Shown: positions 1-64,000 of the stretch, piece by piece
Numbering within the stretch: position 1 is the stretch's first letter
Layout of the letters: each line of letters opens with the position of its first letter
Origin: Flavobacterium nackdongense
GTDB lineage: Bacteria > Bacteroidota > Bacteroidia > Flavobacteriales > Flavobacteriaceae
NCBI RefSeq assembly: GCF_004355225.1
Contig: NZ_CP037933.1
Span: forward strand, 372,001-436,000
Direction of reading: 5' to 3'
DNA: 64,000 nt
Position numbers and translations under genes: made by a program
The notes under the pieces: model-generated
Database searches by the model: none
Seen by the model: only the letters and a program-made list of their open reading frames with translations
Told to the model about the DNA's origin: nothing

Positions 1-2147
1 ATTCTTTATTTCATAATGATGGAAATGGAACTTTCTCCAAAGAGAATAATGTGATCAATTCCGAAGGAGGAAAATCGGTAGGAAGTTGCTGGGGAGATAT
101 TGACAATGATGGCGATTTAGATTTGTTTGTGACTAATTCAAATTCTACTCGAAACTTTTTATACAAAAATTTAGGCAACGGAAACTTTGAAAAAGTTACT
201 AATTCGATTGTAAATCAAGGCGGAAGTTCACACGGTTGTAGTTTTGCCGATATGGATAATGATGGTGATTTAGATCTTTTTGTGACCAATGACAGAATTA
301 GAAAATTCCTTTATTTTAACGATGGGCAGGGCAATTTTACCGAAAACAGAGACGAAATGGTCACTTACAATTTCGGATTGTCTTTTGGTCATGCTTGGAG
401 TGATTTTGACCACGATGGCGATTTAGATTTGGCTGTCGCCACCCATTCCAATCAAAAAAATCATATTTTTACCAATAACGGAAATGCCAACAAATGGTTG
501 GAAATTAATTTGAAAGCGACCGTTAGTAACGGTTCAGCAATTGGAGCTAAAATTACGGCTTTCACCAAAGACAAACTTCAATTTAGAGAAGTAAACAGTC
601 AAAGTGGTTTTGGAGGGCAAAGCAGTTTTACCCAACATTTTGGGATGGAAAATGCAGCTTTAATAGATTCTTTAGAAGTAAAATGGCCAAGTGGTATTGT
701 TCAAGTTCTGAAGGATGTAGCTATAAATCAGATTTTGGAAATTAAAGAACCACAACAAATTAAAGTAACAGGTTTGGTGTACTTTGATGCCAATAATGAC
801 GGTGTTAAACAAGCAGAAGAATCGGTTATAACGAGAGCTGCTGTAAAAGTATCGCCAACAAACACGAAAGTATTTTCAAATGCAGAGGGCAATTTTAGTT
901 TTTATACTTCAGAAAACAGTTTGCAATTGGAAGTTTTGGCTGAAAATGGATTAATGGCTAGTAATTCGCCACTGAAATTGGATGTAACGAATTATAAAAC
1001 CTCAGATGTTGTTGAAATTCCTGCAATTCCAGCTTGCAACGAAACTGATTTGAAATTAGATATGGGCGGAACCGCCATCAGAAAAGGGTATAATAATGGC
1101 CAATTTAAGATTGTTGCTACGAATCAAACACGCAATATGGTCAACAATTTTACAGTTAATTTTGTTGTTCCAGCACAAATAACGATTTCAAATCCTTCGA
1201 TTCCTTTTGTGCAACAGCAATCTTTTGAAGATAACGGAAAGAAATTCAACAAATTTACTTGGTCAATAAATGCTTTAAACGCATTCGAAAATGTGGTGAT
1301 TTCGTTTTCACACGGCAATGATACTTCGGTACAAATAGGGGATACCTTTACTTTTAAAGGAGAAATTCTTGCCACAGACCAAGATTGTACACTTGCAGAC
1401 AATACCGTAGAACAGAATTATTTGGTATATGGAGCCATAGACCCAAATGATATTTTGGTTTCGCCAAAAGGATATGGAACAGAAGGTTATATTTTGCCAA
1501 CTCAACCATTGACATATACTATTCGATTTGAAAATATGGGAAATTTTCCAGCTCAAAAAGTGGTTATAACCGACCTACTGCCGGGTGAACTAGATATCAA
1601 TACCTTTAAAATCATTTCGTCAAGTCACGAAAATGTAAAAACAGAAATCGAAGGACGAACTTTAAAATTTGTTTGGGACGACATGTTTTTGCCACCATCG
1701 GAAGAAAACGCACAAGATAGTCAAGGTTACGTGAGTTTTTCTGTTGCTCCTGTACTAGGAATCAGTGCAGAAACAAAAATTGTGAACTCTGCTTCGATTC
1801 AGTTTGACACCTATTTGCCGATAGCCACAAATTTGGTCGTAAATACAATCCAATCTAAAGCGCAAGAGCTCGAAATGGTCGCAGTAAAAACGTTCCCTAA
1901 CCCGGTAAATGACGTGGTTACTATTAGTTTAACACATAAAATGGGAGATGAATTTACTAACAAATTGATTACTAAGGCTGAAATAATTTCTTTGCAGGGA
2001 ATTACGGTTATAAGCCAAGAATTCGATAATCAAGAGGAAATCAGAATAGATTTACCCATTGATTTGCGTGGGTTTTATTTGCTAAAAATCACCGATAGTG
2101 AAAATAAAAGCTATACTAAAAAAATAATTATTCGAGATCGGTTTTAG
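1..2147 (+). CDS. FG-GAP/ASPIC secreted protein with T9SS tail, 5' partial
   Basis: The reading frame is open from the window edge (codons begin at base 3), so the start lies upstream; the internal GTG at 51 is not a believable start. Three calcium-binding FG-GAP/VCBS repeats are visible with cores DIDNDGDLDL, DMDNDGDLDL and DFDHDGDLDL. An ASPIC/UnbV-type segment follows (about residues 145-225, ending in WPSGIVQVL). Next come an SdrD-B-like segment (VTGLVYFDANNDGVKQ) and DUF11-like beta domains (LTYTIRFENMGNFPAQKVVI). The last ~85 residues look like a type A T9SS sorting domain, beginning TFPNPVNDVVTISL and ending GFYLLKI...KKIIIRDRF. It is probably secreted and bound to the cell surface through T9SS; the ligand is unknown. 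Confidence 0.9.
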   Translation, partial: SLFHNDGNGTFSKENNVINSEGGKSVGSCWGDIDNDGDLDLFVTNSNSTRNFLYKNLGNGNFEKVTNSIVNQGGSSHGCSFADMDNDGDLDLFVTNDRIRKFLYFNDGQGNFTENRDEMVTYNFGLSFGHAWSDFDHDGDLDLAVATHSNQKNHIFTNNGNANKWLEINLKATVSNGSAIGAKITAFTKDKLQFREVNSQSGFGGQSSFTQHFGMENAALIDSLEVKWPSGIVQVLKDVAINQILEIKEPQQIKVTGLVYFDANNDGVKQAEESVITRAAVKVSPTNTKVFSNAEGNFSFYTSENSLQLEVLAENGLMASNSPLKLDVTNYKTSDVVEIPAIPACNETDLKLDMGGTAIRKGYNNGQFKIVATNQTRNMVNNFTVNFVVPAQITISNPSIPFVQQQSFEDNGKKFNKFTWSINALNAFENVVISFSHGNDTSVQIGDTFTFKGEILATDQDCTLADNTVEQNYLVYGAIDPNDILVSPKGYGTEGYILPTQPLTYTIRFENMGNFPAQKVVITDLLPGELDINTFKIISSSHENVKTEIEGRTLKFVWDDMFLPPSEENAQDSQGYVSFSVAPVLGISAETKIVNSASIQFDTYLPIATNLVVNTIQSKAQELEMVAVKTFPNPVNDVVTISLTHKMGDEFTNKLITKAEIISLQGITVISQEFDNQEEIRIDLPIDLRGFYLLKITDSENKSYTKKIIIRDRF

Positions 2148-2170
2148 TTTTCCATATACTGAAGTGAATT

Positions 2171-2204
2171 GCGCTATTCTTGTATCGAGAATAGCGCTTT
2201 TTTT
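2171..2204 (+). terminator. Rho-independent terminator
   Basis: A perfect 10-bp stem, GCGCTATTCT / AGAATAGCGC, encloses a 7-nt loop and is followed directly by seven T residues. It sits 24 bases after the FG-GAP gene stop and before the sigma-54 activator gene, so it separates the two transcription units. Confidence 0.9.
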
Positions 2205-2314
2205 GATTCCATTTTCTCAGTTTTTAAAATTCCTCCTTTGAAATAAAAATATGTACTTAACATTTTTTTTGTAATTTAGTATTCTAATGTCCCCCAAATT
2301 AATAAAATTTGCCT

Positions 2315-3664
2315 ATGAAATCTTTGAAAATTTTTTTGATTGAAGACGATCCCTTTTTCGGAGAAGCTTTAAAATATCACTTGAAACTTAATCCCGATTT
2401 TGACATTCATCTTTTCAAAACCGGAAAAGAGTGCATTAGCAATTTGTATCAAAAACCCGATATTATCTGTTTAGATTTTGGATTACCTGATATAACTGGG
2501 GACAAATTGTTGAAAAGGATTCAAGAAACTAATGATAAAATCCCAATTATCATCATTAGCGGCCAAGAAGAAATTGAAGTCGCGGTCAATTTTTTGAAAT
2601 CGGGTGCTGCCGATTATATCATCAAAAACGAACACACCAAGGACATTCTTTGGAATTCTATAAATAAAATTAGAGAGAATCTTGATCTTGTTAGTGAAGT
2701 CGAAGATTTAAAGGAGCAACTAGAACAAAAGTTTAGTTTCGAAAAAACAATTATTGGCCAAAGTGACGCCATAAAAAATGTTTTCAACAAAATAAACAAA
2801 TCCATCAAAACCAATATCAATGTTTCAATTACCGGCGAAACTGGAACAGGTAAAGAAGTCGTGGCCAAAGCTATTCATTATAATTCTGAAAGAAAAAACA
2901 AACCCTTTATAGCCATCAATATGGCGGCAATTCCAAAAGATTTGATGGAAAGTGATTTTTTCGGACACGAAATAGGCGCCTTTACTGGTGCCAACACTCG
3001 AAGCATAGGAAAATTTGAACAAGCCAACGGAGGGACTATATTCCTAGATGAAATTGCTGAATTGGATTTGAATCTTCAAAGCAAATTACTACGAGTCTTG
3101 CAAGAACGTGAGGTGGTTCGCTTGGGTGGAAACACCAAGATAAAATTTGATGCTCGTTTGATAATAGCCACCCACAAAGATTTAGCTCAAGAAGTAAAAA
3201 AAGGATCTTTCAGAGAAGATTTATACTATAGAATTATTGGTTTGCCCATAGAGTTGCCTCCATTACGAGAACGAGGAAATGACACTTTATTACTGGCTAA
3301 ATATTTTATTGATCTATTTGTAAAAGACAATAAAATGAAATCCATTATTTTGTCAAAAGAAGCTAAAGATAAATTGTTAAAGTACCATTTCCCTGGAAAC
3401 ATTCGCGAATTGAAATCGGTAATTGATTTAGCTTGCGTGATGTGCGAGAATGGTGAAATTTTGTCAGATGACTTGACTTTTAACAGTATCAATAGCACCG
3501 ATTTTTTCCTATCTGAAGAAAAAACACTAAAAGAATACACGGCTGAAATCATTTTGCATTATCTAAAGAAAAATAGAAATGATGTGTTAAAAACAGCTAA
3601 AAAACTGGATATTGGCAAATCGACCATTTATAATTTAATTCAGTCTTCTGAGAAACTCAAATAA
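2315..3664 (+). CDS. Sigma-54-dependent response regulator (NtrC family)
   Basis: Three-domain enhancer-binding protein. The N-terminal receiver (about 1-120) has the acidic pair EDD and the phospho-acceptor Asp54 in CLDFGLPD. The central AAA+ domain has Walker A GETGTGKE (174-181), the sigma-54 contact loop GAFTGA (221-226) and GGTIFLDEI as Walker B. The C-terminus has a Fis-type helix-turn-helix (KTAKKLDIGKSTIYNLI). The ATG at 2315 (MKSLKIF) is preferred to an in-frame TTG two codons earlier. The FIST gene follows after 5 bases and the hybrid kinase after that, so the three are probably one operon. I infer that it activates the downstream exopolysaccharide promoters through the palindromes at 9031, 16155 and 21645. 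That link is not proven. Confidence 0.95.
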   Translation: MKSLKIFLIEDDPFFGEALKYHLKLNPDFDIHLFKTGKECISNLYQKPDIICLDFGLPDITGDKLLKRIQETNDKIPIIIISGQEEIEVAVNFLKSGAADYIIKNEHTKDILWNSINKIRENLDLVSEVEDLKEQLEQKFSFEKTIIGQSDAIKNVFNKINKSIKTNINVSITGETGTGKEVVAKAIHYNSERKNKPFIAINMAAIPKDLMESDFFGHEIGAFTGANTRSIGKFEQANGGTIFLDEIAELDLNLQSKLLRVLQEREVVRLGGNTKIKFDARLIIATHKDLAQEVKKGSFREDLYYRIIGLPIELPPLRERGNDTLLLAKYFIDLFVKDNKMKSIILSKEAKDKLLKYHFPGNIRELKSVIDLACVMCENGEILSDDLTFNSINSTDFFLSEEKTLKEYTAEIILHYLKKNRNDVLKTAKKLDIGKSTIYNLIQSSEKLK

Positions 3665-3669
3665 ATCTG

Positions 3670-4812
3670 ATGAAAATAGCGTCTACCTTATATAAAGATA
3701 ATTCGTTCATTATGGAAAAGAACGAAGAAAGTATAAATTTTAATGAAGTTCAGTTGGTCCTTGGCTTTGGTTCGAGTACTTTGGTTTCCCAAGAAAAATC
3801 CTTTCAAGATATAAAAAATAGATTTCCCAATGCCGAAATCGCTTTGTGCTCCTCGGCTGGCGAGATTTATGAGACCGAAGTGATAGACGATACTATTTCA
3901 TTGGTAGCAATCCAGTTCCAATCCACCAAAATAAAAACTTCGGAAATAAGTATTGATGATTTCGATTCAAGTTATGAAGCAGGCAAAATTTTGATTAATA
4001 ATTTGCCTCAAAAAGACTTAAAATTAGTTTTCGTTCTTTCAGACGGTGGCCAAGTGAATGGCAGCGAACTGGTCAAAGGCATGAATTTTTCCAAAAGTCA
4101 AAATGTACTTATCACTGGAGGACTAGCCGGTGATGGAGCAAATTTCGAAAAAACCTTTGTAGGAGTAAATCAAGTACCTCAAACGGGCAAAATCATTGCA
4201 ATAGGTTTTTACGGAGAAAATCTGTTGGTTTCGCACGGCTCTTTTGGTGGTTGGGAATCTTTTGGATTAGAAAGAACTGTTACCAAAGCAGAAAGTAATA
4301 TACTATTTGAAATAGATAATAAAAATGCTCTGGCTTTATACAAAACGTATTTAGGTAAATTTGCCGATGAATTGCCTAGTTCGGCACTGCTTTTTCCGCT
4401 GTCGGTAAAGTTAGATGACGATAATAGACCCATCGTTCGAACCATACTATCTATTGACAATGAAAATCAATCCATAACTTTTGCTGGCGATATTCCCAAG
4501 GGAAGTAAAATCAGGTTTATGAAAGCCAATATTGACCGATTAATAGACGCTGCAAGTGATGCAGCCAATTCCTGTTTGGAAATGGAGAAAAGCAAACCCA
4601 AATTGGCTATTTTGATCAGCTGTGTGGGTAGAAAATTAATTATGCCCAACAGGATCGAAGAGGAAATCGAAGCTATATCCGAAATATTTGGAACTGGCAC
4701 AATGCTGTCAGGTTTTTATTCCTATGGCGAAATTTCTCCCTTAAACCCATTGGCAAATTGTGAACTTCAAAACCAAACAATGACCATAACCGGCATTAAT
4801 GAAATTATTTAA
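3670..4812 (+). CDS. FIST domain sensory protein
   Basis: A 380-aa soluble protein with the layout of a FIST_N plus FIST_C protein. The N-terminal half contains VLGFGSSTLV, ALCSSAGEIY and VLITGGLAGDGANF. The C-terminal half contains LAILISCVGRKLIM and, near its end, LSGFYSYGEISP, typical of FIST_C. The family is thought to bind small ligands, possibly amino acids, and to feed signals to kinases or cyclases. There is no signal peptide or membrane segment, so it should act in the cytoplasm. It lies between the sigma-54 regulator (5-base gap) and the hybrid kinase (2-base gap), suggesting it supplies sensory input to that kinase; this is inferred from context. Confidence 0.9.
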   Translation: MKIASTLYKDNSFIMEKNEESINFNEVQLVLGFGSSTLVSQEKSFQDIKNRFPNAEIALCSSAGEIYETEVIDDTISLVAIQFQSTKIKTSEISIDDFDSSYEAGKILINNLPQKDLKLVFVLSDGGQVNGSELVKGMNFSKSQNVLITGGLAGDGANFEKTFVGVNQVPQTGKIIAIGFYGENLLVSHGSFGGWESFGLERTVTKAESNILFEIDNKNALALYKTYLGKFADELPSSALLFPLSVKLDDDNRPIVRTILSIDNENQSITFAGDIPKGSKIRFMKANIDRLIDAASDAANSCLEMEKSKPKLAILISCVGRKLIMPNRIEEEIEAISEIFGTGTMLSGFYSYGEISPLNPLANCELQNQTMTITGINEII

Positions 4813-4814
4813 TT

Positions 4815-7800
4815 ATGGATTTTCATAAGCTTTTGCAAAAACAATTAAAAAAGTATTTAACTGCTGACTGTCTTGAAAACCCATCTTTTCAAGCTTTTAT
4901 TCAGTCGGTTAATGATTCATATTTAGCTTTTGAAAGAGACAAAGGGATAATGGATCACACTTTTAAAGAAAGTGAAAAAGAATATCACGAAATTAATAAC
5001 CAATTAATAAAAGAAATTGAACTTAAACAATTAGCGGCCAATAATTTATATAATAGTATCAATAAGGAGGATTTAGACTATGATATAAAGTACGACCACA
5101 ACGACGATTTGTTGTTTGTCTCAGAATATCTTCGTGCGCAAATTAACAAAAGAAAGCAAACCGAGGAGCATCTCCATCAAAACAATGAATTGCTAAAAAC
5201 ACTACTGTCTAATTTTCAATCGGGAATCATGGCAGAAGACGAAAATCGCAAAATGATTTTTGCAAATCAAATGTATTGTGATATGCGCAATATAAAACTC
5301 CCACCCGAGGAATTGGTCGGGATAGATTGCTCGGATTTAATACACGAGTCTAAATTAATATTTAAAAGCCCACAACATTTTATTGACAAGACCAATAAAA
5401 CCCTAAAAGACCGAAAACTTATTTTAGGCGAACTGTTAGAAACAGCAGACCATCATTTTGTAGAACGCGATTATATACCCATATTTATTGACAATGAATA
5501 CAAAGGTCATCTTTGGAAATACACTGATGTCACTACAAAAATTCAAACTCTAGAATTACTCAAACAAAGCGAAGAACACAATCGATTGATAATGAATTCT
5601 TCTTTGAATTCAATTGTTACCATTGATATTTCTAAAAAAATAACATTTTGGAATCGACAAGCCGAAGCAATATTCGGCTGGAAAAAAGAGGAAGTAATAG
5701 GAAAAAAAATGGTCGATTTATTAATTCCCTCGCAATACCGAGCGATGTGGAACACTATCATAGACCAATATCAAAAAGACAAAGGGGATTTTTATCTTAA
5801 TAAACAACTAGAATTAATTTTAATTAACAAAGCAGGAAATGAATTCTATGGAGAAGCTTCTATAATACCTATAAAACAAAATGGAGAAATCTTCTTTTGT
5901 GCCTTTATTCAAGATATTTCTAAAAGAAAACAGGCTGAAAAGAATCTTTTGCAAACAGTTGAATTATTAAAAACATTATTAGCCAACCTACAATCGGGAG
6001 TTTTAGTAGAGGACGAGCATCGAAAAATATTGTTTACCAACCAGCTATTCTGCGATGTTTTTTCTATTCCCGTGCCTCCCGAGAAAATGATAGGGATTGA
6101 CTGCACCAATTCAGCAGAACAATCCAAAGAATTATTCAAAGATGCAGCATCGTTTAGCCCAAGAATTAATCAAATTTTAAATCAAAAAAAAGCTGTTACC
6201 GACGAACTTCTCGAAACGATAGACAATAGATTTTTGGCCAGAGATTATGTTCCTATATTTATAAATGAAGAGTATAGAGGCCATCTGTGGAAATACACCG
6301 ATGTTACCCAAAGGATTCAAAATCAAAAGCTGTTGGAGCAAAGTGAAGAACGTACCCAAATCATAATGAATTCGGCACTAAATGCAATAATTACAGTCGA
6401 TTTCAAAGGAGAAATTACCTTTTGGAACGATCAAGCCGAAATTGTTTTTGGATGGAAGGAAGAGGAAGTATTGGGTAAAATATTTACTGAATTTATGATT
6501 CCTGAACGGAACAAAGAACTCTGGAACAATTCTATTTACCAATATTTAAGCGAAGGCGACAATGAGTTTTTGAATAAGCAAGTTGAACTTTTTGGTGTGA
6601 AAAAATCTGGCGACGAATTCCTTGCAGAAATAACAATAACGCCAGTAACCCAAAATGATGAAACCTTTTTCTGCGCGTTTCTCCAAGATATTTCCAAGCG
6701 AAAAGAAGCCGAAAACCAACTTTTTCAAAGTGAAAACAGAAGCAAATTGATTATGAATGCTTCACTTAACGCCATAATTACCATTGATATAAACGGAATA
6801 ATTACTTTCTGGAACCGTCAGGCGGAAATTATTTTCGGATATAAAACAGAAGAAGTTTTAGGAAAAGACTTGTCCGAAACCATAATTCCTCACCAACACA
6901 TCGAGGCGCATAGAAAAGGAATGAAACATTATCTCGAAACTGGAGATGGGCCTGTTTTAAACAAACCTTTAAATCTTACTGCACTGAATAGAAATAGTGT
7001 AGAATTTCCAATCGAAATGTCGATTATCCCCATTAATGAAAGCGATCAAGTGTTTTTCTGCGCCTTTATTCAAGATGTTTCCGAAAAAATGGAAGCTGAA
7101 AATATTCGCAAAATTCAAGAAGAAAAATACCAAAATGTAATCGCACACATGAACCTTGGCCTGCTTGAAGTCGATAATAATGAAGTTATTAAATATGTAA
7201 ATCAAAGCTTTGCAACCATTTCGGGCTACGAAATTAACGAACTTATCGGTAAAAATCCATCCGAATTATTTGTTTTTGGTGATAATTTTGACACCATCAA
7301 AAATAAAAAAGAACTCCGAAAACAAGGCACCTCAGATATTTATCAGCTCCCAATCAAAAACAAAAGAGGAGAATTAAAATGGTGGGCCATCAGCGGGGCG
7401 CCCAACTATGATAATAAAGGAAATGTGATCGGTTCTATAGGAATTCATTTAGATATAACCGAACAAAAACAATTGGAGATTGATCTTGAAAAAGAAAAAA
7501 CAAAGGCATTAGAGTCATCCAAAGCTAAAGAAATATTTTTGGCCAATATGAGCCACGAAATACGAACACCTCTCAATGCAATTATTGGTTTTTTAAGGGA
7601 GTTAGAAAAACAAGAACTAAGCGAAATTCAAAAAAAATACATCAATAACAGCTCCATTGCATCGAAACATTTATTGGCCATTATAAATAATATTTTGGAC
7701 ATTTCAAAAATCGAAGCTGGAGAAATGTCGTTAGAATCCGAAAATTTTATTTTTGAAAAATCCATTACCAATGTTGCAACGGTAATGCACCCCATGTTGT

Positions 7801-9014
7801 TGCAAAAAGGGCTTGATCTCAGTATTTCAATATCAAAAAAAATAGAAAAGGTATTAATTGGCGATGCTTTGAGACTCCAACAAATTTTATTTAACCTTGT
7901 AGGAAATTCAATTAAGTTCACCAGTAAAGGAAGTATTGCTATTCATTGTGATCTGGTTGAGGATAAAACACTTTCGCAAAAAATAAAAATTTCAATATCC
8001 GATACCGGAATTGGAATGGAAAGTAGCTTTATCGATAATGTTTTCAATAAATTTTCTCAAGAAGATAAAGCCATCACTCGAAAATATGGGGGAACAGGCT
8101 TAGGATTGTCGATCACTAAGGAATTAGTTAATTTAATGGGAGGGAAAATTGAAATTGAAAGCGAAAAAAACAGCGGCACAACAATTCGTATTTACCTCAA
8201 ATATCCCAAAGGTGACATCCTAAATGTTGAAGAACGAGATAGCGATAAACCTCAAACTCGATTAGATAATATTTCAATTCTATTGGTCGAAGACAATTAT
8301 TTAAACCGAATGGTTGCGCAAAATTCTTTACAATATTTTAACTGTAATGTAACAGAGGCCGAAAATGGGCTTGAAGCCATAGCCATTTTGAAAGAAAGAG
8401 AATTTGATATTATTCTAATGGATATTCAAATGCCCGAAATGGGAGGTATTGAAGCCACCGAAATTATTCGAAAAGAACTCAAACGCACCACCCCCATAGT
8501 TGCACTCACTGCCAATGCATTCAAAACCGAAATTGATAAATGTAAAATGGCAGGCATGGATGACTACGTGACTAAACCATTTGATGAAGACATTTTAATT
8601 GAAACCATTGCAAAACATACCATCAATAAGAAAGCAGCTATTCCAAAAGCAGTAATACCAGAAGTTTTTTCAACGGATAAACTTTATAATTTAACTTCAC
8701 TCCATACCATGAGCAGGGGAAACAAAGAGTTCATAGCCAAAATGATTTCGATTTTTATAGAACAAACTACAAGTGCTGTGGATAAGGCGACAATAGCAAT
8801 GAGTCAAGATGATTTTCACGAAGTAAGCCGTTTGATTCATAAAATTAAACCTAGCGTCGAGAGCTTGGGTATTTTATCCATTAGTTCAGAAATGAAACTT
8901 CTTGAAAAAATAGCTAAAGAAGCAAAGAATAAAAAACAAATTGCAGCTCTCTTTAGTAGGACCAAAGAGGTATTGGAAAAGGCTGTTCTTCAACTTAAAG
9001 ACGAGAAATTTTAA
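4815..9014 (+). CDS. Hybrid histidine kinase with six PAS domains, receiver and HPt
   Basis: A 1399-aa protein without transmembrane segments. Six PAS-type units begin near residues 125, 255, 383, 512, 642 and 771. Units 1 and 3 share a start (LLKTLLxNxQSG) and units 2, 4 and 5 share another (LIMNxSLNxIxTID), pointing to internal duplication. The kinase core has phospho-accepting His914 in MSHEIRTPLNAI, an N box (LFNLVGNSIKF) and a G box (YGGTGLGLSI). A receiver with Asp1203 (ILMDIQMPEMGG) and a C-terminal HPt domain with His1342 (LIHKIKPS) complete a His-Asp-His relay. The relay suggests transfer to a separate receiver: the NtrC-type regulator encoded two genes upstream or the lone receiver encoded next. 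The signal is unknown. Confidence 0.95.
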   Translation: MDFHKLLQKQLKKYLTADCLENPSFQAFIQSVNDSYLAFERDKGIMDHTFKESEKEYHEINNQLIKEIELKQLAANNLYNSINKEDLDYDIKYDHNDDLLFVSEYLRAQINKRKQTEEHLHQNNELLKTLLSNFQSGIMAEDENRKMIFANQMYCDMRNIKLPPEELVGIDCSDLIHESKLIFKSPQHFIDKTNKTLKDRKLILGELLETADHHFVERDYIPIFIDNEYKGHLWKYTDVTTKIQTLELLKQSEEHNRLIMNSSLNSIVTIDISKKITFWNRQAEAIFGWKKEEVIGKKMVDLLIPSQYRAMWNTIIDQYQKDKGDFYLNKQLELILINKAGNEFYGEASIIPIKQNGEIFFCAFIQDISKRKQAEKNLLQTVELLKTLLANLQSGVLVEDEHRKILFTNQLFCDVFSIPVPPEKMIGIDCTNSAEQSKELFKDAASFSPRINQILNQKKAVTDELLETIDNRFLARDYVPIFINEEYRGHLWKYTDVTQRIQNQKLLEQSEERTQIIMNSALNAIITVDFKGEITFWNDQAEIVFGWKEEEVLGKIFTEFMIPERNKELWNNSIYQYLSEGDNEFLNKQVELFGVKKSGDEFLAEITITPVTQNDETFFCAFLQDISKRKEAENQLFQSENRSKLIMNASLNAIITIDINGIITFWNRQAEIIFGYKTEEVLGKDLSETIIPHQHIEAHRKGMKHYLETGDGPVLNKPLNLTALNRNSVEFPIEMSIIPINESDQVFFCAFIQDVSEKMEAENIRKIQEEKYQNVIAHMNLGLLEVDNNEVIKYVNQSFATISGYEINELIGKNPSELFVFGDNFDTIKNKKELRKQGTSDIYQLPIKNKRGELKWWAISGAPNYDNKGNVIGSIGIHLDITEQKQLEIDLEKEKTKALESSKAKEIFLANMSHEIRTPLNAIIGFLRELEKQELSEIQKKYINNSSIASKHLLAIINNILDISKIEAGEMSLESENFIFEKSITNVATVMHPMLLQKGLDLSISISKKIEKVLIGDALRLQQILFNLVGNSIKFTSKGSIAIHCDLVEDKTLSQKIKISISDTGIGMESSFIDNVFNKFSQEDKAITRKYGGTGLGLSITKELVNLMGGKIEIESEKNSGTTIRIYLKYPKGDILNVEERDSDKPQTRLDNISILLVEDNYLNRMVAQNSLQYFNCNVTEAENGLEAIAILKEREFDIILMDIQMPEMGGIEATEIIRKELKRTTPIVALTANAFKTEIDKCKMAGMDDYVTKPFDEDILIETIAKHTINKKAAIPKAVIPEVFSTDKLYNLTSLHTMSRGNKEFIAKMISIFIEQTTSAVDKATIAMSQDDFHEVSRLIHKIKPSVESLGILSISSEMKLLEKIAKEAKNKKQIAALFSRTKEVLEKAVLQLKDEKF

Positions 9015-9030
9015 TATTGAATTTTTTTGT

Positions 9031-9058
9031 TTTGGAAATACTTTCCAAATTTTGGAAA
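9031..9058. promoter_or_regulatory. Putative activator-binding palindromes (site 1)
   Basis: Three half-sites overlap here: TTTGGAAA-TAC-TTTCCAAA (perfect, 9031-9049) and TTCCAAATTTTGGAA (9043-9057). The centre of the second is 62 bp upstream of the GG of the sigma-54-like promoter at 9110, a usual place for an enhancer. The same palindrome recurs at 16173 and 21664 and was not noticed elsewhere in the window. Binding by the sigma-54 activator encoded at 2315 is inferred. Confidence 0.7.
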
Positions 9059-9109
9059 AATATACAATCCTATTTTTTTTAATTGCTTGATAATAAATAC
9101 TTTAAATTT

Positions 9110-9126
9110 TTGGCTTGACTTTGGCA
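9110..9126 (+). promoter_or_regulatory. Sigma-54 promoter of exopolysaccharide unit 1
   Basis: TTGGCTTGACTTTGGCA contains the GG-N10-GC arrangement that defines -24/-12 promoters (GG at 9112-9113, GC at 9124-9125). Transcription would start near 9137, about 17 bases before the ATG at 9154. The palindromes at 9031-9058 lie upstream at enhancer distance. Of the three sites in the locus this one matches the sigma-54 consensus best. Confidence 0.7.
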
Positions 9127-9153
9127 TATCCATTTTTATAAAATATATTAATT

Positions 9154-9588
9154 ATGGAAAATCAAAATCAGTTCAAATTTTTTATCGTTGACGACGACAC
9201 TTTTTGCGCTAGCATGTATCAACATGATTTAAAAAACATGGGGTACAACGACATTACCTATTTCAGTAACGGAACAGATTGTTTAAGCAATCTAAACCAG
9301 AATCCTGACATCATTTTCTTAGATCACAATATGGAAGACATCACTGGATTTGAAGTTTTAAAAAAAATAAAACGATATAATCCGAATATTTATGTAGTGA
9401 TGGTTTCCGGTCAAGAAACGATAAAAACCGCAGTTGATGCATTGAAATACGGTGCTTTCGACTATATCGTCAAAGACAATAAAGTAAGTGATAAAATGGT
9501 ACTTATCATTGATAAAATTATCTTGGTTAAACAAGAATTAAGAAAATCGAATCCCAACTTTATCCAGCGTTTGCTGTTCTTTTTTTAA
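9154..9588 (+). CDS. Stand-alone response regulator receiver
   Basis: A 144-aa CheY-like protein: acidic triad start IVDDD, phospho-acceptor Asp in IIFLDHNMEDITG, and the conserved Lys in FDYIVKDN. It has no output domain and ends in a short basic/aromatic tail (FIQRLLFFF). The sequence resembles the receiver of the sigma-54 activator encoded at 2315; shared blocks include VSGQE/ISGQE and DYI(V/I)K. It is the first gene after the sigma-54-like promoter at 9110. I infer a phosphate shuttle or sink in the same relay, or feedback on its own promoter. A direct effect on the secretion proteins encoded downstream is also possible. Confidence 0.9.
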   Translation: MENQNQFKFFIVDDDTFCASMYQHDLKNMGYNDITYFSNGTDCLSNLNQNPDIIFLDHNMEDITGFEVLKKIKRYNPNIYVVMVSGQETIKTAVDALKYGAFDYIVKDNKVSDKMVLIIDKIILVKQELRKSNPNFIQRLLFFF

Positions 9589-9617
9589 TTTTTATATAGC
9601 CCCTAAAATATACTACA

Positions 9618-10346
9618 ATGAAAATAATTTTGAAATTACTGCTCATTTCGATTCTTTTTGCTTCGTGCAAAACACAAAATATATACGAGAGCAAAACAGC
9701 AACCAATGATCAATCTACTTTTATGTATGATGCCAGTTATCAATATAAAATCAGAAAAGATGATAAAATTTCCATCTCAGTTTGGGGTGAAGACAATTTG
9801 AGTGTAGGCTCGACTTATGGTATTTACAATTCCAATGAGGTCTATGGAAAATGGCTGATGGTAGATGCTTATGGGAATATAGAAGTTCCTAAAATAGGTA
9901 CAAAAAATGTCTTAAATAAGACGGTTCCTGAACTAAAAGAGGAAATTAAAATGGATCTAAAAAAATGGTTGGTAAATCCAATTCTTGATATTAAAGTACT
10001 CAATAAAGAAATTACTGTTCTCGGAGAAGTAAAGTCGCCAAATGCTATTAAAGTAGATACTGACAATGTAACTCTTTTGCAAATCATAAGCAAAGCGGGT
10101 GGTATTGATTCCTATGCCAATCTCAAATGCGTTAAAATCTTAAGACAAGAAGGTGAAAATGTTAGGGTTACCAATCTAGACTTGACTACAGATGCTGATA
10201 TTTTGAACACCAATGTTATCCTTCATCCGGGCGATGTAGTAATTGTACCGTCAAAAAAGAACAAAGAATTTGATAAAAGAATTTCAGTAATAATTCCTTT
10301 TACAACAGCTATTACTGCTGCTTCGATTGTAATTGGATTATTCTAA
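9618..10346 (+). CDS. Polysaccharide export lipoprotein (Wza-like)
   Basis: A 242-aa protein with a lipoprotein signal peptide whose lipobox is LFASC (Cys about residue 17). It carries a poly_export domain (YKIRKDDKISISVWGEDNL) and SLBB-like segments (ITVLGEVKSPNAIKV; GGIDSYANLKCVKILR). A hydrophobic C-terminal helix (about 223-242, IPFTTAITAASIVIGLF) fits the outer-membrane-spanning helix of Wza-type proteins. It should form the outer-membrane channel for capsule or exopolysaccharide. It is followed after 12 bases by the Wzc-like partner, the usual pairing of export channel and inner-membrane co-polymerase. Confidence 0.93.
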   Translation: MKIILKLLLISILFASCKTQNIYESKTATNDQSTFMYDASYQYKIRKDDKISISVWGEDNLSVGSTYGIYNSNEVYGKWLMVDAYGNIEVPKIGTKNVLNKTVPELKEEIKMDLKKWLVNPILDIKVLNKEITVLGEVKSPNAIKVDTDNVTLLQIISKAGGIDSYANLKCVKILRQEGENVRVTNLDLTTDADILNTNVILHPGDVVIVPSKKNKEFDKRISVIIPFTTAITAASIVIGLF

Positions 10347-10358
10347 ATAAGTAACGAT

Positions 10359-12518
10359 ATGAATGATAATCTTAGAATACTCAAACCCCTTTTTAGAGGA
10401 TTTCCAATCATTATTCTAGTAATGGTTTTGGCGGTTTTGTCAGCAAAAAAATATCTGAGTTATGTGACTCCAATGTATGAAAGCACAGCAAAACTAAAAT
10501 TGGCCGATACCGAAGAAGGTGTTCCTAGCGCTAATCTGTTCAAAGATCTAGATGTTTTTGCAACCGCCAATAAAATAGCGACTGAAATAGAGGTTTTAAA
10601 ATCCTCCAAATTGATGGAAAAAACCATTGCCGAATTGCCTTTCGACAAAGAAATTTATAGAAAAGGGGATATTCGTACAGTTGAATTATTCGGAAATTCT
10701 CCCATTACTATTGAAGGCACTTTTCAAACCGAAAAAGCATTAGACAAACGCTATGGTTTGAATGTGATTTCGAAAAAGGAATACCAATTTTTTTATCCAG
10801 ATGCTAAAAAAGGAATTCAAGCCATATTCGGAAAACCTTTAAAAATAGAAGGAGGAACACTTTTGGTCAGTTTAAACGAACCCTATATTCAATCCAAAAA
10901 TGATGCTAAAATTATTGATAGTTATGAAATTGAGTTCCTAAGTACTCAAAAATTACTAGGCAAAATCAATAAAGATCTTGATATTGTTCCGGTCGATAAA
11001 GATGTTCCTGTTATTCGAATCAATTTAAAAAGTAATGTACCCGAAAAAGCAGCCCTTTTTGTAAACAAATTGGCCGAGATGTACATAAAGGATTATATCG
11101 AAAGCAAATTTAAAGCAGCAAACACCACTGTTGATTTTTTAAAAGAAGAGATAAACTCTTCCAATAAAAAATTGTCGGCCTCTGAAAATAATATTCAAAA
11201 TTTTAGAGATAAGAAAAATATTGTCAACATCCGACAAGAAACCGAAACCGATCTGCGCAAGATTTCTCAGCTCAAAATTGAGCAAACCAACATAAAAATG
11301 AATCTTGAAGCCATCAAAGAGTTGAATAAATACATCGCTTCGGGTAAAAAAAACTATTTGGATTTGGCTCCAAATTTCGAAGCATTTACCGATTTGCTTT
11401 CGACTGAAATGGTTAAAAATATGAAGAAATTACAAGCCGATAAAAAAGATTTGCTGCTTACCTATACACCCGAAGACGAAAAAGTAAAAATCATCGATGC
11501 CAAGCTCAAAGACTTAATCGACTACCAAGTAGAAAGTATTAAAAACACCGAAAAGAATTTGCAAATAAAATACAATGGGCTTTCGAATGATATTGCAGAA
11601 TCTGAAAAAGCATTTGTAGGTTTACCCGAAAAAGAAAAAGAATTAACGATTCTTAACAGAGAATTTAGCCTCTATGAAACGAATTATAACTTTTTGAACT
11701 CTAAAAGAATTGACGCAGAAATAGCCCGATCAGCTAAAATTGCTTTTCATAAAATAATCACCCCAGCCGATGTGTCACAAACACCAGTTTCACCCATTCG
11801 TTCCATAATAATTGTTGTGGCTGCCATTTTGGGAATGTTCGGGTCTATTCTTATTATTTATTTGGTGCATTTTGGTAAAGCAAAAGTAAATGATGAGTTT
11901 ACCATCGAGAAAAATAGCACCATTCCTATAGCTTTATCGACACCGTTTATCAAACAAAATGAAAATATAAAAGAAAATTTTCTAAAAGAAGCGATTCAAA
12001 TGGAATTGAAAGGTATGTTACAAGAGCAAAGCATTCTAGTAATTAGTTCCTATGACCAAGCCAAAGATCATTTATTTCATTCTAAAAATTTGGTCGAAGG
12101 GTTCATAAATCAAGGCAGAAAAGTTTTGGTTATTGATGCCACAGGACAATTAGAGGGCGGATTTGATGCTCAGGATTATCTTAACTTTTCTAATCCAAAA
12201 TACTTGAGTTATACCCAATCTGTATTTCAAAATGAAATTCAGCAGAAAATGGAGAATTATGAATTGTGTGTCCTACACAATCAATCCATCAAAGAGGACA
12301 AATTGGCTTTGCTTTTTATGAGTTTGGCAACCCAAAATTTAATTGTTTTAGATAGTCGAAAAACGGCCGAAAAAACAATAATCAAAATGGAATTGTTGAA
12401 AGATGAATTTAAATTACCTAATGTTTGGTTTGTGCTCAATAGAGCAGGTTACAACCCTAATGTATTGGTCGAAATCAAAAAAATATGGAATAAATACACT
12501 AAAAAATCAAGTTGTTAG
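10359..12518 (+). CDS. Wzc/GumC-like chain-length protein, degenerate kinase domain
   Basis: A 719-aa polysaccharide co-polymerase. It has an N-terminal membrane helix (about 12-30), a Wzz domain (ESTAKLKLAD), a long periplasmic coiled coil (about 250-440), a Pro-containing second membrane helix (SPIRSIIIVVAAILG) and a C-terminal cytoplasmic ATPase-fold domain. That domain corresponds to the BY-kinase of Wzc but looks dead: the Walker A position reads SSYDQAKDH (about 563-571) with no GKS/T, the A' motif is weakened (VLVIDATGQ), and there is no Tyr-rich tail (the protein ends NKYTKKSSC). It therefore probably sets chain length and couples to the export channel without tyrosine autophosphorylation. 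It lies between the Wza-like and flippase genes. Confidence 0.9.
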   Translation: MNDNLRILKPLFRGFPIIILVMVLAVLSAKKYLSYVTPMYESTAKLKLADTEEGVPSANLFKDLDVFATANKIATEIEVLKSSKLMEKTIAELPFDKEIYRKGDIRTVELFGNSPITIEGTFQTEKALDKRYGLNVISKKEYQFFYPDAKKGIQAIFGKPLKIEGGTLLVSLNEPYIQSKNDAKIIDSYEIEFLSTQKLLGKINKDLDIVPVDKDVPVIRINLKSNVPEKAALFVNKLAEMYIKDYIESKFKAANTTVDFLKEEINSSNKKLSASENNIQNFRDKKNIVNIRQETETDLRKISQLKIEQTNIKMNLEAIKELNKYIASGKKNYLDLAPNFEAFTDLLSTEMVKNMKKLQADKKDLLLTYTPEDEKVKIIDAKLKDLIDYQVESIKNTEKNLQIKYNGLSNDIAESEKAFVGLPEKEKELTILNREFSLYETNYNFLNSKRIDAEIARSAKIAFHKIITPADVSQTPVSPIRSIIIVVAAILGMFGSILIIYLVHFGKAKVNDEFTIEKNSTIPIALSTPFIKQNENIKENFLKEAIQMELKGMLQEQSILVISSYDQAKDHLFHSKNLVEGFINQGRKVLVIDATGQLEGGFDAQDYLNFSNPKYLSYTQSVFQNEIQQKMENYELCVLHNQSIKEDKLALLFMSLATQNLIVLDSRKTAEKTIIKMELLKDEFKLPNVWFVLNRAGYNPNVLVEIKKIWNKYTKKSSC

Positions 12519-13754
12519 ATGATGAATTCTATTAAAAAAATACTGTTTTCACCCTCTGTTTTGGTCTTTTTTGACCAAGCGCTATTTAGTGGAACAAATT
12601 TTTTGCTAACTCTTTTTTTGGCCCAAAAACTAGACATCAAAAGCTTTGGAATATTTTCTAGTATTGTTCTCTTTACGTACTTAGGTATGAGTATTACTAA
12701 TGCTTTAATCATTCAACCTTTTCAGGTCTCGATTGGGAAAGTTTTGCAAAAAAAAGAGTACTACATGTTTTTATTCTTAGGACAAATGGCTCTGATGTTT
12801 GTTTTGATTCTATTGGTCAAATTAATTGCATTTTTTATACCCATTTCTATAGATTATAATCAACTAACCAACGCATTCTTGTATTTTACAGTGGGTTACC
12901 TTGTGCAAGATTTTTTTAGAAAATTGCTCTTGGGAATTGGTCAAATTCTTATGGTAATCATCATTGATATTATGTTTTTGCTGTTAGTTGTACTATTCTT
13001 TTATTTTATAAAAAATGATATCTCATTGACAAACACATTATGGATCATTGGGATTTCAAATATAATCTCATCACTTCCGGGTTTGTTTTTTATTGTCAAA
13101 AATTACCAAAAACCAGTTTCGTGGAAAGGCTTTGCTCAAAGCCATATTCTTCAGGGAAAATGGTTGATCAGTACTGCGGTATTACAATGGTCCTCCAACA
13201 ATTTCTTTGTTTTAGTTTCCGGAATATACTTGGGAATTGAGGCATTAGGAGCCCTTCGTTTGGTGCAATCTTTTTTTGGAGTAATCAATATCTGTTTGGC
13301 TACTGTAGAGAATTATTTTTTACCAAAAGTGGCGCTACTATTTAATGAAAATGCTACCAAGGCTAAAAAGTATTTGATGGAAATAACGGTGTATGGAGCA
13401 ACCTTTTTCGGAATTTTCCTTTCGATTTTGTTCCTTTTTTCCACAGAAATTATTGTGCTGGCTGGAGGGGAGCAATACCAAAACTACGCTTATGTTGTCA
13501 AGATAATTTCAATTTTGTACTTCTTTATATTTCTAAGTTATCCTGTAAGAATAGCGGTAAGAGTAATGGTGCTAAACAAAATTTTCTTTATTGGATACCT
13601 ACTTTCATTTGCGTTTTCTATCCTTTCTTTTCACTTCCTGTTGAAATATTCCGGCCTTTACGGAGCAGTTTCGGGACTTATTATCAATCAAATAATCATG
13701 ATTTTGTATTGGCAAAGTCAACTTAAAAAAAATCAATTTTTATTATGGAAATAA
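12519..13754 (+). CDS. Polysaccharide flippase (Wzx-like)
   Basis: A 411-aa, very hydrophobic protein with about 12 predicted membrane segments, of MATE/MOP-superfamily type, as in the Wzx and PST families. The N-terminus (FFDQALFSGTNFLLTLFLAQKLDI) is typical of these transporters. It should flip lipid-linked repeat units across the inner membrane. It starts directly after the chain-length gene and its last 10 bases overlap the next glycosyltransferase gene, so it is translationally linked within the operon. An ATG one codon later is an equally possible start. Confidence 0.9.
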   Translation: MMNSIKKILFSPSVLVFFDQALFSGTNFLLTLFLAQKLDIKSFGIFSSIVLFTYLGMSITNALIIQPFQVSIGKVLQKKEYYMFLFLGQMALMFVLILLVKLIAFFIPISIDYNQLTNAFLYFTVGYLVQDFFRKLLLGIGQILMVIIIDIMFLLLVVLFFYFIKNDISLTNTLWIIGISNIISSLPGLFFIVKNYQKPVSWKGFAQSHILQGKWLISTAVLQWSSNNFFVLVSGIYLGIEALGALRLVQSFFGVINICLATVENYFLPKVALLFNENATKAKKYLMEITVYGATFFGIFLSILFLFSTEIIVLAGGEQYQNYAYVVKIISILYFFIFLSYPVRIAVRVMVLNKIFFIGYLLSFAFSILSFHFLLKYSGLYGAVSGLIINQIIMILYWQSQLKKNQFLLWK

Positions 13755-14860
13755 TTCATATAGTTCTCGGAAAAGCCAATCCTGAAAGAATGAATGGCGT
13801 AAATAAAGTAGTCTTTCAATTGGTTACGAAACAGGTTCATTTTGGCAAAAAAGCCGCCGTTTGGGGCATAACTAACGATCAAGAAGATAATTATGGGGAA
13901 CGCAATTTTGAAACCCAATTGTTTTTGAAACAGCGCAATCCTTTTGCTATTTCTGAAGAACTAAAATTAGCTATTATCGATAAAAAAGACAAAGCTGTTT
14001 TTCACCTACACGGTGGTTGGATTCCCGTTTTTTATTCCTTGTCAAAATTGATGCATCAACACCAAATTAGTTTTGTTTTAACGCCTCACGGTGCTTACAA
14101 CACCATTGCAATGCAGCGTAGCTCTTGGATTAAGAAATTCTATTTCTCGCTTTTTGAGAAAAAATTACTCAGTAGAACTTCAAAAATTCATTGCATTGGC
14201 AAAAGTGAAGTGAATGGATTAAAGAAGATTTTCGATAACAAAAAAGCAATTTTATTGCCTTATGGATATGAAAATGATAAAACAATAACCATCGAAAATA
14301 CGGCTAATCCAAGTATCGTTTTTGGCTTTATTGGGCGATTGGATATTTATACCAAAGGTCTTGACACATTGCTAAAAGCATTTGCAAGTTTCAAAAAAAT
14401 CCAACCCGAAGCGCGGCTCTGGATCGTAGGGGACAGCAAGGAAAAAGTCATTTTAGAACAACAAATTAAATCAAAATCACTAGAGAAAAACATTATACTT
14501 TTGGGAAGTAAATATGCTGCCGAAAAAGAAGAAATACTTCAAAAAATAGATGTCTTTGTTCATCCCTCAAGAAACGAAGGACTACCATTATCGGTTATTG
14601 AAGCAGCTAGCTTCGGAAAACCTTGTATTGTTACCGATGCTACTAATATTGGTACGCAAATAGTCAATAGCAAGGCCGGTATTACGATTTATTCTCAGAG
14701 TAGTTCCCAACTTGATGACGCGATGCAAAAAATGTATTCGATTTGGGAAAATCCAGCGGCATTCAAAAAAATGCAAGAAAATGCAATCCAAATGGTAGAA
14801 CAAAATTACAATTGGAAAAAATTGATTGCACAGTTTAACACCGATTTATACACTATCTAA
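13745..14860 (+). CDS. Glycosyltransferase family 4
   Basis: A 371-aa GT-B fold enzyme. The donor-binding C-terminal half has FGFIGRLDIYTKGLDTLLKAF and the E-x7-E motif in SRNEGLPLSVIEAASFGKP, characteristic of retaining GT4 transferases. The N-terminal acceptor half contains FHLHGGWIP and TPHGAYN. It overlaps the flippase gene by 10 bases and its stop codon shares one base with the start of the polymerase gene, showing tight coupling. The sugar transferred cannot be told from sequence. Confidence 0.92.
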   Translation: MEIIHIVLGKANPERMNGVNKVVFQLVTKQVHFGKKAAVWGITNDQEDNYGERNFETQLFLKQRNPFAISEELKLAIIDKKDKAVFHLHGGWIPVFYSLSKLMHQHQISFVLTPHGAYNTIAMQRSSWIKKFYFSLFEKKLLSRTSKIHCIGKSEVNGLKKIFDNKKAILLPYGYENDKTITIENTANPSIVFGFIGRLDIYTKGLDTLLKAFASFKKIQPEARLWIVGDSKEKVILEQQIKSKSLEKNIILLGSKYAAEKEEILQKIDVFVHPSRNEGLPLSVIEAASFGKPCIVTDATNIGTQIVNSKAGITIYSQSSSQLDDAMQKMYSIWENPAAFKKMQENAIQMVEQNYNWKKLIAQFNTDLYTI

Positions 14861-16149
14861 TGAATTCAACGACGACTAATCACGATGCTTTTTTAAAAAA
14901 AATAGACAATTATCTGTTTATTATTTTACTATTGATGGTGGCCTGTTTTTTTACTTGGAGTGAAAATATCAACATCACACGAGCCATCAAAGTAGTGGGC
15001 AGATTGGGCTTGATGCTTTCTTCGATTGGTATTTATTTCAAAATTATTCGGTATGGCGCCGCCAATACCATGAGCTATAAAAACATATTTTCGCCTTTGT
15101 TTTACTTGGCTTATATGGGTTTGGGATTCATCTCATTTACCTGGAGCACGAATCCAGGATTCAGTATTTTGCAATGGTTTATGACATTTCAAAGTTTAGT
15201 TTTTGCCTATTTTTTTATCAAAAGCATCAAAGTTTTAGATAGTTTTTTTGAAGGTCACCACATCCGATTGTATCATTTATTGGGCAATTCGGTTTTTGTG
15301 CTGCAATTGGTATTTGTCGTTGGAATGTGGATTGATCCCGACACTTTTTTCCGGCTGACAAATGGGGGAGAAGAAGCCCGCTTGGGAGGCGTGATGATGA
15401 ACCCCAATGAACTCGGAATGCTTGCAGGAGTGGGCGTAGCTTGCCTAATTTTTGATTTATACAGAAAGCAAAACAAAATTTGGACCGTAATCAAAATCTT
15501 GGTTATTTTTTACGCCTTGTTTATGACGGGTTCCCGATCTTCCTTGATTGGTGTTTTGATAATTATCTTTTTCCATATTAACCAAACCAAAAAACAAGGT
15601 TTGAAAATGGCTATTATCGGTGGCGTTTTGTTGGTCATTCCGTTTGCTATAAACCAAATCATTCTCAAAGGTGGCGATAAAGAGCGAATGGAAGAAATAT
15701 TGACTTTGACCGGAAGATTGCCTTTTTGGCAAGCCCTGATCACCGAAGGATTGCCACGAGAACCCTTACTAGGTTTTGGATATATGCGAATAGATTACAA
15801 AGAATTTTTTCAAAGTGTGCATACCTATCCTGGTAAAATGACTCACAATACGTTTATGCAAGTGCTTATGAATTTGGGCTTTATCGGATTGTGTACCGCT
15901 ATTTTTCAAATGTTTTTTACTTTCCACGCCTTTTTCTCAGAAAACAAGGAAACCCGCTTAATGTTGATCGGAATCCTCATACCAGTTTTGATTAACTCGT
16001 TTACTGAATTTGGTATTTTTGGGGAAAGCAATTATGGAATTTTGTTCTATCAAATGATTATTTTCTCGGTTTCATTTAAGAATAATGCCCATTTAACATC
16101 GGTACAAAAACTACATTTAAGGAAAAGAAGACCAGAACTCTTGGTATAA
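14860..16149 (+). CDS. O-antigen ligase/polymerase-like membrane protein (Wzy-like)
   Basis: A 429-aa protein with about 10-12 membrane segments and the Wzy_C/O-antigen ligase signature: an Arg-containing loop EEARLGGVMMNPNELGMLAGV, a second Arg motif MTGSRSSLIGV, and a large periplasmic loop with HTYPGKMTHNTFMQVLMNLG. It should polymerise undecaprenyl-linked repeat units, or ligate the finished chain to an acceptor. With the Wzx-like and Wzc-like proteins it completes a Wzx/Wzy-type pathway. It is the last gene of the first exopolysaccharide unit; a 137-base gap with a predicted sigma-54 control region follows. Confidence 0.88.
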   Translation: MNSTTTNHDAFLKKIDNYLFIILLLMVACFFTWSENINITRAIKVVGRLGLMLSSIGIYFKIIRYGAANTMSYKNIFSPLFYLAYMGLGFISFTWSTNPGFSILQWFMTFQSLVFAYFFIKSIKVLDSFFEGHHIRLYHLLGNSVFVLQLVFVVGMWIDPDTFFRLTNGGEEARLGGVMMNPNELGMLAGVGVACLIFDLYRKQNKIWTVIKILVIFYALFMTGSRSSLIGVLIIIFFHINQTKKQGLKMAIIGGVLLVIPFAINQIILKGGDKERMEEILTLTGRLPFWQALITEGLPREPLLGFGYMRIDYKEFFQSVHTYPGKMTHNTFMQVLMNLGFIGLCTAIFQMFFTFHAFFSENKETRLMLIGILIPVLINSFTEFGIFGESNYGILFYQMIIFSVSFKNNAHLTSVQKLHLRKRRPELLV

Positions 16150-16154
16150 AACCG

Positions 16155-16187
16155 TTCCAAAATTTAGTATTATTCCAAAATTTGGAA
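16155..16187. promoter_or_regulatory. Putative activator-binding palindromes (site 2)
   Basis: A perfect palindrome TTCCAAAATTTGGAA (16173-16187) is preceded 18 bases upstream by a partial copy, TTCCAAAATTTAG (16155-16167). The palindrome centre is about 64 bp upstream of the GG of the -24-like element at 16241, the same geometry as at sites 1 and 3. Confidence 0.7.
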
Positions 16188-16240
16188 ATAATTTCAATCA
16201 AATAAAAATGTAACTACTTGATAATCAGTATAATTTAAAG

Positions 16241-16254
16241 TTTGGCACGATTCT
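16241..16254 (+). promoter_or_regulatory. Sigma-54-like promoter, unit 2 (weak -12)
   Basis: TTTGGCACG is an excellent -24 element. The -12 region (TTCTGTA) lacks the GC at the canonical spacing, so the promoter may be weak or strongly activator-dependent. A CTTGATAAT block 27 bp upstream of the GG (16217-16225) also occurs 26 bp upstream of the GG of the first promoter (9086-9094). The next ATG is at 16287. Confidence 0.5.
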
Positions 16255-16286
16255 GTAAATAGGTTACGAAAATAAAACCTTTTACA

Positions 16287-18668
16287 ATGGAAAATATATT
16301 CGCCAAACTAGGCTACTCGGTTTCTTCAACACGAAATAATACAACAGATATTGTTTTGGATATGCTTTTTATAAAAAATCCCGATGGTTCGCCAAGATGG
16401 ATTTGGAATGCCAATTGTGACACTCCTTTGTTTCTAAAATTCTATAACATTGGAAGTTCTAGAGCTTGGTGGTTTGCAACAGCAATAAAAATGGTCTTCA
16501 TTTTCAGATTACAAAAAATCGTCTTCAGTAAAAAATCAGTTTACGCCACAAAAAATGACCATACTATTTTAGATTCCAATACGGATTGGGCATTATTCAC
16601 AGGAACCATTGGTCCAAATAATAAAGCCATCCTTTACACAAATTTCTCTTTTTACAAAATTGCAACAACTCCAAGTGCGGTAGAATTAATCAACCGGGAA
16701 CACGCGATCTTAGCAAGAATAAACGGTTTTTATGATGGATTTATTAGTCCGAAATCTTTCAAAATTTCGTCTGAAATTATTCAATTATCGGATGTTTCAG
16801 AGAATGGAACAAGATCCAAATCCAGCACTTCAAGTCATTTGAATGCCTTACTTGCTATGCGTTCAATTGAATCGAAAACAGTAAAACTTGGCCAATGGAG
16901 CTTATTCAAAAATTTGAAAAATGAATTTAATAGCATTGATGATAGCCGAATTCCTTCTAATATGCTTCGAAAAATCAATACCCTGATTGAGAATATTTCT
17001 GAAAATGAAAAAGTGGATGTTACACTGTCACAAGGCGATTTTACCCAATGGAATATGTACATAAGAAATGGAAAAATCGCTTTGTACGACTGGGAATTGG
17101 CGAGTTTTGAAAAGCCAAAGGGATTCGACTATTTCCATTTTATCATCCAACAAGGCGTTTTGGTACATCATAAATCTTGGAAAACCATTTACAAGGATAT
17201 TATTGTGGAATCTGAAGGCGACTTCCTGGAACAACTCTTTAACAATGATTTAAATGAATTAAAGAATTATCTAAAATGGTATGTAATTACCAATTGCATT
17301 CATTATCTAAAACTATATTCAGAGCAGCCGCAATGGCACATACAAGTAGATTGGCTTTTGAAAGTTTGGAACGAAGCCTTGAACGAATTTATGTTGGAAG
17401 AGAAATCTGCGAGAGAATTGGTTATAATGGATCTGTTCGATTTGTTGCAAAATCAAGAGTACGCCGCATTAAAATTCAACCATGGATTTCCAGAAAAATT
17501 AAGCATTAATTCGGATATTGATTTGGTTGTCGATAAAAAAACAAACCAGTTGCTGGTTTCTTATCTAAAAAATCATGCCTTAGTTTCTAAAATTAAGGAA
17601 AACAAAAAATCATTTATGAATGCTATTCAAGTATTTCTTAATGATGGAACTTCATTATCATTGGATTTGATCTGGCAATTAAAGGTTAAAAACCTTGAAA
17701 TTCTGGATGCAAAGCAGATCATTGCTTCCAATATTGTAAACAAATATGGTGTAAAAAATGCCTCTTCCATCAATACTGCCCGATTTATCGCACTGTTTTA
17801 TACGCTAAACAATTCCGCAATTCCTAGTAAGTACTTGATTTATGAATTAGCCATTCAAAACTCGCAAGAATCCTTGGATTTAATCCTTCAAAATCATTTT
17901 GGAAACACTACAAATAAAAAGGAAAGCGTACTCAATTTCATAAATCAGAACCCGAAAAACAAAGGGATTTCAGTCCTTAAAAACACTATAAATTATTACA
18001 AAGACATTATGAGAAATAGCATTTTCAACAGAGGATTTATTATCACTTTCAGCGGAGTTGATGGTGCGGGAAAATCGACCGTAATTGAGAATATCGCTTT
18101 AAAAATCGAAAAACAACTCCGGAAACCCGTGGTGGTGCTACGGCACAGACCTTCTATTTTACCCATATTGAGTGTGTGGTCCAAAGGCAAAGAAAAAGCA
18201 CATCAGGATGTAATTGAAGGTTTGCCTAGACAAGGAAAAAACAAAAGTTCTTTGTCCTCGTTTATTCGCTTTACGTATTATTACTTTGATTATTTATTTG
18301 GGCAATTTGTGGTGTATTTCAAATACATCTTGAGAGGAAAAGTGGTAATTTATGATCGTTATTATTTTGATTTTATTAATGATAGCAAGAGAAGCAACAT
18401 TGTTTTGCCTAAAAAACTGACTTCTTTTTTCTATACATTCCTTTTGAAACCTGAATTTAATTTCTTCCTTTTTGCCGATGCCAACATCATTTTAAAAAGA
18501 AAAAAAGAACTAAGCAAAGCCACCATCGAAAAATTAACAGTGGATTATCATCGTCTATTTGCGTCGCTTCAATCCAAAAGTAATTCTTCTGTGTATCAGT
18601 CCATCAATAATATTCAACTTGAAGTAACCCTAAATAAAGTTTTGAAAACCATTTTACTTTTAAAATAA
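16287..18668 (+). CDS. Three-module protein: APH-like kinase, NTase-like, TMPK-like
   Basis: A 793-aa soluble protein; I know no named family for the whole. Module 1 (about 1-375) resembles choline/aminoglycoside kinases: catalytic loop QGDFTQWN (249-256, Asp251 and Asn256) and metal-binding Asp268 in YDWELASFE. Module 2 (about 390-540) resembles a minimal nucleotidyltransferase: SDIDLVVD (409-416) and a possible third acidic residue in LSLDLIW. Module 3 (about 575-793) resembles thymidylate kinase: P-loop FSGVDGAGKST (587-597) and DRYYFDF (690-696). Each keeps its main catalytic residues. It opens the second unit of the exopolysaccharide locus and shares one base with the acyltransferase gene. 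I infer a role in making or phosphorylating an activated sugar or glycerol-like precursor, or decorating the polymer. Confidence 0.8.
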   Translation: MENIFAKLGYSVSSTRNNTTDIVLDMLFIKNPDGSPRWIWNANCDTPLFLKFYNIGSSRAWWFATAIKMVFIFRLQKIVFSKKSVYATKNDHTILDSNTDWALFTGTIGPNNKAILYTNFSFYKIATTPSAVELINREHAILARINGFYDGFISPKSFKISSEIIQLSDVSENGTRSKSSTSSHLNALLAMRSIESKTVKLGQWSLFKNLKNEFNSIDDSRIPSNMLRKINTLIENISENEKVDVTLSQGDFTQWNMYIRNGKIALYDWELASFEKPKGFDYFHFIIQQGVLVHHKSWKTIYKDIIVESEGDFLEQLFNNDLNELKNYLKWYVITNCIHYLKLYSEQPQWHIQVDWLLKVWNEALNEFMLEEKSARELVIMDLFDLLQNQEYAALKFNHGFPEKLSINSDIDLVVDKKTNQLLVSYLKNHALVSKIKENKKSFMNAIQVFLNDGTSLSLDLIWQLKVKNLEILDAKQIIASNIVNKYGVKNASSINTARFIALFYTLNNSAIPSKYLIYELAIQNSQESLDLILQNHFGNTTNKKESVLNFINQNPKNKGISVLKNTINYYKDIMRNSIFNRGFIITFSGVDGAGKSTVIENIALKIEKQLRKPVVVLRHRPSILPILSVWSKGKEKAHQDVIEGLPRQGKNKSSLSSFIRFTYYYFDYLFGQFVVYFKYILRGKVVIYDRYYFDFINDSKRSNIVLPKKLTSFFYTFLLKPEFNFFLFADANIILKRKKELSKATIEKLTVDYHRLFASLQSKSNSSVYQSINNIQLEVTLNKVLKTILLLK

Positions 18669-19363
18669 TGAAGAAGCTAATTGTAAAAATTATCCAACTA
18701 CGAAATCCACATTTTGAATTAGATGACTCTCTGAATTTGGCTGCTTTATTTCAGTTTGTTTTTATTCAAATCTGTGGTTTGATTCGAGGATGTAAGGTTG
18801 TTTTTTGTTTTAGAAAACCAAAAGGAATGATATTGGGTAAAGGTGTTACGTTTTTTAATATTTCTAAAATCAATTGGGGAAAATTTCTCCGATTAGGCAA
18901 TCAAGTATATGTTTCCGCTTTGAGCAAAAATGGAATTCAGTTCGGTAATAATGTGAGTATTGGTGCCTTTAGCAGAGTGATCGTATCCACCTCAATCAAC
19001 AATATTGGTAATAAAATCGTGATTGGAAACAATGTAGGTATTGGCGAATTCGCTTATTTGGGTGGAGCTGGAGGGTTAGAAATTGGAGATGAATGCATCG
19101 CAGGCCAATATTTGAGTTGTCATCCTGAAAATCATAACTATGAAAATTTTGAAATCGCCATCAGGCATCAAGGTGTCACCAGAAAAGGAATCATCATTGG
19201 CAAAAATTGCTGGATTGGAAGCAAAGTTACTATCCTAGATGGTGTAACAATTGGCAATGGATGCATCATCGCAGCAGGAAGCGTGGTTACAAAATCATTT
19301 CCCGAGAACAGTATTATTGGGGGTGTTCCCGCTAAACTTTTAAAAAATAGAAACAATGACTAA
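18668..19363 (+). CDS. Left-handed beta-helix acyltransferase (CapG/WcaF type)
   Basis: A 231-aa protein with hexapeptide repeats from about residue 85 onward (IGAFSRVIV, IGNNVGIGEF, IGKNCWIGSKVTILDGV, IGNGCIIAAGSVV) and the closing IIGGVPAKLLKNR typical of maltose/galactoside-type O-acetyltransferases. A catalytic-type His lies in SCHPENHNY. It probably O-acetylates a sugar of the polymer. Its start codon overlaps the stop of the three-module gene and its end overlaps the next glycosyltransferase by 8 bases. Confidence 0.88.
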   Translation: MKKLIVKIIQLRNPHFELDDSLNLAALFQFVFIQICGLIRGCKVVFCFRKPKGMILGKGVTFFNISKINWGKFLRLGNQVYVSALSKNGIQFGNNVSIGAFSRVIVSTSINNIGNKIVIGNNVGIGEFAYLGGAGGLEIGDECIAGQYLSCHPENHNYENFEIAIRHQGVTRKGIIIGKNCWIGSKVTILDGVTIGNGCIIAAGSVVTKSFPENSIIGGVPAKLLKNRNND

Positions 19364-20582
19364 CAAAACTATTTTAGCAACTTGTTATGCTGTGAACCCT
19401 TATAAAGGTTCAGAAGATGCAATGGGTTGGAATTTTGTATATCAAATTGCACGGTTCAACAAAGTTTTTGCCGTAACCAGAGAAAATAACAAAACGGCCA
19501 TCGAAAAATATATGTTCGAAAATCCAGATTCAGTTTATGACAACATTATGTTTTTGTATTTTGATTTGCCGTATTGGATTCGTTTTTGGAAAAAAGGCGG
19601 GCGGGGAGCGATGTTGTATTATTATATGTGGCAAAGAGGAATCGTGAATTTTGTTCGAAAGCAAAACTTGAATTTTGATATTACTCACAACGTGAATTTT
19701 CATAACGATTGGACTCCTAGTTTTTTATGGAAGTTAAATAAACCAATGGTTTGGGGTCCTGTAGGCCATCATCCGCTGATTCCAAAACAGTATCTTAAAC
19801 CGTATTCTTCTAAATATTGGATTAAAGATCGGGCTACTTGGATGGTGAAAAATTATTTTTGGAACTGTTCCTTTTCCTTGAAAAATACAGCAAAAAATGC
19901 AGCACATATTTGGTGCATGAATTCGGGAGTTCCCTCAAAATTAAAACTAAAAGAAACCTCATTTTCTGTTTTACCATCTGTTGCTACTGAAGATTTTGCA
20001 GTTAATCCCAAAACTGAAAATATAATTTATAATGTTATCAGTGTTGGTCGTTTTGTTCCACTAAAAGGATTTGATTTGACACTACTTTCTTTTATAAAAT
20101 TTATTAAAACAGTACCCAGTTCACAAAGGAAAAACTGCAAACTTACGCTAGTAGGCTCCGGTCCTGAAAAAGAATACTATGACCAAATAATTTATGATAA
20201 TGAGGTGGAATCGTATGTAGAAATTATAGAATGGATTGACCGTAAAGATTTGATGAAAATCTACGAAAAATCCACGGTATTCTTATTTCCATCACACGAA
20301 GGTGCAGGAATGGTGGTCGCCGAAGCCTTGTCTTTTGGTTTGCCAGTAGTTTGTTTAGATAATGAAGGTCCCGGACAATACATTAATTCCAATTGTGGTA
20401 TTAAAATCCCCAAATCAGATTATAAATACACGATTAATCAATTGGGTGAGGCGCTCCTAAAACTATATGCTGACAGCAATTTTTTGCAGCAATTGAGCCT
20501 TGGAGCCCGGCAGCAATACGAAGAAAAGTTTACTTGGAATAGCCGCGGTGAACATTTACAAAATATTTATAACCAACTGTAA
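19356..20582 (+). CDS. Glycosyltransferase family 4
   Basis: A 408-aa GT4-type enzyme. The N-terminus (ATCYAVNPYKGSEDAMGW) has the acceptor-side glycine-rich loop common in exopolysaccharide transferases. The C-terminal half has VISVGRFVPLKGFDLTLLSF and the E-x7-E segment HEGAGMVVAEALSFGLPVV. It overlaps the acyltransferase gene by 8 bases and is 2 bases from the next transferase. Donor and linkage are unknown. Confidence 0.92.
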   Translation: MTNKTILATCYAVNPYKGSEDAMGWNFVYQIARFNKVFAVTRENNKTAIEKYMFENPDSVYDNIMFLYFDLPYWIRFWKKGGRGAMLYYYMWQRGIVNFVRKQNLNFDITHNVNFHNDWTPSFLWKLNKPMVWGPVGHHPLIPKQYLKPYSSKYWIKDRATWMVKNYFWNCSFSLKNTAKNAAHIWCMNSGVPSKLKLKETSFSVLPSVATEDFAVNPKTENIIYNVISVGRFVPLKGFDLTLLSFIKFIKTVPSSQRKNCKLTLVGSGPEKEYYDQIIYDNEVESYVEIIEWIDRKDLMKIYEKSTVFLFPSHEGAGMVVAEALSFGLPVVCLDNEGPGQYINSNCGIKIPKSDYKYTINQLGEALLKLYADSNFLQQLSLGARQQYEEKFTWNSRGEHLQNIYNQL

Positions 20583-20584
20583 TT

Positions 20585-21658
20585 ATGAGAGTTATAGCCA
20601 TACATTTATTGAACGATTATAGCGGTAGCCCGAAAGTTTTGATGCAATTACTTAAGGGATGGACAAAAAATAATATAGAAACCCATTTATATACTTGCGG
20701 CGGAAGAGAAGGTTTCTTGTCTGATATTCCTAAAGTTCACTATCATTTTTATCGGTATCGCTTTGTAGAAAACAAGTTTTTGAGATTACTGTTTTTATTT
20801 GCAAGCCAGTTTATTTTAGCAATTCAATTGTTATTTATTTTAGAAAAAGCCGATGTCGTATATGTCAACACTGTTTTGCCTTTTGGGGCTGGAATTATCG
20901 CGAAATTAAAAGGATGCAAAGTGATTTACCACATTCACGAGACTTCGATTAAGCCTAAAATATTGAAACATTTTCTTTTTGGGGTAGTAAAATGGACAGC
21001 GACAGAAGTTGTTTATGTTTCGAATTTTCTAGCGGAGCGAGAACCTTTAAACCTTAAAAAAAATGTACTTTACAATGTTCTCGAAGAAAGTTTTGTAGAA
21101 CGAGCTAGTATGCATTTGAATAAGGAAAAAAAAGAAAAAATCGTTCTGATGATTTGTTCTTTGAAAGCTTATAAAGGGGTAAACGAATTTTTGAAATTAG
21201 CTCAAATGAATCCAGAGTTCACTTTCAAACTGGTGACAAATGCTACTCAAACTGAAATTGAAAACTATTTCAAAGATGAAACTGTACCAACAAATTTAAT
21301 ATTATATCCAACCCAAACCAACACGCATCCGTTTTATCAGGAAGCGAGTGTTGTTTTGAATTTATCAGATACCAACCTCTGGGTCGAAACTTTTGGATTG
21401 ACCGTCCTTGAAGCGATGGCTTATGGTTTACCTACGATTGTTCCGCCAGTAGGTGGCGTTGTAGAACTGGTCGAAGAAAGGAAAAATGGTTTTTTAATGG
21501 ACAGCAAAAACATAAATCTTATTTCAGAAAAATTACAATTAATGCTTCAGAATCAAACCATTTACAATCAAATGAGTACATACGCATACGAAAAAAGTAA
21601 ATTCTTTAGCGAGGATTATTTCGAAAAGGAATCTTTTAGAATTCTTTCCAAAAATTGA
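20585..21658 (+). CDS. Glycosyltransferase family 4
   Basis: A 357-aa GT-B enzyme with the N-terminal loop IHLLNDYSGSPKVLMQL, an acceptor-side segment VIYHIHETS, and the donor site region WVETFGLTVLEAMAYGLPTIV, whose ETFGLTVLE carries the E-x7-E motif. It ends the second exopolysaccharide unit. Its last codons (from 21645) overlap the first half of the third putative activator-binding site, TTTCCAAAAATTGAAA. Confidence 0.9.
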   Translation: MRVIAIHLLNDYSGSPKVLMQLLKGWTKNNIETHLYTCGGREGFLSDIPKVHYHFYRYRFVENKFLRLLFLFASQFILAIQLLFILEKADVVYVNTVLPFGAGIIAKLKGCKVIYHIHETSIKPKILKHFLFGVVKWTATEVVYVSNFLAEREPLNLKKNVLYNVLEESFVERASMHLNKEKKEKIVLMICSLKAYKGVNEFLKLAQMNPEFTFKLVTNATQTEIENYFKDETVPTNLILYPTQTNTHPFYQEASVVLNLSDTNLWVETFGLTVLEAMAYGLPTIVPPVGGVVELVEERKNGFLMDSKNINLISEKLQLMLQNQTIYNQMSTYAYEKSKFFSEDYFEKESFRILSKN

Positions 21659-21678
21659 AAATATTCCAAATTTTGGAG
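21645..21678. promoter_or_regulatory. Putative activator-binding palindromes (site 3)
   Basis: A near-perfect palindrome TTCCAAATTTTGGAG (21664-21678) is preceded by an imperfect copy TTTCCAAAAATTGAAA (21645-21660) that overlaps the end of the upstream coding region. The paired arrangement repeats that of sites 1 and 2. The centre lies 63 bp upstream of the AG of the -24-like element at 21731. Confidence 0.65.
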
Positions 21679-21730
21679 ATTTACCAACAAATAGTTAAAA
21701 TTAAAATACTGACTTACAATACATTGACTT

Positions 21731-21750
21731 TTTAGCATTGTTTTTGGCAT
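21731..21750 (+). promoter_or_regulatory. Sigma-54-like promoter, unit 3 (imperfect)
   Basis: The segment TTTAGCATTG-TTTTTGGCAT resembles the promoter at 9110 but has AG in place of GG at -24 and one extra base before the GGC of the -12 box. Alternatively TTTTGGCAT itself could be a -24 element. The call rests mainly on its constant distance from the upstream palindrome. The next ATG is at 21776. Confidence 0.4.
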
Positions 21751-21775
21751 AGTCAATAAAAAATAAACAAATAAA

Positions 21776-22987
21776 ATGGAAAAGAAGAAAATAGCTATCA
21801 TTGGTACAGTAGGTTTACCAGCAAGATACGGAGGATTTGAAACATTGGCAGATCATTTACTCACTCATTTAGCCGAGAAATATGATTTCACGGTCTATTG
21901 CTCAAAAAATAAATACACAAAAGAAGAACGTATTGCAACCTACAAAGGGGCTTCGTTAAAATACCTTCCTCTGGATGCAAACGGCGTTCAAAGCATTCCT
22001 TATGATACACTTTCAATTCTTCACGCTTTATGGAAAAATGATGTCTTGTTGGTTTTAGGAGTTGCAGGTGCTTGGATTTTGCCTTTTGTAAAGTTTTTTA
22101 CGAATAAAAAAATTATTATCTCCATTGACGGTATCGAATGGAAAAGAGACAAATGGCCACTTCTTGCAAAACTCTATTTATGGTGGGCCGAAAAATTAGC
22201 GGTCAAATATTCGCATATCGATATCTCCGACAATGAATCTATTCAGGATTATACGGCGCTTCGGTATGAAACTTTGAGTAGAGTGATTGAATACGGGGCC
22301 GATCACACCTTGGAAGTGAAGCCAGAAGCCAATGATTTTATAAAATATCCATTTTTGAAGCAAGAATATGCTGTAAAAGTGTGCAGAATTGAACCAGAAA
22401 ATAATATACATTTAGTTTTGAATGCCTTTGAAAAAACATCAAGAATGCCATTAGTTTTAGTGGGAAATTGGAATAATAGTGTCTACGGAAAAGAACTAAA
22501 AGAGCAGTATGCCAACGCAACTAATTTGTGCCTCCTTGACCCCATTTACAATCAAAGAGAAATAGATTTAATTAGAGGAAATGCGTCTTTAAACATTCAC
22601 GGACACTCCGCAGGTGGAACCAATCCTTCTTTGGTAGAGGCCATGTATTTAGGGCTTCCAATCATTGCTTTTAAAGTTTCGTATAATAGGACTACAACCG
22701 AAAATAAGGCGATTTATTTCTCAACATCCGAAGAATTAATTGACATATTGAATACGATTTCAGAAGATACTTTAGGTAATCTACGTAATGAAATGAAAGC
22801 TATTGCATTACGAAGATATACTTGGAGTACAATTTCCCAACAGTATGAATTTTTGATAAAAGAAGCCCTTTCGGCAGCAAATAAAAGCAGCGTCTTTGCC
22901 GAAACAAAAAGTCTTAGCACTTCATTTTTAGAAGAATTTCAGTTATCCCATTTACAACACAATAACTTATTTCACGAAAACAGATAG
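21776..22987 (+). CDS. Glycosyltransferase, DUF1972/rhamnosyltransferase type
   Basis: A 403-aa protein whose N-terminus, IGTVGLPARYGGFETLADHL, is the hallmark of the DUF1972 group of GT4 enzymes, which includes Cps2T-like rhamnosyltransferases. The C-terminal domain has VCRIEPENNIHLVLNAFE and HGHSAGGTNPSLVEAMYLGLP for donor binding. In other capsule loci members of this group often add an early sugar to the lipid-linked primer. Here it is next to the initiating WecA-like gene and heads the third unit, consistent with an early step. The sugar identity is inference. Confidence 0.9.
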   Translation: MEKKKIAIIGTVGLPARYGGFETLADHLLTHLAEKYDFTVYCSKNKYTKEERIATYKGASLKYLPLDANGVQSIPYDTLSILHALWKNDVLLVLGVAGAWILPFVKFFTNKKIIISIDGIEWKRDKWPLLAKLYLWWAEKLAVKYSHIDISDNESIQDYTALRYETLSRVIEYGADHTLEVKPEANDFIKYPFLKQEYAVKVCRIEPENNIHLVLNAFEKTSRMPLVLVGNWNNSVYGKELKEQYANATNLCLLDPIYNQREIDLIRGNASLNIHGHSAGGTNPSLVEAMYLGLPIIAFKVSYNRTTTENKAIYFSTSEELIDILNTISEDTLGNLRNEMKAIALRRYTWSTISQQYEFLIKEALSAANKSSVFAETKSLSTSFLEEFQLSHLQHNNLFHENR

Positions 22988-23023
22988 TACTGATTTCGTT
23001 ATAATTAATAAAATTTCAAGTAT

Positions 23024-24100
23024 ATGAAAACAACTTTAGAATTTTTTGCCTTTGGCGCTTTAGCATTGATATTAACCCTTATTTTTATTCCGATAGTAAA
23101 AATTATTGCGGTGAAAGTAAAACTCGTAGACAAACCAAATTATCGAAAACTGCATAGCACTCCTGTGCCGCTAGTTGGTGGAATTTCGATAACTTTTTCG
23201 GTAATGCTGCTGTTGCTAATTTCAGGCGATAGACTCTCTTTTTTAATAGAATATTTACCCATAATAACATCAGGATTGGTTTTACTTATCGTTGGTGTTA
23301 TAGACGATAAGCACGATGTTAGCGCCAAATATAAGTTGGCCATTCAATTGCTGTTGTCTCTCATTATAGCTTCTTCTGGAATCCGAATTTCTTCTCTTTT
23401 TGGATTATTTGGCATTTATGAAATCGCTATTTGGGCACAATATGTATTGACTATCCTAGTAATCACGGGTGTGGTCAACGCCTTTAATCTAATGGATGGT
23501 GTAGATGGTTTAGTTGGGGGATTATCCTTGTTGGGATTTACGATGTTTTTGTTGGCTTCAATCTATTTTAATGATTATTTTTTAGGCAAAATTAGTGTGA
23601 TTTTTATGGGTGCCATAATTGGATTTTTAAGGTTTAATTTGTCCCAAAAAAAGATATTTATGGGCGATGCAGGATCTCTATTTTTGGGTTTTATCTTAGT
23701 GACCTTAGGCATAAAATTGATGGATGAACAAGGAAGCGCGCAAAACGAGTATGCTTACGGATTTTTACTGCTAGTTTCCTTTTTTTCTATTCCGGTATTG
23801 GATTCTTTACGAGTGTATTTGAGTAGAATTAAGCGTGGAAACTCTCCATTTATGGCAGATAAATCGCATTTGCATCATTTGTTGTTAACTGCTGGATTTA
23901 CTCATAAAAAAGTAGCAGTTGTAGTAGTTTCATTTAGTATGCTATTTTTCTTTATTGGCTTTGGATTAATTTCGTATCAATCTACTTCATTAATTATTAT
24001 GGTAATTTCGATGGTCTTTGGGTTAATTCTTAGACTATTATTAATGATAAACAGTTTGCACGAATGGCGAGCTAAACTAAAAGGATTGGAGCAGAGATAG
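23024..24100 (+). CDS. Polyprenyl-phosphate sugar-1-phosphate transferase (WecA/MraY family)
   Basis: A 358-aa membrane protein with about 10-11 membrane segments. Family motifs are clear: GVIDDKHDV (Asp-Asp, cytoplasmic loop), NAFNLMDGVDGLVGGLSL, FMGDAGSLFLG, and the loop-5 region SPFMADKSHLHHLL with its His motif. It should load the first sugar-1-phosphate from a UDP-sugar onto undecaprenyl phosphate and so start repeat-unit synthesis. WecA/RgpG-type function is more likely than MraY because it sits in an exopolysaccharide locus and not in a cell-wall cluster. It is the last gene of the locus. Confidence 0.92.
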   Translation: MKTTLEFFAFGALALILTLIFIPIVKIIAVKVKLVDKPNYRKLHSTPVPLVGGISITFSVMLLLLISGDRLSFLIEYLPIITSGLVLLIVGVIDDKHDVSAKYKLAIQLLLSLIIASSGIRISSLFGLFGIYEIAIWAQYVLTILVITGVVNAFNLMDGVDGLVGGLSLLGFTMFLLASIYFNDYFLGKISVIFMGAIIGFLRFNLSQKKIFMGDAGSLFLGFILVTLGIKLMDEQGSAQNEYAYGFLLLVSFFSIPVLDSLRVYLSRIKRGNSPFMADKSHLHHLLLTAGFTHKKVAVVVVSFSMLFFFIGFGLISYQSTSLIIMVISMVFGLILRLLLMINSLHEWRAKLKGLEQR

Positions 24101-24783
24101 ACTATAGGATCAAAGTACTATTGTCGTGATCGCATTTCGTTTTTAAAGGGGTGTTAATTATTTTTTTTTAGGTATTTTTTTAATAGCTTAGGTAGGTGAA
24201 TCTAATTTGAGTACCAGCAACCAAAGCGATTAGATATTTTTTTCGTTTTTTAAATCTTTGACAACAAGGTTCACTGATTTTATTATGCGCGGCGGCGGAG
24301 TGATTCAACTCCCGTTGCCTTAATATTACTAACTAATGTTGCTGTTTGGTCTATTTATAGATTAAACCTCTGTTACTGCTTTTCAATTGTAAAAAAAAGT
24401 GAATATGAATTGAACACTTTGCTGCGTTTTGGTGATTTTGGCTTTACGTACTACCTGCGGAGGTTGTTTGACATCAACAGAGGCAATAAATTTATCCGAA
24501 TCTTCTTTTTGGTAGTAGTTGTAGGCACATTGATTCGGTTTGCCTGGGATGTTTTTTATGTGTCGATATTCTTCGTTAATTAAATTGTGCTGCAAAAACA
24601 AATAAAAAATCCAAATTATTATAAAATACCAAGCATTAGGATTGGTATGCAGAAATATTTCATCTTCTATAATTACTTTACTTAGAATTGGAACAGATTG
24701 CAACTTTTTTAAAAGTAGCGTTTTACATTTAAATTTTATATCTTCGAAAAACAATTGTTTTTACTAAATAATTCTATGAGACT
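24101..24783. other. 683-base gap after the exopolysaccharide locus
   Basis: No convincing gene is visible. A G/C-rich stem-like segment lies at about 24287-24322 (GGCGGCGGAGT / ACTCCCGTTGCC, imperfect), unusual in this AT-rich DNA. A minus-strand frame of 123 codons (24383-24754) lacks an ATG start, and the plus strand opposite it is also open for about 55 codons; neither is accepted. The end of the gap presumably holds the promoter of the channel gene at 24784; TATATCTTCG near 24738 is a weak match to the Bacteroidota -7 box. Confidence 0.5.
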
Positions 24784-27306
24784 ATGATAAAATCTATAGT
24801 AAAACTTAATTTTTTCCTGTTTTTTTTAGGCACCATTGCAGTTTTTTCGCAAACTAATGATGCAATAGTTCAAAAACCTAACCCAGCAACAGGCAAAAAA
24901 CTCGATAGCTTGATGCAGTTATTAAATTCGGAAAGTTTAAAAGAGAACAAGTTGAATTACGATTTTAATGTGTTGATGAGTGCACAGAATAGTAAGTTTA
25001 ACGCTCTTAATGAGCAAATTCAAAAGGCTAATACCATCCTTAAAGAAGGTATCGATTATAAGGGATTTACTTCGGAATTGGCTTTGCTTGTCAAATGGAA
25101 AGAACAATCTGTCACTGGAATTATAAAAAATAAAAGCAAGATGCAAACGGTTAGGGATCTGACCACGACCTCAGTATTATTGAATGAATTATTAAAACGA
25201 ACAAAATCACAGCTAGAGAAAATATCTGCAAATAATAAATCTCTTAGTTCCATTCAACGCAAAATAGATTCTATGGCTATTGATGAGCTGTTTTATAAAA
25301 TTCCGGTTCAAGAATCAGCTAAAAAGAACTATTACCAGCGCATGACATTGACTACAAAAGATTTAGCCCTCGCCAATACAAATCTTAAAAATGCGATTGA
25401 CAGCATTCAAAAACTTGAAATTAAGGGAAATATTTTTAAATACGACTTAGAGTCGGATATTGCTTTTTTAAAAAATGCTAGAAAAACATTAAATGACAAA
25501 ACGAGTACAATAGCGTCGGATGTAATACAATCGAAAGACGGTTATTCTTCTCTTGGTCAAAATTTCAAGCATTCATTCGTTAAAGGTTATTTGTTGTTTG
25601 TATTTTATATAGCCAATCAAACACAGATTTTGACTGTAATGTTCATTTTCATAATTGGACTAGTAATTTACTTAAGAGTGATCAGGAGTAAATACAAAAA
25701 AGCCAATATGTACGAGGATTTAAAATATCCAGGGCATGTTTTAAATTATCCAATTGCCTCATCATTGCTGATAATGATTTCCATTTTTCAATTTTTCTTG
25801 CCAACGCCCCCCTTCGTTTTTAACGCTTTTATTTGGATGATTAGTGGCATTGCGTTGACAATTATTCTGCGTAAATCTGTTGTTAAATATTGGTTTTATG
25901 TTTGGATAGCTTTCTTTATTTTGAACAACATCTCTTTTCAAGACAACTTATTTTTGTTGTATTCTCCTGGTGAATCTCGATTCATACTTTTGATGAGTAT
26001 TATCGGACTAGTACTGGGATTTTTTATTCTCAAAAACCGGAAAAAGGAAGGAAAAGAAATTAAGGAAAAAAGTTTTGCTGTAGCTATTGTTGTGTTTATC
26101 GTTTTGGAATTTATCGCTATAATTTGCATATTCAAAGATTCATATAATCTTGGTAAGATACTGATGACCAATGGTTATTTTACAATATTTATTGCCTATC
26201 AACTGATGTGGGCTTTTGGCTTAAGCTTAGATGTTTTAAATCTATCAAAAGACCTTACACAATCTGAGGAAGAAATCCTAAATGCGCAGGAGGGATTAAA
26301 AGAGTTCAAGGTCTCTGCGTTTATTTATCTATTATTTGGCTTGGGTTGGTACGTCCTCCTTAGTAGAAATACGTATAGCTTTCAAAATTTTATGCAGCCT
26401 ATTGCGGATGCCTTTTATGAAAAACAACAGTTTGGCGAATTCAGTTTTTCTTTTAACAGTATTTTCTTGTTTTTCTTTATTTTATTTATGTCGGGATTGA
26501 GCGCTCGAATTGTTTCTTTTTTGACAACAGAAAGTAAAACGATAGGTAGTGGTTCACCAAAATCAGGTTTGGGAAGTTGGCTTTTATTAATACGAATTGC
26601 GATAATAACTTTAGGAGTTTTAATCGCCTTCATATCATTTGGAATTCCGATGGATAAAATTGCTTTGATGATAAGCGCCTTGAGTGTGGGTATCGGTTTT
26701 GGTTTGCAAAACGTGATCAACAATCTGGTCAGTGGATTGATTATAGCCTTCGAAAAACCTATAAATTTAGATGATATTGTAGAGGTTGGAGGAAATATGG
26801 GTAAAATGAAATCTATAGGTATTCGTAGCAGCGTTATTACTACCTGGGATGGAGCCGATGTCATAATTCCTAATGGTGATCTGTTGAGTCAACATCTGGT
26901 GAACTGGACCATGGGTAGCAACCGTCGCCGCTATGAAATTGATCTTGGAGTGGCATATGGAACCGACTTGAACCAAGTAAAATCAATATTAATAGAGGTT
27001 CTAAATCAACACGAATTAGTTTTAAAAAACCCAACTCCGATGGTGTGGGTAACTAAATTCAATGATAGTGCTATTGATTTTACGATCAAATACTGGGTGC
27101 CACATTTTAATTTTGGCAATGATGTTCGCAATGATTTGATTATAGCTATCGATGTTGCATTCAAAACGAATGGTATCGAAATACCATTTCCACAACAAGA
27201 GGTGTATGTTCAGTCCTTTGATTCGCGTAAGGAGGCTAAATTAGAAAATAGTAGCACGACAGCATCTGACATAGTTGCACCGGATAAATCCGAGGAAATA
27301 TTGTAG
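24784..27306 (+). CDS. Large MscS-family mechanosensitive channel
   Basis: An 840-aa protein with a signal peptide (about 1-23, cut near VFSQ), a long helical periplasmic region (about 25-270), around ten membrane segments, and a C-terminal MscS domain. The pore-lining helix and cytosolic start are recognisable in SALSVGIGFGLQNVINNLVSG, followed by FEKPINLDDIVEV, ITTWDGADVIIPNGDLLS and a beta/alpha-beta region ending near IPFPQQEVYV. This layout resembles MscK/YbiO-type channels, larger than E. coli MscS (286 aa). It should release solutes on hypo-osmotic shock. It stands alone and faces a convergent gene. Confidence 0.93.
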   Translation: MIKSIVKLNFFLFFLGTIAVFSQTNDAIVQKPNPATGKKLDSLMQLLNSESLKENKLNYDFNVLMSAQNSKFNALNEQIQKANTILKEGIDYKGFTSELALLVKWKEQSVTGIIKNKSKMQTVRDLTTTSVLLNELLKRTKSQLEKISANNKSLSSIQRKIDSMAIDELFYKIPVQESAKKNYYQRMTLTTKDLALANTNLKNAIDSIQKLEIKGNIFKYDLESDIAFLKNARKTLNDKTSTIASDVIQSKDGYSSLGQNFKHSFVKGYLLFVFYIANQTQILTVMFIFIIGLVIYLRVIRSKYKKANMYEDLKYPGHVLNYPIASSLLIMISIFQFFLPTPPFVFNAFIWMISGIALTIILRKSVVKYWFYVWIAFFILNNISFQDNLFLLYSPGESRFILLMSIIGLVLGFFILKNRKKEGKEIKEKSFAVAIVVFIVLEFIAIICIFKDSYNLGKILMTNGYFTIFIAYQLMWAFGLSLDVLNLSKDLTQSEEEILNAQEGLKEFKVSAFIYLLFGLGWYVLLSRNTYSFQNFMQPIADAFYEKQQFGEFSFSFNSIFLFFFILFMSGLSARIVSFLTTESKTIGSGSPKSGLGSWLLLIRIAIITLGVLIAFISFGIPMDKIALMISALSVGIGFGLQNVINNLVSGLIIAFEKPINLDDIVEVGGNMGKMKSIGIRSSVITTWDGADVIIPNGDLLSQHLVNWTMGSNRRRYEIDLGVAYGTDLNQVKSILIEVLNQHELVLKNPTPMVWVTKFNDSAIDFTIKYWVPHFNFGNDVRNDLIIAIDVAFKTNGIEIPFPQQEVYVQSFDSRKEAKLENSSTTASDIVAPDKSEEIL

Positions 27307-27391
27307 GACAAATTTTAGAAAATAAATAATACACTAAGATTATTATAAAAAATAGTAGTTAGAAAACAATATCTTTACTAAAAAGGAAATA

Positions 27392-27766
27392 TTATTGTTT
27401 TACAATCTTATCCAACACAGCTTTTTCAGGATAATTAATCACTTGAAGTCTGATTTTTTGCTTTTGAACGGTTTGTCCTTCAATTACATATCGCTTTCCG
27501 GTTCCTACTTTAATATTGCTTTGATCAAAATCGACATCGCCATATTTTAAGGTGTTTTTGATATCAATAGTGTCAATCCATTGCTCAGCAAGTACCTGTG
27601 AAGCGGCATTAGAATAATAAAATGGTTTGGTTCTCAAATCATTCAAAACTCGGGCATTGGGGAAATAATTGCAACGCGTATCTTTTCCGCTGTAAATAGC
27701 TGCAACCACAAAGGATCCCATTATCAATCCTAGCAAATAGTAAGCAAAACGATGAGCAAACTTCAT
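27392..27766 (-). CDS. Small membrane-anchored DUF4258-like protein
   Basis: A 124-aa protein with one N-terminal membrane helix or uncleaved signal (FAYYLLGLIMGSFVVAAIYSG) followed by a small extracytoplasmic domain. The core (WIDTIDIKNTLKYGDVDFDQSNIKVGTGKRYVIEG) resembles DUF4258. Its function is unknown. It is transcribed in the same direction as, and 36 bases downstream of, alanine dehydrogenase, so the two may share a transcript. The family assignment is from memory of the motif and is moderately sure. Confidence 0.7.
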   Translation of the reverse strand: MKFAHRFAYYLLGLIMGSFVVAAIYSGKDTRCNYFPNARVLNDLRTKPFYYSNAASQVLAEQWIDTIDIKNTLKYGDVDFDQSNIKVGTGKRYVIEGQTVQKQKIRLQVINYPEKAVLDKIVKQ

Positions 27767-27802
27767 AAATTAAATTTTCGGCAAAGATAAAAGAAAGTTT
27801 AG

Positions 27803-28996
27803 TTAAAACACGATTAAATTAATATCGCTATAAGGAAGGTCAAACCATTCGCTAATGGCATTGTTGGTCAGGATTCCGTGGTAGAGATAGACGCCATTTT
27901 TCAGACCATGATTGCATCGGATGGCGCTTTCAATTCCGCCATCTTCGGCAATTTGCAATAAGTAAGGAGTGATAATATTGCTAATAGAAAGGGATGCGGT
28001 TTTAGAATATCGCGAAGGAATATTAGGCACACAATAATGCAAAACATCATTTTTGATAAAAGTCGGTTTTTCGTGCGAAGTAACTTCCGAAGTTTCGAAA
28101 CAACCTCCTGTATCGATACTTACATCGACAATCACAGCGCCTTTTTTCATATGTTCGACCATAGTTTCGGTTACTATAACGGGGCAACGTTCTTTGCCTC
28201 GCATTGCACCAATAGCCACATCACATCTTCTTAAGGCTTTCAATAAAGATTTGGGTTGAATGGTGGACGTAAATATTCTTTGGTTCAAATTATTTTGCAA
28301 ACGACGTAGTTTTCGAATGGAGTTGTCAAACACTTTGACATTGGCTCCCAATCCAATAGCGGTTTTTGCAGCAAATTCTCCCACAGTTCCGGCGCCTAAA
28401 ATGACTACATCGGTAGGAGGAACCCCAGTAATATTGCCAAACAGCAATCCTTTGCCAAATTCATTGGTAATCATCAATTCAGCAGCAATCAAAACCGAAG
28501 CGGTTCCGGCAATTTCACTCAAGGATTTTACGGCAGGGTAGGAGCCATCTTCATCTTTGATGTATTCCAAGGCGAAAGCGGTGATTTTCTTCTTGGCTAA
28601 TGCTTCGAAATAAGTCTTCTTTCTGGTTTTGAGTTGAATGGCCGAAATGATGATCGTTTTGGGGTTGATCATTTCTATTTCTGCCAAACTGGGTGGTTCG
28701 ACTTTCAAAAGCATTGGACAACCGAATACTTTCTTGGTATCTTTGGTGATTTCTGCACCAGCATGGGCATATTCTTTGTCTGAATAACTCGAACTTTCTC
28801 CGGCACCCGCTTCAATCATTACCCGATGTCCCTGATACGTCAAGGAATTTACCGCATCAGGAGTTAGGCAAATGCGACGTTCCTGATAGCTTGTTTCCTT
28901 AGGAATTCCGATGAAGAGCTCGCTTTTATGCCTAGCTATTTCTAATTTTTCTTCTTGAGGTAATAATTGCTGCTTTGTAAATGGGGATGTCGACAT
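27803..28996 (-). CDS. ald: Alanine dehydrogenase
   Basis: A 397-aa member of the alanine dehydrogenase/pyridine nucleotide transhydrogenase family. The N-terminal substrate domain has IGIPKETSYQERRICLTPDAV (Arg and Lys contacts for pyruvate) and GAGESSSYSDKEY. The NAD-binding Rossmann motif is VVILGAGTVGEFAAKTAIGLG. It interconverts L-alanine with pyruvate and ammonia. It is somewhat longer than the common ~370-aa form because of an N-terminal extension (MSTSPFTKQQLLPQEEKLE), as I recall for Bacteroidota versions. The start ATG at 28996 is the first in frame. Confidence 0.92.
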   Translation of the reverse strand: MSTSPFTKQQLLPQEEKLEIARHKSELFIGIPKETSYQERRICLTPDAVNSLTYQGHRVMIEAGAGESSSYSDKEYAHAGAEITKDTKKVFGCPMLLKVEPPSLAEIEMINPKTIIISAIQLKTRKKTYFEALAKKKITAFALEYIKDEDGSYPAVKSLSEIAGTASVLIAAELMITNEFGKGLLFGNITGVPPTDVVILGAGTVGEFAAKTAIGLGANVKVFDNSIRKLRRLQNNLNQRIFTSTIQPKSLLKALRRCDVAIGAMRGKERCPVIVTETMVEHMKKGAVIVDVSIDTGGCFETSEVTSHEKPTFIKNDVLHYCVPNIPSRYSKTASLSISNIITPYLLQIAEDGGIESAIRCNHGLKNGVYLYHGILTNNAISEWFDLPYSDINLIVF

Positions 28997-29098
28997 TATT
29001 TGAATAAATTAGAGGTACAATTTACAGAAAAAAAATGAAATAAAATTATCCTAATAAATTTATTAGGGCGTTCTCTTTTAAAAAACAAAAAAAAGAAG

Positions 29099-29230
29099 CC
29101 ACAAATTTCACGAATAAACACGAATTTTATCATACTTAAATTAAACAAATTTAGTAAAAAAACACAGAGGAAATTAGTGTGATTTTTTTTTCATTCTTTC
29201 AAAATTAGTGCAAATTTGTGAAATTCGTGG
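29099..29230. repeat. Imperfect inverted repeat, ~30-bp arms
   Basis: The left arm (29099-29128, CCACAAATTTCACGAATAAA...) is complementary, with several mismatches, to the right arm (29201-29230, ...GTGAAATTCGTGG). About 70 bases of AT-rich spacer lie between. The element fills most of the 266-base gap between alanine dehydrogenase and tsaE. It looks like a non-coding palindromic repeat of the kind scattered in flavobacterial genomes. Confidence 0.7.
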
Positions 29231-29262
29231 TTAAAACTTTTTAGAAGCAATACCGTGTGAAT

Positions 29263-29679
29263 TTATAACAAATTCAAAGAACGTTTTCCATCAGGCAACA
29301 ATTGGATTCTAATCACCGAATGTGATTCTGGAATAAGATTTGGAATTTTTTCAGCCCATTCGATAAAACACCAATGACCCGAATAAAAATATTCGTCAGC
29401 ACCCATATCTAAAGCTTCTGTCTCAATTTTCAATCGGTAAAAATCAAAATGGTAAACCAATTGATTTGTAGTAGTTTGGTATTCGTTAACTAAAGAAAAA
29501 GTCGGACTGCTTGTCGCGCCATCCACACCGAGATTCTTAGCTAAACATTTAATCAAAGTGGTTTTTCCAACACCCATTTCCCCGTGAAAAAGGATCACTT
29601 TATTCGGATTTTGTGCTATAATTTGCTGCGCAACTTCATTAATTTCGTCTAATGAAAAAATAATATTCATTCTATTCAA
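29263..29679 (-). CDS. tsaE: tRNA threonylcarbamoyladenosine biosynthesis ATPase TsaE
   Basis: A 138-aa protein of typical TsaE size. Walker A is GEMGVGKTTLIKCLAK, followed by the family motifs TSSPTFSLVNEY, HFDFYRL and FIEWAEKIPNLIP. TsaE is the ATPase that drives TsaB-TsaD in forming t6A at position 37 of ANN-decoding tRNAs. It lies 87 bases downstream of porX on the same strand; the gap contains a run of degenerate CTGCCTTCTGCAAT-like repeats. Confidence 0.95.
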   Translation of the reverse strand: MNRMNIIFSLDEINEVAQQIIAQNPNKVILFHGEMGVGKTTLIKCLAKNLGVDGATSSPTFSLVNEYQTTTNQLVYHFDFYRLKIETEALDMGADEYFYSGHWCFIEWAEKIPNLIPESHSVIRIQLLPDGKRSLNLL

Positions 29680-29699
29680 AGTTTATTTTAAATCAAATC

Positions 29700-29764
29700 T
29701 GCTATCAGCAACCTGCATTCTGCCTTCTTCAACCTGCCTTCTGCAATCTGCCTTCTGCGATCTG
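29700..29764. repeat. Degenerate short tandem repeat (CTGC-TTCTGCAATCTGC type)
   Basis: The segment contains about five staggered copies of a TGC-C/A-TTCTGC-type unit (CTGCATTCTGCCTTCTTCA, CTGCCTTCTGCAATCTG, CTGCCTTCTGCGATCTG). It sits between porX and tsaE. No coding sense is apparent. Confidence 0.6.
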
Positions 29765-29766
29765 AA

Positions 29767-31347
29767 TTATTTCGGGTTGAAAATCAAAAACGGAATAATC
29801 ATTTCTTCCAACGAAATTCCTCCGTGTTGATAAGTATTTTTATAATAACTCACATAATGATTGTAATTGTTGACATAAGCCAAAAACAAATCATTTTTGG
29901 CAAAAATATAAGAACTACTCATATTTATAGTAGGTAATCCTATATTTTTAGGTTCTTTCACGGCATATACATCCTTGTTTTCGTAGGACAAACTACGACC
30001 TGTTTTGTAGCGAAGATTCAAGCTCGTATTCTTGTCTCCAATCACTTTTGATGGATTTTTCACGTTTATTGTTCCGTGGTCGGTGGTCAAAATCAATTTG
30101 AAACCCAATTTTTGGGCTTGCTGAATGATTTCTAAAAGAGGCGAATTCTTGAACCAGCTCAAAGTCAATGACCGATACGCCTTATCATCTGATGCGAGTT
30201 CTTTGACCACGTCCATCTCGGTTTTGGCGTGTGAAAGCATATCTACAAAATTGTACACTACGGTAACTAAGTCATTGTTTTTTAATGATTTGAAACCTTC
30301 AACGAGTTTTTTTCCGCCTGCAAGATTGGTGATTTTAAAATAATCTTGCACAATATTCAATCCCAAACGTTTGAGTTGCGCCGACAAAAATTCGGCTTCG
30401 TACAAGTTTTTACCGCCTTCTTCGGGATCGTTTTTCCAGTATTGCGGAAACTGTTTTTCCATTTCGAGTGGCGTCAAACCAGAGAAAATGGCATTTCTTG
30501 CATACTGAGTGGCCGTGGGCAAAATAGCGTAATACGGCACTTCTTTTTCTAATTTGTAATGATTGCTAACCACGTTTTCGAATACCTTCCATTGGTCGTA
30601 ACGCAAATTGTCAATCACTACAAACAAAATGGGCTTGTCTTTTTTGACAATTTCAGGAACCACCAATTCCCGGAATAAATTATGCGAAAATGTCGGTTTA
30701 TCGACAGCAGTTTTGCTTGATCCTTTCTGAGAAGGCGCAGCAAACCAATCTTCGTAATTGCGCTCGATGAATTTTCCGAATTGTGAATTGGCCTCCGCTT
30801 TTTGCGATTCCAGAATTTCAATCATCGCTTGATCGTCGATGTTTTCGAGTTCGAGTTCCCAAAACAACAATTTCTTGTACAATTCTATCCAATCCTCGTG
30901 GGAATTGACCATCGCCATTTCCATCGAAATTTTGCGAAATTCTTTCTGATAATCCAAAGTCGTTTTTTGCGAAATCAATCGGGAATGATCCAAATTTTTC
31001 TTCAAACTCAACAAAATCTGGTTCGGATTGACGGGTTTTATCAAATAATCGGCTATTTTGGAGCCAATGGCTTCCTCCATAATATACTCTTCTTCGCTCT
31101 TGGTAATCATAATCATCGGAATCGAAGATTTCTTTTCTTTCATTTCCGCTAGGGTTTCCAAGCCGCTCATACCGGGCATATTTTCGTCCAGAAATACAAT
31201 ATCAAAATTGTCATTTTCAAATATATCAATCGCATCACGACCGTTGTTGCAGGTGGTGACACTGTAATTTTTCTTTTCCAGAAATAAAATATGCGGTTTC
31301 AAGTAGTCGATTTCGTCATCGACCCAAAGTATTTTGATCTTGTCCAT
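29767..31347 (-). CDS. porX: PorX, T9SS response regulator with PglZ domain
   Basis: A 526-aa protein with a receiver domain at 1-120 (WVDDEID, phospho-acceptor Asp in VFLDENMPGMSG, Lys in DYLIKPV), a helical linker, and a PglZ alkaline-phosphatase-like domain from about 215. Metal and nucleophile regions are visible: VVIDNLRYDQW, ILPTATQYARNAIFSGL (the Thr of this block corresponds to the reported catalytic Thr of PorX) and LTTDHGTINV. Published PorX works with PorY and sigma factor SigP to activate type IX secretion and cleaves small nucleotides. That fits the T9SS-tailed protein at the window start. No porY is seen here. Confidence 0.95.
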   Translation of the reverse strand: MDKIKILWVDDEIDYLKPHILFLEKKNYSVTTCNNGRDAIDIFENDNFDIVFLDENMPGMSGLETLAEMKEKKSSIPMIMITKSEEEYIMEEAIGSKIADYLIKPVNPNQILLSLKKNLDHSRLISQKTTLDYQKEFRKISMEMAMVNSHEDWIELYKKLLFWELELENIDDQAMIEILESQKAEANSQFGKFIERNYEDWFAAPSQKGSSKTAVDKPTFSHNLFRELVVPEIVKKDKPILFVVIDNLRYDQWKVFENVVSNHYKLEKEVPYYAILPTATQYARNAIFSGLTPLEMEKQFPQYWKNDPEEGGKNLYEAEFLSAQLKRLGLNIVQDYFKITNLAGGKKLVEGFKSLKNNDLVTVVYNFVDMLSHAKTEMDVVKELASDDKAYRSLTLSWFKNSPLLEIIQQAQKLGFKLILTTDHGTINVKNPSKVIGDKNTSLNLRYKTGRSLSYENKDVYAVKEPKNIGLPTINMSSSYIFAKNDLFLAYVNNYNHYVSYYKNTYQHGGISLEEMIIPFLIFNPK

Positions 31348-31430
31348 AATTGTAAGTAAAAAGTAGTCAAAAGTAATAAATCTAAAGCCAAATTACTTTT
31401 TTTATATCGGGAATTGAAAAAGGCGATGAT

Positions 31431-31643
31431 AATTTAACCCGTTGGGTGTAATTCAATTTAATTTTTTTAAACACATAGAATCATAGTTTTTTATTAATTT
31501 TATTAAGACGCTTCGCTTGATTTTAGTAAATCATAGCTATGTGAACCCAAGAACTGGGCTATCCAACTCTTTTTTCTATGATTCTATGCGTTTCAATTTT
31601 ACTATTTCTAAAAATTTAATAATTTCACCCAACGAGTTAATTT
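31431..31643. repeat. Nested palindromic element, ~213 bp
   Basis: Outer arms AATTTAACCCGTTGGGTGTAATT (split: 31431-31453) and 31621-31643 are inverted copies with a few mismatches. Inner arms 31469-31491 (AACACATAGAATCATAG core) and 31571-31593 (CTATGATTCTATGCGTTT core) are also inverted copies. The four arms nest to form a long cruciform-like structure with no open frame, consistent with a MITE-like or REP-like repeat. Confidence 0.7.
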
Positions 31644-31762
31644 AATATTATTTTAAGGTATTGGGGTCACTTCTGTCCTTGCGAGGAACGACGCAATTTC
31701 ATTGATTGCTGTTGTGTAAGAATAAATAAACAATTATTTTATATTTTGTAGGAATTATTTAA

Positions 31763-31770
31763 TATATTTG
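31763..31770 (+). promoter_or_regulatory. Bacteroidota -7 promoter box TATATTTG
   Basis: TATATTTG exactly fits the TAnnTTTG -7 consensus of the Bacteroidota housekeeping sigma factor. A TTTG lies at 31745-31748, closer than the usual -33 spacing. Transcription would start near 31777, giving a 62-base leader to the ATG at 31839. Confidence 0.55.
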
Positions 31771-31838
31771 AAAGGAAATTAAATGTGATGTTTGTCACAC
31801 AAATATATAATTTAGGGACTATTTTAGAAGAACAGAAT

Positions 31839-32987
31839 ATGAAAAGAAACATAATTTTTAAACTTGGATTTTTACTTTTAGGTTTAGCTAGTTTTGGACA
31901 AAACAACTCTGAAAACGTAGTTTATATAGTTGATAAAATTACAATCCTTGAAGACCCAGAAAGAGGGAACGAAGTTGCAGAAAATGACATTGCTGATATG
32001 AATGTAATTAAAAACAAAGACAGTTTAAAAAACCTTGGTTTTGAGAAATTCGATGGAGCAATTTTTATTTATACAAAAGAATATAGAAAAAGACCCGAAG
32101 AAATAAAGCAAATTCCATCCTCAAAACAAATGGAAAGAAAAAATGGAATCTGGTACTATAACAATGATATTTACTCTGGGAAATTTATAGACTATTATTA
32201 CAGTGGAAAAATTCAAGGCGAAGGAATTTTGAAAAATGGAAAAATTGAAGGACTTCGAAAAATGTATTTTCAAAATGGAAATATATCTCTCGAAAGGCAT
32301 TACACAGATGCAATTCCAAATGGACTTGAAAAAGAATATTTTGAAGATGGAACTTTAAAACAAAAAGGGGAATTAATAAACGGGAAAGAAGATGGGATTT
32401 GGGAAACTTATTTTCCAAATGGACAAATAAAATTACAAAGTAATTACAAGGTTGGCAATGCTATTGACTTTATAACAAAATTTTATTCAAACGGAAAAAT
32501 TAAAGAAAAAGTAACAATTAAAGACGGAAAAGTTATTGCTGATACAAGCCTTGAAAAAATTGCTCAACTAATGAAAAAAAGTAATGAAAGCAATCAAAAT
32601 GGAGACAGAAAATTAGCAATTAAATATTGTGATAAAGTACTTGAATTAGATAGCGAATATGCCGACGCCTATTTTTCGAGAGGAACTTTGAAACTAAATG
32701 CAATGCAATTTGATGAAGCAATTATAGACTTTGACAAAGCACTGACAATTGAACCATTTATGGAGTTTGCATTGGCAAACAGAGCATTTGCAAGGATAAG
32801 AAAACACGAGTTTGATGGAGACAGAGAACTATTAAAGAATAGTGAAATAACCGTTTTAGCTTCAATAAAGAAAACTGAAATATCAGAAACCGAAAAGGAA
32901 AAAATCTGTAGCGACCTAAAAAAAGCAATATTTTTGGGAGATAAAGCAGAAATGGTTTTGGAAGCTGAAGAACAATATTGCAAATAA
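31839..32987 (+). CDS. Exported YwqK-like (MORN) and TPR repeat protein
   Basis: I place the start at 31839 because it yields a good signal peptide (MKRNIIFKLGFLLLGLASFG); an ATG at 31785 would add 18 unlikely residues before it. The mature protein of about 360 aa has MORN/YwqK-type repeats (YYNNDIYSGKFIDYYYSGKIQGEGILKNG is split here: YSGKFIDYY, GEGILKNGKIEGL, GKEDGIWETYFPNGQIK, YSNGKIKEKVTIKDGK) and then a TPR pair (AIKYCDKVLELDSEYADAY; AIIDFDKALTIEPFM). Such proteins are annotated as YwqK-family antitoxins, but an exported form in Bacteroidota need not be an antitoxin. Function is unknown. The gene is richer in A-ending codons than its neighbours. Confidence 0.8.
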   Translation: MKRNIIFKLGFLLLGLASFGQNNSENVVYIVDKITILEDPERGNEVAENDIADMNVIKNKDSLKNLGFEKFDGAIFIYTKEYRKRPEEIKQIPSSKQMERKNGIWYYNNDIYSGKFIDYYYSGKIQGEGILKNGKIEGLRKMYFQNGNISLERHYTDAIPNGLEKEYFEDGTLKQKGELINGKEDGIWETYFPNGQIKLQSNYKVGNAIDFITKFYSNGKIKEKVTIKDGKVIADTSLEKIAQLMKKSNESNQNGDRKLAIKYCDKVLELDSEYADAYFSRGTLKLNAMQFDEAIIDFDKALTIEPFMEFALANRAFARIRKHEFDGDRELLKNSEITVLASIKKTEISETEKEKICSDLKKAIFLGDKAEMVLEAEEQYCK

Positions 32988-33008
32988 AAAAACAGTCTCC
33001 AGCTAGCG

Positions 33009-33023
33009 CAAGCGCCACGCTTG
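33009..33023. repeat. REP-like hairpin CAAGCG-CCA-CGCTTG
   Basis: A perfect 6-bp G/C-containing stem with a 3-base loop, flanked by CTAGCG and GGCTC, stands 21 bases after the YwqK/TPR gene in AT-rich DNA. It resembles the small hairpins found next to accessory genes in Bacteroidota. It could be a terminator (without a T run), a REP unit or a cassette-end remnant. Confidence 0.5.
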
Positions 33024-33130
33024 GGCTCATAAACATATACGACAAACATTTAATGAGTTACCGAAGCACCGAACATTCCTATAAATGCAATTCATCTCCA
33101 AAGCGAATCCATAAATAAATCCACCCCCAA

Positions 33131-33994
33131 ATGAACAAAACACTAATCATCATTTTCACGCTTTTCGCATTAAGCGTTTTAGCACAAAATAATCCAACTA
33201 GAGAGGCGCAGCCTATTGTGGCCGAAGGAAAACTATTGTACAAATCCGAAATGGCTTCTTGGTACGGAACCGACTTGTTTTTAGAAAATTATAAAAACAG
33301 GCAGAATATTGGAGGATATTTTTCTTACACGGAAAACGATACTCCCAAATGTATTTTCTTTTCAAAATCTGACAATCCAAAAGTGATTGGAACCATTTCG
33401 TTTGACAATACTTACAATCTCAAAACAGCAAAGATAGATTTGGAAGAAAGAGCATTTAGCAACTATGAAAACGACATCTACCAAATTAGAAAGTTGGCAT
33501 TGGCCGAAATTATCTCGGATACAGCTTTGTTCAAACAATATGAAAACTCTAACTTGAACCTGATTCCTTTGATTGATGGAAAGAATAAGAAAGTCTATGT
33601 CTTGACGGGACCTAAGCAAAATGGAGTAGTACTGTTTGGGAACGACTATTTGTTAACCTTTGACAAAAACAATAAGCTGATGCAAAAAAAGCAACTGCAT
33701 AAAAATCTAATCCCAATCAACTACGGCGGAAAAGATAAAGAAGGAAAACCTTTTGTATCAGAAGAAGCAATGCACAGTCATTTGCCAGAAACAGGCGACT
33801 TCATCACCGCAACCGATATTTGCACCTTGATGCTGTATGAACGATTTGCCAAATGGAAAACCCACAACGTTGTCTCCAAAAAATACCTGAATATCTGGAA
33901 TTGTGAAACCAACGAATTGAGCGTAATTCCAATGGAGACCATTAAAGAAATACAAAAAGACCAAGAAAAAAATAAAGCGCAAGAACCCAAATAA
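33131..33994 (+). CDS. Exported protein of unknown function
   Basis: A 287-aa protein with a clear signal peptide (MNKTLIIIFTLFALSVLAQ, cut near LAQ/NN). The rest is soluble and looks alpha/beta, with WYGTDLFLENYKNRQNIGGY near the start and, later, EEAMHSHLPETGDFITATD and RFAKWKTHNV; the C-terminus is a charged tail (KEIQKDQEKNKAQEPK). I do not recognise a named domain. It lies 9 bases upstream of an RDD-family gene, so both are likely co-transcribed. It is probably periplasmic. Confidence 0.75.
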   Translation: MNKTLIIIFTLFALSVLAQNNPTREAQPIVAEGKLLYKSEMASWYGTDLFLENYKNRQNIGGYFSYTENDTPKCIFFSKSDNPKVIGTISFDNTYNLKTAKIDLEERAFSNYENDIYQIRKLALAEIISDTALFKQYENSNLNLIPLIDGKNKKVYVLTGPKQNGVVLFGNDYLLTFDKNNKLMQKKQLHKNLIPINYGGKDKEGKPFVSEEAMHSHLPETGDFITATDICTLMLYERFAKWKTHNVVSKKYLNIWNCETNELSVIPMETIKEIQKDQEKNKAQEPK

Positions 33995-34003
33995 ACTGAA
34001 TTT

Positions 34004-34396
34004 ATGGAAGAAAGTTATCCTTCAATTTTAGACAGAATAAAATCGACACTAATCGATACCATTATTCTCATTGCCTGCATGCTGCTTTTTACGGATATTC
34101 TTGAAATGTTCGACAACGTACCCAATTGGGTAAGAATGTTTTTGTTTGTTTCATTGCTACTATATGAGCCGATTTGTTTGGCTTTTGGAGGAACTTTTGG
34201 CAATATGAAAATGAAAATTAGAGTGCGAAAAAATTTAGATGCAACTCAACATATCAATATAGTTCAATCGATAATCCGTTATTTTTTCAAGGTTGTTTTG
34301 GGCTGGATTTCTTTCTTGGCTATTTTTATGAGTCCTAAAAGCCGAACCCTGCACGACATGATTTGCGGAAGCATAATGATAAAAGTGGATGATTAA
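34004..34396 (+). CDS. RDD family membrane protein
   Basis: A 130-aa integral membrane protein. The RDD signature is present as ILDRIKSTLIDTIILI (the Arg-Asp pair becomes DRI...D), with a second membrane stretch and the closing segment SPKSRTLHDMICGSIMIK typical of the family. Three to four membrane helices are predicted. RDD proteins are small and of poorly known, possibly transport-related, function. It follows the exported protein gene by 9 bases. Confidence 0.85.
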   Translation: MEESYPSILDRIKSTLIDTIILIACMLLFTDILEMFDNVPNWVRMFLFVSLLLYEPICLAFGGTFGNMKMKIRVRKNLDATQHINIVQSIIRYFFKVVLGWISFLAIFMSPKSRTLHDMICGSIMIKVDD

Positions 34397-34423
34397 TCAT
34401 TAAAAAAATAACTTCGTTCTCTA

Positions 34424-34536
34424 GCTCCGCAAAGTCTCCGACTTTGAGGATGCGTTGATCAGTCTCTGACTGACTTTAAATTAAAATCGGTTGAAAACCG
34501 AAAATCACTACCACAAAGTCGGAGACTTTGCGGAGC
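34424..34536. repeat. Palindromic element with perfect 23-bp inverted arms
   Basis: The left arm at 34424-34446 (GCTCCGCAAAGTCTCC...) is the exact reverse complement of the right arm at 34514-34536. The 67-base interior contains further small inverted pairs (CGGTTGAAAACCG, CAGTCTCTGACTG). There is no reading frame. The form, arms plus short structured interior, fits a REP/BIME or MITE element in the gap between the RDD and VOC genes. Confidence 0.85.
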
Positions 34537-34649
34537 ATAATTCAGTAGTATCGGAGATTTACGATAGTACTGGTTTTGGATTATTAACTTTGTTTTCTAT
34601 CTTTGATAAAAGAGTACATTGAAAGTAATAGATTAAAAAAATAAAAATT

Positions 34650-35087
34650 ATGGCACTAATCAATCCTCACATTAACTTCAACGGAAATGCCGAAGAAGCT
34701 TTTACATTTTACAAATCAGTTTTTGGCGGAGAATTTGCAAAAGTGATGCGCTTCAAAGACTTAGCTAGCCCCGAATTTCCAATTTCTACAGCTGAAGAAC
34801 ATAAAATAATGCACATCGCATTGCCTATTGGGAAAAACATTTTGATGGGAAATGATGTTCCGGAAATTATGGGAAAAGTAAACGAAAACGAAAACAGATC
34901 AAAAATAGCCATTAGTGCCGAAAGCCGCGAAGAGGCAGACCAATTATTCAACGGACTTTCGCAAGGTGGTGATATCGAAATGCCTATGGAAGATAGTCCT
35001 TGGGGTTCCTATTTCGGGATGTTTAGAGATCAATTTGGTATCGAATGGATGGTCGATTTTGATCCAAAATATAAAGGGCAAATATAA
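34650..35087 (+). CDS. VOC (PhnB-like) superfamily protein
   Basis: A 145-aa protein of the glyoxalase/bleomycin-resistance fold. The opening INPHINFNGNAEEAFTFYKSVFGGEF and the end DQFGIEWMVDF are characteristic of the PhnB-like (3-demethylubiquinone methyltransferase-like) group; HIALPIGKNILMGND supplies the central strand. The substrate is unknown. It is a single gene with its own leader between repeat elements. Confidence 0.9.
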   Translation: MALINPHINFNGNAEEAFTFYKSVFGGEFAKVMRFKDLASPEFPISTAEEHKIMHIALPIGKNILMGNDVPEIMGKVNENENRSKIAISAESREEADQLFNGLSQGGDIEMPMEDSPWGSYFGMFRDQFGIEWMVDFDPKYKGQI

Positions 35088-35095
35088 CTCCATAC

Positions 35096-35139
35096 CAAAG
35101 CCCTATCAAAGCCCTATCAAAGCCCACTCAAAGCCCTAT
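35096..35139. repeat. Four tandem copies of an 11-bp unit CAAAGCCCTAT
   Basis: Units at 35096, 35107, 35118 (variant CAAAGCCCACT) and 35129 follow one another exactly. They begin 8 bases after the VOC gene stop. Copy number would be expected to vary between strains. The remaining 233 bases to the HD-domain gene show only its promoter box. Confidence 0.9.
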
Positions 35140-35344
35140 ATAGAGTATGAGTTAAGTATGAAAACTGCTAGTGTCAATCATCCCATTTTCAGACCTTTTT
35201 TTAGTCAATTGCTGCTCCTTGGAAAGTGTTACCAAATACAATTATAATCACTCTGCGGATTGGATAAGTTTAGCCAAACTAATTTTATAGATACAGATAG
35301 TAAAAATTGAAAAACTAAAATTTTCATACCCTTTTAGATTTCCC

Positions 35345-35352
35345 TATATTTG
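35345..35352 (+). promoter_or_regulatory. Bacteroidota -7 promoter box TATATTTG
   Basis: TATATTTG fits the TAnnTTTG consensus and lies 20 bases upstream of the GTG start of the HD-domain gene, giving a leader of about 13 bases. Confidence 0.6.
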
Positions 35353-35372
35353 TTACTTCAAACCAATGTACA

Positions 35373-36602
35373 GTGAGCGAAATCAACAAGCTAAAAATAT
35401 TCAATGACCCCATTTATGGGTTTATTACCATCCCCAACGCCTTAATTTACGATTTAATTCAGCATCCCTATTTCCAGCGATTGCGACGCATTTCGCAAAT
35501 GGGATTGTCGTATTTGGTGTATCCTGGCGCCAATCACACCCGTTTTCATCACGCTTTGGGCTGTATGCACATTATGCAAAAAGCGGTCGAAACCTTACGT
35601 TTCAAAGGGGTTTCTATTTCTAAAGAGGAAGAAAATGCGCTCTATATCGCCATTTTGTTGCACGATATTGGTCACGGGCCTTTTTCGCACGCAATGGAAA
35701 GCAGTATTGTCGAAGATGTGCATCACGAAGCCATTTCGTTGTTGTTTATGCAGCAATTGAATCTGGAATTTGAAGGCCAGTTGAGTCTTGCCATCAAAGT
35801 TTTTAAGGGCGATTATCATCGCAAATTTATGTTGCAACTCATTTCGAGTCAGCTCGATATGGATCGAATGGATTACCTGAAACGCGACAGTTTTTATTCC
35901 GGCGTAGCCGAAGGAAATGTCAATTCTGAACGCTTAATTCAAATGATGAATGTAGTCGATGATGTTTTGGTAATCGAAGAAAAAGGCATCTATTCCGTAG
36001 AAAAATTCCTGATGTCGAGACGCTTAATGTATTGGCAAGCCTATTTGCACAAAACCAGTTTAGTAGCCGAATTGATTTTGACGAAAGTCCTAAAACGCGC
36101 CAAGGAATTGACCGAAAAAGGGGTGGTTTTGCCTTGTAGTGAACCCTTGCTCTTTTTTATGCAACACAAAATTACAATGGAAACCTTCGACAGCGAAACC
36201 TTGGATTTGTTCTCACAGTTAGATGATTTTGATATTATTAGTGCTTTAAAATCTTGGCAAAAACAAGGCGATTTTATACTGTCGTCCTTGAGCAAAATGA
36301 TTATCAACAGAGATTTATTGAAAATTAAATTAAGCGAAGAAAAAGTCCCTGCCGAAGATTTACATCATTTAAAAGAACGGTTTGCAGCAGAAAATAATAT
36401 TACTTTGGCCGAAGCCAATTATTTTATATTTAAAGGCAAAATCAAGAATCAAGCCTATAGCAAAGAGGCAGAACCCATTCGGATTTTGAAAAAAGATAGA
36501 AGCATTGAAGATGTGGTAGAAGCTTCGGACCAATTGAATTTGAAGTCGTTATCTAAATATGTGACCAAATATTATCTATGTTTTCCAAAACAACTTGTTT
36601 AA
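35373..36602 (+). CDS. HD-domain phosphohydrolase (SAMHD1/dGTPase-like)
   Basis: A 409-aa HD-superfamily protein. The metal-binding signature appears as RFHHALGCMHIMQ, followed by ILLHDIGHGPFSHAMES and SSQLDMDRMDYLKRDS, matching the H...HD...D order of SAMHD1-like and dGTP triphosphohydrolase-like enzymes. It may hydrolyse dNTPs or another nucleotide. The start is a GTG (MSEINKLKIFN); the nearby ATG at 35366 is in another frame. It stands 130 bases upstream of lpxD; as I recall, this neighbourhood is conserved in Bacteroidota, though a separate promoter lies between them. Confidence 0.9.
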   Translation: MSEINKLKIFNDPIYGFITIPNALIYDLIQHPYFQRLRRISQMGLSYLVYPGANHTRFHHALGCMHIMQKAVETLRFKGVSISKEEENALYIAILLHDIGHGPFSHAMESSIVEDVHHEAISLLFMQQLNLEFEGQLSLAIKVFKGDYHRKFMLQLISSQLDMDRMDYLKRDSFYSGVAEGNVNSERLIQMMNVVDDVLVIEEKGIYSVEKFLMSRRLMYWQAYLHKTSLVAELILTKVLKRAKELTEKGVVLPCSEPLLFFMQHKITMETFDSETLDLFSQLDDFDIISALKSWQKQGDFILSSLSKMIINRDLLKIKLSEEKVPAEDLHHLKERFAAENNITLAEANYFIFKGKIKNQAYSKEAEPIRILKKDRSIEDVVEASDQLNLKSLSKYVTKYYLCFPKQLV

Positions 36603-36628
36603 AAACCGATATTTAAAATCTATTTTTT

Positions 36629-36636
36629 ATATTTTT
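36629..36636 (+). promoter_or_regulatory. Bacteroidota -7 promoter box for lpxD operon
   Basis: TATTTTTG fits TAnnTTTG and is placed 97 bases before the lpxD ATG, suggesting a leader of about 90 bases. No other strong box was seen in the gap. Confidence 0.5.
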
Positions 36637-36732
36637 GTCGGGATAAAATAAAATAAAACATTTTTTAGAATTTAATTAGGACATTGAAAAGAGCGTTTTA
36701 TCTTATTCCTATATAAATTATAATTTGATAAG

Positions 36733-37779
36733 ATGAAATTTACAGCAGAGCAAATAGCCGGTGTCTTAGGCGGTGAAGTCATCGGTAATCCAAAAGCCGA
36801 AGTGTATAAATTGTCTAAAATTGAAGAAGGTTCAGAAGGTTCCATCAGTTTTTTGGCAAATCCAAAATATTTACCTTATATCTATTCAACTCAGGCGACC
36901 ATCACAATTGTGAACAATTCCTTTATTCCTGAAGCTGAATTGCAAACTACTCTCATCAAAGTTGAGGATGCTTATATGTCTTTTACTAAATTATTGGAAT
37001 TTTACGATCAAGCAACAAAGGCAAGTAAAAGTGGCATCGAACAGCCAGTATTTCTTCCCGATTCTGTGCAATATGGAGCCAATTTGTATCTTGGCTGTTT
37101 TAGTTATATCGGCGAAAACACCCAGATTGGCGATAATGTCAAAATTTATCCCAATTGTTTTATTGGCGAGAAGGTAAAAATTGGGAATAATGTTACTATT
37201 TTTGCAGGCGCAAAAATTCATTCCGAAACGGTTATTGGTGATAATTCTGTGATGTATTCCGGAGTAGTCATTGGTGCTGATGGTTTTGGTTTTGCTCCCA
37301 ATGCGGATGGCACGTATTCGAAGATTCCACAAATTGGGAATGTCATTATAGAAGATGGCGTTGAAATTGGAGCCAATACGACCATAGACCGCGCTACGAT
37401 GGGATCAACGATTATCCGGAATGGGGTGAAATTGGACAATCAAATTCAAATCGGTCATAATGTGGAAATCGGTGAGAACACTGTAATTGCTGCTCAAACT
37501 GGTATTGCCGGTTCGACCAAAATTGGTAAAAATTGTATGATTGGTGGTCAAGTGGGCATTGTTGGGCATTTGACAATTGGCAATAACGTTAAAATTCAAG
37601 CCCAATCTGGTGTGGCTCGAAATATAAAAGACGACGAGGTTTTACAGGGAAGTCCAACCTTTGCATACAGTGATTTTAGTAAATCCTATGTGCATTTCAA
37701 AAATTTGCCCAAGATTGTTACCGAAATAGAAGAATTAAAAAAAGAAATAGAAAACAAAAAACACGCAAACAATGGTTAA
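36733..37779 (+). CDS. lpxD: UDP-3-O-acylglucosamine N-acyltransferase LpxD
   Basis: A 348-aa enzyme of normal LpxD length. The N-terminal uridine-binding domain (MKFTAEQIAGVLGGEVIG...GSISFLANPKYLPYIYST) is followed by a left-handed beta-helix of hexapeptide repeats and the catalytic His block NQIQIGHNVEIGENTVI. It adds the second 3-hydroxyacyl chain, N-linked, in lipid A synthesis. Its end overlaps the next gene by 8 bases, showing operon coupling with lpxC/fabZ. Confidence 0.96.
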   Translation: MKFTAEQIAGVLGGEVIGNPKAEVYKLSKIEEGSEGSISFLANPKYLPYIYSTQATITIVNNSFIPEAELQTTLIKVEDAYMSFTKLLEFYDQATKASKSGIEQPVFLPDSVQYGANLYLGCFSYIGENTQIGDNVKIYPNCFIGEKVKIGNNVTIFAGAKIHSETVIGDNSVMYSGVVIGADGFGFAPNADGTYSKIPQIGNVIIEDGVEIGANTTIDRATMGSTIIRNGVKLDNQIQIGHNVEIGENTVIAAQTGIAGSTKIGKNCMIGGQVGIVGHLTIGNNVKIQAQSGVARNIKDDEVLQGSPTFAYSDFSKSYVHFKNLPKIVTEIEELKKEIENKKHANNG

Positions 37780-39160
37780 ACAAAAGACTATCGTAACTGA
37801 AATTTCACTAACCGGAGTTGGGCTACACACAGGAAAAGAAGTCACCATGACTTTCAAACCTGGTCCTGCCAACAACGGTATAACTTTCGTTCGTAAGGAT
37901 TTAGAGGGTCAACCTATAATTGAAGCCGATGCCAATTATGTTGTAAACACACAAAGAGGTACTAATTTAGAAAAATTAGGAGTAAAAATACAAACTCCCG
38001 AGCACGTTTTGGCGGCCATTGTTGGTTGTGACATCGATAACATTATTATAGAATTAGACGCTTCTGAACTGCCGATAATGGATGGTTCTTCAAAATATTT
38101 TGTAGAGGCCATTGAAAAAGCGGGTATCCAAGAACAAGATGCGAAACGCAATATTTACGTAGTAAAGGAGATTATTTCATTTATGGACGAGGATTCTGGA
38201 AGCGAAATCATTGTGATGCCAAGCGATTCCTACTCAGTAACCACGATGGTCGATTTTGGTACCAAAGTTTTGGGAACTCAAAATGCTACGATGAAATCTA
38301 TCTCAGAGTTTAAAACTGAAATAGCCGAGTCGAGAACTTTTAGTTTTCTTCATGAACTAGAATTCTTGTTGGAAGAAGGATTAATAAAGGGAGGAGATTT
38401 GAATAATGCCATTGTTTATGTCGATAAAGAAATTTCGGAAAAAACAATGAACAACCTCAAAGTGGCTTTCGGAAAAGACGAATTGACCGTAAAACCGAAT
38501 GGAATTTTAGACAATTTGACTTTGCATTATCCCAACGAGGCGGCAAGACACAAATTACTAGATGTTATTGGTGATTTATCCTTGATTGGTACTCGAATTC
38601 AGGGGAAGGTAATTGCCAATAAACCAGGTCATTTTGTTAATACTCAGTTTGCAAAAAAATTGGCCAAAATTATTAAAATCGAACAGCGAAATTATGTTCC
38701 TGTGTACGATTTGAATCAAGAACCTTTGATGGACATACATAAAATTATGTCTGTTTTGCCTCATAGACCTCCATTTTTATTTATCGATAGAATTCTGGAA
38801 ATGTCGGACAGTCATATCGTAGGCTTAAAAAATGTTACTATGAACGAAAGTTTCTTCGTAGGCCATTTTCCTGGAGCTCCCGTTATGCCTGGTGTAATTA
38901 TCGTAGAAGCTATGGCCCAAACAGGGGGGATTTTGGTATTAAGTACTGTGCCAGATCCTGAAAATTATTTGACCTATTTTATGAAAATAGACAATGTAAA
39001 ATTCAAACAAAAAGTCTTGCCTGGAGATACATTAACTTTCAAATGTGAACTGATTACTCCTATACGAAGAGGAATTTGTCACATGCAAGCCAATGCTTAC
39101 GCCAATGGAAGATTAGTTGCCGAGGCGGAATTGATGGCGCAAATTTCAAAAAAACAGTAG
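37772..39160 (+). CDS. lpxC/fabZ: Fused LpxC deacetylase / FabZ dehydratase
   Basis: A 462-aa bifunctional protein. The LpxC part (about 1-310) has [16 protein letters not shown], the zinc-binding His of [11 protein letters not shown], and [10 protein letters not shown] with its His/Asp ligands. The FabZ part (about 320-462) has [13 protein letters not shown] and the active-site segment [20 protein letters not shown]. It carries the first committed step of lipid A synthesis plus (3R)-hydroxyacyl-ACP dehydration. The fusion is characteristic of Bacteroidota. Confidence 0.97.
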
Positions 39161-39246
39161 AAAAATGTTTATAGTTTGTAGTTTAGGGTTTATAGTTAAA
39201 ACCACAAACTACAAATTAAAAACCATAAACCATAAACATAAAATTT
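39161..39246. repeat. Palindromic GTTTATAGTTT-type intergenic repeat
   Basis: The whole gap between lpxC/fabZ and lpxA is made of ATGTTTATAGTTTGTAGTTT-like sequence followed by its inverted, imperfect copy (...ACCATAAACCATAAACAT). A similar palindrome fills the gap after fabG (46023-46085) and part of the gap after 61510. It contains no clear terminator, so transcription may read through. Confidence 0.7.
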
Positions 39247-40032
39247 ATGAATCAACCCTTAGCTTATGTTCATCCGGGCGCTAAAATCGCAAAAAATGTT
39301 GTAATAGAACCTTTTACCACCATTCATAATAATGTCGTTATTGGTGACGGAACTTGGATAGGTTCCAATGTAACCATTATGGAAGGCGCGAGAATAGGAA
39401 AAAATTGTAATATTTTTCCAGGAGCAGTGATCGCTGCTATTCCGCAAGATTTGAAATTTGGCGGTGAAGATTCCTTGGCGATTATTGGGGATAATTGTAC
39501 GATTCGAGAATGTGTTACTGTCAATCGAGGTACGATAGCTTCCGGTCAAACGGTAGTTGGTAACAATTGTTTGATTATGGCAGCAGCCCATATTGCTCAC
39601 GATTGTCATATCGGCGATAATGCAATTATAGTAAATGGGGTTCTTTTGGGAGGTCACGTAACTATAGGTAAATATGCCATTATTGGCGGACTTTCTGCGG
39701 TGCATCAATTTATTAGCGTAGGCGATCACGCGATGATTTCCGGTGGTTCTTTGCTTAGAAAAGATGTTCCTCCTTATACCAAAGCGGCCAAAGAACCTTT
39801 ATCTTATGTTGGAATCAATTCAGTTGGACTTAGGAGACGTGGATTTACATCCGAAAAAATAAAAGAAATTCAAGAAATTTATAGAATATTATATCAAAAA
39901 AATTATAATACCACTCAAGCCTTAGGAATTATTGAAGCTGAAATGGAGGCAACTCCTGAAAGAGATGAAATCATCGATTTTATCCGAAATTCATCAAGAG
40001 GTGTAATGAAAGGCTATTCGGGGAATTACTAG
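39247..40032 (+). CDS. lpxA: UDP-N-acetylglucosamine acyltransferase LpxA
   Basis: A 261-aa enzyme, the normal LpxA length. The hexapeptide beta-helix runs from IEPFTTIHNNVVIG to about residue 185, includes AAAHIAHDCHIGDNAI with the catalytic His, and is followed by the helical C-terminal domain (RRRGFTSEKIKEIQEIYRIL). It adds the first 3-hydroxyacyl group to UDP-GlcNAc. It follows lpxC/fabZ after 86 bases of palindromic repeat. Confidence 0.96.
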   Translation: MNQPLAYVHPGAKIAKNVVIEPFTTIHNNVVIGDGTWIGSNVTIMEGARIGKNCNIFPGAVIAAIPQDLKFGGEDSLAIIGDNCTIRECVTVNRGTIASGQTVVGNNCLIMAAAHIAHDCHIGDNAIIVNGVLLGGHVTIGKYAIIGGLSAVHQFISVGDHAMISGGSLLRKDVPPYTKAAKEPLSYVGINSVGLRRRGFTSEKIKEIQEIYRILYQKNYNTTQALGIIEAEMEATPERDEIIDFIRNSSRGVMKGYSGNY

Positions 40033-40119
40033 AAAACAAATTTTAGATTGCAGATTTCAGATTATTGACGAGTTTGCAACAAACAATAAACAATAAATAA
40101 TAAACAATAAACATATAAA

Positions 40120-40686
40120 ATGGCATCAACATCAGATATTAGAAACGGCTTGTGTATCAAATACAACAATGACATCTATAAAATCATCGAATTTCTTCAC
40201 GTTAAACCAGGGAAAGGACCTGCTTTTGTGAGAACAAAACTAAAGAGTTTATCCAATGGTAAAGTATTAGACAACACCTTTTCGGCTGGACACAAAATTG
40301 AAGAAGTACGTGTTGAGAATCATAAATTTCAATATTTATATCCAGAAGGCGATTTGTTTCACTTTATGAATGTAGAATCGTTTGAACAAATTTCTTTGAA
40401 CAAAAATGTGTTGGATTCTCCAGATTTATTAAAAGAAGGTGAAAATGTAATGATCGCCATCAATACCGAAACCGATTTGCCTCTTTCAGTTGATATGCCT
40501 GCTTCTGTAATTTTAGAAGTAACCTATGCTGAGCCTGGAATCAAAGGAAATACAGCTACCAACGCTACAAAATCGGCTACCGTTGAAACCGGTGCGACTG
40601 TCAATGTTCCCTTGTTTATTAATGAAGGAGACAAAATTAAAATTGATACTACTTCTGGGAATTACATGGAGAGAGTTAAGGAATAA
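40120..40686 (+). CDS. efp: Elongation factor P
   Basis: A 188-aa protein with the three-domain EF-P layout. The KOW-like N-terminal domain contains the loop HVKPGKGPAFVRTKLK, with Lys32 at the usual modification position, and the C-terminus ends IKIDTTSGNYMERVKE. It relieves ribosome stalling at polyproline. No modification genes (epmA/epmB) are seen in the window. It lies between lpxA and a second LpxD-like gene. Confidence 0.97.
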   Translation: MASTSDIRNGLCIKYNNDIYKIIEFLHVKPGKGPAFVRTKLKSLSNGKVLDNTFSAGHKIEEVRVENHKFQYLYPEGDLFHFMNVESFEQISLNKNVLDSPDLLKEGENVMIAINTETDLPLSVDMPASVILEVTYAEPGIKGNTATNATKSATVETGATVNVPLFINEGDKIKIDTTSGNYMERVKE

Positions 40687-40775
40687 AGCCCCCTAACCCC
40701 CGAAAGGGGAACAGTTGGCATAATTAAATTTATTATATTTTAGTATAAAATTCCCCCTTTGGGGGATAGGGAGCT
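40687..40775. repeat. G/C-rich palindromic element, copy A
   Basis: The left arm at 40687-40711 (AGCCCCCTAACCCCC then GAAAGGGGAA) is complementary to the right arm at 40751-40775 (TTCCCCCTTTGGGGG then ATAGGGAGCT). An AT-rich 39-base interior separates them. The element occupies the entire gap between the efp stop and the next ATG (40776), so its right arm would also be the ribosome-binding region. Related copies are at 57654 and 58950. Confidence 0.85.
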
Positions 40776-41711
40776 ATGAAATTCAATACCACGCACACAT
40801 TAAAGGAAATTGCAACCATCATCAACAGCGAATTTGTTGGTGATGAAAATTTCCTTATTTCTGGAATGAACGAAATTCACGTGGTAGAATCGGGTGATAT
40901 TGTATTTGTGGACCATCCCAAATATTACGATAAAGCGTTGAATTCTGCTGCGACAACCATTTTGATTAACAAGAAAGTGGATTGCCCAGAAGGTAAAGCA
41001 TTATTAATTTCAGATGATCCTTTTCGAGATTTTAATACATTAACCAAGCATTTTAAGCCTTTTCAATTTGCTGCTGTAGCCATTTCGGCTTCTGCTACGA
41101 TTGGTGCTGGAACAATTATTCAGCCGAATTGTTTTATTGGAAATCAAGTTGAGATTGGGAAAAATTGTTTGATTCATCCCAATGTTACTATTTATGATCA
41201 TACTATAATTGGCGACAATGTCATTATTCACGCTGGAACCATTCTTGGTGCCGACGCTTTTTATTACAAAAAACGCCCCGATGGTTTCGATCAATTGATA
41301 TCAGGAGGTCGAGTAGTCATAAAAGACAATGTGGGTATTGGTGCGCTCTGCACCATAGACAAAGGGGTTACGGGTGATACAACTATAGGTGAAGGAACAA
41401 AAATTGACAATCAAGTGCATGTCGGCCACGACACCGTTATTGGGAAAAAATGCCTAATCGCATCACAAACTGGCATTGCAGGCTGTGTTATTATCGAAGA
41501 TGAAGTTACGATTTGGGGACAAGTCGGTACTGCAAGTGGTATTACAATAGGGAAGAAAGCGGTAATTATGGGGCAAACTGGCGTTACAAAATCCGTTGAA
41601 GGTGGAAAGAGTTATTTTGGCACACCGATTGAAGAATCTCGAGAAAAATTGAAACAACTGGCTAATATTAAAAAAATACCTGAAATACTCAATCAAATAA
41701 AAGAATTATGA
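40776..41711 (+). CDS. Second LpxD-like acyltransferase
   Basis: A 311-aa LpxD homologue, shorter than the first. It keeps an N-terminal uridine-binding-type domain ([26 protein letters not shown]), the beta-helix, and the His block [20 protein letters not shown]. It has an insertion-like segment ([16 protein letters not shown]) and no long C-terminal helix pair. It may acylate another substrate, or provide chain-length or temperature variants of lipid A; this is inference. It is 1 base from the NTF2-like gene and directly follows the palindromic element after efp. Confidence 0.88.
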
Positions 41712-41712
41712 A

Positions 41713-42153
41713 ATGAGCTCAATCGGAATGGAGTATCAATCCAATGACGATTTGCAAATGGAAACTAATTCAAAAAAAGTTAAAAAAAGTATGAAACCAA
41801 AAGATATTGTTCTCGATTTCTATAAATCTGATGTTTTATTAGATAGAAAGACCGTCAGCGAATTTTTGCATCCCGAAGTTACCATCGATTGGAATACCAA
41901 TAGCGGATTTATTCAAATGAATCACGATGATATTTTATCGTTAACTGATGAATTATCAAAATCGTATGTTCGATCTAAAATAAGAATTAGTCACGTTATT
42001 CAAGAAAAAAATCTGGTTTCCTTACGCTATTCCCATTTTGTAAAAACCATCGAAAATCCAAGAGAAGAAATGCTGATGGGGAATTTTTTCGTTATTTGGG
42101 AGGTCAAAGATGGAAAATTATTCAGAGGCTATCAGATGAGTCATTTTTCTTAA
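41713..42153 (+). CDS. SnoaL/NTF2-like domain protein
   Basis: A 146-aa cytosolic protein. From MKPKDIVLDFYKSDVLLDRKTVSEFLHPEVTIDW onward it has the cone-shaped NTF2/SnoaL pattern: a helical start, then HPEVTIDWN, ISHVIQEKNLVSLRYSHFV and MGNFFVIWEVKDGKLFRGYQM. The first ~25 residues are variable, and the internal ATG at MKPKDIV could be the true start. The ligand is unknown. It follows the second LpxD-like gene by one base, so it is translated with it. Confidence 0.75.
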   Translation: MSSIGMEYQSNDDLQMETNSKKVKKSMKPKDIVLDFYKSDVLLDRKTVSEFLHPEVTIDWNTNSGFIQMNHDDILSLTDELSKSYVRSKIRISHVIQEKNLVSLRYSHFVKTIENPREEMLMGNFFVIWEVKDGKLFRGYQMSHFS

Positions 42154-42183
42154 TTATTTTTCAAAATATTAATCGCAAAAACC

Positions 42184-42191
42184 TATTTTTG
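42184..42191 (+). promoter_or_regulatory. Bacteroidota -7 promoter box for sucD
   Basis: TATTTTTG fits TAnnTTTG, 34 bases before the sucD start codon. A purine-rich leader follows, ending in AAAAAGAGATC before the ATG. Confidence 0.6.
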
Positions 42192-42225
42192 CAACACTAT
42201 AAAAAAAACCAAAAAAAAAGAGATC

Positions 42226-43098
42226 ATGAGCGTTTTAGTTAATAAAGATTCAAAGATAATTGTTCAAGGATTTACAGGAAGCGAAGGAACTTTCCACGCT
42301 ACACAAATGATTGAGTATGGAACCAATGTTGTAGGAGGAGTTACACCAGGAAAAGGAGGTTCAACCCATTTGGATCGCCCTGTTTTCAATACAGTAAAAG
42401 ATGCGGTTGAACAAGCAGATGCCGACACAACAATTATTTTTGTACCGCCAGCTTTTGCAGCTGATGCCATTATGGAAGCGGCCGATGCTGGAATCAAAGT
42501 GATTATTGCCATCACAGAAGGAATTCCGGTTGCAGATATGATTAAAGCAAACAACTATATCAAAAGTAGAAATTGCACCCTTGTTGGTCCAAACTGCCCT
42601 GGCGTTATCACTCCAGGTGAAGCGAAAGTAGGTATTATGCCAGGTTTTGTCTTCAAAAAAGGAACAGTGGGTATCGTTTCTAAATCAGGAACTTTGACCT
42701 ATGAAGCTGCGGATCAAGTGGTGAAACAAGGATTAGGAATCACTACCGCTATTGGAATTGGAGGAGACCCAATTATTGGAACTACAACAAAAGAAGCCAT
42801 CGAATTATTTATGAATGATCCAGAAACCGAATGTATCGTGATGATCGGGGAGATTGGAGGTCAGCTAGAAGCAGATGCTGCACAATGGATTAAAGCAAAC
42901 GGAAACCGCAAACCAGTTATTGGCTTCATCGCTGGAGAAACTGCTCCAAAAGGAAGAACAATGGGACATGCTGGCGCTATTGTTGGTGGTGCCGATGATA
43001 CTGCCGAAGCCAAAAAACGCATTATGAGAGAATGTGGAATACACGTGGTAGATTCTCCAGCAGAAATTGGAAAAAAAGTAAAAGAAGTATTGGGGTAA
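42226..43098 (+). CDS. sucD: Succinyl-CoA synthetase alpha subunit
   Basis: A 290-aa protein of standard SucD length. The CoA-binding N-terminus has [21 protein letters not shown] and [12 protein letters not shown]; the ligase domain has [26 protein letters not shown] and the phospho-His loop [10 protein letters not shown]. With SucC (not in this window) it makes succinate and ATP or GTP in the TCA cycle. It ends in a terminator at 43126. Confidence 0.97.
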
Positions 43099-43125
43099 AT
43101 TCCAAAAAACAAATAACAAATTTCA

Positions 43126-43156
43126 AAAGTCTCAATATTGTGTTGAGACTTTTTTC
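43126..43156 (+). terminator. Terminator after sucD
   Basis: AAAGTCTCAA / TTGAGACTTT form a 10-bp stem with a 7-base loop, followed by a T run, 27 bases after the sucD stop. The segment CTTTGCGCCTTAGCGCCTTGG further on, before the next gene, is a repeat-like motif I recall from flavobacteria. Confidence 0.85.
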
Positions 43157-43221
43157 TATAAAAAAGTTAATAAAAAAAACACTTTGCGCCTTAGCGCCTT
43201 GGTGGCAAAAAAGAAAATAAA

Positions 43222-43650
43222 ATGTATAAAGAATTAAAAAAAATCAAAGTCAAAAATCAATTCAGTTTTTCTATCGATGATAGTTTAGAAGAAGTTTGCA
43301 ATGCGCCAGAAAACGGAAGCGGCATTTTCTTGGTTTATGCAGTCGATGGAGAAGAAAAAGAACTGATAATGCTAGGCTCAACAGGAACCATCCAAAATGA
43401 TGGAACTTTAAAAAGTAAAAATGGTGGATTGTTCGACAAAATCGTAAACGGTCACCAATTTGCCAAAACTGGCAGAAAATATTCGTGGCCAGCACAAATG
43501 AAATTGGAAAATATCGCTAGATTAGAAGTGTATTGGTATGAAACTTTCAACGACAAGAATAAAGTGATTCCAACATTCCTAGAAGGTCAAATTTTGCAAA
43601 ATTACTTGGATGAAAATGCAAGATTGCCAAGATGGAATGTGGCGTTTTAG
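43222..43650 (+). CDS. Possible GIY-YIG-like nuclease-fold protein
   Basis: A 142-aa soluble protein. The segment GIFLVYAVDGEEKELIMLGSTG has the spacing of a GIY-YIG core (GIF for GIY, MLGS for YIG), followed later by ARLEVYWYETFND and a Glu in FLEGQILQNYL that could complete a catalytic site. The match is weak and nuclease activity is uncertain. Short relatives of this kind occur as stand-alone genes in Flavobacteriaceae, as I recall. It is bounded by terminators on both sides. Confidence 0.6.
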   Translation: MYKELKKIKVKNQFSFSIDDSLEEVCNAPENGSGIFLVYAVDGEEKELIMLGSTGTIQNDGTLKSKNGGLFDKIVNGHQFAKTGRKYSWPAQMKLENIARLEVYWYETFNDKNKVIPTFLEGQILQNYLDENARLPRWNVAF

Positions 43651-43678
43651 AACATTTTTTCCAAAAAAATATTGAAAG

Positions 43679-43702
43679 CTCTACGAATTGTAGAGTTTTT
43701 TT
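43679..43702 (+). terminator. Terminator after the GIY-YIG-like gene
   Basis: CTCTAC-GAATT-GTAGAG forms a 6-bp stem with a 5-base loop and is followed by seven T residues. It separates this gene from the convergent peroxidase gene, which ends at 43708. Confidence 0.8.
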
Positions 43703-43707
43703 GCGAA

Positions 43708-44895
43708 TTAAAATGGGCTCGACCATTTGGAATCAACATATAAATTTGTTCCTGATAGTGTTTTTAAAAATGCAATTAGTGCATTTACTTCTGTAGCTGT
43801 AAGATTTAATTTTTGTCCAAAACCATTTGGTCTTAATCGCGGATCAAGATTTGTGTTTCCTGGCGCAAGATTAATAGTGCCATAATGACCTATTACAGTT
43901 TGAAGCGTTTCAAGATTTCCTGTGTGCATCATTGGCCCATTAGTAGTGCCATCTTGTTTAACTAAATTCCTTAATGATGGTGCTTTAGTATTTGTAATAT
44001 CTATGCCTGTACCATTAAGAACACCAATAATCCCGTTATTTCTTGTATTTGGATCAATATCAAATTCTGGAGCAGCGTGACAAACAGCGCAACCGACGCC
44101 TCCGCCTGTCCTAGAACCTGCAGCATCAAAAACGGGAGGAGTTAGAAATAGATTTTTTCCCTGGTTTTCTTGAGCCGTAAAATTAGTGAAGGGTTGGTTA
44201 TCATTGGCAGCCAAGGCTCTTCCCGTATCATATTTTGAATCGAATGATTGAATGCTTCTTACAAATTGAGACAAAGCCAATTGGATTTTGTTCTCGGTGA
44301 TTGTTTCGGAACCGAAAGTAAATTTAAATAATTCCTTGTAATATTCAATCTTTTGAAGTTTTGCGATTAATATTGAAATAGAGCCATCGCCGCTTGTGCC
44401 GCTAAATCCCATTTCTAAATGATTTTGAATAGGTTGTGTAGTTTGAACTTCCAGAGTTGCCGCTCTTTCATCCCAAAAGAATTTTGCTTCATTGGAGAAT
44501 CTTGAATTTGCCAAACGCATCGAATGTCTTGTTGTTGTTCCATTGACGCCAATACTAGCAATTGCAACATCTCCAAAAGCATTAGCTTGAATATGACACG
44601 ACGAGCAAGAAATGGTATTGTTTGACGATAAATTAGTATCATAAAATAATACTCTGCCTAGAGTTGCGCCTTTATCAGTAATTGGATTTCCAACAGTATT
44701 GTCTTTTGTAATATAAGCAGGAATAGTTTGATTGGCATAATTTGCCAGATTATTCAAATCTATTTTCCCCGAAAATTTTGAGGTAACATTTGGATAAAGA
44801 TCAACTACTGTATAATCGTTTGAATCATTACCACCGCTGCAAGACGATAATAACAAAGTAAAATTTACTAGTAAAAAAGATGCGATTTTTTTCAT
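43708..44895 (-). CDS. Di-haem cytochrome c peroxidase (MauG/CcpA family) lipoprotein
   Basis: A 395-aa exported protein with a lipobox (LLLSSC) near residue 19. Two c-type haem sites, CSSCH and CAVCH, mark the N- and C-terminal haem domains; FWDERAATLEVQTTQPIQN and RNLVKQDGTTNGPMMHTGNL are typical of bacterial di-haem peroxidases. It should reduce hydrogen peroxide in the periplasm with electrons from a small cytochrome, or act as a MauG-like oxidase. It stands alone on the minus strand, with no cytochrome maturation genes nearby. Confidence 0.93.
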   Translation of the reverse strand: MKKIASFLLVNFTLLLSSCSGGNDSNDYTVVDLYPNVTSKFSGKIDLNNLANYANQTIPAYITKDNTVGNPITDKGATLGRVLFYDTNLSSNNTISCSSCHIQANAFGDVAIASIGVNGTTTRHSMRLANSRFSNEAKFFWDERAATLEVQTTQPIQNHLEMGFSGTSGDGSISILIAKLQKIEYYKELFKFTFGSETITENKIQLALSQFVRSIQSFDSKYDTGRALAANDNQPFTNFTAQENQGKNLFLTPPVFDAAGSRTGGGVGCAVCHAAPEFDIDPNTRNNGIIGVLNGTGIDITNTKAPSLRNLVKQDGTTNGPMMHTGNLETLQTVIGHYGTINLAPGNTNLDPRLRPNGFGQKLNLTATEVNALIAFLKTLSGTNLYVDSKWSSPF

Positions 44896-45125
44896 GTGAA
44901 ATTTTGAAATTTGATTGGATTAGAAGAACTTGTTTTTTTTTAATTATTTGTAATTATACGTGTAGTGTCAGTTTTAAAAATCCTATATGGAAATACAATC
45001 AATGAAGGTTTATTTAAAATTGCTATTTTGGTTTGTCAAAGAAATGCAGTTGGAGTCTTTTGGACTGATTTTTTTATATTTGGTTTAATTGAATTTTTAA
45101 TTTTTTTCAAACTCACAAATATTCT

Positions 45126-45133
45126 TATATTTG
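45126..45133 (+). promoter_or_regulatory. Bacteroidota -7 promoter box before structured leader
   Basis: TATATTTG matches TAnnTTTG. Transcription from it would begin near 45140, just before the structured element at 45147 and 130 bases before the fabG ATG. Confidence 0.6.
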
Positions 45134-45146
45134 ACAGATATAAATT

Positions 45147-45253
45147 AGCCCTGATTGCTTCGCCAGTTCGCTTCGCTCGTGTGCAGTGAAAATCCTTTTA
45201 TGTTTTTCCTTTAAAAACATAAAAGATTGCAACGGATAGCAGGATTAGCTCCT
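45147..45253 (+). ncRNA. Candidate structured RNA / leader of fabG
   Basis: The segment begins AGCCCTGATT and ends CGGATAGCAGGATTAGCTCC. Its centre is a strong hairpin, CTTTTATGTTTTT / AAAAACATAAAAG (13 bp, loop CCTTT, about 45194-45224). Start and end can pair partly through TTAG/CTAA-type and AGCC/GGAT-type stretches. It is placed just after a good promoter box. The conserved-looking ends (AGCCCTGATT...GGATAGCAGGATTAGCTCC) recall a widely repeated flavobacterial non-coding RNA such as the flavo-1 motif, but I could not verify the family. It might be a stand-alone RNA or a leader of fabG. Confidence 0.5.
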
Positions 45254-45270
45254 AAAAAAATTAATAGAAA

Positions 45271-46017
45271 ATGAAATTACTCGAAGGAAAAGTAGCCATA
45301 ATCACTGGCGCAAGTCGCGGAATTGGAAAAGGAATTGCAGAAGTTTTTGCTAAACACGGCGCAAACGTTGCGTTTACCTATAGTTCATCGGTAGAATCTG
45401 CTCAGGCTTTGGAAACTGAATTGAATGCTTTAGGCATCAAAGCCAAAGGATATCAATCTAACGCTGCCGACTTTAATGAAGCACAAACGTTTGTAGATGC
45501 CGTTTTAGCTGATTTTGGTACAGTAGATATTCTTATCAACAATGCTGGAATTACTAAAGATAATTTGTTGATGCGTATGTCTGAAGCGGATTTTGATCAA
45601 GTAATCAATGTCAACTTGAAATCAGTTTTCAATATGACCAAAGCCATTCAGAAAACATTTTTGAAACAACGTGCTGGCTCTATCATCAATATTAGTTCTG
45701 TGGTTGGGGTTTCTGGAAATGCAGGACAAACGAACTATGCAGCTTCCAAAGCAGGAGCAATCGGATTTACAAAATCGGTAGCATTGGAATTAGGATCAAG
45801 AAACATTCGTTGCAATGCGATTGCTCCAGGATTTATTGAAACTGAAATGACAGCCAAATTAAGCGAAGAAGTTGTAAAAGGTTGGAGAGAAGGAATTCCG
45901 TTGAAACGTGGCGGAACTACCGAAGATGTTGCCAATGCTTGCCTTTTCTTGGCTTCGGATATGAGCGCCTACATCACTGGACAAGTATTGAATGTGTGTG
46001 GAGGAATGCTTACATAA
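45271..46017 (+). CDS. fabG: 3-oxoacyl-ACP reductase FabG
   Basis: A 248-aa short-chain dehydrogenase. The cofactor loop TGASRGIGKGIAEVF, the NNAG motif in DILINNAGITKDNLL, catalytic Ser in INISSVVGVSG, YAASKAG (Tyr/Lys pair) and IAPGFIETEMT are those of FabG. It performs the first reduction of each fatty-acid elongation cycle with NADPH. It is preceded by a candidate structured leader and followed by a palindromic gap and a VWA membrane protein. Confidence 0.95.
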   Translation: MKLLEGKVAIITGASRGIGKGIAEVFAKHGANVAFTYSSSVESAQALETELNALGIKAKGYQSNAADFNEAQTFVDAVLADFGTVDILINNAGITKDNLLMRMSEADFDQVINVNLKSVFNMTKAIQKTFLKQRAGSIINISSVVGVSGNAGQTNYAASKAGAIGFTKSVALELGSRNIRCNAIAPGFIETEMTAKLSEEVVKGWREGIPLKRGGTTEDVANACLFLASDMSAYITGQVLNVCGGMLT

Positions 46018-46022
46018 GAAGT

Positions 46023-46085
46023 TTGTCGTTTGTGGTTTGTGGTTTATAGTTTAGAACCATAAACTATAAACCAAAAACTATAAAC
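46023..46085. repeat. Palindromic GTTTATAGTTT-type repeat after fabG
   Basis: GTCGTTTGTGGTTTGTGG and GTTTATAGTTTAGAACC are followed by inverted copies (CATAAACTATAAACC, ACTATAAAC). It fills almost the whole gap between fabG and the VWA gene, as does its relative between lpxC/fabZ and lpxA. Confidence 0.65.
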
Positions 46086-46094
46086 AAATAAAAA

Positions 46095-48122
46095 ATGGCA
46101 ACAAACACGATTCTATTATTATTGCTTTCATTACTAATAGCGGGAGGATTGTCTTTTTTTCAATATTTATATAAAGCCAAAACCAAGTCAAAACTGAACT
46201 TGGTTTTGGCTTTTTTGCGTTTTTTATCCATTTTCGGGATTTTATTGTTGTTGATAAATCCTATAATGAGTCGGAAAACATTGGAAACCATCAAAACTCC
46301 ACTGCCAATCGTGGTAGATAATTCGAGTTCGATTGTCGATTTAAAATCCAAAGAAACAGCTTTGCAATTGTATAAAAAGTTGGTGCAAAATAAGGATTTA
46401 CAAGATAAATTTGAGCTGCAATCCTATCAGTTTGACAATGAATTTCAACAATCCGAGACATTTGATTTCAAGGGAACTCAAACGAATGTTGACGATGCGG
46501 CCAAAAGCCTGAAAAACATTTATAAAAACATTAGTTTTCCAATAGTTTTGATTACAGATGGAAACCAAACTTCGGGCAATGATTATGTCTATTCGTTTGA
46601 TGCCAATAACAAAGTATATCCTGTCGTTGTGGGTGATACAACCAAATTTTTAGATTTAAAAGTAAATCAGTTGAATGTCAATAAATACGCTTTTCATAAG
46701 AATAAATTTCCAGTGGAAGTGTTTTTAAGTTACTCCGGAAACAAAAGTGTGAATGCTGATTTTCGAATTTCGCAAGGAAATTCAATTTTAAGCAAGCAAA
46801 CGGTTTCTTTTTCGCCATCTAAAAAATCTGTACTAGTAAATGTTTTACTTCCGGCTGATAAAGTGGGTTTGCAAGTATTTAAAGCAACAATTTCTTCCAA
46901 TCAAATAGAGAAAAACAGCTATAACAACACTAAGAATTTTGCAGTAGAAATCATTGACCAAAAAACTAACATTGCAATTGTTTCTACGATAAATCATCCG
47001 GATATTGGCGCTTTGAAGCGGGCAATAGAATCTAATGCGCAGCGAAAAGTAACTATATTTAAACCCAGTGCAATCAATTCATTACAGGATTATAATATTT
47101 TAATTTTGTATCAGCCAACGAACGAATTCAAATTAGTTTTTGATAAAAATAAATTAGCTGGAATTAATTCTTTTATTGTCACAGGAAACAATACTGATTT
47201 TAATTTTTTGAACCAACAACAGAGCAATTTGATTTTCAAAATGAGTGGTCAAAAAGAAGATTATTTGGCTGGATTTAATTCGCAATTCAATTTATTTTCG
47301 ATTGATAATTTGGGCTTCGAAAATTTCCCGCCCTTGCAAAATCCTTTTGGAACAATAACTACAAAGGGAAGCGTTTCAACATTGCTTTCATCCAAAATCA
47401 GAAATATCGAAACCAATTCACCTTTATTATCTTTTGCTGAAAATCAAGGAAAACGATCGGCTTTTTTGTTGGGTGAAAATAGTTGGAAATGGCGAATGCA
47501 AACCCACGTTGATCATCAATCTTTCGAGAAATTTGATGTTTTTGTGGACAAAATCATTCAGTTTTTGGCATCCAACGATTCCAAAAAGTCTTTGATTGTG
47601 AACCACGAAAGTTTTTATAATTCAGGAGAAACCATAGAAATTACAGCTTCTTATTTCAATAAAAACTATGAATTTGACGAAAAAGCTCGTTTGACCATTT
47701 CGGTGACCAATGCTAAAACAAAGCAATCTAAAAACTACGATTTATTAAAAGGTAATAGCGCTTTCAAAGTCAATTTAGATGGCCTTTCGGCAGGAACATA
47801 TAATTTTATTGTCAAAGAATTGAATTCACGAATAAGTCATTCGGGACATTTTGAAATTCTAGATTTCGACATCGAAAAGCAATTTGTCAATCCTGATGTG
47901 GAAAAATTGAATCAATTGGCTACACAAACCAAAGGAAAATTATTTTACCCAAACCAAGTTGATATTTTATTCAAAACCCTTTTGGAAAACGAAGATTACA
48001 AAGCCATTCAAAAAGAAGTTATTACCAAAACCCCTTTAATTGATTGGGTTTGGTTATTGGTTTTAATGGCGATTTCTCTTGCCTCAGAATGGTTTTTGAG
48101 GAAATATAATGGGATGTTGTGA
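46095..48122 (+). CDS. VWA-like membrane protein
   Basis: A 675-aa protein. Two N-terminal membrane helices (about 5-22 and 35-55) and a C-terminal one (LIDWVWLLVLMAISLASEW) anchor a large extracytoplasmic part. Close to the membrane is a von Willebrand A-like segment with a MIDAS-type VVDNSSSIV (Asp75, Ser77, Ser79) and VLITDGNQTSGND. Then come Ig-like and glutamine-amidotransferase-like regions (IAIVSTINHPDIGALKRAIE). This layout matches BatA-like or DUF4159/VWA proteins of Bacteroidota, which are poorly understood. Its last 35 bases, including the stop, are repeated at 49784. Confidence 0.85.
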   Translation: MATNTILLLLLSLLIAGGLSFFQYLYKAKTKSKLNLVLAFLRFLSIFGILLLLINPIMSRKTLETIKTPLPIVVDNSSSIVDLKSKETALQLYKKLVQNKDLQDKFELQSYQFDNEFQQSETFDFKGTQTNVDDAAKSLKNIYKNISFPIVLITDGNQTSGNDYVYSFDANNKVYPVVVGDTTKFLDLKVNQLNVNKYAFHKNKFPVEVFLSYSGNKSVNADFRISQGNSILSKQTVSFSPSKKSVLVNVLLPADKVGLQVFKATISSNQIEKNSYNNTKNFAVEIIDQKTNIAIVSTINHPDIGALKRAIESNAQRKVTIFKPSAINSLQDYNILILYQPTNEFKLVFDKNKLAGINSFIVTGNNTDFNFLNQQQSNLIFKMSGQKEDYLAGFNSQFNLFSIDNLGFENFPPLQNPFGTITTKGSVSTLLSSKIRNIETNSPLLSFAENQGKRSAFLLGENSWKWRMQTHVDHQSFEKFDVFVDKIIQFLASNDSKKSLIVNHESFYNSGETIEITASYFNKNYEFDEKARLTISVTNAKTKQSKNYDLLKGNSAFKVNLDGLSAGTYNFIVKELNSRISHSGHFEILDFDIEKQFVNPDVEKLNQLATQTKGKLFYPNQVDILFKTLLENEDYKAIQKEVITKTPLIDWVWLLVLMAISLASEWFLRKYNGML

Positions 48123-48124
48123 TT
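48090..48124. repeat. 35-bp direct repeat, left copy (VWA gene end)
   Basis: TGGTTTTTGAGGAAATATAA and the following 15 bases recur at 49784-49818 with a single difference (G for A at the twelfth position). The left copy is the 3' end of the VWA coding sequence plus two bases past its stop codon. The pair brackets the DUF4846 and M15-peptidase genes. Confidence 0.95.
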
Positions 48125-48178
48125 AAATTATCTGTTCAAGTCTTTTTCAATGTAGAAATAAACTAATATTACTAAATT

Positions 48179-49012
48179 ATGAAAGTTAAATTCCTATCTA
48201 TTGTTGCAATTTCGACTGTTATTTTTTATGTTTTTTCATTTTCAAAGACGAATAATATTGTCAAAAGCAATCTTTCGGGAAATACCATTCAGCAACGTTT
48301 TCAAACTCCTTCGGGATTTGTGAGAGAAGTAGAATCTAAGTCTTCCTTTGGTTATTTTTTGAGAAATCTTCCTTTAAAACCAGTTGGTTCCAATGTTTTG
48401 TATTATAACGGGACAGGAAAATACAATCAAAATGTGTACGAAGCAGTCGTTAATTTGCCTATAGGAAAACAGGATTTACATCAATGCGCAGATGCTGTAA
48501 TGCGTTTGCGAGCGGATTATTTTTACGGTCAAAAGCAATATGACAAAATCCATTTTAATTTCACAAATGGTTTTCGAGTTGATTATAGCAAATGGGCAGC
48601 AGGTTACCGCATTGCAGTTAAAGGAAATAAAGCGAGTTGGGTTAAAACGGCAAAACCGTCCAATAGTTACGAAACTTATTGGAAATATTTGGAGACTGTA
48701 TTTATGTATGCAGGAACGGCTTCCTTAGAAAAGGAGCTGAAAGCAATTAAAGTTACCGATGTGAATATTGGGGATGTTTTCATAAAAGGAGGATTTCCAG
48801 GGCACGCAGTTATAGTGGTAGATGTGGCTGTTAATACCAAAAATAACCAAAAAGTTATGCTTTTGGCACAAAGTTATATGCCAGCACAGGAACTTCAAAT
48901 ATTGAAAAATCCAAATAATAGTAGTTTGTCTCCTTGGTATAGTGTCGACTTAGGAACAACTCTAAAAACCCCAGAATGGACTTTCAATTCGTCACAATTA
49001 AAACGTTTTTAA
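48179..49012 (+). CDS. DUF4846-like exported protein
   Basis: A 277-aa protein with an N-terminal signal/anchor (IVAISTVIFYVFSFSK). The body, RFQTPSGFVREVESKSSFGYFLRN is its start, has VYEAVVNLPIGKQDLHQCAD, MRLRADYFYG, and GDVFIKGGFPGHAVIVVDVA with a conserved His near the end, matching my memory of DUF4846. The family has an NlpC/P60-like feel (Cys in HQCAD and His in GHAVIV), so a peptidase or amidase role is possible but unproven. It is immediately followed by an M15 peptidase gene, and both lie inside a 35-bp direct repeat. Confidence 0.8.
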   Translation: MKVKFLSIVAISTVIFYVFSFSKTNNIVKSNLSGNTIQQRFQTPSGFVREVESKSSFGYFLRNLPLKPVGSNVLYYNGTGKYNQNVYEAVVNLPIGKQDLHQCADAVMRLRADYFYGQKQYDKIHFNFTNGFRVDYSKWAAGYRIAVKGNKASWVKTAKPSNSYETYWKYLETVFMYAGTASLEKELKAIKVTDVNIGDVFIKGGFPGHAVIVVDVAVNTKNNQKVMLLAQSYMPAQELQILKNPNNSSLSPWYSVDLGTTLKTPEWTFNSSQLKRF

Positions 49013-49759
49013 ATGAAACGATTCTGCTTTTTCCTTTTAATATTTCAAATTGTATTCTCGCAAGAAATTCCGCAGAATGTACAAAAGTTGTTGCAGGTTT
49101 TTCCGAAGCAAATTATTGGATATAAGGAAAATAAAATTATTTTTAGCGACAATTCAACTTTGATTTATGATGATTTTAAGAAGAAAAACAATCAGGAATT
49201 AATTGAAAATCCAGATATCGAGGATCAATTTAGGTTTGTATACAAAAAAGCAAATTGGAATTCCATTCCAACAGTTGATTCCGGAAGAATTCGCAACGAA
49301 GCTTTTTTTAAGAAAGTTTATGGCAATTCTAAATCCGATGTAGCTTCAAAATTGGTTGAAATTATTTGGTGTCCAAAATTAGTAAATCAAAAAATTAAAA
49401 TAACAACAGTTAATGGCGTTAATGAGATTTTTAAAAAACTTTCGGCTGAATTAGACCAGCATCCGGAATTTGTAGAATACATACAAAATATAGGTGGGAC
49501 TTTTAACTGGAGAAAAATTTCAGGAACCAATCGATTGAGTACACATAGTTTTGGGATAACTTTAGATATTAATTCCAAAAAATCAAACTATTGGCAATGG
49601 GATTGCAAATGCACTGACGAAAACACTCAACTTATATACAGAAATCAAATTCCCTTGAAGTTAGTCCAAATTTTTGAAAAATACGGTTTTATTTGGGGCG
49701 GCAATTGGAAACATTACGATACTATGCATTTTGAATATCGTCCAGAATTGCTTAATTGA
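49013..49759 (+). CDS. M15-family (VanY-like) metallopeptidase
   Basis: A 248-aa exported protein with a short signal peptide (FCFFLLIFQIVFS). The zinc site is visible as STHSFGITLDIN (His178, Asp185) and HYDTMHFEY (catalytic acid region and His239); WGGNWKHYD is typical of the M15_4/VanY group of D-alanyl-D-alanine or L-Ala-D-Glu peptidases. It probably trims peptidoglycan stem peptides. The start codon follows the DUF4846 stop with no gap. The end lies 25 bases before the right copy of the direct repeat. Confidence 0.9.
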   Translation: MKRFCFFLLIFQIVFSQEIPQNVQKLLQVFPKQIIGYKENKIIFSDNSTLIYDDFKKKNNQELIENPDIEDQFRFVYKKANWNSIPTVDSGRIRNEAFFKKVYGNSKSDVASKLVEIIWCPKLVNQKIKITTVNGVNEIFKKLSAELDQHPEFVEYIQNIGGTFNWRKISGTNRLSTHSFGITLDINSKKSNYWQWDCKCTDENTQLIYRNQIPLKLVQIFEKYGFIWGGNWKHYDTMHFEYRPELLN

Positions 49760-49783
49760 ATTCCAATAAATCAACTAAAAAAG

Positions 49784-49818
49784 TGGTTTTTGAGAAAATA
49801 TAATGGGATGTTGTGATT
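49784..49818. repeat. 35-bp direct repeat, right copy
   Basis: This copies the last codons and stop of the VWA gene (48090-48124) at 34 of 35 positions but is not part of a gene here. It is 25 bases after the M15-peptidase stop. A duplicated gene end flanking two genes is the pattern left by insertion at, or recombination through, a gene's 3' end. Confidence 0.95.
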
Positions 49819-49956
49819 TTTTTTGCAGTTTATCAAACTTAAGTTTAACTTAATTTATCGGGTTGTTCATTTTTTGGAGCACTATATACAATATTTTTAC
49901 GTTTTGAAATGGACAGCACCTTATTGTGAAATGGCATATCTCAAGTGTAATATAAA

Positions 49957-50397
49957 ATGAAAAAACGAATAATCATTCTACTAGTTATTACTATCAGCTC
50001 CTGGAGTTATTCTCAAAATTGGAAAACTAATTTTGATGACGCCAAGCAAGAAGCTTTGAAACAAAATAAAAACATTCTTCTTGTTTTTTCAGGTTCAGAT
50101 TGGTGCGCCCCGTGTATCAAATTGGATAATGTGGTTTGGAAATCGGAAGCATTTAAATCGGAATCAGAAAAATGCTGGGTGATTTATAAAGCTGATTTTC
50201 CTAAGAAAAAAGCAAATCAATTGTCTGCTGAACTCACGGAAAGCAATAAAAATCTAGCCGAAAAATACAACCGAAATGGGAGTTTTCCGTTGGTAATTCT
50301 TTTAGATAAAACCGGAAAAACTATTGGGATGACTGGTTTCAAGAATATTTCGGCAACAGATTATATTCAACTCATTCATTCATTGGAAAAAAAATGA
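49957..50397 (+). CDS. Exported thioredoxin-like protein
   Basis: A 146-aa protein with a signal peptide (MKKRIIILLVITISSWSYSQ) and a thioredoxin fold. The active site is SDWCAPCIK (Cys50, Cys53), followed by the cis-Pro region FPLVILLDKTGKTIGM. It resembles DUF255/thioredoxin_7-type proteins. It probably reduces or keeps reduced Cys residues of exported redox proteins of the same locus, such as the Cys-rich tail of the DUF4266 protein. Its stop overlaps the ApbE start by 4 bases. Confidence 0.93.
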   Translation: MKKRIIILLVITISSWSYSQNWKTNFDDAKQEALKQNKNILLVFSGSDWCAPCIKLDNVVWKSEAFKSESEKCWVIYKADFPKKKANQLSAELTESNKNLAEKYNRNGSFPLVILLDKTGKTIGMTGFKNISATDYIQLIHSLEKK

Positions 50398-51377
50398 AAA
50401 AGATAGTAAGCCTGTTTTTTTTAAGTATGGCATTTGTCTCTTATGGACAAATCACCTACAAAAAAAAATTATCTATGTTGGGCAGTCCCTTCGAAATTAC
50501 AGTTATTTGTAAAGATACTGTTCAAGGAAATTATTTTGCAGATTTGGCTGTCGCCGAAGTAAAACGAATTGAAAACTTAATTTCAGATTGGATTCCGACT
50601 ACGCAAATATCGCAGGTCAATAAAAATGCGGGAATCCAACCTATTAAGGTGAACCAAGAAGTGTACGATTTGGTAGGTCGCGCCATTAAAGTATCGCAAA
50701 TCACCTCTGGAGCTTTTGATATTTCGTATGCATCGATGGATAAAATTTGGAAGTTTGATGGCAGTATGAAGGTTATGCCAACTGAGGAAGCCATCAAAAA
50801 ATCGGTTTCCAAAATTGGATACAAAAACATTATTCTAGATCCAAAAGAACAGACCATTTATCTCAAAATGCAAGGAATGAAGTTGGGACTTGGCGGAATA
50901 GGTCAAGGTTATATTGCTGACAAAGTCAAAGAATTGCTTATATCAAAGGGTTGTACTTCTGGAATTGTAAATGTTTCGGGCGACATCAATACTTGGGGAA
51001 AACAAAGTGGCGGTAAACCTTGGACGGTGGCGATTGTCAACCCGATGAACAAGAATAAAGTTTTTGCCACATTTCCGCTCGAAAACAGTGCGGTAGAAAC
51101 CTCTGGTAGTTATGAAAAATTCGTGATTTTCAACGGTATTAGATATTCGCACATCATCGATCCCCGAACAGGTTATCCAGCACAAGGTGTGGTCAGCGTT
51201 TCTGTTTTTGCTAAGCAAACCGAAATTGCCGATGCTTTAGCGACCGGAATTTTTGTTTTGGGTGTGGAAGTAGGACTTGATTTAGTCAATCAGATGAAAG
51301 GGATTGAATGTATTATCGTGGATGATAAGGGTAAAATTCATACTTCGAAGGGAATAGACATCAAAAAATTTGAATAA
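50394..51377 (+). CDS. apbE: FAD:protein FMN transferase ApbE
   Basis: A 327-aa exported protein with a signal peptide (MKKIVSLFFLSMAFVSYGQ). Key ApbE segments are GLGGIGQGYIADKVKELL, IVNVSGDINTWGKQ, and SYEKFVIFNGIRYSHIIDPRTGYPAQGVVSV with metal-binding Asp/Thr around ADALATGIFVLG. ApbE moves FMN from FAD onto Thr/Ser of proteins outside the cytoplasm. Likely partners are encoded next (DUF4266 and DUF3570 proteins). It is coupled to the thioredoxin gene and ends 1 base before the DUF4266 start. Confidence 0.95.
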   Translation: MKKIVSLFFLSMAFVSYGQITYKKKLSMLGSPFEITVICKDTVQGNYFADLAVAEVKRIENLISDWIPTTQISQVNKNAGIQPIKVNQEVYDLVGRAIKVSQITSGAFDISYASMDKIWKFDGSMKVMPTEEAIKKSVSKIGYKNIILDPKEQTIYLKMQGMKLGLGGIGQGYIADKVKELLISKGCTSGIVNVSGDINTWGKQSGGKPWTVAIVNPMNKNKVFATFPLENSAVETSGSYEKFVIFNGIRYSHIIDPRTGYPAQGVVSVSVFAKQTEIADALATGIFVLGVEVGLDLVNQMKGIECIIVDDKGKIHTSKGIDIKKFE

Positions 51378-51378
51378 T

Positions 51379-51591
51379 ATGATACAGAAAATAATTTTCG
51401 GATTGCTGCTTGGTTTGATTTTTCAATCCTGCAACGCAGTAAAAGAATATGAAAAAGTGGCAATCAACGACCCCGATATGAAGCTTACCGCTAGAACATC
51501 GGAACGCTACGAAACTACTTTTCAGGTGTACCGTGAAGCGGCGGCAGGTGCCAATGGTGGAAAATCAGGCGGAGGCTGCGGTTGCAACTAA
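51379..51591 (+). CDS. DUF4266-like small lipoprotein with Cys tail
   Basis: A 70-aa protein. I start it at the ATG at 51379 (MIQKIIFG), not at the in-frame TTG at 51370, which would overlap ApbE. A lipobox (IFQSC) places a lipidated Cys near residue 18. The body (KVAINDPDMKLTARTSERYETTFQVYREAAAG) matches DUF4266 as I know it, and the end GGKSGGGCGCN holds two further Cys. It would sit in the membrane facing the periplasm. The DUF3570 gene begins 35 bases after its stop. Confidence 0.88.
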   Translation: MIQKIIFGLLLGLIFQSCNAVKEYEKVAINDPDMKLTARTSERYETTFQVYREAAAGANGGKSGGGCGCN

Positions 51592-51626
51592 CTATCGGAA
51601 TTCTAAATATTTTAAAAATTATAAAC

Positions 51627-53090
51627 ATGCCCTCATTGATGAAATCAATAATTGCACTTCTTTTTTTACTAATTGGTTTTACGGTGTTTTCCCAAGAGGC
51701 CACTGATAGCATTCAATTTAAGAAGAGAGTATTAGAAAGTACCGAAGTGGATTTTCTGTTAAGTTATTACAACCAAGACGGATCTAAATCAGCAGTTTCA
51801 GGAGGAATTGGTTCTGAAAAATTAACAGATCTTGCCTCGAATATTGTCGTGGCAATGCCTTTGAATGATGATGCGGTTCTAACTGTAGATATGGGCATCT
51901 CAGCCTATTCATCGGCTTCGTCAAGTAATATCAATCCCTTTAATGCTACTGGTGCTTCAGGTGGTGGAGGAGAGGACGACGACGATAGAGTAGGATATTT
52001 TGGCACAGCGTCAGCGAGCGCACCTTATGGGACACCTTGGCAGGCATCGTCAGGTGCATCAAAAAACGATGAACTGACTGCAGTAACTGTAAATTATGCG
52101 CACAGTAGTGATTCCCGAAATTTTATTTGGAATGCAGATGTTTCCTTCTCAAATGAATATGATTATACCTCCTTTGGTTTTGGAGGTGGAATTGCTAAAC
52201 TATTTAATGATAAAAACACAGAATTGAGTCTTAAAGCCAACGTTTATTTAGATCAATGGAGACCAATTTACCCAACAGAATTGCACGAATATTCTAAATA
52301 TGGAAATGATTTTTTGAACCAAGGTTATTTTAGTGGAGTCACGGTTTTAGATCAAAACGGACAAGCTACCACAAATTATATTCCCTTGGCTTTTGAAACT
52401 ATAAGTTCTGTCAATAGAAATTCATATTCCGCTTCGTTTGGATTTTCTCAAGTGCTTTCAAAAAAATTACAAGTTTCATTGTTTTTTGATGTTTTACAGC
52501 AACAAGGATTATTGTCTACCCCGTATCACCGAATTTATTTTGCCGACAAAGCCAATTATTACATTGGCCAAGCCCAATACATTCCTGATTATGAAAGTGA
52601 AACCAATGTTGGAGTCTATAAATTAGCTGACGACATCGAAAGATTGCCCGATAGCCGATTTAAATTGCCCATCGGTGCTAGATTGAATTATTATTTCAAC
52701 GAACGATTTGTTTTGAGAACTTATTACCGTTATTATTCTGATAATTGGGACATTCAATCGCATACTGCCAATATCGAATTACCAATAAAAGTATCCGATC
52801 GTTTTACAGTTTTCCCGATGTATCGTTATTACACCCAAACTCAATCGAAATATTATGCCTCTTATGAAACGCATTTATCAACTGAAAAATATTATACTTC
52901 CGACGCCGATTTAAGTACTTTTGATGCCAATCAATTCGGTTTTGGGGTCAATTATACCGATATATTTACCGGAGCCGAAATATGGAAATTTGGTTTGAAG
53001 AACGTTGATTTTAGATTCAATCATTACCAGCGGAGTGATAATCTAACGGCGAATATTGCTACCATTGGATTCAAGTTTATTATGCAATAA
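51627..53090 (+). CDS. DUF3570-like outer-membrane beta protein
   Basis: A 487-aa exported protein. I choose ATG 51627 (MPSLMKSIIALLFLLIGFTVFSQ, a good signal peptide) over upstream in-frame TTG 51582, which overlaps the previous gene. Repeated beta-strand pairs with aromatic ends (RNSYSASFGFSQVLSKKLQVS, RTYYRYYSDNWDI, NFRFNHYQRS-like) and a final KFIMQ suggest an outer-membrane barrel, as in DUF3570. It has two TGAS/SGAS motifs (residues 108-111 and 142-145) that resemble ApbE flavinylation sites, plus an acidic EDDDD stretch between them. Confidence 0.85.
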   Translation: MPSLMKSIIALLFLLIGFTVFSQEATDSIQFKKRVLESTEVDFLLSYYNQDGSKSAVSGGIGSEKLTDLASNIVVAMPLNDDAVLTVDMGISAYSSASSSNINPFNATGASGGGGEDDDDRVGYFGTASASAPYGTPWQASSGASKNDELTAVTVNYAHSSDSRNFIWNADVSFSNEYDYTSFGFGGGIAKLFNDKNTELSLKANVYLDQWRPIYPTELHEYSKYGNDFLNQGYFSGVTVLDQNGQATTNYIPLAFETISSVNRNSYSASFGFSQVLSKKLQVSLFFDVLQQQGLLSTPYHRIYFADKANYYIGQAQYIPDYESETNVGVYKLADDIERLPDSRFKLPIGARLNYYFNERFVLRTYYRYYSDNWDIQSHTANIELPIKVSDRFTVFPMYRYYTQTQSKYYASYETHLSTEKYYTSDADLSTFDANQFGFGVNYTDIFTGAEIWKFGLKNVDFRFNHYQRSDNLTANIATIGFKFIMQ

Positions 53091-53092
53091 TT

Positions 53093-53755
53093 ATGAAAAT
53101 TCTAATAGTTGAAGACGAAATAGGAATTGCCAATTTCCTCCAACAAGGCTTGGAAGAAGAAGGCTATACCATTTTAGTTGCCAATGACGGAAAAACGGGT
53201 CTTGAAATGGCTTTAAGCCAAAAACCAAATCTTATTCTTTTGGATTGGATTTTGCCAAAAATGACTGGACTAGAGGTTTGTAAATCCCTGCGAAAAACGG
53301 ACACAACGACTCCTATTATTTTTTTGACAGCCAAAGATACCATTCAAGAAACTATTGAAGGTCTGAAAGCTGGTGCCAATGATTACATCAAAAAGCCATT
53401 TAGCTTCGATGAATTGCTGGAACGTATAAAAATTCATTTCAGAAACCAGACCCAGCCCGAAATCCTGAAACTAGGTTCCATTGAAATTTATCCCGCCAAA
53501 CATCTGGTTTCTAATAAAGGTATCGAAGTTAGCCTCACCCAGCGAGAATTTGAATTGTTGTGTTATTTGGTTCGAAACAAGGGCAAAGTCTGCACTCGAA
53601 CCCAAATTATTCAAGACGTCTGGGATATTCATTTCGACTACGACACGGGCGTAATTGATGTTTTTATGAATGCCATTCGCAAAAAAATGAATCTCAACAA
53701 AGACGAAGATTTGATAAAAACCATTCGTGGAGTAGGGTACATTGCTAATAATTAA
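53093..53755 (+). CDS. OmpR-family response regulator
   Basis: A 220-aa regulator. The receiver has VEDEIG, phospho-acceptor Asp in LLDWILPKMTG and Lys in DYIKKPF. The C-terminal winged helix has SLTQREFELLCYLVRNKGKV and RTQIIQDVW, ending TIRGVGYIAN. It follows the DUF3570 gene by 2 bases and precedes its kinase by 9, so it may control the redox locus; the target is inference. Confidence 0.95.
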   Translation: MKILIVEDEIGIANFLQQGLEEEGYTILVANDGKTGLEMALSQKPNLILLDWILPKMTGLEVCKSLRKTDTTTPIIFLTAKDTIQETIEGLKAGANDYIKKPFSFDELLERIKIHFRNQTQPEILKLGSIEIYPAKHLVSNKGIEVSLTQREFELLCYLVRNKGKVCTRTQIIQDVWDIHFDYDTGVIDVFMNAIRKKMNLNKDEDLIKTIRGVGYIANN

Positions 53756-53764
53756 ACGAATTCT

Positions 53765-55144
53765 ATGTTTTCATTTTCATTCAAAAACAGAATTGCTTTC
53801 TACTATATTATCAGCACTGGTTTATTGATTTCGGCGGTTTTTTTCGTCATTTATCAAATCATTGATCACAGTGTAAATGAGCATATTAATGAGGATATAA
53901 AAGATGAAGTAGAAAAGCATTTAAAAGAGATTGAAATTGATTACAACAATACCTACCTGATTCAAGTGGATCAATGGCGGGCCCGTGAGCACAACACCGT
54001 CAATGTGAATCCGGTTTTCGTCCAATTTTTTGATATAAACAACCAATTGATTGATAAATCTCCTAATTTAAAAGGGCTACAACTCAAAATGTACCCGGAG
54101 ACTTTGAACAATAAATTCATAGACACCTACTTGAATAAAAAGCCAATCCGACAAATTCAGGTACCGCTTTTGGATAGGAAAAAAGTGATCGGTCATTTGT
54201 TTATCGCAATGTCCCTCGATGATTCGACAATGATTTTGAAGAATCTTGAAGAAACGCTCTTAATTGCTTTTCCACTGATTTTACTCGTTCTTTTCTTGAT
54301 TGCTCGATTTATTGCCGGAAGAAGTTTAATTCCGGTTACACTGATTACAGAGACTTCAAGCAGAATTACCAAAGACAATCTGAAAGAACGCATTATTTTG
54401 CCAAAAAACAAAGACGAACTTTATGTACTTTCAAAAACCATCAACGAATTGTTGGAACGAATTGAAAAAGCGGTGCAAAGAGAAAAACAATTCACCTCAG
54501 ATGCTTCGCACGAATTGAGGACACCATTGACTGTTTTGAAAGGAACTTTAGAAGTCTTGATAAGAAAACCCAGAACGCAAGCCGACTACGAAGAAAAAAT
54601 AAAATACGGCATTGCCGAAGTGAATCGAATGAATAATTTGGTAGATCAGCTACTGCTGCTGGCTCGATTCGAAAATCAAATTCAAAGTTTAAAAACCGAA
54701 AAAGTGTATTTAAATGCCTTGATTTTGGATATTCTGACGCGCTATTCCTTGAAAATGAATGCCAAAAAAATCAGCATCAATCAATCTTTTTCAAAGGATT
54801 TTTATGTAGAGTCTGATAATTATTTGGTTTCCATAATCATTAGCAATTTTATTAGCAACGCCATCAAATATTCGAATGAAAATGGCACGATTTCCATTTC
54901 CCTTTCGAAAAATAATACCGCCACCGTTTGCACCATCACCGATAACGGCATTGGAATTCCAAAAGAAGATTTGGACAAAATTCTGAATCCATTTTATCGC
55001 TCCAATCCAACACTTCATCCTGAAATTAAAGGTTTTGGATTAGGACTTTCAATTGTAAAACGATTGGCAGAATTACTCCATATCCAATTCGAAATTCGAA
55101 GCGAAATCAATAAAGGAACAACAGTGGTTTTACATTTTTATTAA
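53765..55144 (+). CDS. Membrane sensor histidine kinase
   Basis: A 459-aa HK of the common two-helix type: membrane helices at about 12-30 and 165-186, a ~130-residue periplasmic sensor, a HAMP-like segment, phospho-accepting His249 in SDASHELRTPLTVL, N box (SNFISNAIKYS), and G boxes (DNGIGIPKEDL, KGFGLGLSIVKRL). It should phosphorylate the OmpR-type regulator encoded 9 bases upstream. The signal is unknown. Confidence 0.95.
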   Translation: MFSFSFKNRIAFYYIISTGLLISAVFFVIYQIIDHSVNEHINEDIKDEVEKHLKEIEIDYNNTYLIQVDQWRAREHNTVNVNPVFVQFFDINNQLIDKSPNLKGLQLKMYPETLNNKFIDTYLNKKPIRQIQVPLLDRKKVIGHLFIAMSLDDSTMILKNLEETLLIAFPLILLVLFLIARFIAGRSLIPVTLITETSSRITKDNLKERIILPKNKDELYVLSKTINELLERIEKAVQREKQFTSDASHELRTPLTVLKGTLEVLIRKPRTQADYEEKIKYGIAEVNRMNNLVDQLLLLARFENQIQSLKTEKVYLNALILDILTRYSLKMNAKKISINQSFSKDFYVESDNYLVSIIISNFISNAIKYSNENGTISISLSKNNTATVCTITDNGIGIPKEDLDKILNPFYRSNPTLHPEIKGFGLGLSIVKRLAELLHIQFEIRSEINKGTTVVLHFY

Positions 55145-55255
55145 TTTTGATATTTGTAGATTAAATAATACACCGTTTATCTGGGAAGTAAAGGAATTGA
55201 AAATATCACACTTAAATAACAAGCAATACAATTTTAACTTTAAACAATACTAATT

Positions 55256-55768
55256 ATGAACGAAGCACATGTACACATGGTAGTAAACCATTTTCCAATT
55301 ATCGGGACGATTTTGGGATTGGGAATTTTAATTGCAGGAATGATTTTGAAAAATACTTCGGTAAAAAACACCGCATATTGTCTGTTTGTAATTGCGGCTA
55401 TTTTTGCTGCTATTAGTATGGGAACTGGCGAAGGAGCAGAGGAGATGGTGGAAGATATGCCTTCTGTTGGCAAAGAAATTATTCACGAACACGAAGAAAT
55501 GGCCGAAAAACTGGCCATAGTTTTATATTCCTTAGGCGTAATTTCCTTAATTGGTTTGTTTGTAAATTATAAAAAGCATAGAAACGCCAGATCGGTTTCC
55601 TATATTGCAGTTGTAGTAGCCATCATTGGCGTATTTTTTGCGCAACAAACAGGAACAACAGGAGGAGAAATTCGTCACACCGAAATCCGACCTAACGCTG
55701 TTTCAGCTGGGGGTGCAGAGCAAAATGCTGCTGCTTTAGAAGAAGGGGAAAGCGAAAACAAAGAATAG
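55256..55768 (+). CDS. Small DUF2231-like membrane protein
   Basis: A 170-aa protein with four membrane helices. The N-terminus HVHMVVNHFPIIGTILGLGIL and HEHEEMAEKLAIVLY contain His residues at helix starts, as in DUF2231-type proteins thought to bind b-type haem. TGTTGGEIRHTEIR near residue 140 is followed by an acidic, Ala-rich tail (AALEEGESENKE). It may take part in membrane electron transfer of the adjacent redox locus. The function is not established. Confidence 0.75.
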   Translation: MNEAHVHMVVNHFPIIGTILGLGILIAGMILKNTSVKNTAYCLFVIAAIFAAISMGTGEGAEEMVEDMPSVGKEIIHEHEEMAEKLAIVLYSLGVISLIGLFVNYKKHRNARSVSYIAVVVAIIGVFFAQQTGTTGGEIRHTEIRPNAVSAGGAEQNAAALEEGESENKE

Positions 55769-55787
55769 TATTCTGATTTTTTCAAAC

Positions 55788-55825
55788 AAAAAAAGAGGAT
55801 AGTTTTCCAACTGTCCTCTCTTTTT
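55788..55825. terminator. Bidirectional terminator between convergent genes
   Basis: The stem AAAAAGAGGATAGTT / AACTGTCCTCTCTTTTT (one G-T or mismatch pair, loop TTCC) carries an A run on its left and a T run on its right, so it can act in both directions. It lies between the DUF2231-like gene (plus) and the acyl-CoA dehydrogenase (minus). Confidence 0.88.
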
Positions 55826-55858
55826 CACAAATTAAACCAATTAAACTATCGTTTACAA

Positions 55859-57649
55859 CTAGAAACAGTATTCATTTTCTGCCACTAATTTTGTGGTAAT
55901 CAACTCTCTTAATCCAATGATATTCGGCATATTGGTGTACTTTGTAAAACGACGCAATCCCATCAACATCATTCGTTGTTCGTCGCCTTCTGCAAAAGAA
56001 ATGACACTTTCTTTCCCTTTTTGAGTAACAACATCCACTGCTTTATACAAATATAATTTTGCCATCGCAATTTGTTCTTTAACTTGATCTTCACCCATTT
56101 TCTTAGCCATTTTTTCAGTTCTTAAAATAGTAGATTCCGCCATATAGATTTCAATCAAAATATCGGCTGCGGCGATCAATAATTGTTGGTGTCCTTCTAA
56201 ATCAGGGCCGTATTTTTGAACCGCGCCGCCGGCAACCATCAGGAATGCTTTTTTTAATTTAGTCAACATTTCTTTTTCTTCTGAAAATAATTCAGAGTAA
56301 TCTGGCGTATCGAATGAAGGAATTCCCATTAATTCTTCTTGAACTTTTGTGGCGGGTCCTAATAAATCAACGTGACCTTTGAATGCTTTTTTAATCAACA
56401 TTCCAACCGATAGCATTCTGTTGATTTCGTTGGTACCTTCATAAATTCTGGCGATTCTGGCATCACGCCAAGCGCTTTCCATCGGTGTATCTTCAGAAAA
56501 TCCCATTCCTCCAAAAATCTGAATCCCTTCATCAGCACAGTTTTGGACATCTTCAGAAACTGCCACTTTTAGGATAGAACATTCAATCGCAAATTCTTCC
56601 ACGCCTTTTAGTTCGGCTTCTTGATGCGAAGTCCCCTCGGCTTCTCTGGTTGAAATTCTGTCTTCAATATCTTTTGCAGCTCTGTATGTCGCACTTTCGC
56701 CAGCATAACAAGAGGTTGCCATTTCTGCCAATTTGTATCGAATGGCTCCAAATTGTGAGATTGGAGTGTTGAATTGCACTCTTTCGTTGGCATATTTTAC
56801 CGCTCCTGAAGTCACTCTTCGTTGCGCGTCCAAACAAGCGGCGGCAAGTTTTATACGTCCAACATTTAAGGCGTTCATCGCAATTTTAAACCCATTTCCT
56901 CTCTCCGAAAGCATATTTTCGACTGGAACCTTGGTGTCTGCAAAGAAAACTTGTCGCGTGGATGAAGCCCGGATTCCTAATTTATGTTCTTCTTCACCCA
57001 TTGTAATTCCGTTACTTGGGTCATTTTCTACTATGAAACCGGTAATGTTTTTATCATCGCCAATACGGGCGAAGACAATGAATAACGAGCAAAATCCGGC
57101 ATTGGAAATCCACATTTTTCCCCCTGTAATTTTATAATGTGTTCCATCCTCAGACAAAACTGCTTTTGTTTTTCCCGAATTGGCATCCGATCCTGCGCCT
57201 GGTTCTGTCAAACAATAAGCGCCAAACCATTCGCCAGAAGCTAGTTTTGGAACGTATTTTTGTTTTTGTTCTTCGGATCCGTACAAAGTAATAGGCATTG
57301 TTCCAATACCAGTATGCGCTCCGAAAGCCGTAGAGAAAGAGCCCGTTCCTCCGGAAATGTAATCACAAACCAAAACGGTATTTACGAATCCCATTCCCAT
57401 TCCGCCATACGCTTCAGGAACGGCAACACTCAAAAAGCCCATTTCACCGGCCTGCCTCATCGTTTCTTCTGTAAAAGCGTAGTCTTTCTTCTCGTAGCGA
57501 ACTTTGTTAGGCCAAATTTCCTTGTCTACAAATTCTTTTACAGAATCACGCATCATTATTTGCTCTTCATTGAAATCTTCGGGAGTGAAGATGTCTTCAC
57601 ATTTTGTCTCTTTTACGATGAATTGACCACCGCGTGTTTTATCAGTCAT
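55859..57649 (-). CDS. Acyl-CoA dehydrogenase
   Basis: A 596-aa flavoprotein, about 200 residues longer than the short/medium-chain enzymes. It has CLTEPGAGSDANSG, GGKMWISNAGFC, IGIRASSTRQVFF-like (KLGIRASSTRQV) and QIFGGMGFSEDTPMESAWRDARIARIYEGTNEI, then a C-terminal extension of ~170 residues as in VLCAD-like enzymes. It takes the first step of fatty-acid beta-oxidation. It is downstream of thiolase and separated from it by palindromic element B. Confidence 0.95.
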   Translation of the reverse strand: MTDKTRGGQFIVKETKCEDIFTPEDFNEEQIMMRDSVKEFVDKEIWPNKVRYEKKDYAFTEETMRQAGEMGFLSVAVPEAYGGMGMGFVNTVLVCDYISGGTGSFSTAFGAHTGIGTMPITLYGSEEQKQKYVPKLASGEWFGAYCLTEPGAGSDANSGKTKAVLSEDGTHYKITGGKMWISNAGFCSLFIVFARIGDDKNITGFIVENDPSNGITMGEEEHKLGIRASSTRQVFFADTKVPVENMLSERGNGFKIAMNALNVGRIKLAAACLDAQRRVTSGAVKYANERVQFNTPISQFGAIRYKLAEMATSCYAGESATYRAAKDIEDRISTREAEGTSHQEAELKGVEEFAIECSILKVAVSEDVQNCADEGIQIFGGMGFSEDTPMESAWRDARIARIYEGTNEINRMLSVGMLIKKAFKGHVDLLGPATKVQEELMGIPSFDTPDYSELFSEEKEMLTKLKKAFLMVAGGAVQKYGPDLEGHQQLLIAAADILIEIYMAESTILRTEKMAKKMGEDQVKEQIAMAKLYLYKAVDVVTQKGKESVISFAEGDEQRMMLMGLRRFTKYTNMPNIIGLRELITTKLVAENEYCF

Positions 57650-57653
57650 AATC

Positions 57654-57768
57654 AGCCCCCTAACCCCCGAAGGGGGAATTCCTACTAGGGGTAAGTAGGG
57701 TTTTAGTTTTTATACAGTATAATTTTATTTTTTATCACGAGAGTTCCCCCTTTGGGGGTTAGGGGGCT
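57654..57768. repeat. G/C-rich palindromic element, copy B
   Basis: The left arm (57654-57678, AGCCCCCTAACCCCCGAAGG...) is complementary to the right arm (57744-57768, ...GGGGGTTAGGGGGCT). Beyond the left arm, the sequence ATTCCTACTAGGGGTAAGTA matches copy C closely. The element spans the complete gap between acyl-CoA dehydrogenase and the end of the thiolase gene, overlapping the last 10 bases of the latter. Confidence 0.9.
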
Positions 57769-58946
57769 AATAACTCATAAATCCCCGCACTTCCTTGTCC
57801 AGTTCCTACGCACATAGAAACAATTCCATATTTACTTCCTCTTCGTTGCATTTCGTCGAATAGTTGAACGGATAATTTTGCTCCTGTACAACCTAGCGGA
57901 TGTCCTAATGCAATGGCTCCTCCATTGACATTCACAATGTCAGGATTTAAACCAAGTTCTCTAATTACCGCCAAAGATTGAGAGGCAAAGGCTTCGTTCA
58001 ACTCCACCAAATCAATATCTTTCAATTGCAATCCGGCTTGTCTCAAGGCTTTTGGAATGGCTTTCACTGGTCCAATTCCCATAATTCTTGGTTCAACTCC
58101 TGCTGAAGCAAAGTTGACCAAACGTGCAATAGGAGAGAGGTTTAACTCTTTTACCATTTCTTCACTCATAATCAAAACAAAAGCCGCACCATCGCTCATT
58201 TGAGAAGAATTTCCAGCAGTCACACTTCCGTCCGCTGCGAAAACGGGGCGCAAATTTGCCAATGCTTCCACCGAAGTTCCCGCTCTTGGGCCCTCGTCTT
58301 TATTTACGATGTATGATTTGGTTTCTTTTTTACCATTTTCATTTATGAAAGTTTGCTCCACTGAAATTGGTACAATTTGTTTGTCAAATTTACCTTCGGC
58401 TTGCGCTTTCAAAGCTTTATAATGAGATTGAAAAGCAAACTCATCTTGGTCGGCTCTAGAAATGTTGTATTGTTTGGCGACAGCTTCGGCAGTCAAACCC
58501 ATTCCCCAGTAGTAATCCTCGTGACCGTCTTTGGCTAAGGCATAATCAGGAGTTGGTTTGTAACCTCCCATCGGGATAAAACTCATACTTTCGGCACCAC
58601 CAGCAATGATACAATCTGCCATTCCAGACTGAATTTTAGCAGTTGCCATCCCGATGGTTTCTAGTCCTGAAGCGCAATATCTGTTGACGGTTACGCCCGG
58701 AACATCTTCAATTTTCAATCCCATTAAGGAAATCAATCGTCCCATATTCAATCCTTGTTCGGCTTCGGGCATCGCATTTCCAACCATTACATCGTCTATG
58801 CGTTTTTTGTCGAAATCCGGCAATTCATTCATCATAAATTGAATGGTTTCTGCGGCTAATTCATCTGGGCGCTTGAATCTAAATACACCTTTTGGGGCTT
58901 TTCCCACGGCAGTTCTGTATGCTTTTACTATATAGGCTGTTTTCAT
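57759..58946 (-). CDS. fadA: Acetyl-CoA acyltransferase (thiolase)
   Basis: A 395-aa thiolase. The nucleophilic Cys is in NRYCASGLETIGMA, the second His in NEAFASQSLAVIREL/GGAIALGHPLGCTGA, and the final Cys/Gly loop in SMCVGTGQGSAGIYEL. It cleaves 3-ketoacyl-CoA in beta-oxidation. It lies in the same direction as the fused hydratase/dehydrogenase gene, with palindromic element C between. The gene name is by function and context. Confidence 0.94.
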   Translation of the reverse strand: MKTAYIVKAYRTAVGKAPKGVFRFKRPDELAAETIQFMMNELPDFDKKRIDDVMVGNAMPEAEQGLNMGRLISLMGLKIEDVPGVTVNRYCASGLETIGMATAKIQSGMADCIIAGGAESMSFIPMGGYKPTPDYALAKDGHEDYYWGMGLTAEAVAKQYNISRADQDEFAFQSHYKALKAQAEGKFDKQIVPISVEQTFINENGKKETKSYIVNKDEGPRAGTSVEALANLRPVFAADGSVTAGNSSQMSDGAAFVLIMSEEMVKELNLSPIARLVNFASAGVEPRIMGIGPVKAIPKALRQAGLQLKDIDLVELNEAFASQSLAVIRELGLNPDIVNVNGGAIALGHPLGCTGAKLSVQLFDEMQRRGSKYGIVSMCVGTGQGSAGIYELLAP

Positions 58947-58949
58947 ATT

Positions 58950-59120
58950 AGCCCCCTAACCCCCGAAGGGGGAATTCCTATTAGGGGTAAATAGGATTTT
59001 AAATCACATCTTTTTTATGGAAATGCGATATATTATTTTTTCAATTATTTAAAGAACTTCTTATATTATATAAATAGTATTTACAATTTTGAGAGTTCCC
59101 CCTTCGGGGGTTAGGGGGCT
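58950..59120. repeat. G/C-rich palindromic element, copy C
   Basis: The 25-base left arm (58950-58974, AGCCCCCTAACCCCCGAAGG...) is the exact reverse complement of the right arm (59096-59120). A 121-base AT-rich interior separates them. It fills the gap between the thiolase start and the end of the fused gene. It is the longest and best-preserved of the three copies. Confidence 0.92.
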
Positions 59121-61509
59121 AATTCCTCAAAGGTTTCCCTTTTGTTAACATAAACTGAATTCTCTCTAATGTTTTCCTTTCGGTGCAAAGCGATAAAAAT
59201 GCTTCTCTTTCAATATCTAATAAATATTGTTCGCTTACTAATGTTGGCTCTGATAAGTCACCACCAGCCATTACATAAGCCAGTTTGTTGGCAATTTTCT
59301 TGTCGTGTTCCGAGATGTATTTTCCAGCTTCCATTTGGTCGGTTCCTACCAAGAACATTCCCAAAGCTTGTTTTCCCAAAACTTTCACGTCACTTCTGCG
59401 AATAGGTTGAGTGTAACCGGCTTCTGCCATTAGTAAAGCGTGTTTTTTGGCTTCGGCAATTTGGCGGTCTTTGTTGACTACAACCACATCTTTTCCGTGT
59501 TGTAATATTCCCAAGTCAAAAGCTTCGTGAGCTGAAGTTGACACTTTAGCCATAGCCACTGTCAAGAAATATTCCTGCAAAACATTCAATTCGACATCGT
59601 TTTTACGGAATAAATCGGAAGCTCGCAACGCCATTTCTTTCGATCCGCCGCCACCCGGAATTACTCCAACTCCAAATTCAACCAATCCAATGTAGGTTTC
59701 GGCAGCAGCTACCACTTTATCGGCGTGCATACTCATTTCGCAACCACCACCCAAAGTCATTCCGTGAGGCGCAACCACAACTGGAATTCCGGAATAGCGT
59801 ACGCGCATCATTGTATCTTGGAACATTTTGATGGCCATATTGAGTTCTTCGTATTCTTGTTCGACCGCCATCATAAATATCATTCCAATATTGGCACCCA
59901 CAGAGAAATTCGCTCCTTGGTTTCCAATAACCAAACCTTGATATTCTTTTTCGGACAAATCGATGGCTTTGTTGATGGCCTGTAGAACGTCACCACCAAT
60001 AGTATTCATCTTAGACTGGAATTCTAAATTCAAGATTCCGTCTCCTAAATCTTGTATAATAGCACCGCTGTTGCTCCATACTTTTTTGCTTTCGCGAATG
60101 TTGTTCAGGATGATAAAAGCGTCTTGTCCCGGAACTTTAATCTGTGTTTTATTTGGAATATTATAAAAATAAGTGGCTCCTTCTTTAACCGAATAAAAAC
60201 TTGAAATTCCAGCACCTAACATCTCACTAACCCAAGCAGGTGAACTTAAACCTTCATCTTTGATCATTTCGATTCCATTAGCAACTCCAATGGCATCCCA
60301 AATTTCGAAAGGGCCGTTTTCCCAACCGAAACCTGCTTTCATCGCATCGTCGATTTTGTATAATTCGTCTGATATTTCAGGAATTCTATTGGAAACATAA
60401 GCAAACATTGCAGCGAAACTTCGTCTGTAAAATTCTCCTGCTTTGTCTTTTCCTTTTACTAAAACTTTGAAGCGATTGATGGGTTTGTCAATGGTTTTTG
60501 TTAGTTCTAAAGTGGCAAAAGATGCTTTTTTGGCAGGACGATATTCTAAGGTGTCTAAATCTAATGAGAGAATGTCTCTACCTTCTTTTTTATAAAAACC
60601 TTGCCCTGTTTTGCTTCCCAACCATTTATTCTCCATCATTTTGTTGATGAAATCCGGTAATTTGAATAATTCGTGTTGTTCGTCGTTCGGGCAGTTTTCG
60701 TAAATTCCGTTGGCAACGTGTACCAAAGTATCCAAACCAACGACATCAACCGTTCTGAAAGTCGCCGATTTTGGTCTTCCGATGACTGGACCTGTAAGTT
60801 TGTCGACTTCTTCGATTGTTAAACCTAATTCTTTAACCAAATGGAATAAACTTTGGATTCCGAAAATTCCAATTCGGTTTCCAATAAAAGCGGGAGTATC
60901 TTTGGCCACGACCGAAGTTTTGCCCAAGAATTTCTCTCCATATATAGTCAGGAAGTCCAATACTTCGGTTGAAGTCTGTGGACCCGGAATAATTTCGAAT
61001 AATTTTAGATAACGCGCAGGATTAAAAAAGTGTGTACCACAGAAGTGTTTCTGAAAATCTTCGCTTCGTCCTTCGCTCATAAAATGAATGGGGATTCCCG
61101 AAGTGTTTGAAGTGATTAAAGTTCCCGGTTTGCGGTATTTTTCGATTTGTTCGAACACCATTTTTTTGATGTCCAAACGCTCCACTACTACTTCAATAAT
61201 CCAATCGACATTGGCAATCTTAGCCATATCATCGGTGGTATTTCCAGTCGTAATTCGGCTAGCGAATTTCTGATGATAAATAGGCGAGGGCTTTGATTTT
61301 AAAGCATTTTGAAAATGTTCGTTGACCAATCGATTGCGAACAATTTTGCTGTCTAATGTCAATCCTTTTTTGGTTTCGGCATCAGTGAGTGCGTTGGGAA
61401 CAATGTCCAAAAGTAATACTTCGACCCCAATATTGGCAAAATGACAAGCAATTCCTGAACCCATAATTCCAGACCCAATTACTGCTACTTTTTTAATAGT
61501 TCTTTTCAT
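59119..61509 (-). CDS. fadB: Fused 3-hydroxyacyl-CoA dehydrogenase / enoyl-CoA hydratase
   Basis: A 796-aa bifunctional enzyme. I start it at the ATG at 61509 (MKRTIKKVAVIG); the in-frame TTG two codons upstream is less likely. The N-terminal NAD-binding part has VIGSGIMGSGIACHFANIGV, HFFNPARYLKLFEII and the hydroxyacyl-CoA dehydrogenase C-terminal domains. The crotonase part follows at about 475 (LVIGNQGANFSVGANIGMI) and contains HGMTLGGGCEMSMHAD and VGVIPGGGGSKEMALR. The domain order is dehydrogenase then hydratase, reverse of E. coli FadB, so the symbol denotes role only. Confidence 0.94.
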   Translation of the reverse strand: MKRTIKKVAVIGSGIMGSGIACHFANIGVEVLLLDIVPNALTDAETKKGLTLDSKIVRNRLVNEHFQNALKSKPSPIYHQKFASRITTGNTTDDMAKIANVDWIIEVVVERLDIKKMVFEQIEKYRKPGTLITSNTSGIPIHFMSEGRSEDFQKHFCGTHFFNPARYLKLFEIIPGPQTSTEVLDFLTIYGEKFLGKTSVVAKDTPAFIGNRIGIFGIQSLFHLVKELGLTIEEVDKLTGPVIGRPKSATFRTVDVVGLDTLVHVANGIYENCPNDEQHELFKLPDFINKMMENKWLGSKTGQGFYKKEGRDILSLDLDTLEYRPAKKASFATLELTKTIDKPINRFKVLVKGKDKAGEFYRRSFAAMFAYVSNRIPEISDELYKIDDAMKAGFGWENGPFEIWDAIGVANGIEMIKDEGLSSPAWVSEMLGAGISSFYSVKEGATYFYNIPNKTQIKVPGQDAFIILNNIRESKKVWSNSGAIIQDLGDGILNLEFQSKMNTIGGDVLQAINKAIDLSEKEYQGLVIGNQGANFSVGANIGMIFMMAVEQEYEELNMAIKMFQDTMMRVRYSGIPVVVAPHGMTLGGGCEMSMHADKVVAAAETYIGLVEFGVGVIPGGGGSKEMALRASDLFRKNDVELNVLQEYFLTVAMAKVSTSAHEAFDLGILQHGKDVVVVNKDRQIAEAKKHALLMAEAGYTQPIRRSDVKVLGKQALGMFLVGTDQMEAGKYISEHDKKIANKLAYVMAGGDLSEPTLVSEQYLLDIEREAFLSLCTERKTLERIQFMLTKGKPLRN

Positions 61510-61510
61510 T

Positions 61511-61630
61511 ATCAACTGTTTATAGTTTTATTCCGCTGCGCTCCATACAATTCGGCTACGCCTCGGGTTTTGTTTATGGTTTATAGTTATTAGATCATAA
61601 TCTATTTTCTATTATCTATATTCTAATCTC
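61511..61630. repeat. Repeat-rich gap before the fused beta-oxidation gene
   Basis: It contains CTGTTTATAGTTTTATTCCG, a G/C-rich segment CCGCTGCGCTCCATACAATT, and GTTTATGGTTTATAGTTATT, i.e. GTTTATAGTTT-type units like those at 39161 and 46023, plus a run of TCTATTTTCTATTATCTATA type. The promoter of the fused gene should lie here, but I cannot point to it. Confidence 0.5.
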
Positions 61631-61638
61631 TTTTTCTT

Positions 61639-62070
61639 CTAAAATATCTTCTTCTCCGAAATTAATTCATTGATGATATCTGAAACTTCAAGGAAATTTT
61701 GAAGTTGTTCAGGAGTAACATTTTGCTTTACAACATTATTAAATTGAAGCACCGTATTTTTAGACAATTCTCGTTTTTCTTTTCCAAATTCTGTTAGGTA
61801 AAGCAATACCCCACGACCATCAACTGGATTGGGTTTTTTATAAATCAACCCTTTTTCTTCCATATTTTTTAAGGTCCTTGTCAAACTTGTTGCTTCCATT
61901 CCCATCTTTGGGCCTAAGGCTGTTGACGGGGTTCCTTCTTCCTTGTCTATACTTAGTAATGCAAAACCTGTTGCCATCGTTGCGCCGTATTTGGTAGCTT
62001 CTTCATTGTACATTCTCGACACTGCTTGCCAGGTGGCTCTAAGTATATAGTCAATTGTTTTTTCTTTCAT
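61639..62070 (-). CDS. MarR-family transcriptional regulator
   Basis: A 143-aa winged-helix regulator. The wing region is ATSLTRTLKNMEEKGLIYKKPNPVDGRGVLLYLTEFG; the N-terminal helix RATWQAVSRMYNEEATKYGA and C-terminal helices form the dimer interface. It lies upstream of, and in the same direction as, the fused beta-oxidation gene, so it is a likely repressor of the fatty-acid genes responding to a CoA ester or fatty acid. That target is inferred from position. Confidence 0.9.
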   Translation of the reverse strand: MKEKTIDYILRATWQAVSRMYNEEATKYGATMATGFALLSIDKEEGTPSTALGPKMGMEATSLTRTLKNMEEKGLIYKKPNPVDGRGVLLYLTEFGKEKRELSKNTVLQFNNVVKQNVTPEQLQNFLEVSDIINELISEKKIF

Positions 62071-62145
62071 ATTTTTACTATAACGATTTCAAAGATAATA
62101 AAAAATACTATGCACGCATAATAAATGTATTTTTTTTATAAAAAA

Positions 62146-62172
62146 AAACTCCTCACGAAATTGAGGAGTTGT
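62146..62172 (-). terminator. Terminator after small membrane protein
   Basis: AACTCCTCA / TGAGGAGTT form a 9-bp stem with the loop CGAAAT; on the minus strand it is followed by a long T run (A run at 62138-62146 on the plus strand). It ends the transcript of the gene at 62190-62573. Confidence 0.85.
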
Positions 62173-62189
62173 TTTAAAGGGATTAATTT

Positions 62190-62573
62190 CTATTTCATTT
62201 TGCCTAAAGTTAAAGCTACGGAAGCTCCGACTAATGCGCCAATTACGGTAGATATAACAACATCTAAAACTATATTTTGATAATTCACAGGCATATTAGA
62301 GTACATAAAAAAATTCATAGATAAACTAGTAAAAAATCCAATAATTGCCCCTGCCTTCATTCCTGAGAGCGGTATTGTGATTCCCGCCCACTTGGTAAAA
62401 ATAAAAGCGATAAAAAGACCAAATGTTAAACATCCCAAAAAAGTAAAAACTAGATTCATATCTTCACCTTCTGGATAAATATCCTTAAAAAGAATTCCGT
62501 AAAACACCCATCCTAAAAGGAAGTTAACAAACCCACCTACAATTCCCGAAACTAATAAATTTTTCACATTCAT
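62190..62573 (-). CDS. Small four-helix membrane protein of unknown function
   Basis: I begin this 127-aa protein at ATG 62573 (MNVKNLLVSGIVGGFVNFLLG); a 30-residue upstream extension of the frame is polar and unlikely. Four membrane helices are predicted at about 6-25, 40-60, 72-90 and 100-122, with small residues (Gly/Ala) in the last (VISTVIGALVGASVALTLGK). I recognise no family with confidence. It is followed by a strong terminator and lies between the MarR and S33 hydrolase genes. Confidence 0.7.
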   Translation of the reverse strand: MNVKNLLVSGIVGGFVNFLLGWVFYGILFKDIYPEGEDMNLVFTFLGCLTFGLFIAFIFTKWAGITIPLSGMKAGAIIGFFTSLSMNFFMYSNMPVNYQNIVLDVVISTVIGALVGASVALTLGKMK

Positions 62574-62699
62574 AATTTTTGATTTAATTGGTTTATGATA
62601 TAAATGTATTAAATAATCGGATGGACTAGTCTTTAATTTGTTAAAATTATTAACTATTTGCAATATTATAATGTTAACAATATAGTTTAAGTGATTTTT

Positions 62700-63752
62700 T
62701 TATGATTTTTTCAAGAAATCTCCATTATTAACATCCTTCAAAAATTGGATAATACCAGGAAAATAATGTTGCTGATCGTCATATTGCGAGCAATGGCTTC
62801 CGTTTGGACAAAATAAAAATCGTCCATTTTGTACTTCTTTTGAAATCCATTTCATATGTTCTGGATCCATTGTATCGTATTTAGAACCGATAGCTAAAGT
62901 AGGTACTGTCAATGTTTTTAATTTTGAAGTGATATCCCAGTCTTTTAAGGTGGCATCTCCGGTAATTCCAAACTCACTCGGGCCTTGCATATAAACATAT
63001 ACATTGGGATTTAAATGCTTGAACGCTCTATTTATGGATTCCGGCCATTTGTCAATCGGCAGTCTCAGAATATGTTCTGTGTAATAGTATTTGAATAGCA
63101 GTTCAGTATATTTCGGATTGGAATAGTCTTTGTTTTTTTCGAATGTTTTGATTTGGTTGAAAACGGATGTTGGTAGTTTTGGACCCAATACTTCTTCAGC
63201 ATATTTATTGTAAGCTGGTGCGCTTGCCATCATATTGGAAATGATTAAACCTTTCAGATTTTTTTGGTATTTCAGCGCATATTCCATTGCGAGAATACCT
63301 CCCCAAGATTGCCCTAATAGATAAAAATTGGTATTGTCTAATTGTAAAGCTTTCCGAACTTGTTCTACTTCTTCTACAAATCGTTCTGTAGTCCAAAGTC
63401 GGTTGTCATTGGGTTGGTCACTATAATAGGAGCCTAATTGGTCGTAATAAATGTATTCTATACTTTCTTGCGGAAAATAGCCATCAAAACTTTCAAAGAA
63501 TTCGTGTGTTCCGCCCGGTCCGCCGTGCAGCAGCAGTACTTTTATTTTAGGATTATTTCCCACTCTTTTTGTCCAAACATTGAATTTACCAATAGGAGTG
63601 GAGATGGGAATCATTTTGATTCCGCCTGTAAATTGGTCGTCGCGCTGAGTAAAGTCAAGGTAATTTGCTTTCAGCGCCTCGTCTGGGTTGTTTTTGCATC
63701 CACTAAATAATATAATACTCAATACTAGTAAACCGAAATTTTTGATTTTCAT
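62700..63752 (-). CDS. S33-family alpha/beta hydrolase lipoprotein (prolyl aminopeptidase-like)
   Basis: A 350-aa protein with a lipobox (ILFSGC, Cys about residue 20). The alpha/beta-hydrolase core has LLHGGPGGTHEFFESF (oxyanion region), nucleophile GQSWGGILAMEY, acid in GSKYDTMDPEH and His in NGSHCSQYDD. HGGPGG plus GQSWGG is typical of proline iminopeptidases. It probably acts on small peptides or esters in the periplasm. It is separated from its neighbours by promoter-length gaps. Confidence 0.9.
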   Translation of the reverse strand: MKIKNFGLLVLSIILFSGCKNNPDEALKANYLDFTQRDDQFTGGIKMIPISTPIGKFNVWTKRVGNNPKIKVLLLHGGPGGTHEFFESFDGYFPQESIEYIYYDQLGSYYSDQPNDNRLWTTERFVEEVEQVRKALQLDNTNFYLLGQSWGGILAMEYALKYQKNLKGLIISNMMASAPAYNKYAEEVLGPKLPTSVFNQIKTFEKNKDYSNPKYTELLFKYYYTEHILRLPIDKWPESINRAFKHLNPNVYVYMQGPSEFGITGDATLKDWDITSKLKTLTVPTLAIGSKYDTMDPEHMKWISKEVQNGRFLFCPNGSHCSQYDDQQHYFPGIIQFLKDVNNGDFLKKS

Positions 63753-63814
63753 AATTAAATATTTTAACTATTTACGTTAAATACTATTTTACAATTGATG
63801 GTTTGCCTTCATTT

Positions 63815-64000
63815 TTACCCATAAATTTTACGAAATAAATCACTGTATTTTTCCATTACGATTTTTCGTTTTAACTTCATTGTTGGAGTGAGGTGTCCTC
63901 CATTTATGGACCAGACATCTGGGGTTAATTCGAAACGCTTGATTTTTTCCCAGTTCCCAAATTTTTCATTTAATCTATCCACTTCGTCTTGAATACGTTC
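63815..64000 (-). CDS. Long-chain acyl-CoA synthetase, C-terminal end (partial)
   Basis: The last 61 codons of a gene that continues past the window edge. The peptide ends with VWSINGGHLTPTMKLKRKIV and then MEKYSDLFRKIYG, the conserved C-terminal block of AMP-forming long-chain fatty-acid-CoA ligases (FAA1/FadD15 type), where the Lys of LTPTMKLKR is the catalytic lysine. It would activate fatty acids for the beta-oxidation genes downstream on the same strand. Confidence 0.9.
   Translation of the reverse strand, partial: ERIQDEVDRLNEKFGNWEKIKRFELTPDVWSINGGHLTPTMKLKRKIVMEKYSDLFRKIYG

Follow-up and report, generated by a model that had tools for sequence, protein, structure and literature searches.

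The window analyzed here, 64,000 nucleotides of the 4.217-Mb genome of Flavobacterium nackdongense (GCF_004355225.1, contig NZ_CP037933.1, positions 372,001-436,000 of the forward strand), holds an exopolysaccharide (EPS) locus behind the gene for a sigma-54 activator, which raises the question of whether this one regulator switches the whole locus, and through which DNA sites. Judging from the sequence comparisons described below, one regulator very probably switches the EPS locus and a giant secreted protein via the same DNA site at four promoters; we put at about 0.83 the probability that a sigma-54 activator fed by a phosphorelay drives both EPS and a protein of the type IX secretion system (T9SS) in this manner. 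The features are listed in Table 1. Proteins for export, chain length, polymerization and initiating transfer all score above their Pfam cut-offs, identifying a Wzx/Wzy-type EPS locus, in which the multi-span protein of 12519..13754 is possibly the flippase, as suggested by its membrane segments. Look-ups in the PDB gave little information on the FIST protein or the 793-aa protein. The hairpin at 2171..2197 comes from a consensus scan only, which returned 12 hairpins in the stretch compared with 13.4 in shuffles, this one having the longest stem among them.

Table 1. Features of the locus, by position in the window (site 4 by position in the genome)
Feature	Position	Strand	Sequence	Remarks
Site 4 palindrome	genome 369401-369415 (= L329:11402-11416)		TTCCATTTTTTGGAA	GG at 63 bp; before the 1542-aa gene
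1542-aa secreted protein, C-terminal part	51..2147	+		FG-GAP repeats, UnbV/ASPIC, DUF7619, T9SS sorting tail
Terminator-like hairpin	2171..2197	+		12 pairs, T7 tail; between T9SS-protein gene and activator gene
Sigma-54 activator	2315..3664	+		Receiver, AAA+ with GAFTGA, C-terminal helix-turn-helix-like end with GKSTIY
FIST-domain sensor protein	3670..4812	+		Zero membrane segments predicted
PAS-rich hybrid histidine kinase	4815..9014	+		Receiver and C-terminal Hpt; zero membrane segments predicted
Site 1 half-site	9030..9037	+	TTTTGGAA	Distal
Site 1 palindrome	9043..9057		TTCCAAATTTTGGAA	0 mismatches; centre 9050
Site 1 IHF-consensus-like element	9080..9092	-	TAATTGCTTGATA	
Site 1 sigma-54-type promoter	9110..9127	+	TTGGCTTGACTTTGGCAT	GG-N10-GC at 9112-9125
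Free-standing receiver	9154..9588	+		First gene behind site 1
Wza-type polysaccharide export protein	9618..10346	+		
Wzz/Wzc-type chain-length protein	10359..12518	+		
Multi-span membrane protein	12519..13754	+		9 predicted segments, no Pfam match
Glycosyltransferase	13745..14860	+		
Wzy/O-antigen-ligase-type polymerase	14860..16149	+		
Site 2 distal partial palindrome	16155..16169			2 mismatches; 18 bp upstream in register
Site 2 palindrome	16173..16187		TTCCAAAATTTGGAA	0 mismatches; centre 16180
Site 2 IHF-consensus-like element	16211..16223	-	TAACTACTTGATA	
Site 2 promoter-like element	16242..16259	+	TTGGCACGATTCTGTAAA	Strong -24, -12 without GC
793-aa protein	16287..18668	+		Thymidylate-kinase-like stretch close to C-terminus
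Hexapeptide acyltransferase	18668..19363	+		
Glycosyltransferase	19356..20582	+		
Glycosyltransferase	20585..21658	+		
Site 3 distal partial palindrome	21646..21660			2 mismatches; 18 bp upstream in register
Site 3 palindrome	21664..21678		TTCCAAATTTTGGAG	1 mismatch; centre 21671
Site 3 IHF-consensus-like element	21702..21714	-	TAAAATACTGACT	1 mismatch
Site 3 promoter-like element	21732..21750	+		AG-N11-GC
Glycosyltransferase	21776..22987	+		DUF1972, Cps2T-like
WecA-like initiating phosphoglycosyltransferase	23024..24100	+		

As the preliminary description had reported, palindromes with extra partial copies stand at sites 1-3 (0, 0 and 1 mismatch), with their centres 62, 64 and 63 bp from the -24 elements, at GG 9112, GG 16244 and AG 21734. 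In the genome search that it had proposed, these sites stand out when at most one mismatch is allowed: the exact form occurs twice in the genome, both times inside the window, and with at most one mismatch there are nine places, three of them sites 1-3 and the other six either inside ORFs (five) or intergenic without promoter geometry (one). The statement that the window contains no other copies is correct at 0-1 mismatch; 2.6 kb to the left of the window start, however, there is a fourth site with the full geometry. As a search motif, the exact 15-mer TTCCAAAWTTTGGAA is overly strict, as it occurs in 36 of 397 family genomes and in none of the six non-self genomes with an ortholog; what is conserved is TTCC-N7-GGAA around an AT core.

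The full GG-N10-GC claimed for the first promoter is indeed found at site 1, and is absent from sites 2, 3 and 4. The weak -12 boxes earlier ascribed to both site 2 and site 3 were seen at site 2, which reads TGGCACGATTCTGTAA and hence has no GC; at site 3 the -12 is good, since AG instead of GG stands at 63 bp and GC follows 11 bases on, at 21747-21748 (TTTGGCATA), so that the weak box is the -24. A Bacteroidota -7 box (TAnnTTTG) was considered by eye at sites 1-3 and dropped.

Site 4 precedes the gene for the 1542-aa protein, whose ATG lies at genome position 369519, 2482 bases before the window begins, and whose C-terminal T9SS sorting domain scores above the cut-offs of two models (TIGR04183, 37 vs 23 bits; PF18962, 36.6 vs 27). 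Its promoter is GG-N10-GG, and that of the copy in G435 is GG-N10-GC. The gene sits at different places in the genome studied here and, as close orthologs, in G570 and G435, each copy with an exact palindrome and GG at exactly 63 bp, and the palindrome is also present with a 44% homolog in G407. The predicted regulon of three promoters is supported as far as sites 1-3 are concerned, and its count rises to four.

We then compared relatives, as the preliminary description had suggested, and found that site and activator co-occur and that most orthologous promoters keep the palindrome and its spacing. Among 398 same-genus genomes, the palindrome with TTTGGC at fixed spacing is present in 20 of 26 activator carriers and in 27 of 372 non-carriers, the latter hits being counted whatever their ORF context (Fisher p 5.8e-16; 19 vs 28, p 2e-14, leaving out one carrier with its hit on another contig); this count uses a narrow gap, since wide-gap patterns over 30 genomes gave many coding-looking hits. 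Upstream of these genes, TTCC-N7-GGAA reaches 82 times the density (70 in 25.0 kb) that it has elsewhere in the same loci (41 in 1206 kb). An origin of the sites by chance, as AT-rich palindromes, or as terminator-like repeats would agree with the lack of enrichment of the window at three mismatches or fewer (20 matches vs 16.2 expected) and with the hairpins found between palindrome and promoter in some relatives, but genus-wide co-occurrence and local density make this explanation barely credible.

The exact palindrome also precedes the activator's own gene in six of 17 distant orthologs (at most 70% identity), compared with 0.03 expected from plain shuffles, which do not preserve dinucleotides, and in none of the nine orthologs above 70% identity. 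This bears on the idea that the palindromes are the sites of some other local DNA-binding protein, the activator acting elsewhere. The tie between protein and DNA is indeed drawn from sequence, but the site before the activator's own gene, the co-occurrence in the genus and a spacing that is that of an enhancer all argue for the activator, which is moreover the only transcription factor that a Pfam scan recognizes among the 16 genes scanned in 51-24100; we consider a second binder very unlikely.

The promoters differ in what is conserved around the site. At the receiver promoter, the palindrome is present in all 32 loci with a matched receiver (26 with 0 and six with 1 arm mismatch) and GG at 62-65 bp in 29, no convincing -24 being found at that distance in five (G404, G405, G407a, G307 and G082); by eye, G407a, G307 and G082 have GG-N10-G[CT] further off and a half-site 20 bp nearer the promoter, and the two Chryseobacterium loci show no clear match. 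Before the 793-aa gene, the palindrome is without mismatch in 21 of 21 loci, with GG at 60-65 bp and a -24 of GGC in 20 and GGT in one, a class that omits loci without a matching gene start as well as G307, whose alignment starts late. At the third promoter, 14 of 19 loci have 0 mismatches and five have 1. The invariance of GG is partly built in, because GG at about 63 bp served to define the -24 within a narrow range. The -13 G of site 1, which was no selection criterion, is shared by all 27 aligned loci (G082, G404 and G405 dropped; G407a and G307 without a -24 in range); at site 2 it is present in none of 20. For site 3, 16 of 19 loci have their best -13 G 73-78 bp away from the palindrome, a distance like that of site 1. 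It could be that the activator binds all palindromes and only site 1, perhaps also site 4, is a true sigma-54 promoter, with sites 2 and 3 serving another holoenzyme, or boosting or looping, operons 2 and 3 then being reached by read-through or transcribed from housekeeping promoters. The missing -12 GC and -13 G of site 2 and the AG-N11-GC of site 3 fit such a division, but the GG before all 21 of the 793-aa genes and the site 1-like position of the -13 G at site 3 do not, and we regard it as unlikely.

That the activator switches the locus through these palindromes, together with sigma-54, is thus supported by comparison, from which we infer binding and activation: site and activator co-occur in the genus, palindrome and spacing are kept at most orthologous promoters along with the -13 G of site 1, the palindrome precedes the activator's own gene in some distant relatives, and the promoter of the T9SS-protein gene relocates between genomes while the site stays. 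The polysaccharide genes are not an obligate cargo, since seven of the 32 receiver loci (G398b, G405, G082, G635, G652, G803 and G612) have no match to any of the 11 EPS genes in 14-29 kb rightward and G655 (= G399) has no receiver match in 11 kb after the kinase. Two distant activator orthologs with Pfam-scanned neighbours lie outside any EPS locus; the full gene set is present in named strains including F. succinicans DD5b, Flavobacterium sp. ALJ2 and Chryseobacterium potabilaquae. Relatives keep the DNA site even where the surrounding genes have moved.

Between palindrome and promoter, an exact IHF-consensus-like site is present in 20 of 69 spacers compared with 0.93 expected from plain shuffles, which do not preserve dinucleotides, 29 of the 32 receiver loci entering this count (G407a, G307 and G082 left out). 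NtrC-type enhancers, such as those of nif and related genes, consist of upstream dyads, with IHF bound between enhancer and -24/-12 promoter, an arrangement that the present sites resemble. The element found here differs in being nearly symmetric in some loci (by eye, TAA-N4-YTGAWWWTCAR-N4-TTA), and its binder is putative. We also considered an independent inverted repeat within the spacer (mean best score 5.74 vs 4.94 +/- 0.17 in plain shuffles) and set it aside, the IHF consensus fitting the position-fixed part better. In several relatives the spacer repeat is a terminator-like hairpin.

The protein encoded just upstream is, as had been stated, a sigma-54 activator (Pfam Sigma54_activat, 233.6 bits) of NtrC type. 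GAFTGA is kept in it and in 43 of 46 orthologs, the exact motif being absent in G307, G079 and G803, and its N-terminal receiver keeps the phospho-Asp, as do 45 of 46 orthologs, with Asn in G079. Its C-terminus has no Pfam helix-turn-helix match at E 0.001; the NtrC and PrsR models align to residues 428 and 446, and 41 of 46 orthologs retain GKSTIY. The genome has a single rpoN, along with three full-length sigma-54 interaction domains. In the circuit that we propose, a cytoplasmic sensor pair, formed by the FIST protein and by the hybrid kinase that carries an Hpt of its own, would pass phosphate to the activator, which, once phosphorylated, would bind tandem sites made of a full TTCC-N7-GGAA dyad and a partial one 18-20 bp further out. 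Bending at the IHF/HU-like site would deliver it to sigma-54 polymerase at the -24/-12, about 63 bp downstream. This would open promoter 1 (receiver, wza, wzc, the possible flippase, glycosyltransferase, wzy), promoter 2 (793-aa protein, acyltransferase, two glycosyltransferases), promoter 3 (glycosyltransferase, wecA) and promoter 4 (1542-aa T9SS-secreted protein), such that EPS and a presumed matrix or surface protein would be made together.

The lone receiver, predicted to be under the activator's control, may feed back on the phosphorelay or act on the EPS machine. Within the genome, it is most closely related to the activator's own receiver (43%, E 6e-25; next 4e-12). In Myxococcus, the lone receivers EpsW and DifD set EPS output, as activator of the initiating enzyme and as phosphate sink, respectively, according to the accessible part of PMC12802240. 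Like the protein studied here, both are single-domain receivers tied to EPS; they differ from it in that this part of the source describes no regulation by a sigma-54 activator whose own receiver is related, and in their other type of initiating enzyme. It may be, though somewhat less likely than not, that the receiver is mainly a phosphate sink providing negative feedback on the relay, as DifD is: it is the first gene under site 1, it has this kinship to the activator's receiver, and its phospho-Asp is kept in 30 of 32 loci, including five of the seven without matching EPS genes. An EpsW-like output would be equally compatible with these data. In that alternative, the receiver would activate EPS post-translationally and the relay would both transcribe the machine and turn it on; for this speak the EpsW precedent (PMC12802240, accessible part), the place of the receiver at the head of the export operon, and the two loci in which the Asp is lost to Tyr (G635 and G652), neither with matching EPS genes. 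But the Asp is kept in the five others without such genes (G398b, G405, G082, G803 and G612), and the EpsW target is a large monotopic phosphoglycosyltransferase where the initiating enzyme here looks like a polytopic WecA, making this alternative rather improbable.

The closest analogy is PrsK/PrsR of Proteobacteria, where, in the accessible text of Haft 2006 (PMC1569441), an NtrC-type regulator usually encoded near EPS genes governs sorted PEP-CTERM surface proteins, its targets carrying motif 1, a spacer averaging 62.8 nt and a -24/-12 motif, with a motif profile that tracks the regulator; an Aquincola PEP-CTERM gene depends on RpoN, as stated in the accessible part of PMC9850573. Both systems combine an NtrC-type regulator, an upstream motif about 63 bp from the -24/-12 and a sorted surface protein as target. 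PrsK/PrsR differs in its 17-nt motif ending in TTTACA, its membrane kinase PrsK and its PEP-CTERM cargo, whereas the present system, in Bacteroidota, has a soluble FIST protein and hybrid kinase, a T9SS cargo and sites on the EPS operons themselves. The activator scores 354.9 against the PrsR model (TIGR02915, cut-off 502.6), the kinase is without a predicted membrane segment, and the product of the site 4 gene has no PEP-CTERM match at E 0.001. The best reading is that the circuit resembles PrsK/PrsR in design and not by membership. In Vibrio cholerae, VpsV (FIST), VpsS (a soluble hybrid kinase), LuxU and LuxO affect a biofilm polysaccharide gene (PMC4398556, accessible part), and there too a FIST gene stands upstream of a membrane-free hybrid kinase feeding an NtrC-type regulator; here, in contrast, the kinase itself carries the Hpt in a fusion, the regulator is in the same locus, the predicted targets are polysaccharide operons, and the LuxO score of the activator (NF041946) is 331.6 vs a cut-off of 800. 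The pairing of a FIST-domain protein with a hybrid kinase also recalls what the accessible sources give for NosP-NahK, but both proteins are far under the cut-offs (NosP, NF041558, 63.2 vs 450; NahK, NF041832, 158.4 vs 400).

The roles of sigma-54 and its activators in Bacteroidota are little explored. For this phylum, a 2025 survey lists chaperones, rpoN and others, with no EPS locus named in its accessible part (PMC12316311), and among the matches listed in our literature search, whose coverage leaves out most subscription journals, there was no Bacteroidota paper dealing with this regulon or this motif. The present analysis provides one activator with its DNA site and its promoters, as a testable circuit in many species. 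By analogy with the EPS-associated PEP-CTERM proteins of Proteobacteria, it suggests that T9SS-exported proteins are ordered together with EPS, so that a matrix protein would be findable by its promoter. More broadly, and with a confidence just short of an even bet, we propose a transferable Bacteroidota sigma-54 cassette of FIST sensor, Hpt kinase, activator and activator-controlled receiver, which would link a locus for slime with a giant matrix protein exported by the T9SS and have built into it a feedback via a duplicated receiver domain. Polysaccharide cargo and gene order would vary while the enhancer-IHF-promoter element is kept, and the cassette may thus represent the T9SS counterpart of EPS/PEP-CTERM coupling.

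The activator, whose closest named relative (93%) comes from Flavobacterium omnivorum, combines a receiver with a GAFTGA-bearing sigma-54 interaction domain and a helix-turn-helix-like C-terminus, at which end Pfam HTH models gave no match at E 0.001. rpoN occurs once in the genome, which encodes full-length sigma-54 interaction domains three times. After the activator are encoded a FIST protein and then a 1399-aa hybrid kinase (PAS domains, receiver, Hpt), with no membrane segments predicted in either. The products behind sites 1-3, the palindromes that precede sigma-54-like promoters, are grouped in three transcription units, one behind each site: the lone receiver, Wza, Wzc/Wzz, a multi-span protein, glycosyltransferases, Wzy, the 793-aa protein, an acyltransferase and a WecA-like enzyme. 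The preliminary description had proposed that activator, palindromes and sigma-54 together switch this exopolysaccharide (EPS) locus, a prediction that the comparison of genomes supports.

Coordinates of the features (window positions unless marked otherwise)
Feature	Position	Remark
Site 4 palindrome	genome 369401-369415	outside the window, 2.6 kb to its left
1542-aa protein gene with site 4	genome 369401-374147	ends at window 2147; then terminator-like hairpin, then activator gene
Activator gene	2315-3664	
Site 1 palindrome	9043-9057	
Lone receiver gene	9154-9588	behind site 1
Site 2 palindrome	16173-16187	before 793-aa gene
Site 2 -12 region	16250-16259	
Site 3 palindrome	21664-21678	before third operon
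Extra DNA of G307	composite 17392-24425	L083/L084
Other intergenic repeat	genome 2676479	L323

Re-checking the sequence bore out all three palindromes, the partial copy beside each and the distances from the promoters. A search of the whole 4.217-Mb genome, a single Flavobacterium-like contig of which the window spans bases 372001-436000, had been proposed at the outset as a check and found only two exact copies of the palindrome, both within the window at the locus. With up to one mismatch there are nine places, namely sites 1-3, five within ORFs and one intergenic place without the geometry. The TTCCANNNNNTGGAA pattern occurs at 17 places: sites 1, 2 and 4, a further 13 in ORFs or long open frames, and a single intergenic one that resembles a different repeat. 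An intergenic repeat of another kind, CTTCCAGCCTTT...AAAGGCTGGAAG, comes close to the generic pattern.

We then compared 32 loci in which a receiver was matched, of which 18 matched all 11 EPS genes of the present locus (including Chryseobacterium potabilaquae and G307, the latter with an insertion), 7 some of them, partly since the compared stretch ends, and 7 none. A palindrome with at most one arm mismatch precedes the receiver in 32/32 loci, the 793-aa gene in 21/21 and the third operon in 19/19. In the 250 bp that precede these genes, the density of TTCC-N7-GGAA is 82-fold that of the remaining sequence of those loci. At the receiver promoter, GG lies at 62-65 bp in 29/32 loci, a count that includes unconvincing picks in two Chryseobacterium loci (G404 and G405); the exceptions are G082, with GG at 59, and G407a and G307, with none in range. 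The 793-aa-gene promoter has GG at 60-65 bp in all 21 loci. Across 27 aligned loci, site 1 shows G at -13 in every one and C or T at -12 in 23, GG having been a selection criterion and the -13 and -12 bases not. Site 2 has a TTTGGCACGATTTT-like -24 element and G at -13 in 0/20 loci. Site 3 carries TTTGGCA in many loci, usually with a weak -24 of AGCA or AGTA type; in 16/19 the G of this element is 73-78 bp from the centre, a distance that matches the one at site 1. Sites 2 and 3 therefore have one weak box each, so that the earlier caution about weak -12 boxes at both holds for site 2, while at site 3 the usual weak box is the -24. In the site 2 -12 region, 6/21 loci read TTTTCCAAA, an activator half-site in place of GC. 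By eye, the spacers of seven loci (G401, G522, G570, G677, G529, G625 and G612) hold terminator-like hairpins between palindrome and promoter, which places terminator, enhancer and promoter within about 100 bp.

Between palindrome and -24, the sequence YAANNNNYTGATW, which we take as the IHF consensus, or its reverse is found exactly in 20/69 spacers against 0.93 expected from plain shuffles, and with at most one mismatch in 47/69 against 16.1. Of these 47 matches, 40 fall into two mirror-image placements, roughly 30 or 18 bases upstream of the promoter. The order is that of the classical enhancer-IHF-promoter arrangement, with the element here a putative IHF site.

After a fourth palindrome, site 4 (TTCCATTTTTTGGAA), come TAAATCTTTGATT and then TTGGCACGTGAATTGG, and GG is 63 bp away. 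This site precedes the gene for a 1542-aa protein that contains FG-GAP repeats and ends in a T9SS sorting tail. Among the compared locus stretches, homologs occur in G570 (78%), G435 (71%), G407 (44%) and G307 (36%, partial match), lying about 12 kb before the activator in G570, behind wecA in G435 and between kinase and receiver in G407. An exact palindrome stands 99-103 bases before the ATG, with GG at exactly 63 bp, in this genome, G570 and G435, and an exact palindrome also lies upstream of the G407 homolog. All four full-length homologs (own copy, L303/L351, L350, L236) have the palindrome upstream while their places around the locus differ; the gene moves and the control element stays, which is independent support for the predicted regulon. 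In G307, seven extra kilobases separate wzy from the 793-aa gene. They encode a further large protein, of 2172 aa, secreted-looking and preceded by a palindrome, together with one related to the 1542-aa protein.

The distribution of the activator is patchy: close relatives (73-100%) occur in 26/398 genomes of the genus, and at an identity of at least 47% it occurs in 7/397 genomes of the family, this one included. The pattern TTCCANNNNNTGGAA-N{49,55}-TTTGGC is present in 47/398 genus genomes, in 20/26 of those carrying a close activator relative versus 27/372 non-carriers, the latter counted whatever their ORF context (p 5.8e-16). Excluding G731, a carrier whose match is on a contig other than the activator's, leaves 19 versus 28 (p 2e-14). 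Six carriers lack a match; G452, G612, G635, G652 and G730 show variant forms at the right place, and in G655 (= G399) neither a receiver nor an EPS gene could be matched within the 11 kb that follow the kinase. Several non-carriers share a recurrent TTCCAGCAATTGGAAT-type match to the genus pattern, probably coding (L248, L253, L254, L259, L262, L265).

After itself, the lone receiver's best match in the genome is the activator's receiver (43%, E 6e-25; next 4e-12). Its phospho-Asp is kept in 30/32 loci and replaced by Tyr in G635 and G652, both of which belong to the seven loci where no EPS gene matched; the remaining five of these retain it. G803, also without matching EPS genes, has an activator without an exact GAFTGA. 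A relative of the activator's receiver under the same activator suggests phosphate-sink feedback or a second, post-translational output; both modes exist in Myxococcus EPS control, as DifD and EpsW respectively (PMC12802240). The analysis adds three things to the predicted regulon: site 4 as a further target, the IHF-like element, and a receiver putatively under the activator's control.

In Proteobacteria, according to Haft 2006, an NtrC-type regulator is usually near EPS genes, and a motif, a spacer averaging 62.8 nt and a -24/-12 motif lie upstream of PEP-CTERM genes (PMC1569441). The present system is built alike, but score, kinase and cargo all set it apart from PrsR. The FIST protein and hybrid kinase resemble the VpsV-VpsS pair, which feeds LuxO (PMC4398556). 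The regulon is unmentioned in the accessible parts of two sigma-54 surveys (PMC12316311, PMC3162934) and of a study of transcription starts in flavobacteria (PMC9723704).

Upstream DNA sufficed to scan the activator's own gene in 26/46 orthologs, with too little in the other 20. At no more than 70% identity, 6/17 have an exact palindrome before the gene (0.03 expected) and 9/17 one with at most one mismatch (0.70 expected), against 0/9 among closer orthologs. Four of those nine distant orthologs carry a TAnnTTTG box at a distance of 15-25 bases from the palindrome centre, and an activator bound there could, judging from this placement, repress its own gene. Such distant orthologs (57-61%) from other Bacteroidota are found in stretches L099, L100, L101 and L118, the first three with a palindrome near the box. 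Run through Pfam, the neighbours in L099 (with palindrome) and L106 (without) form no EPS locus, L099 having one PMT-type transferase nearby. Since the palindrome precedes distant activator genes, and L099 and L106 lie outside EPS loci, the pairing of activator and site looks older or wider than the present EPS locus.
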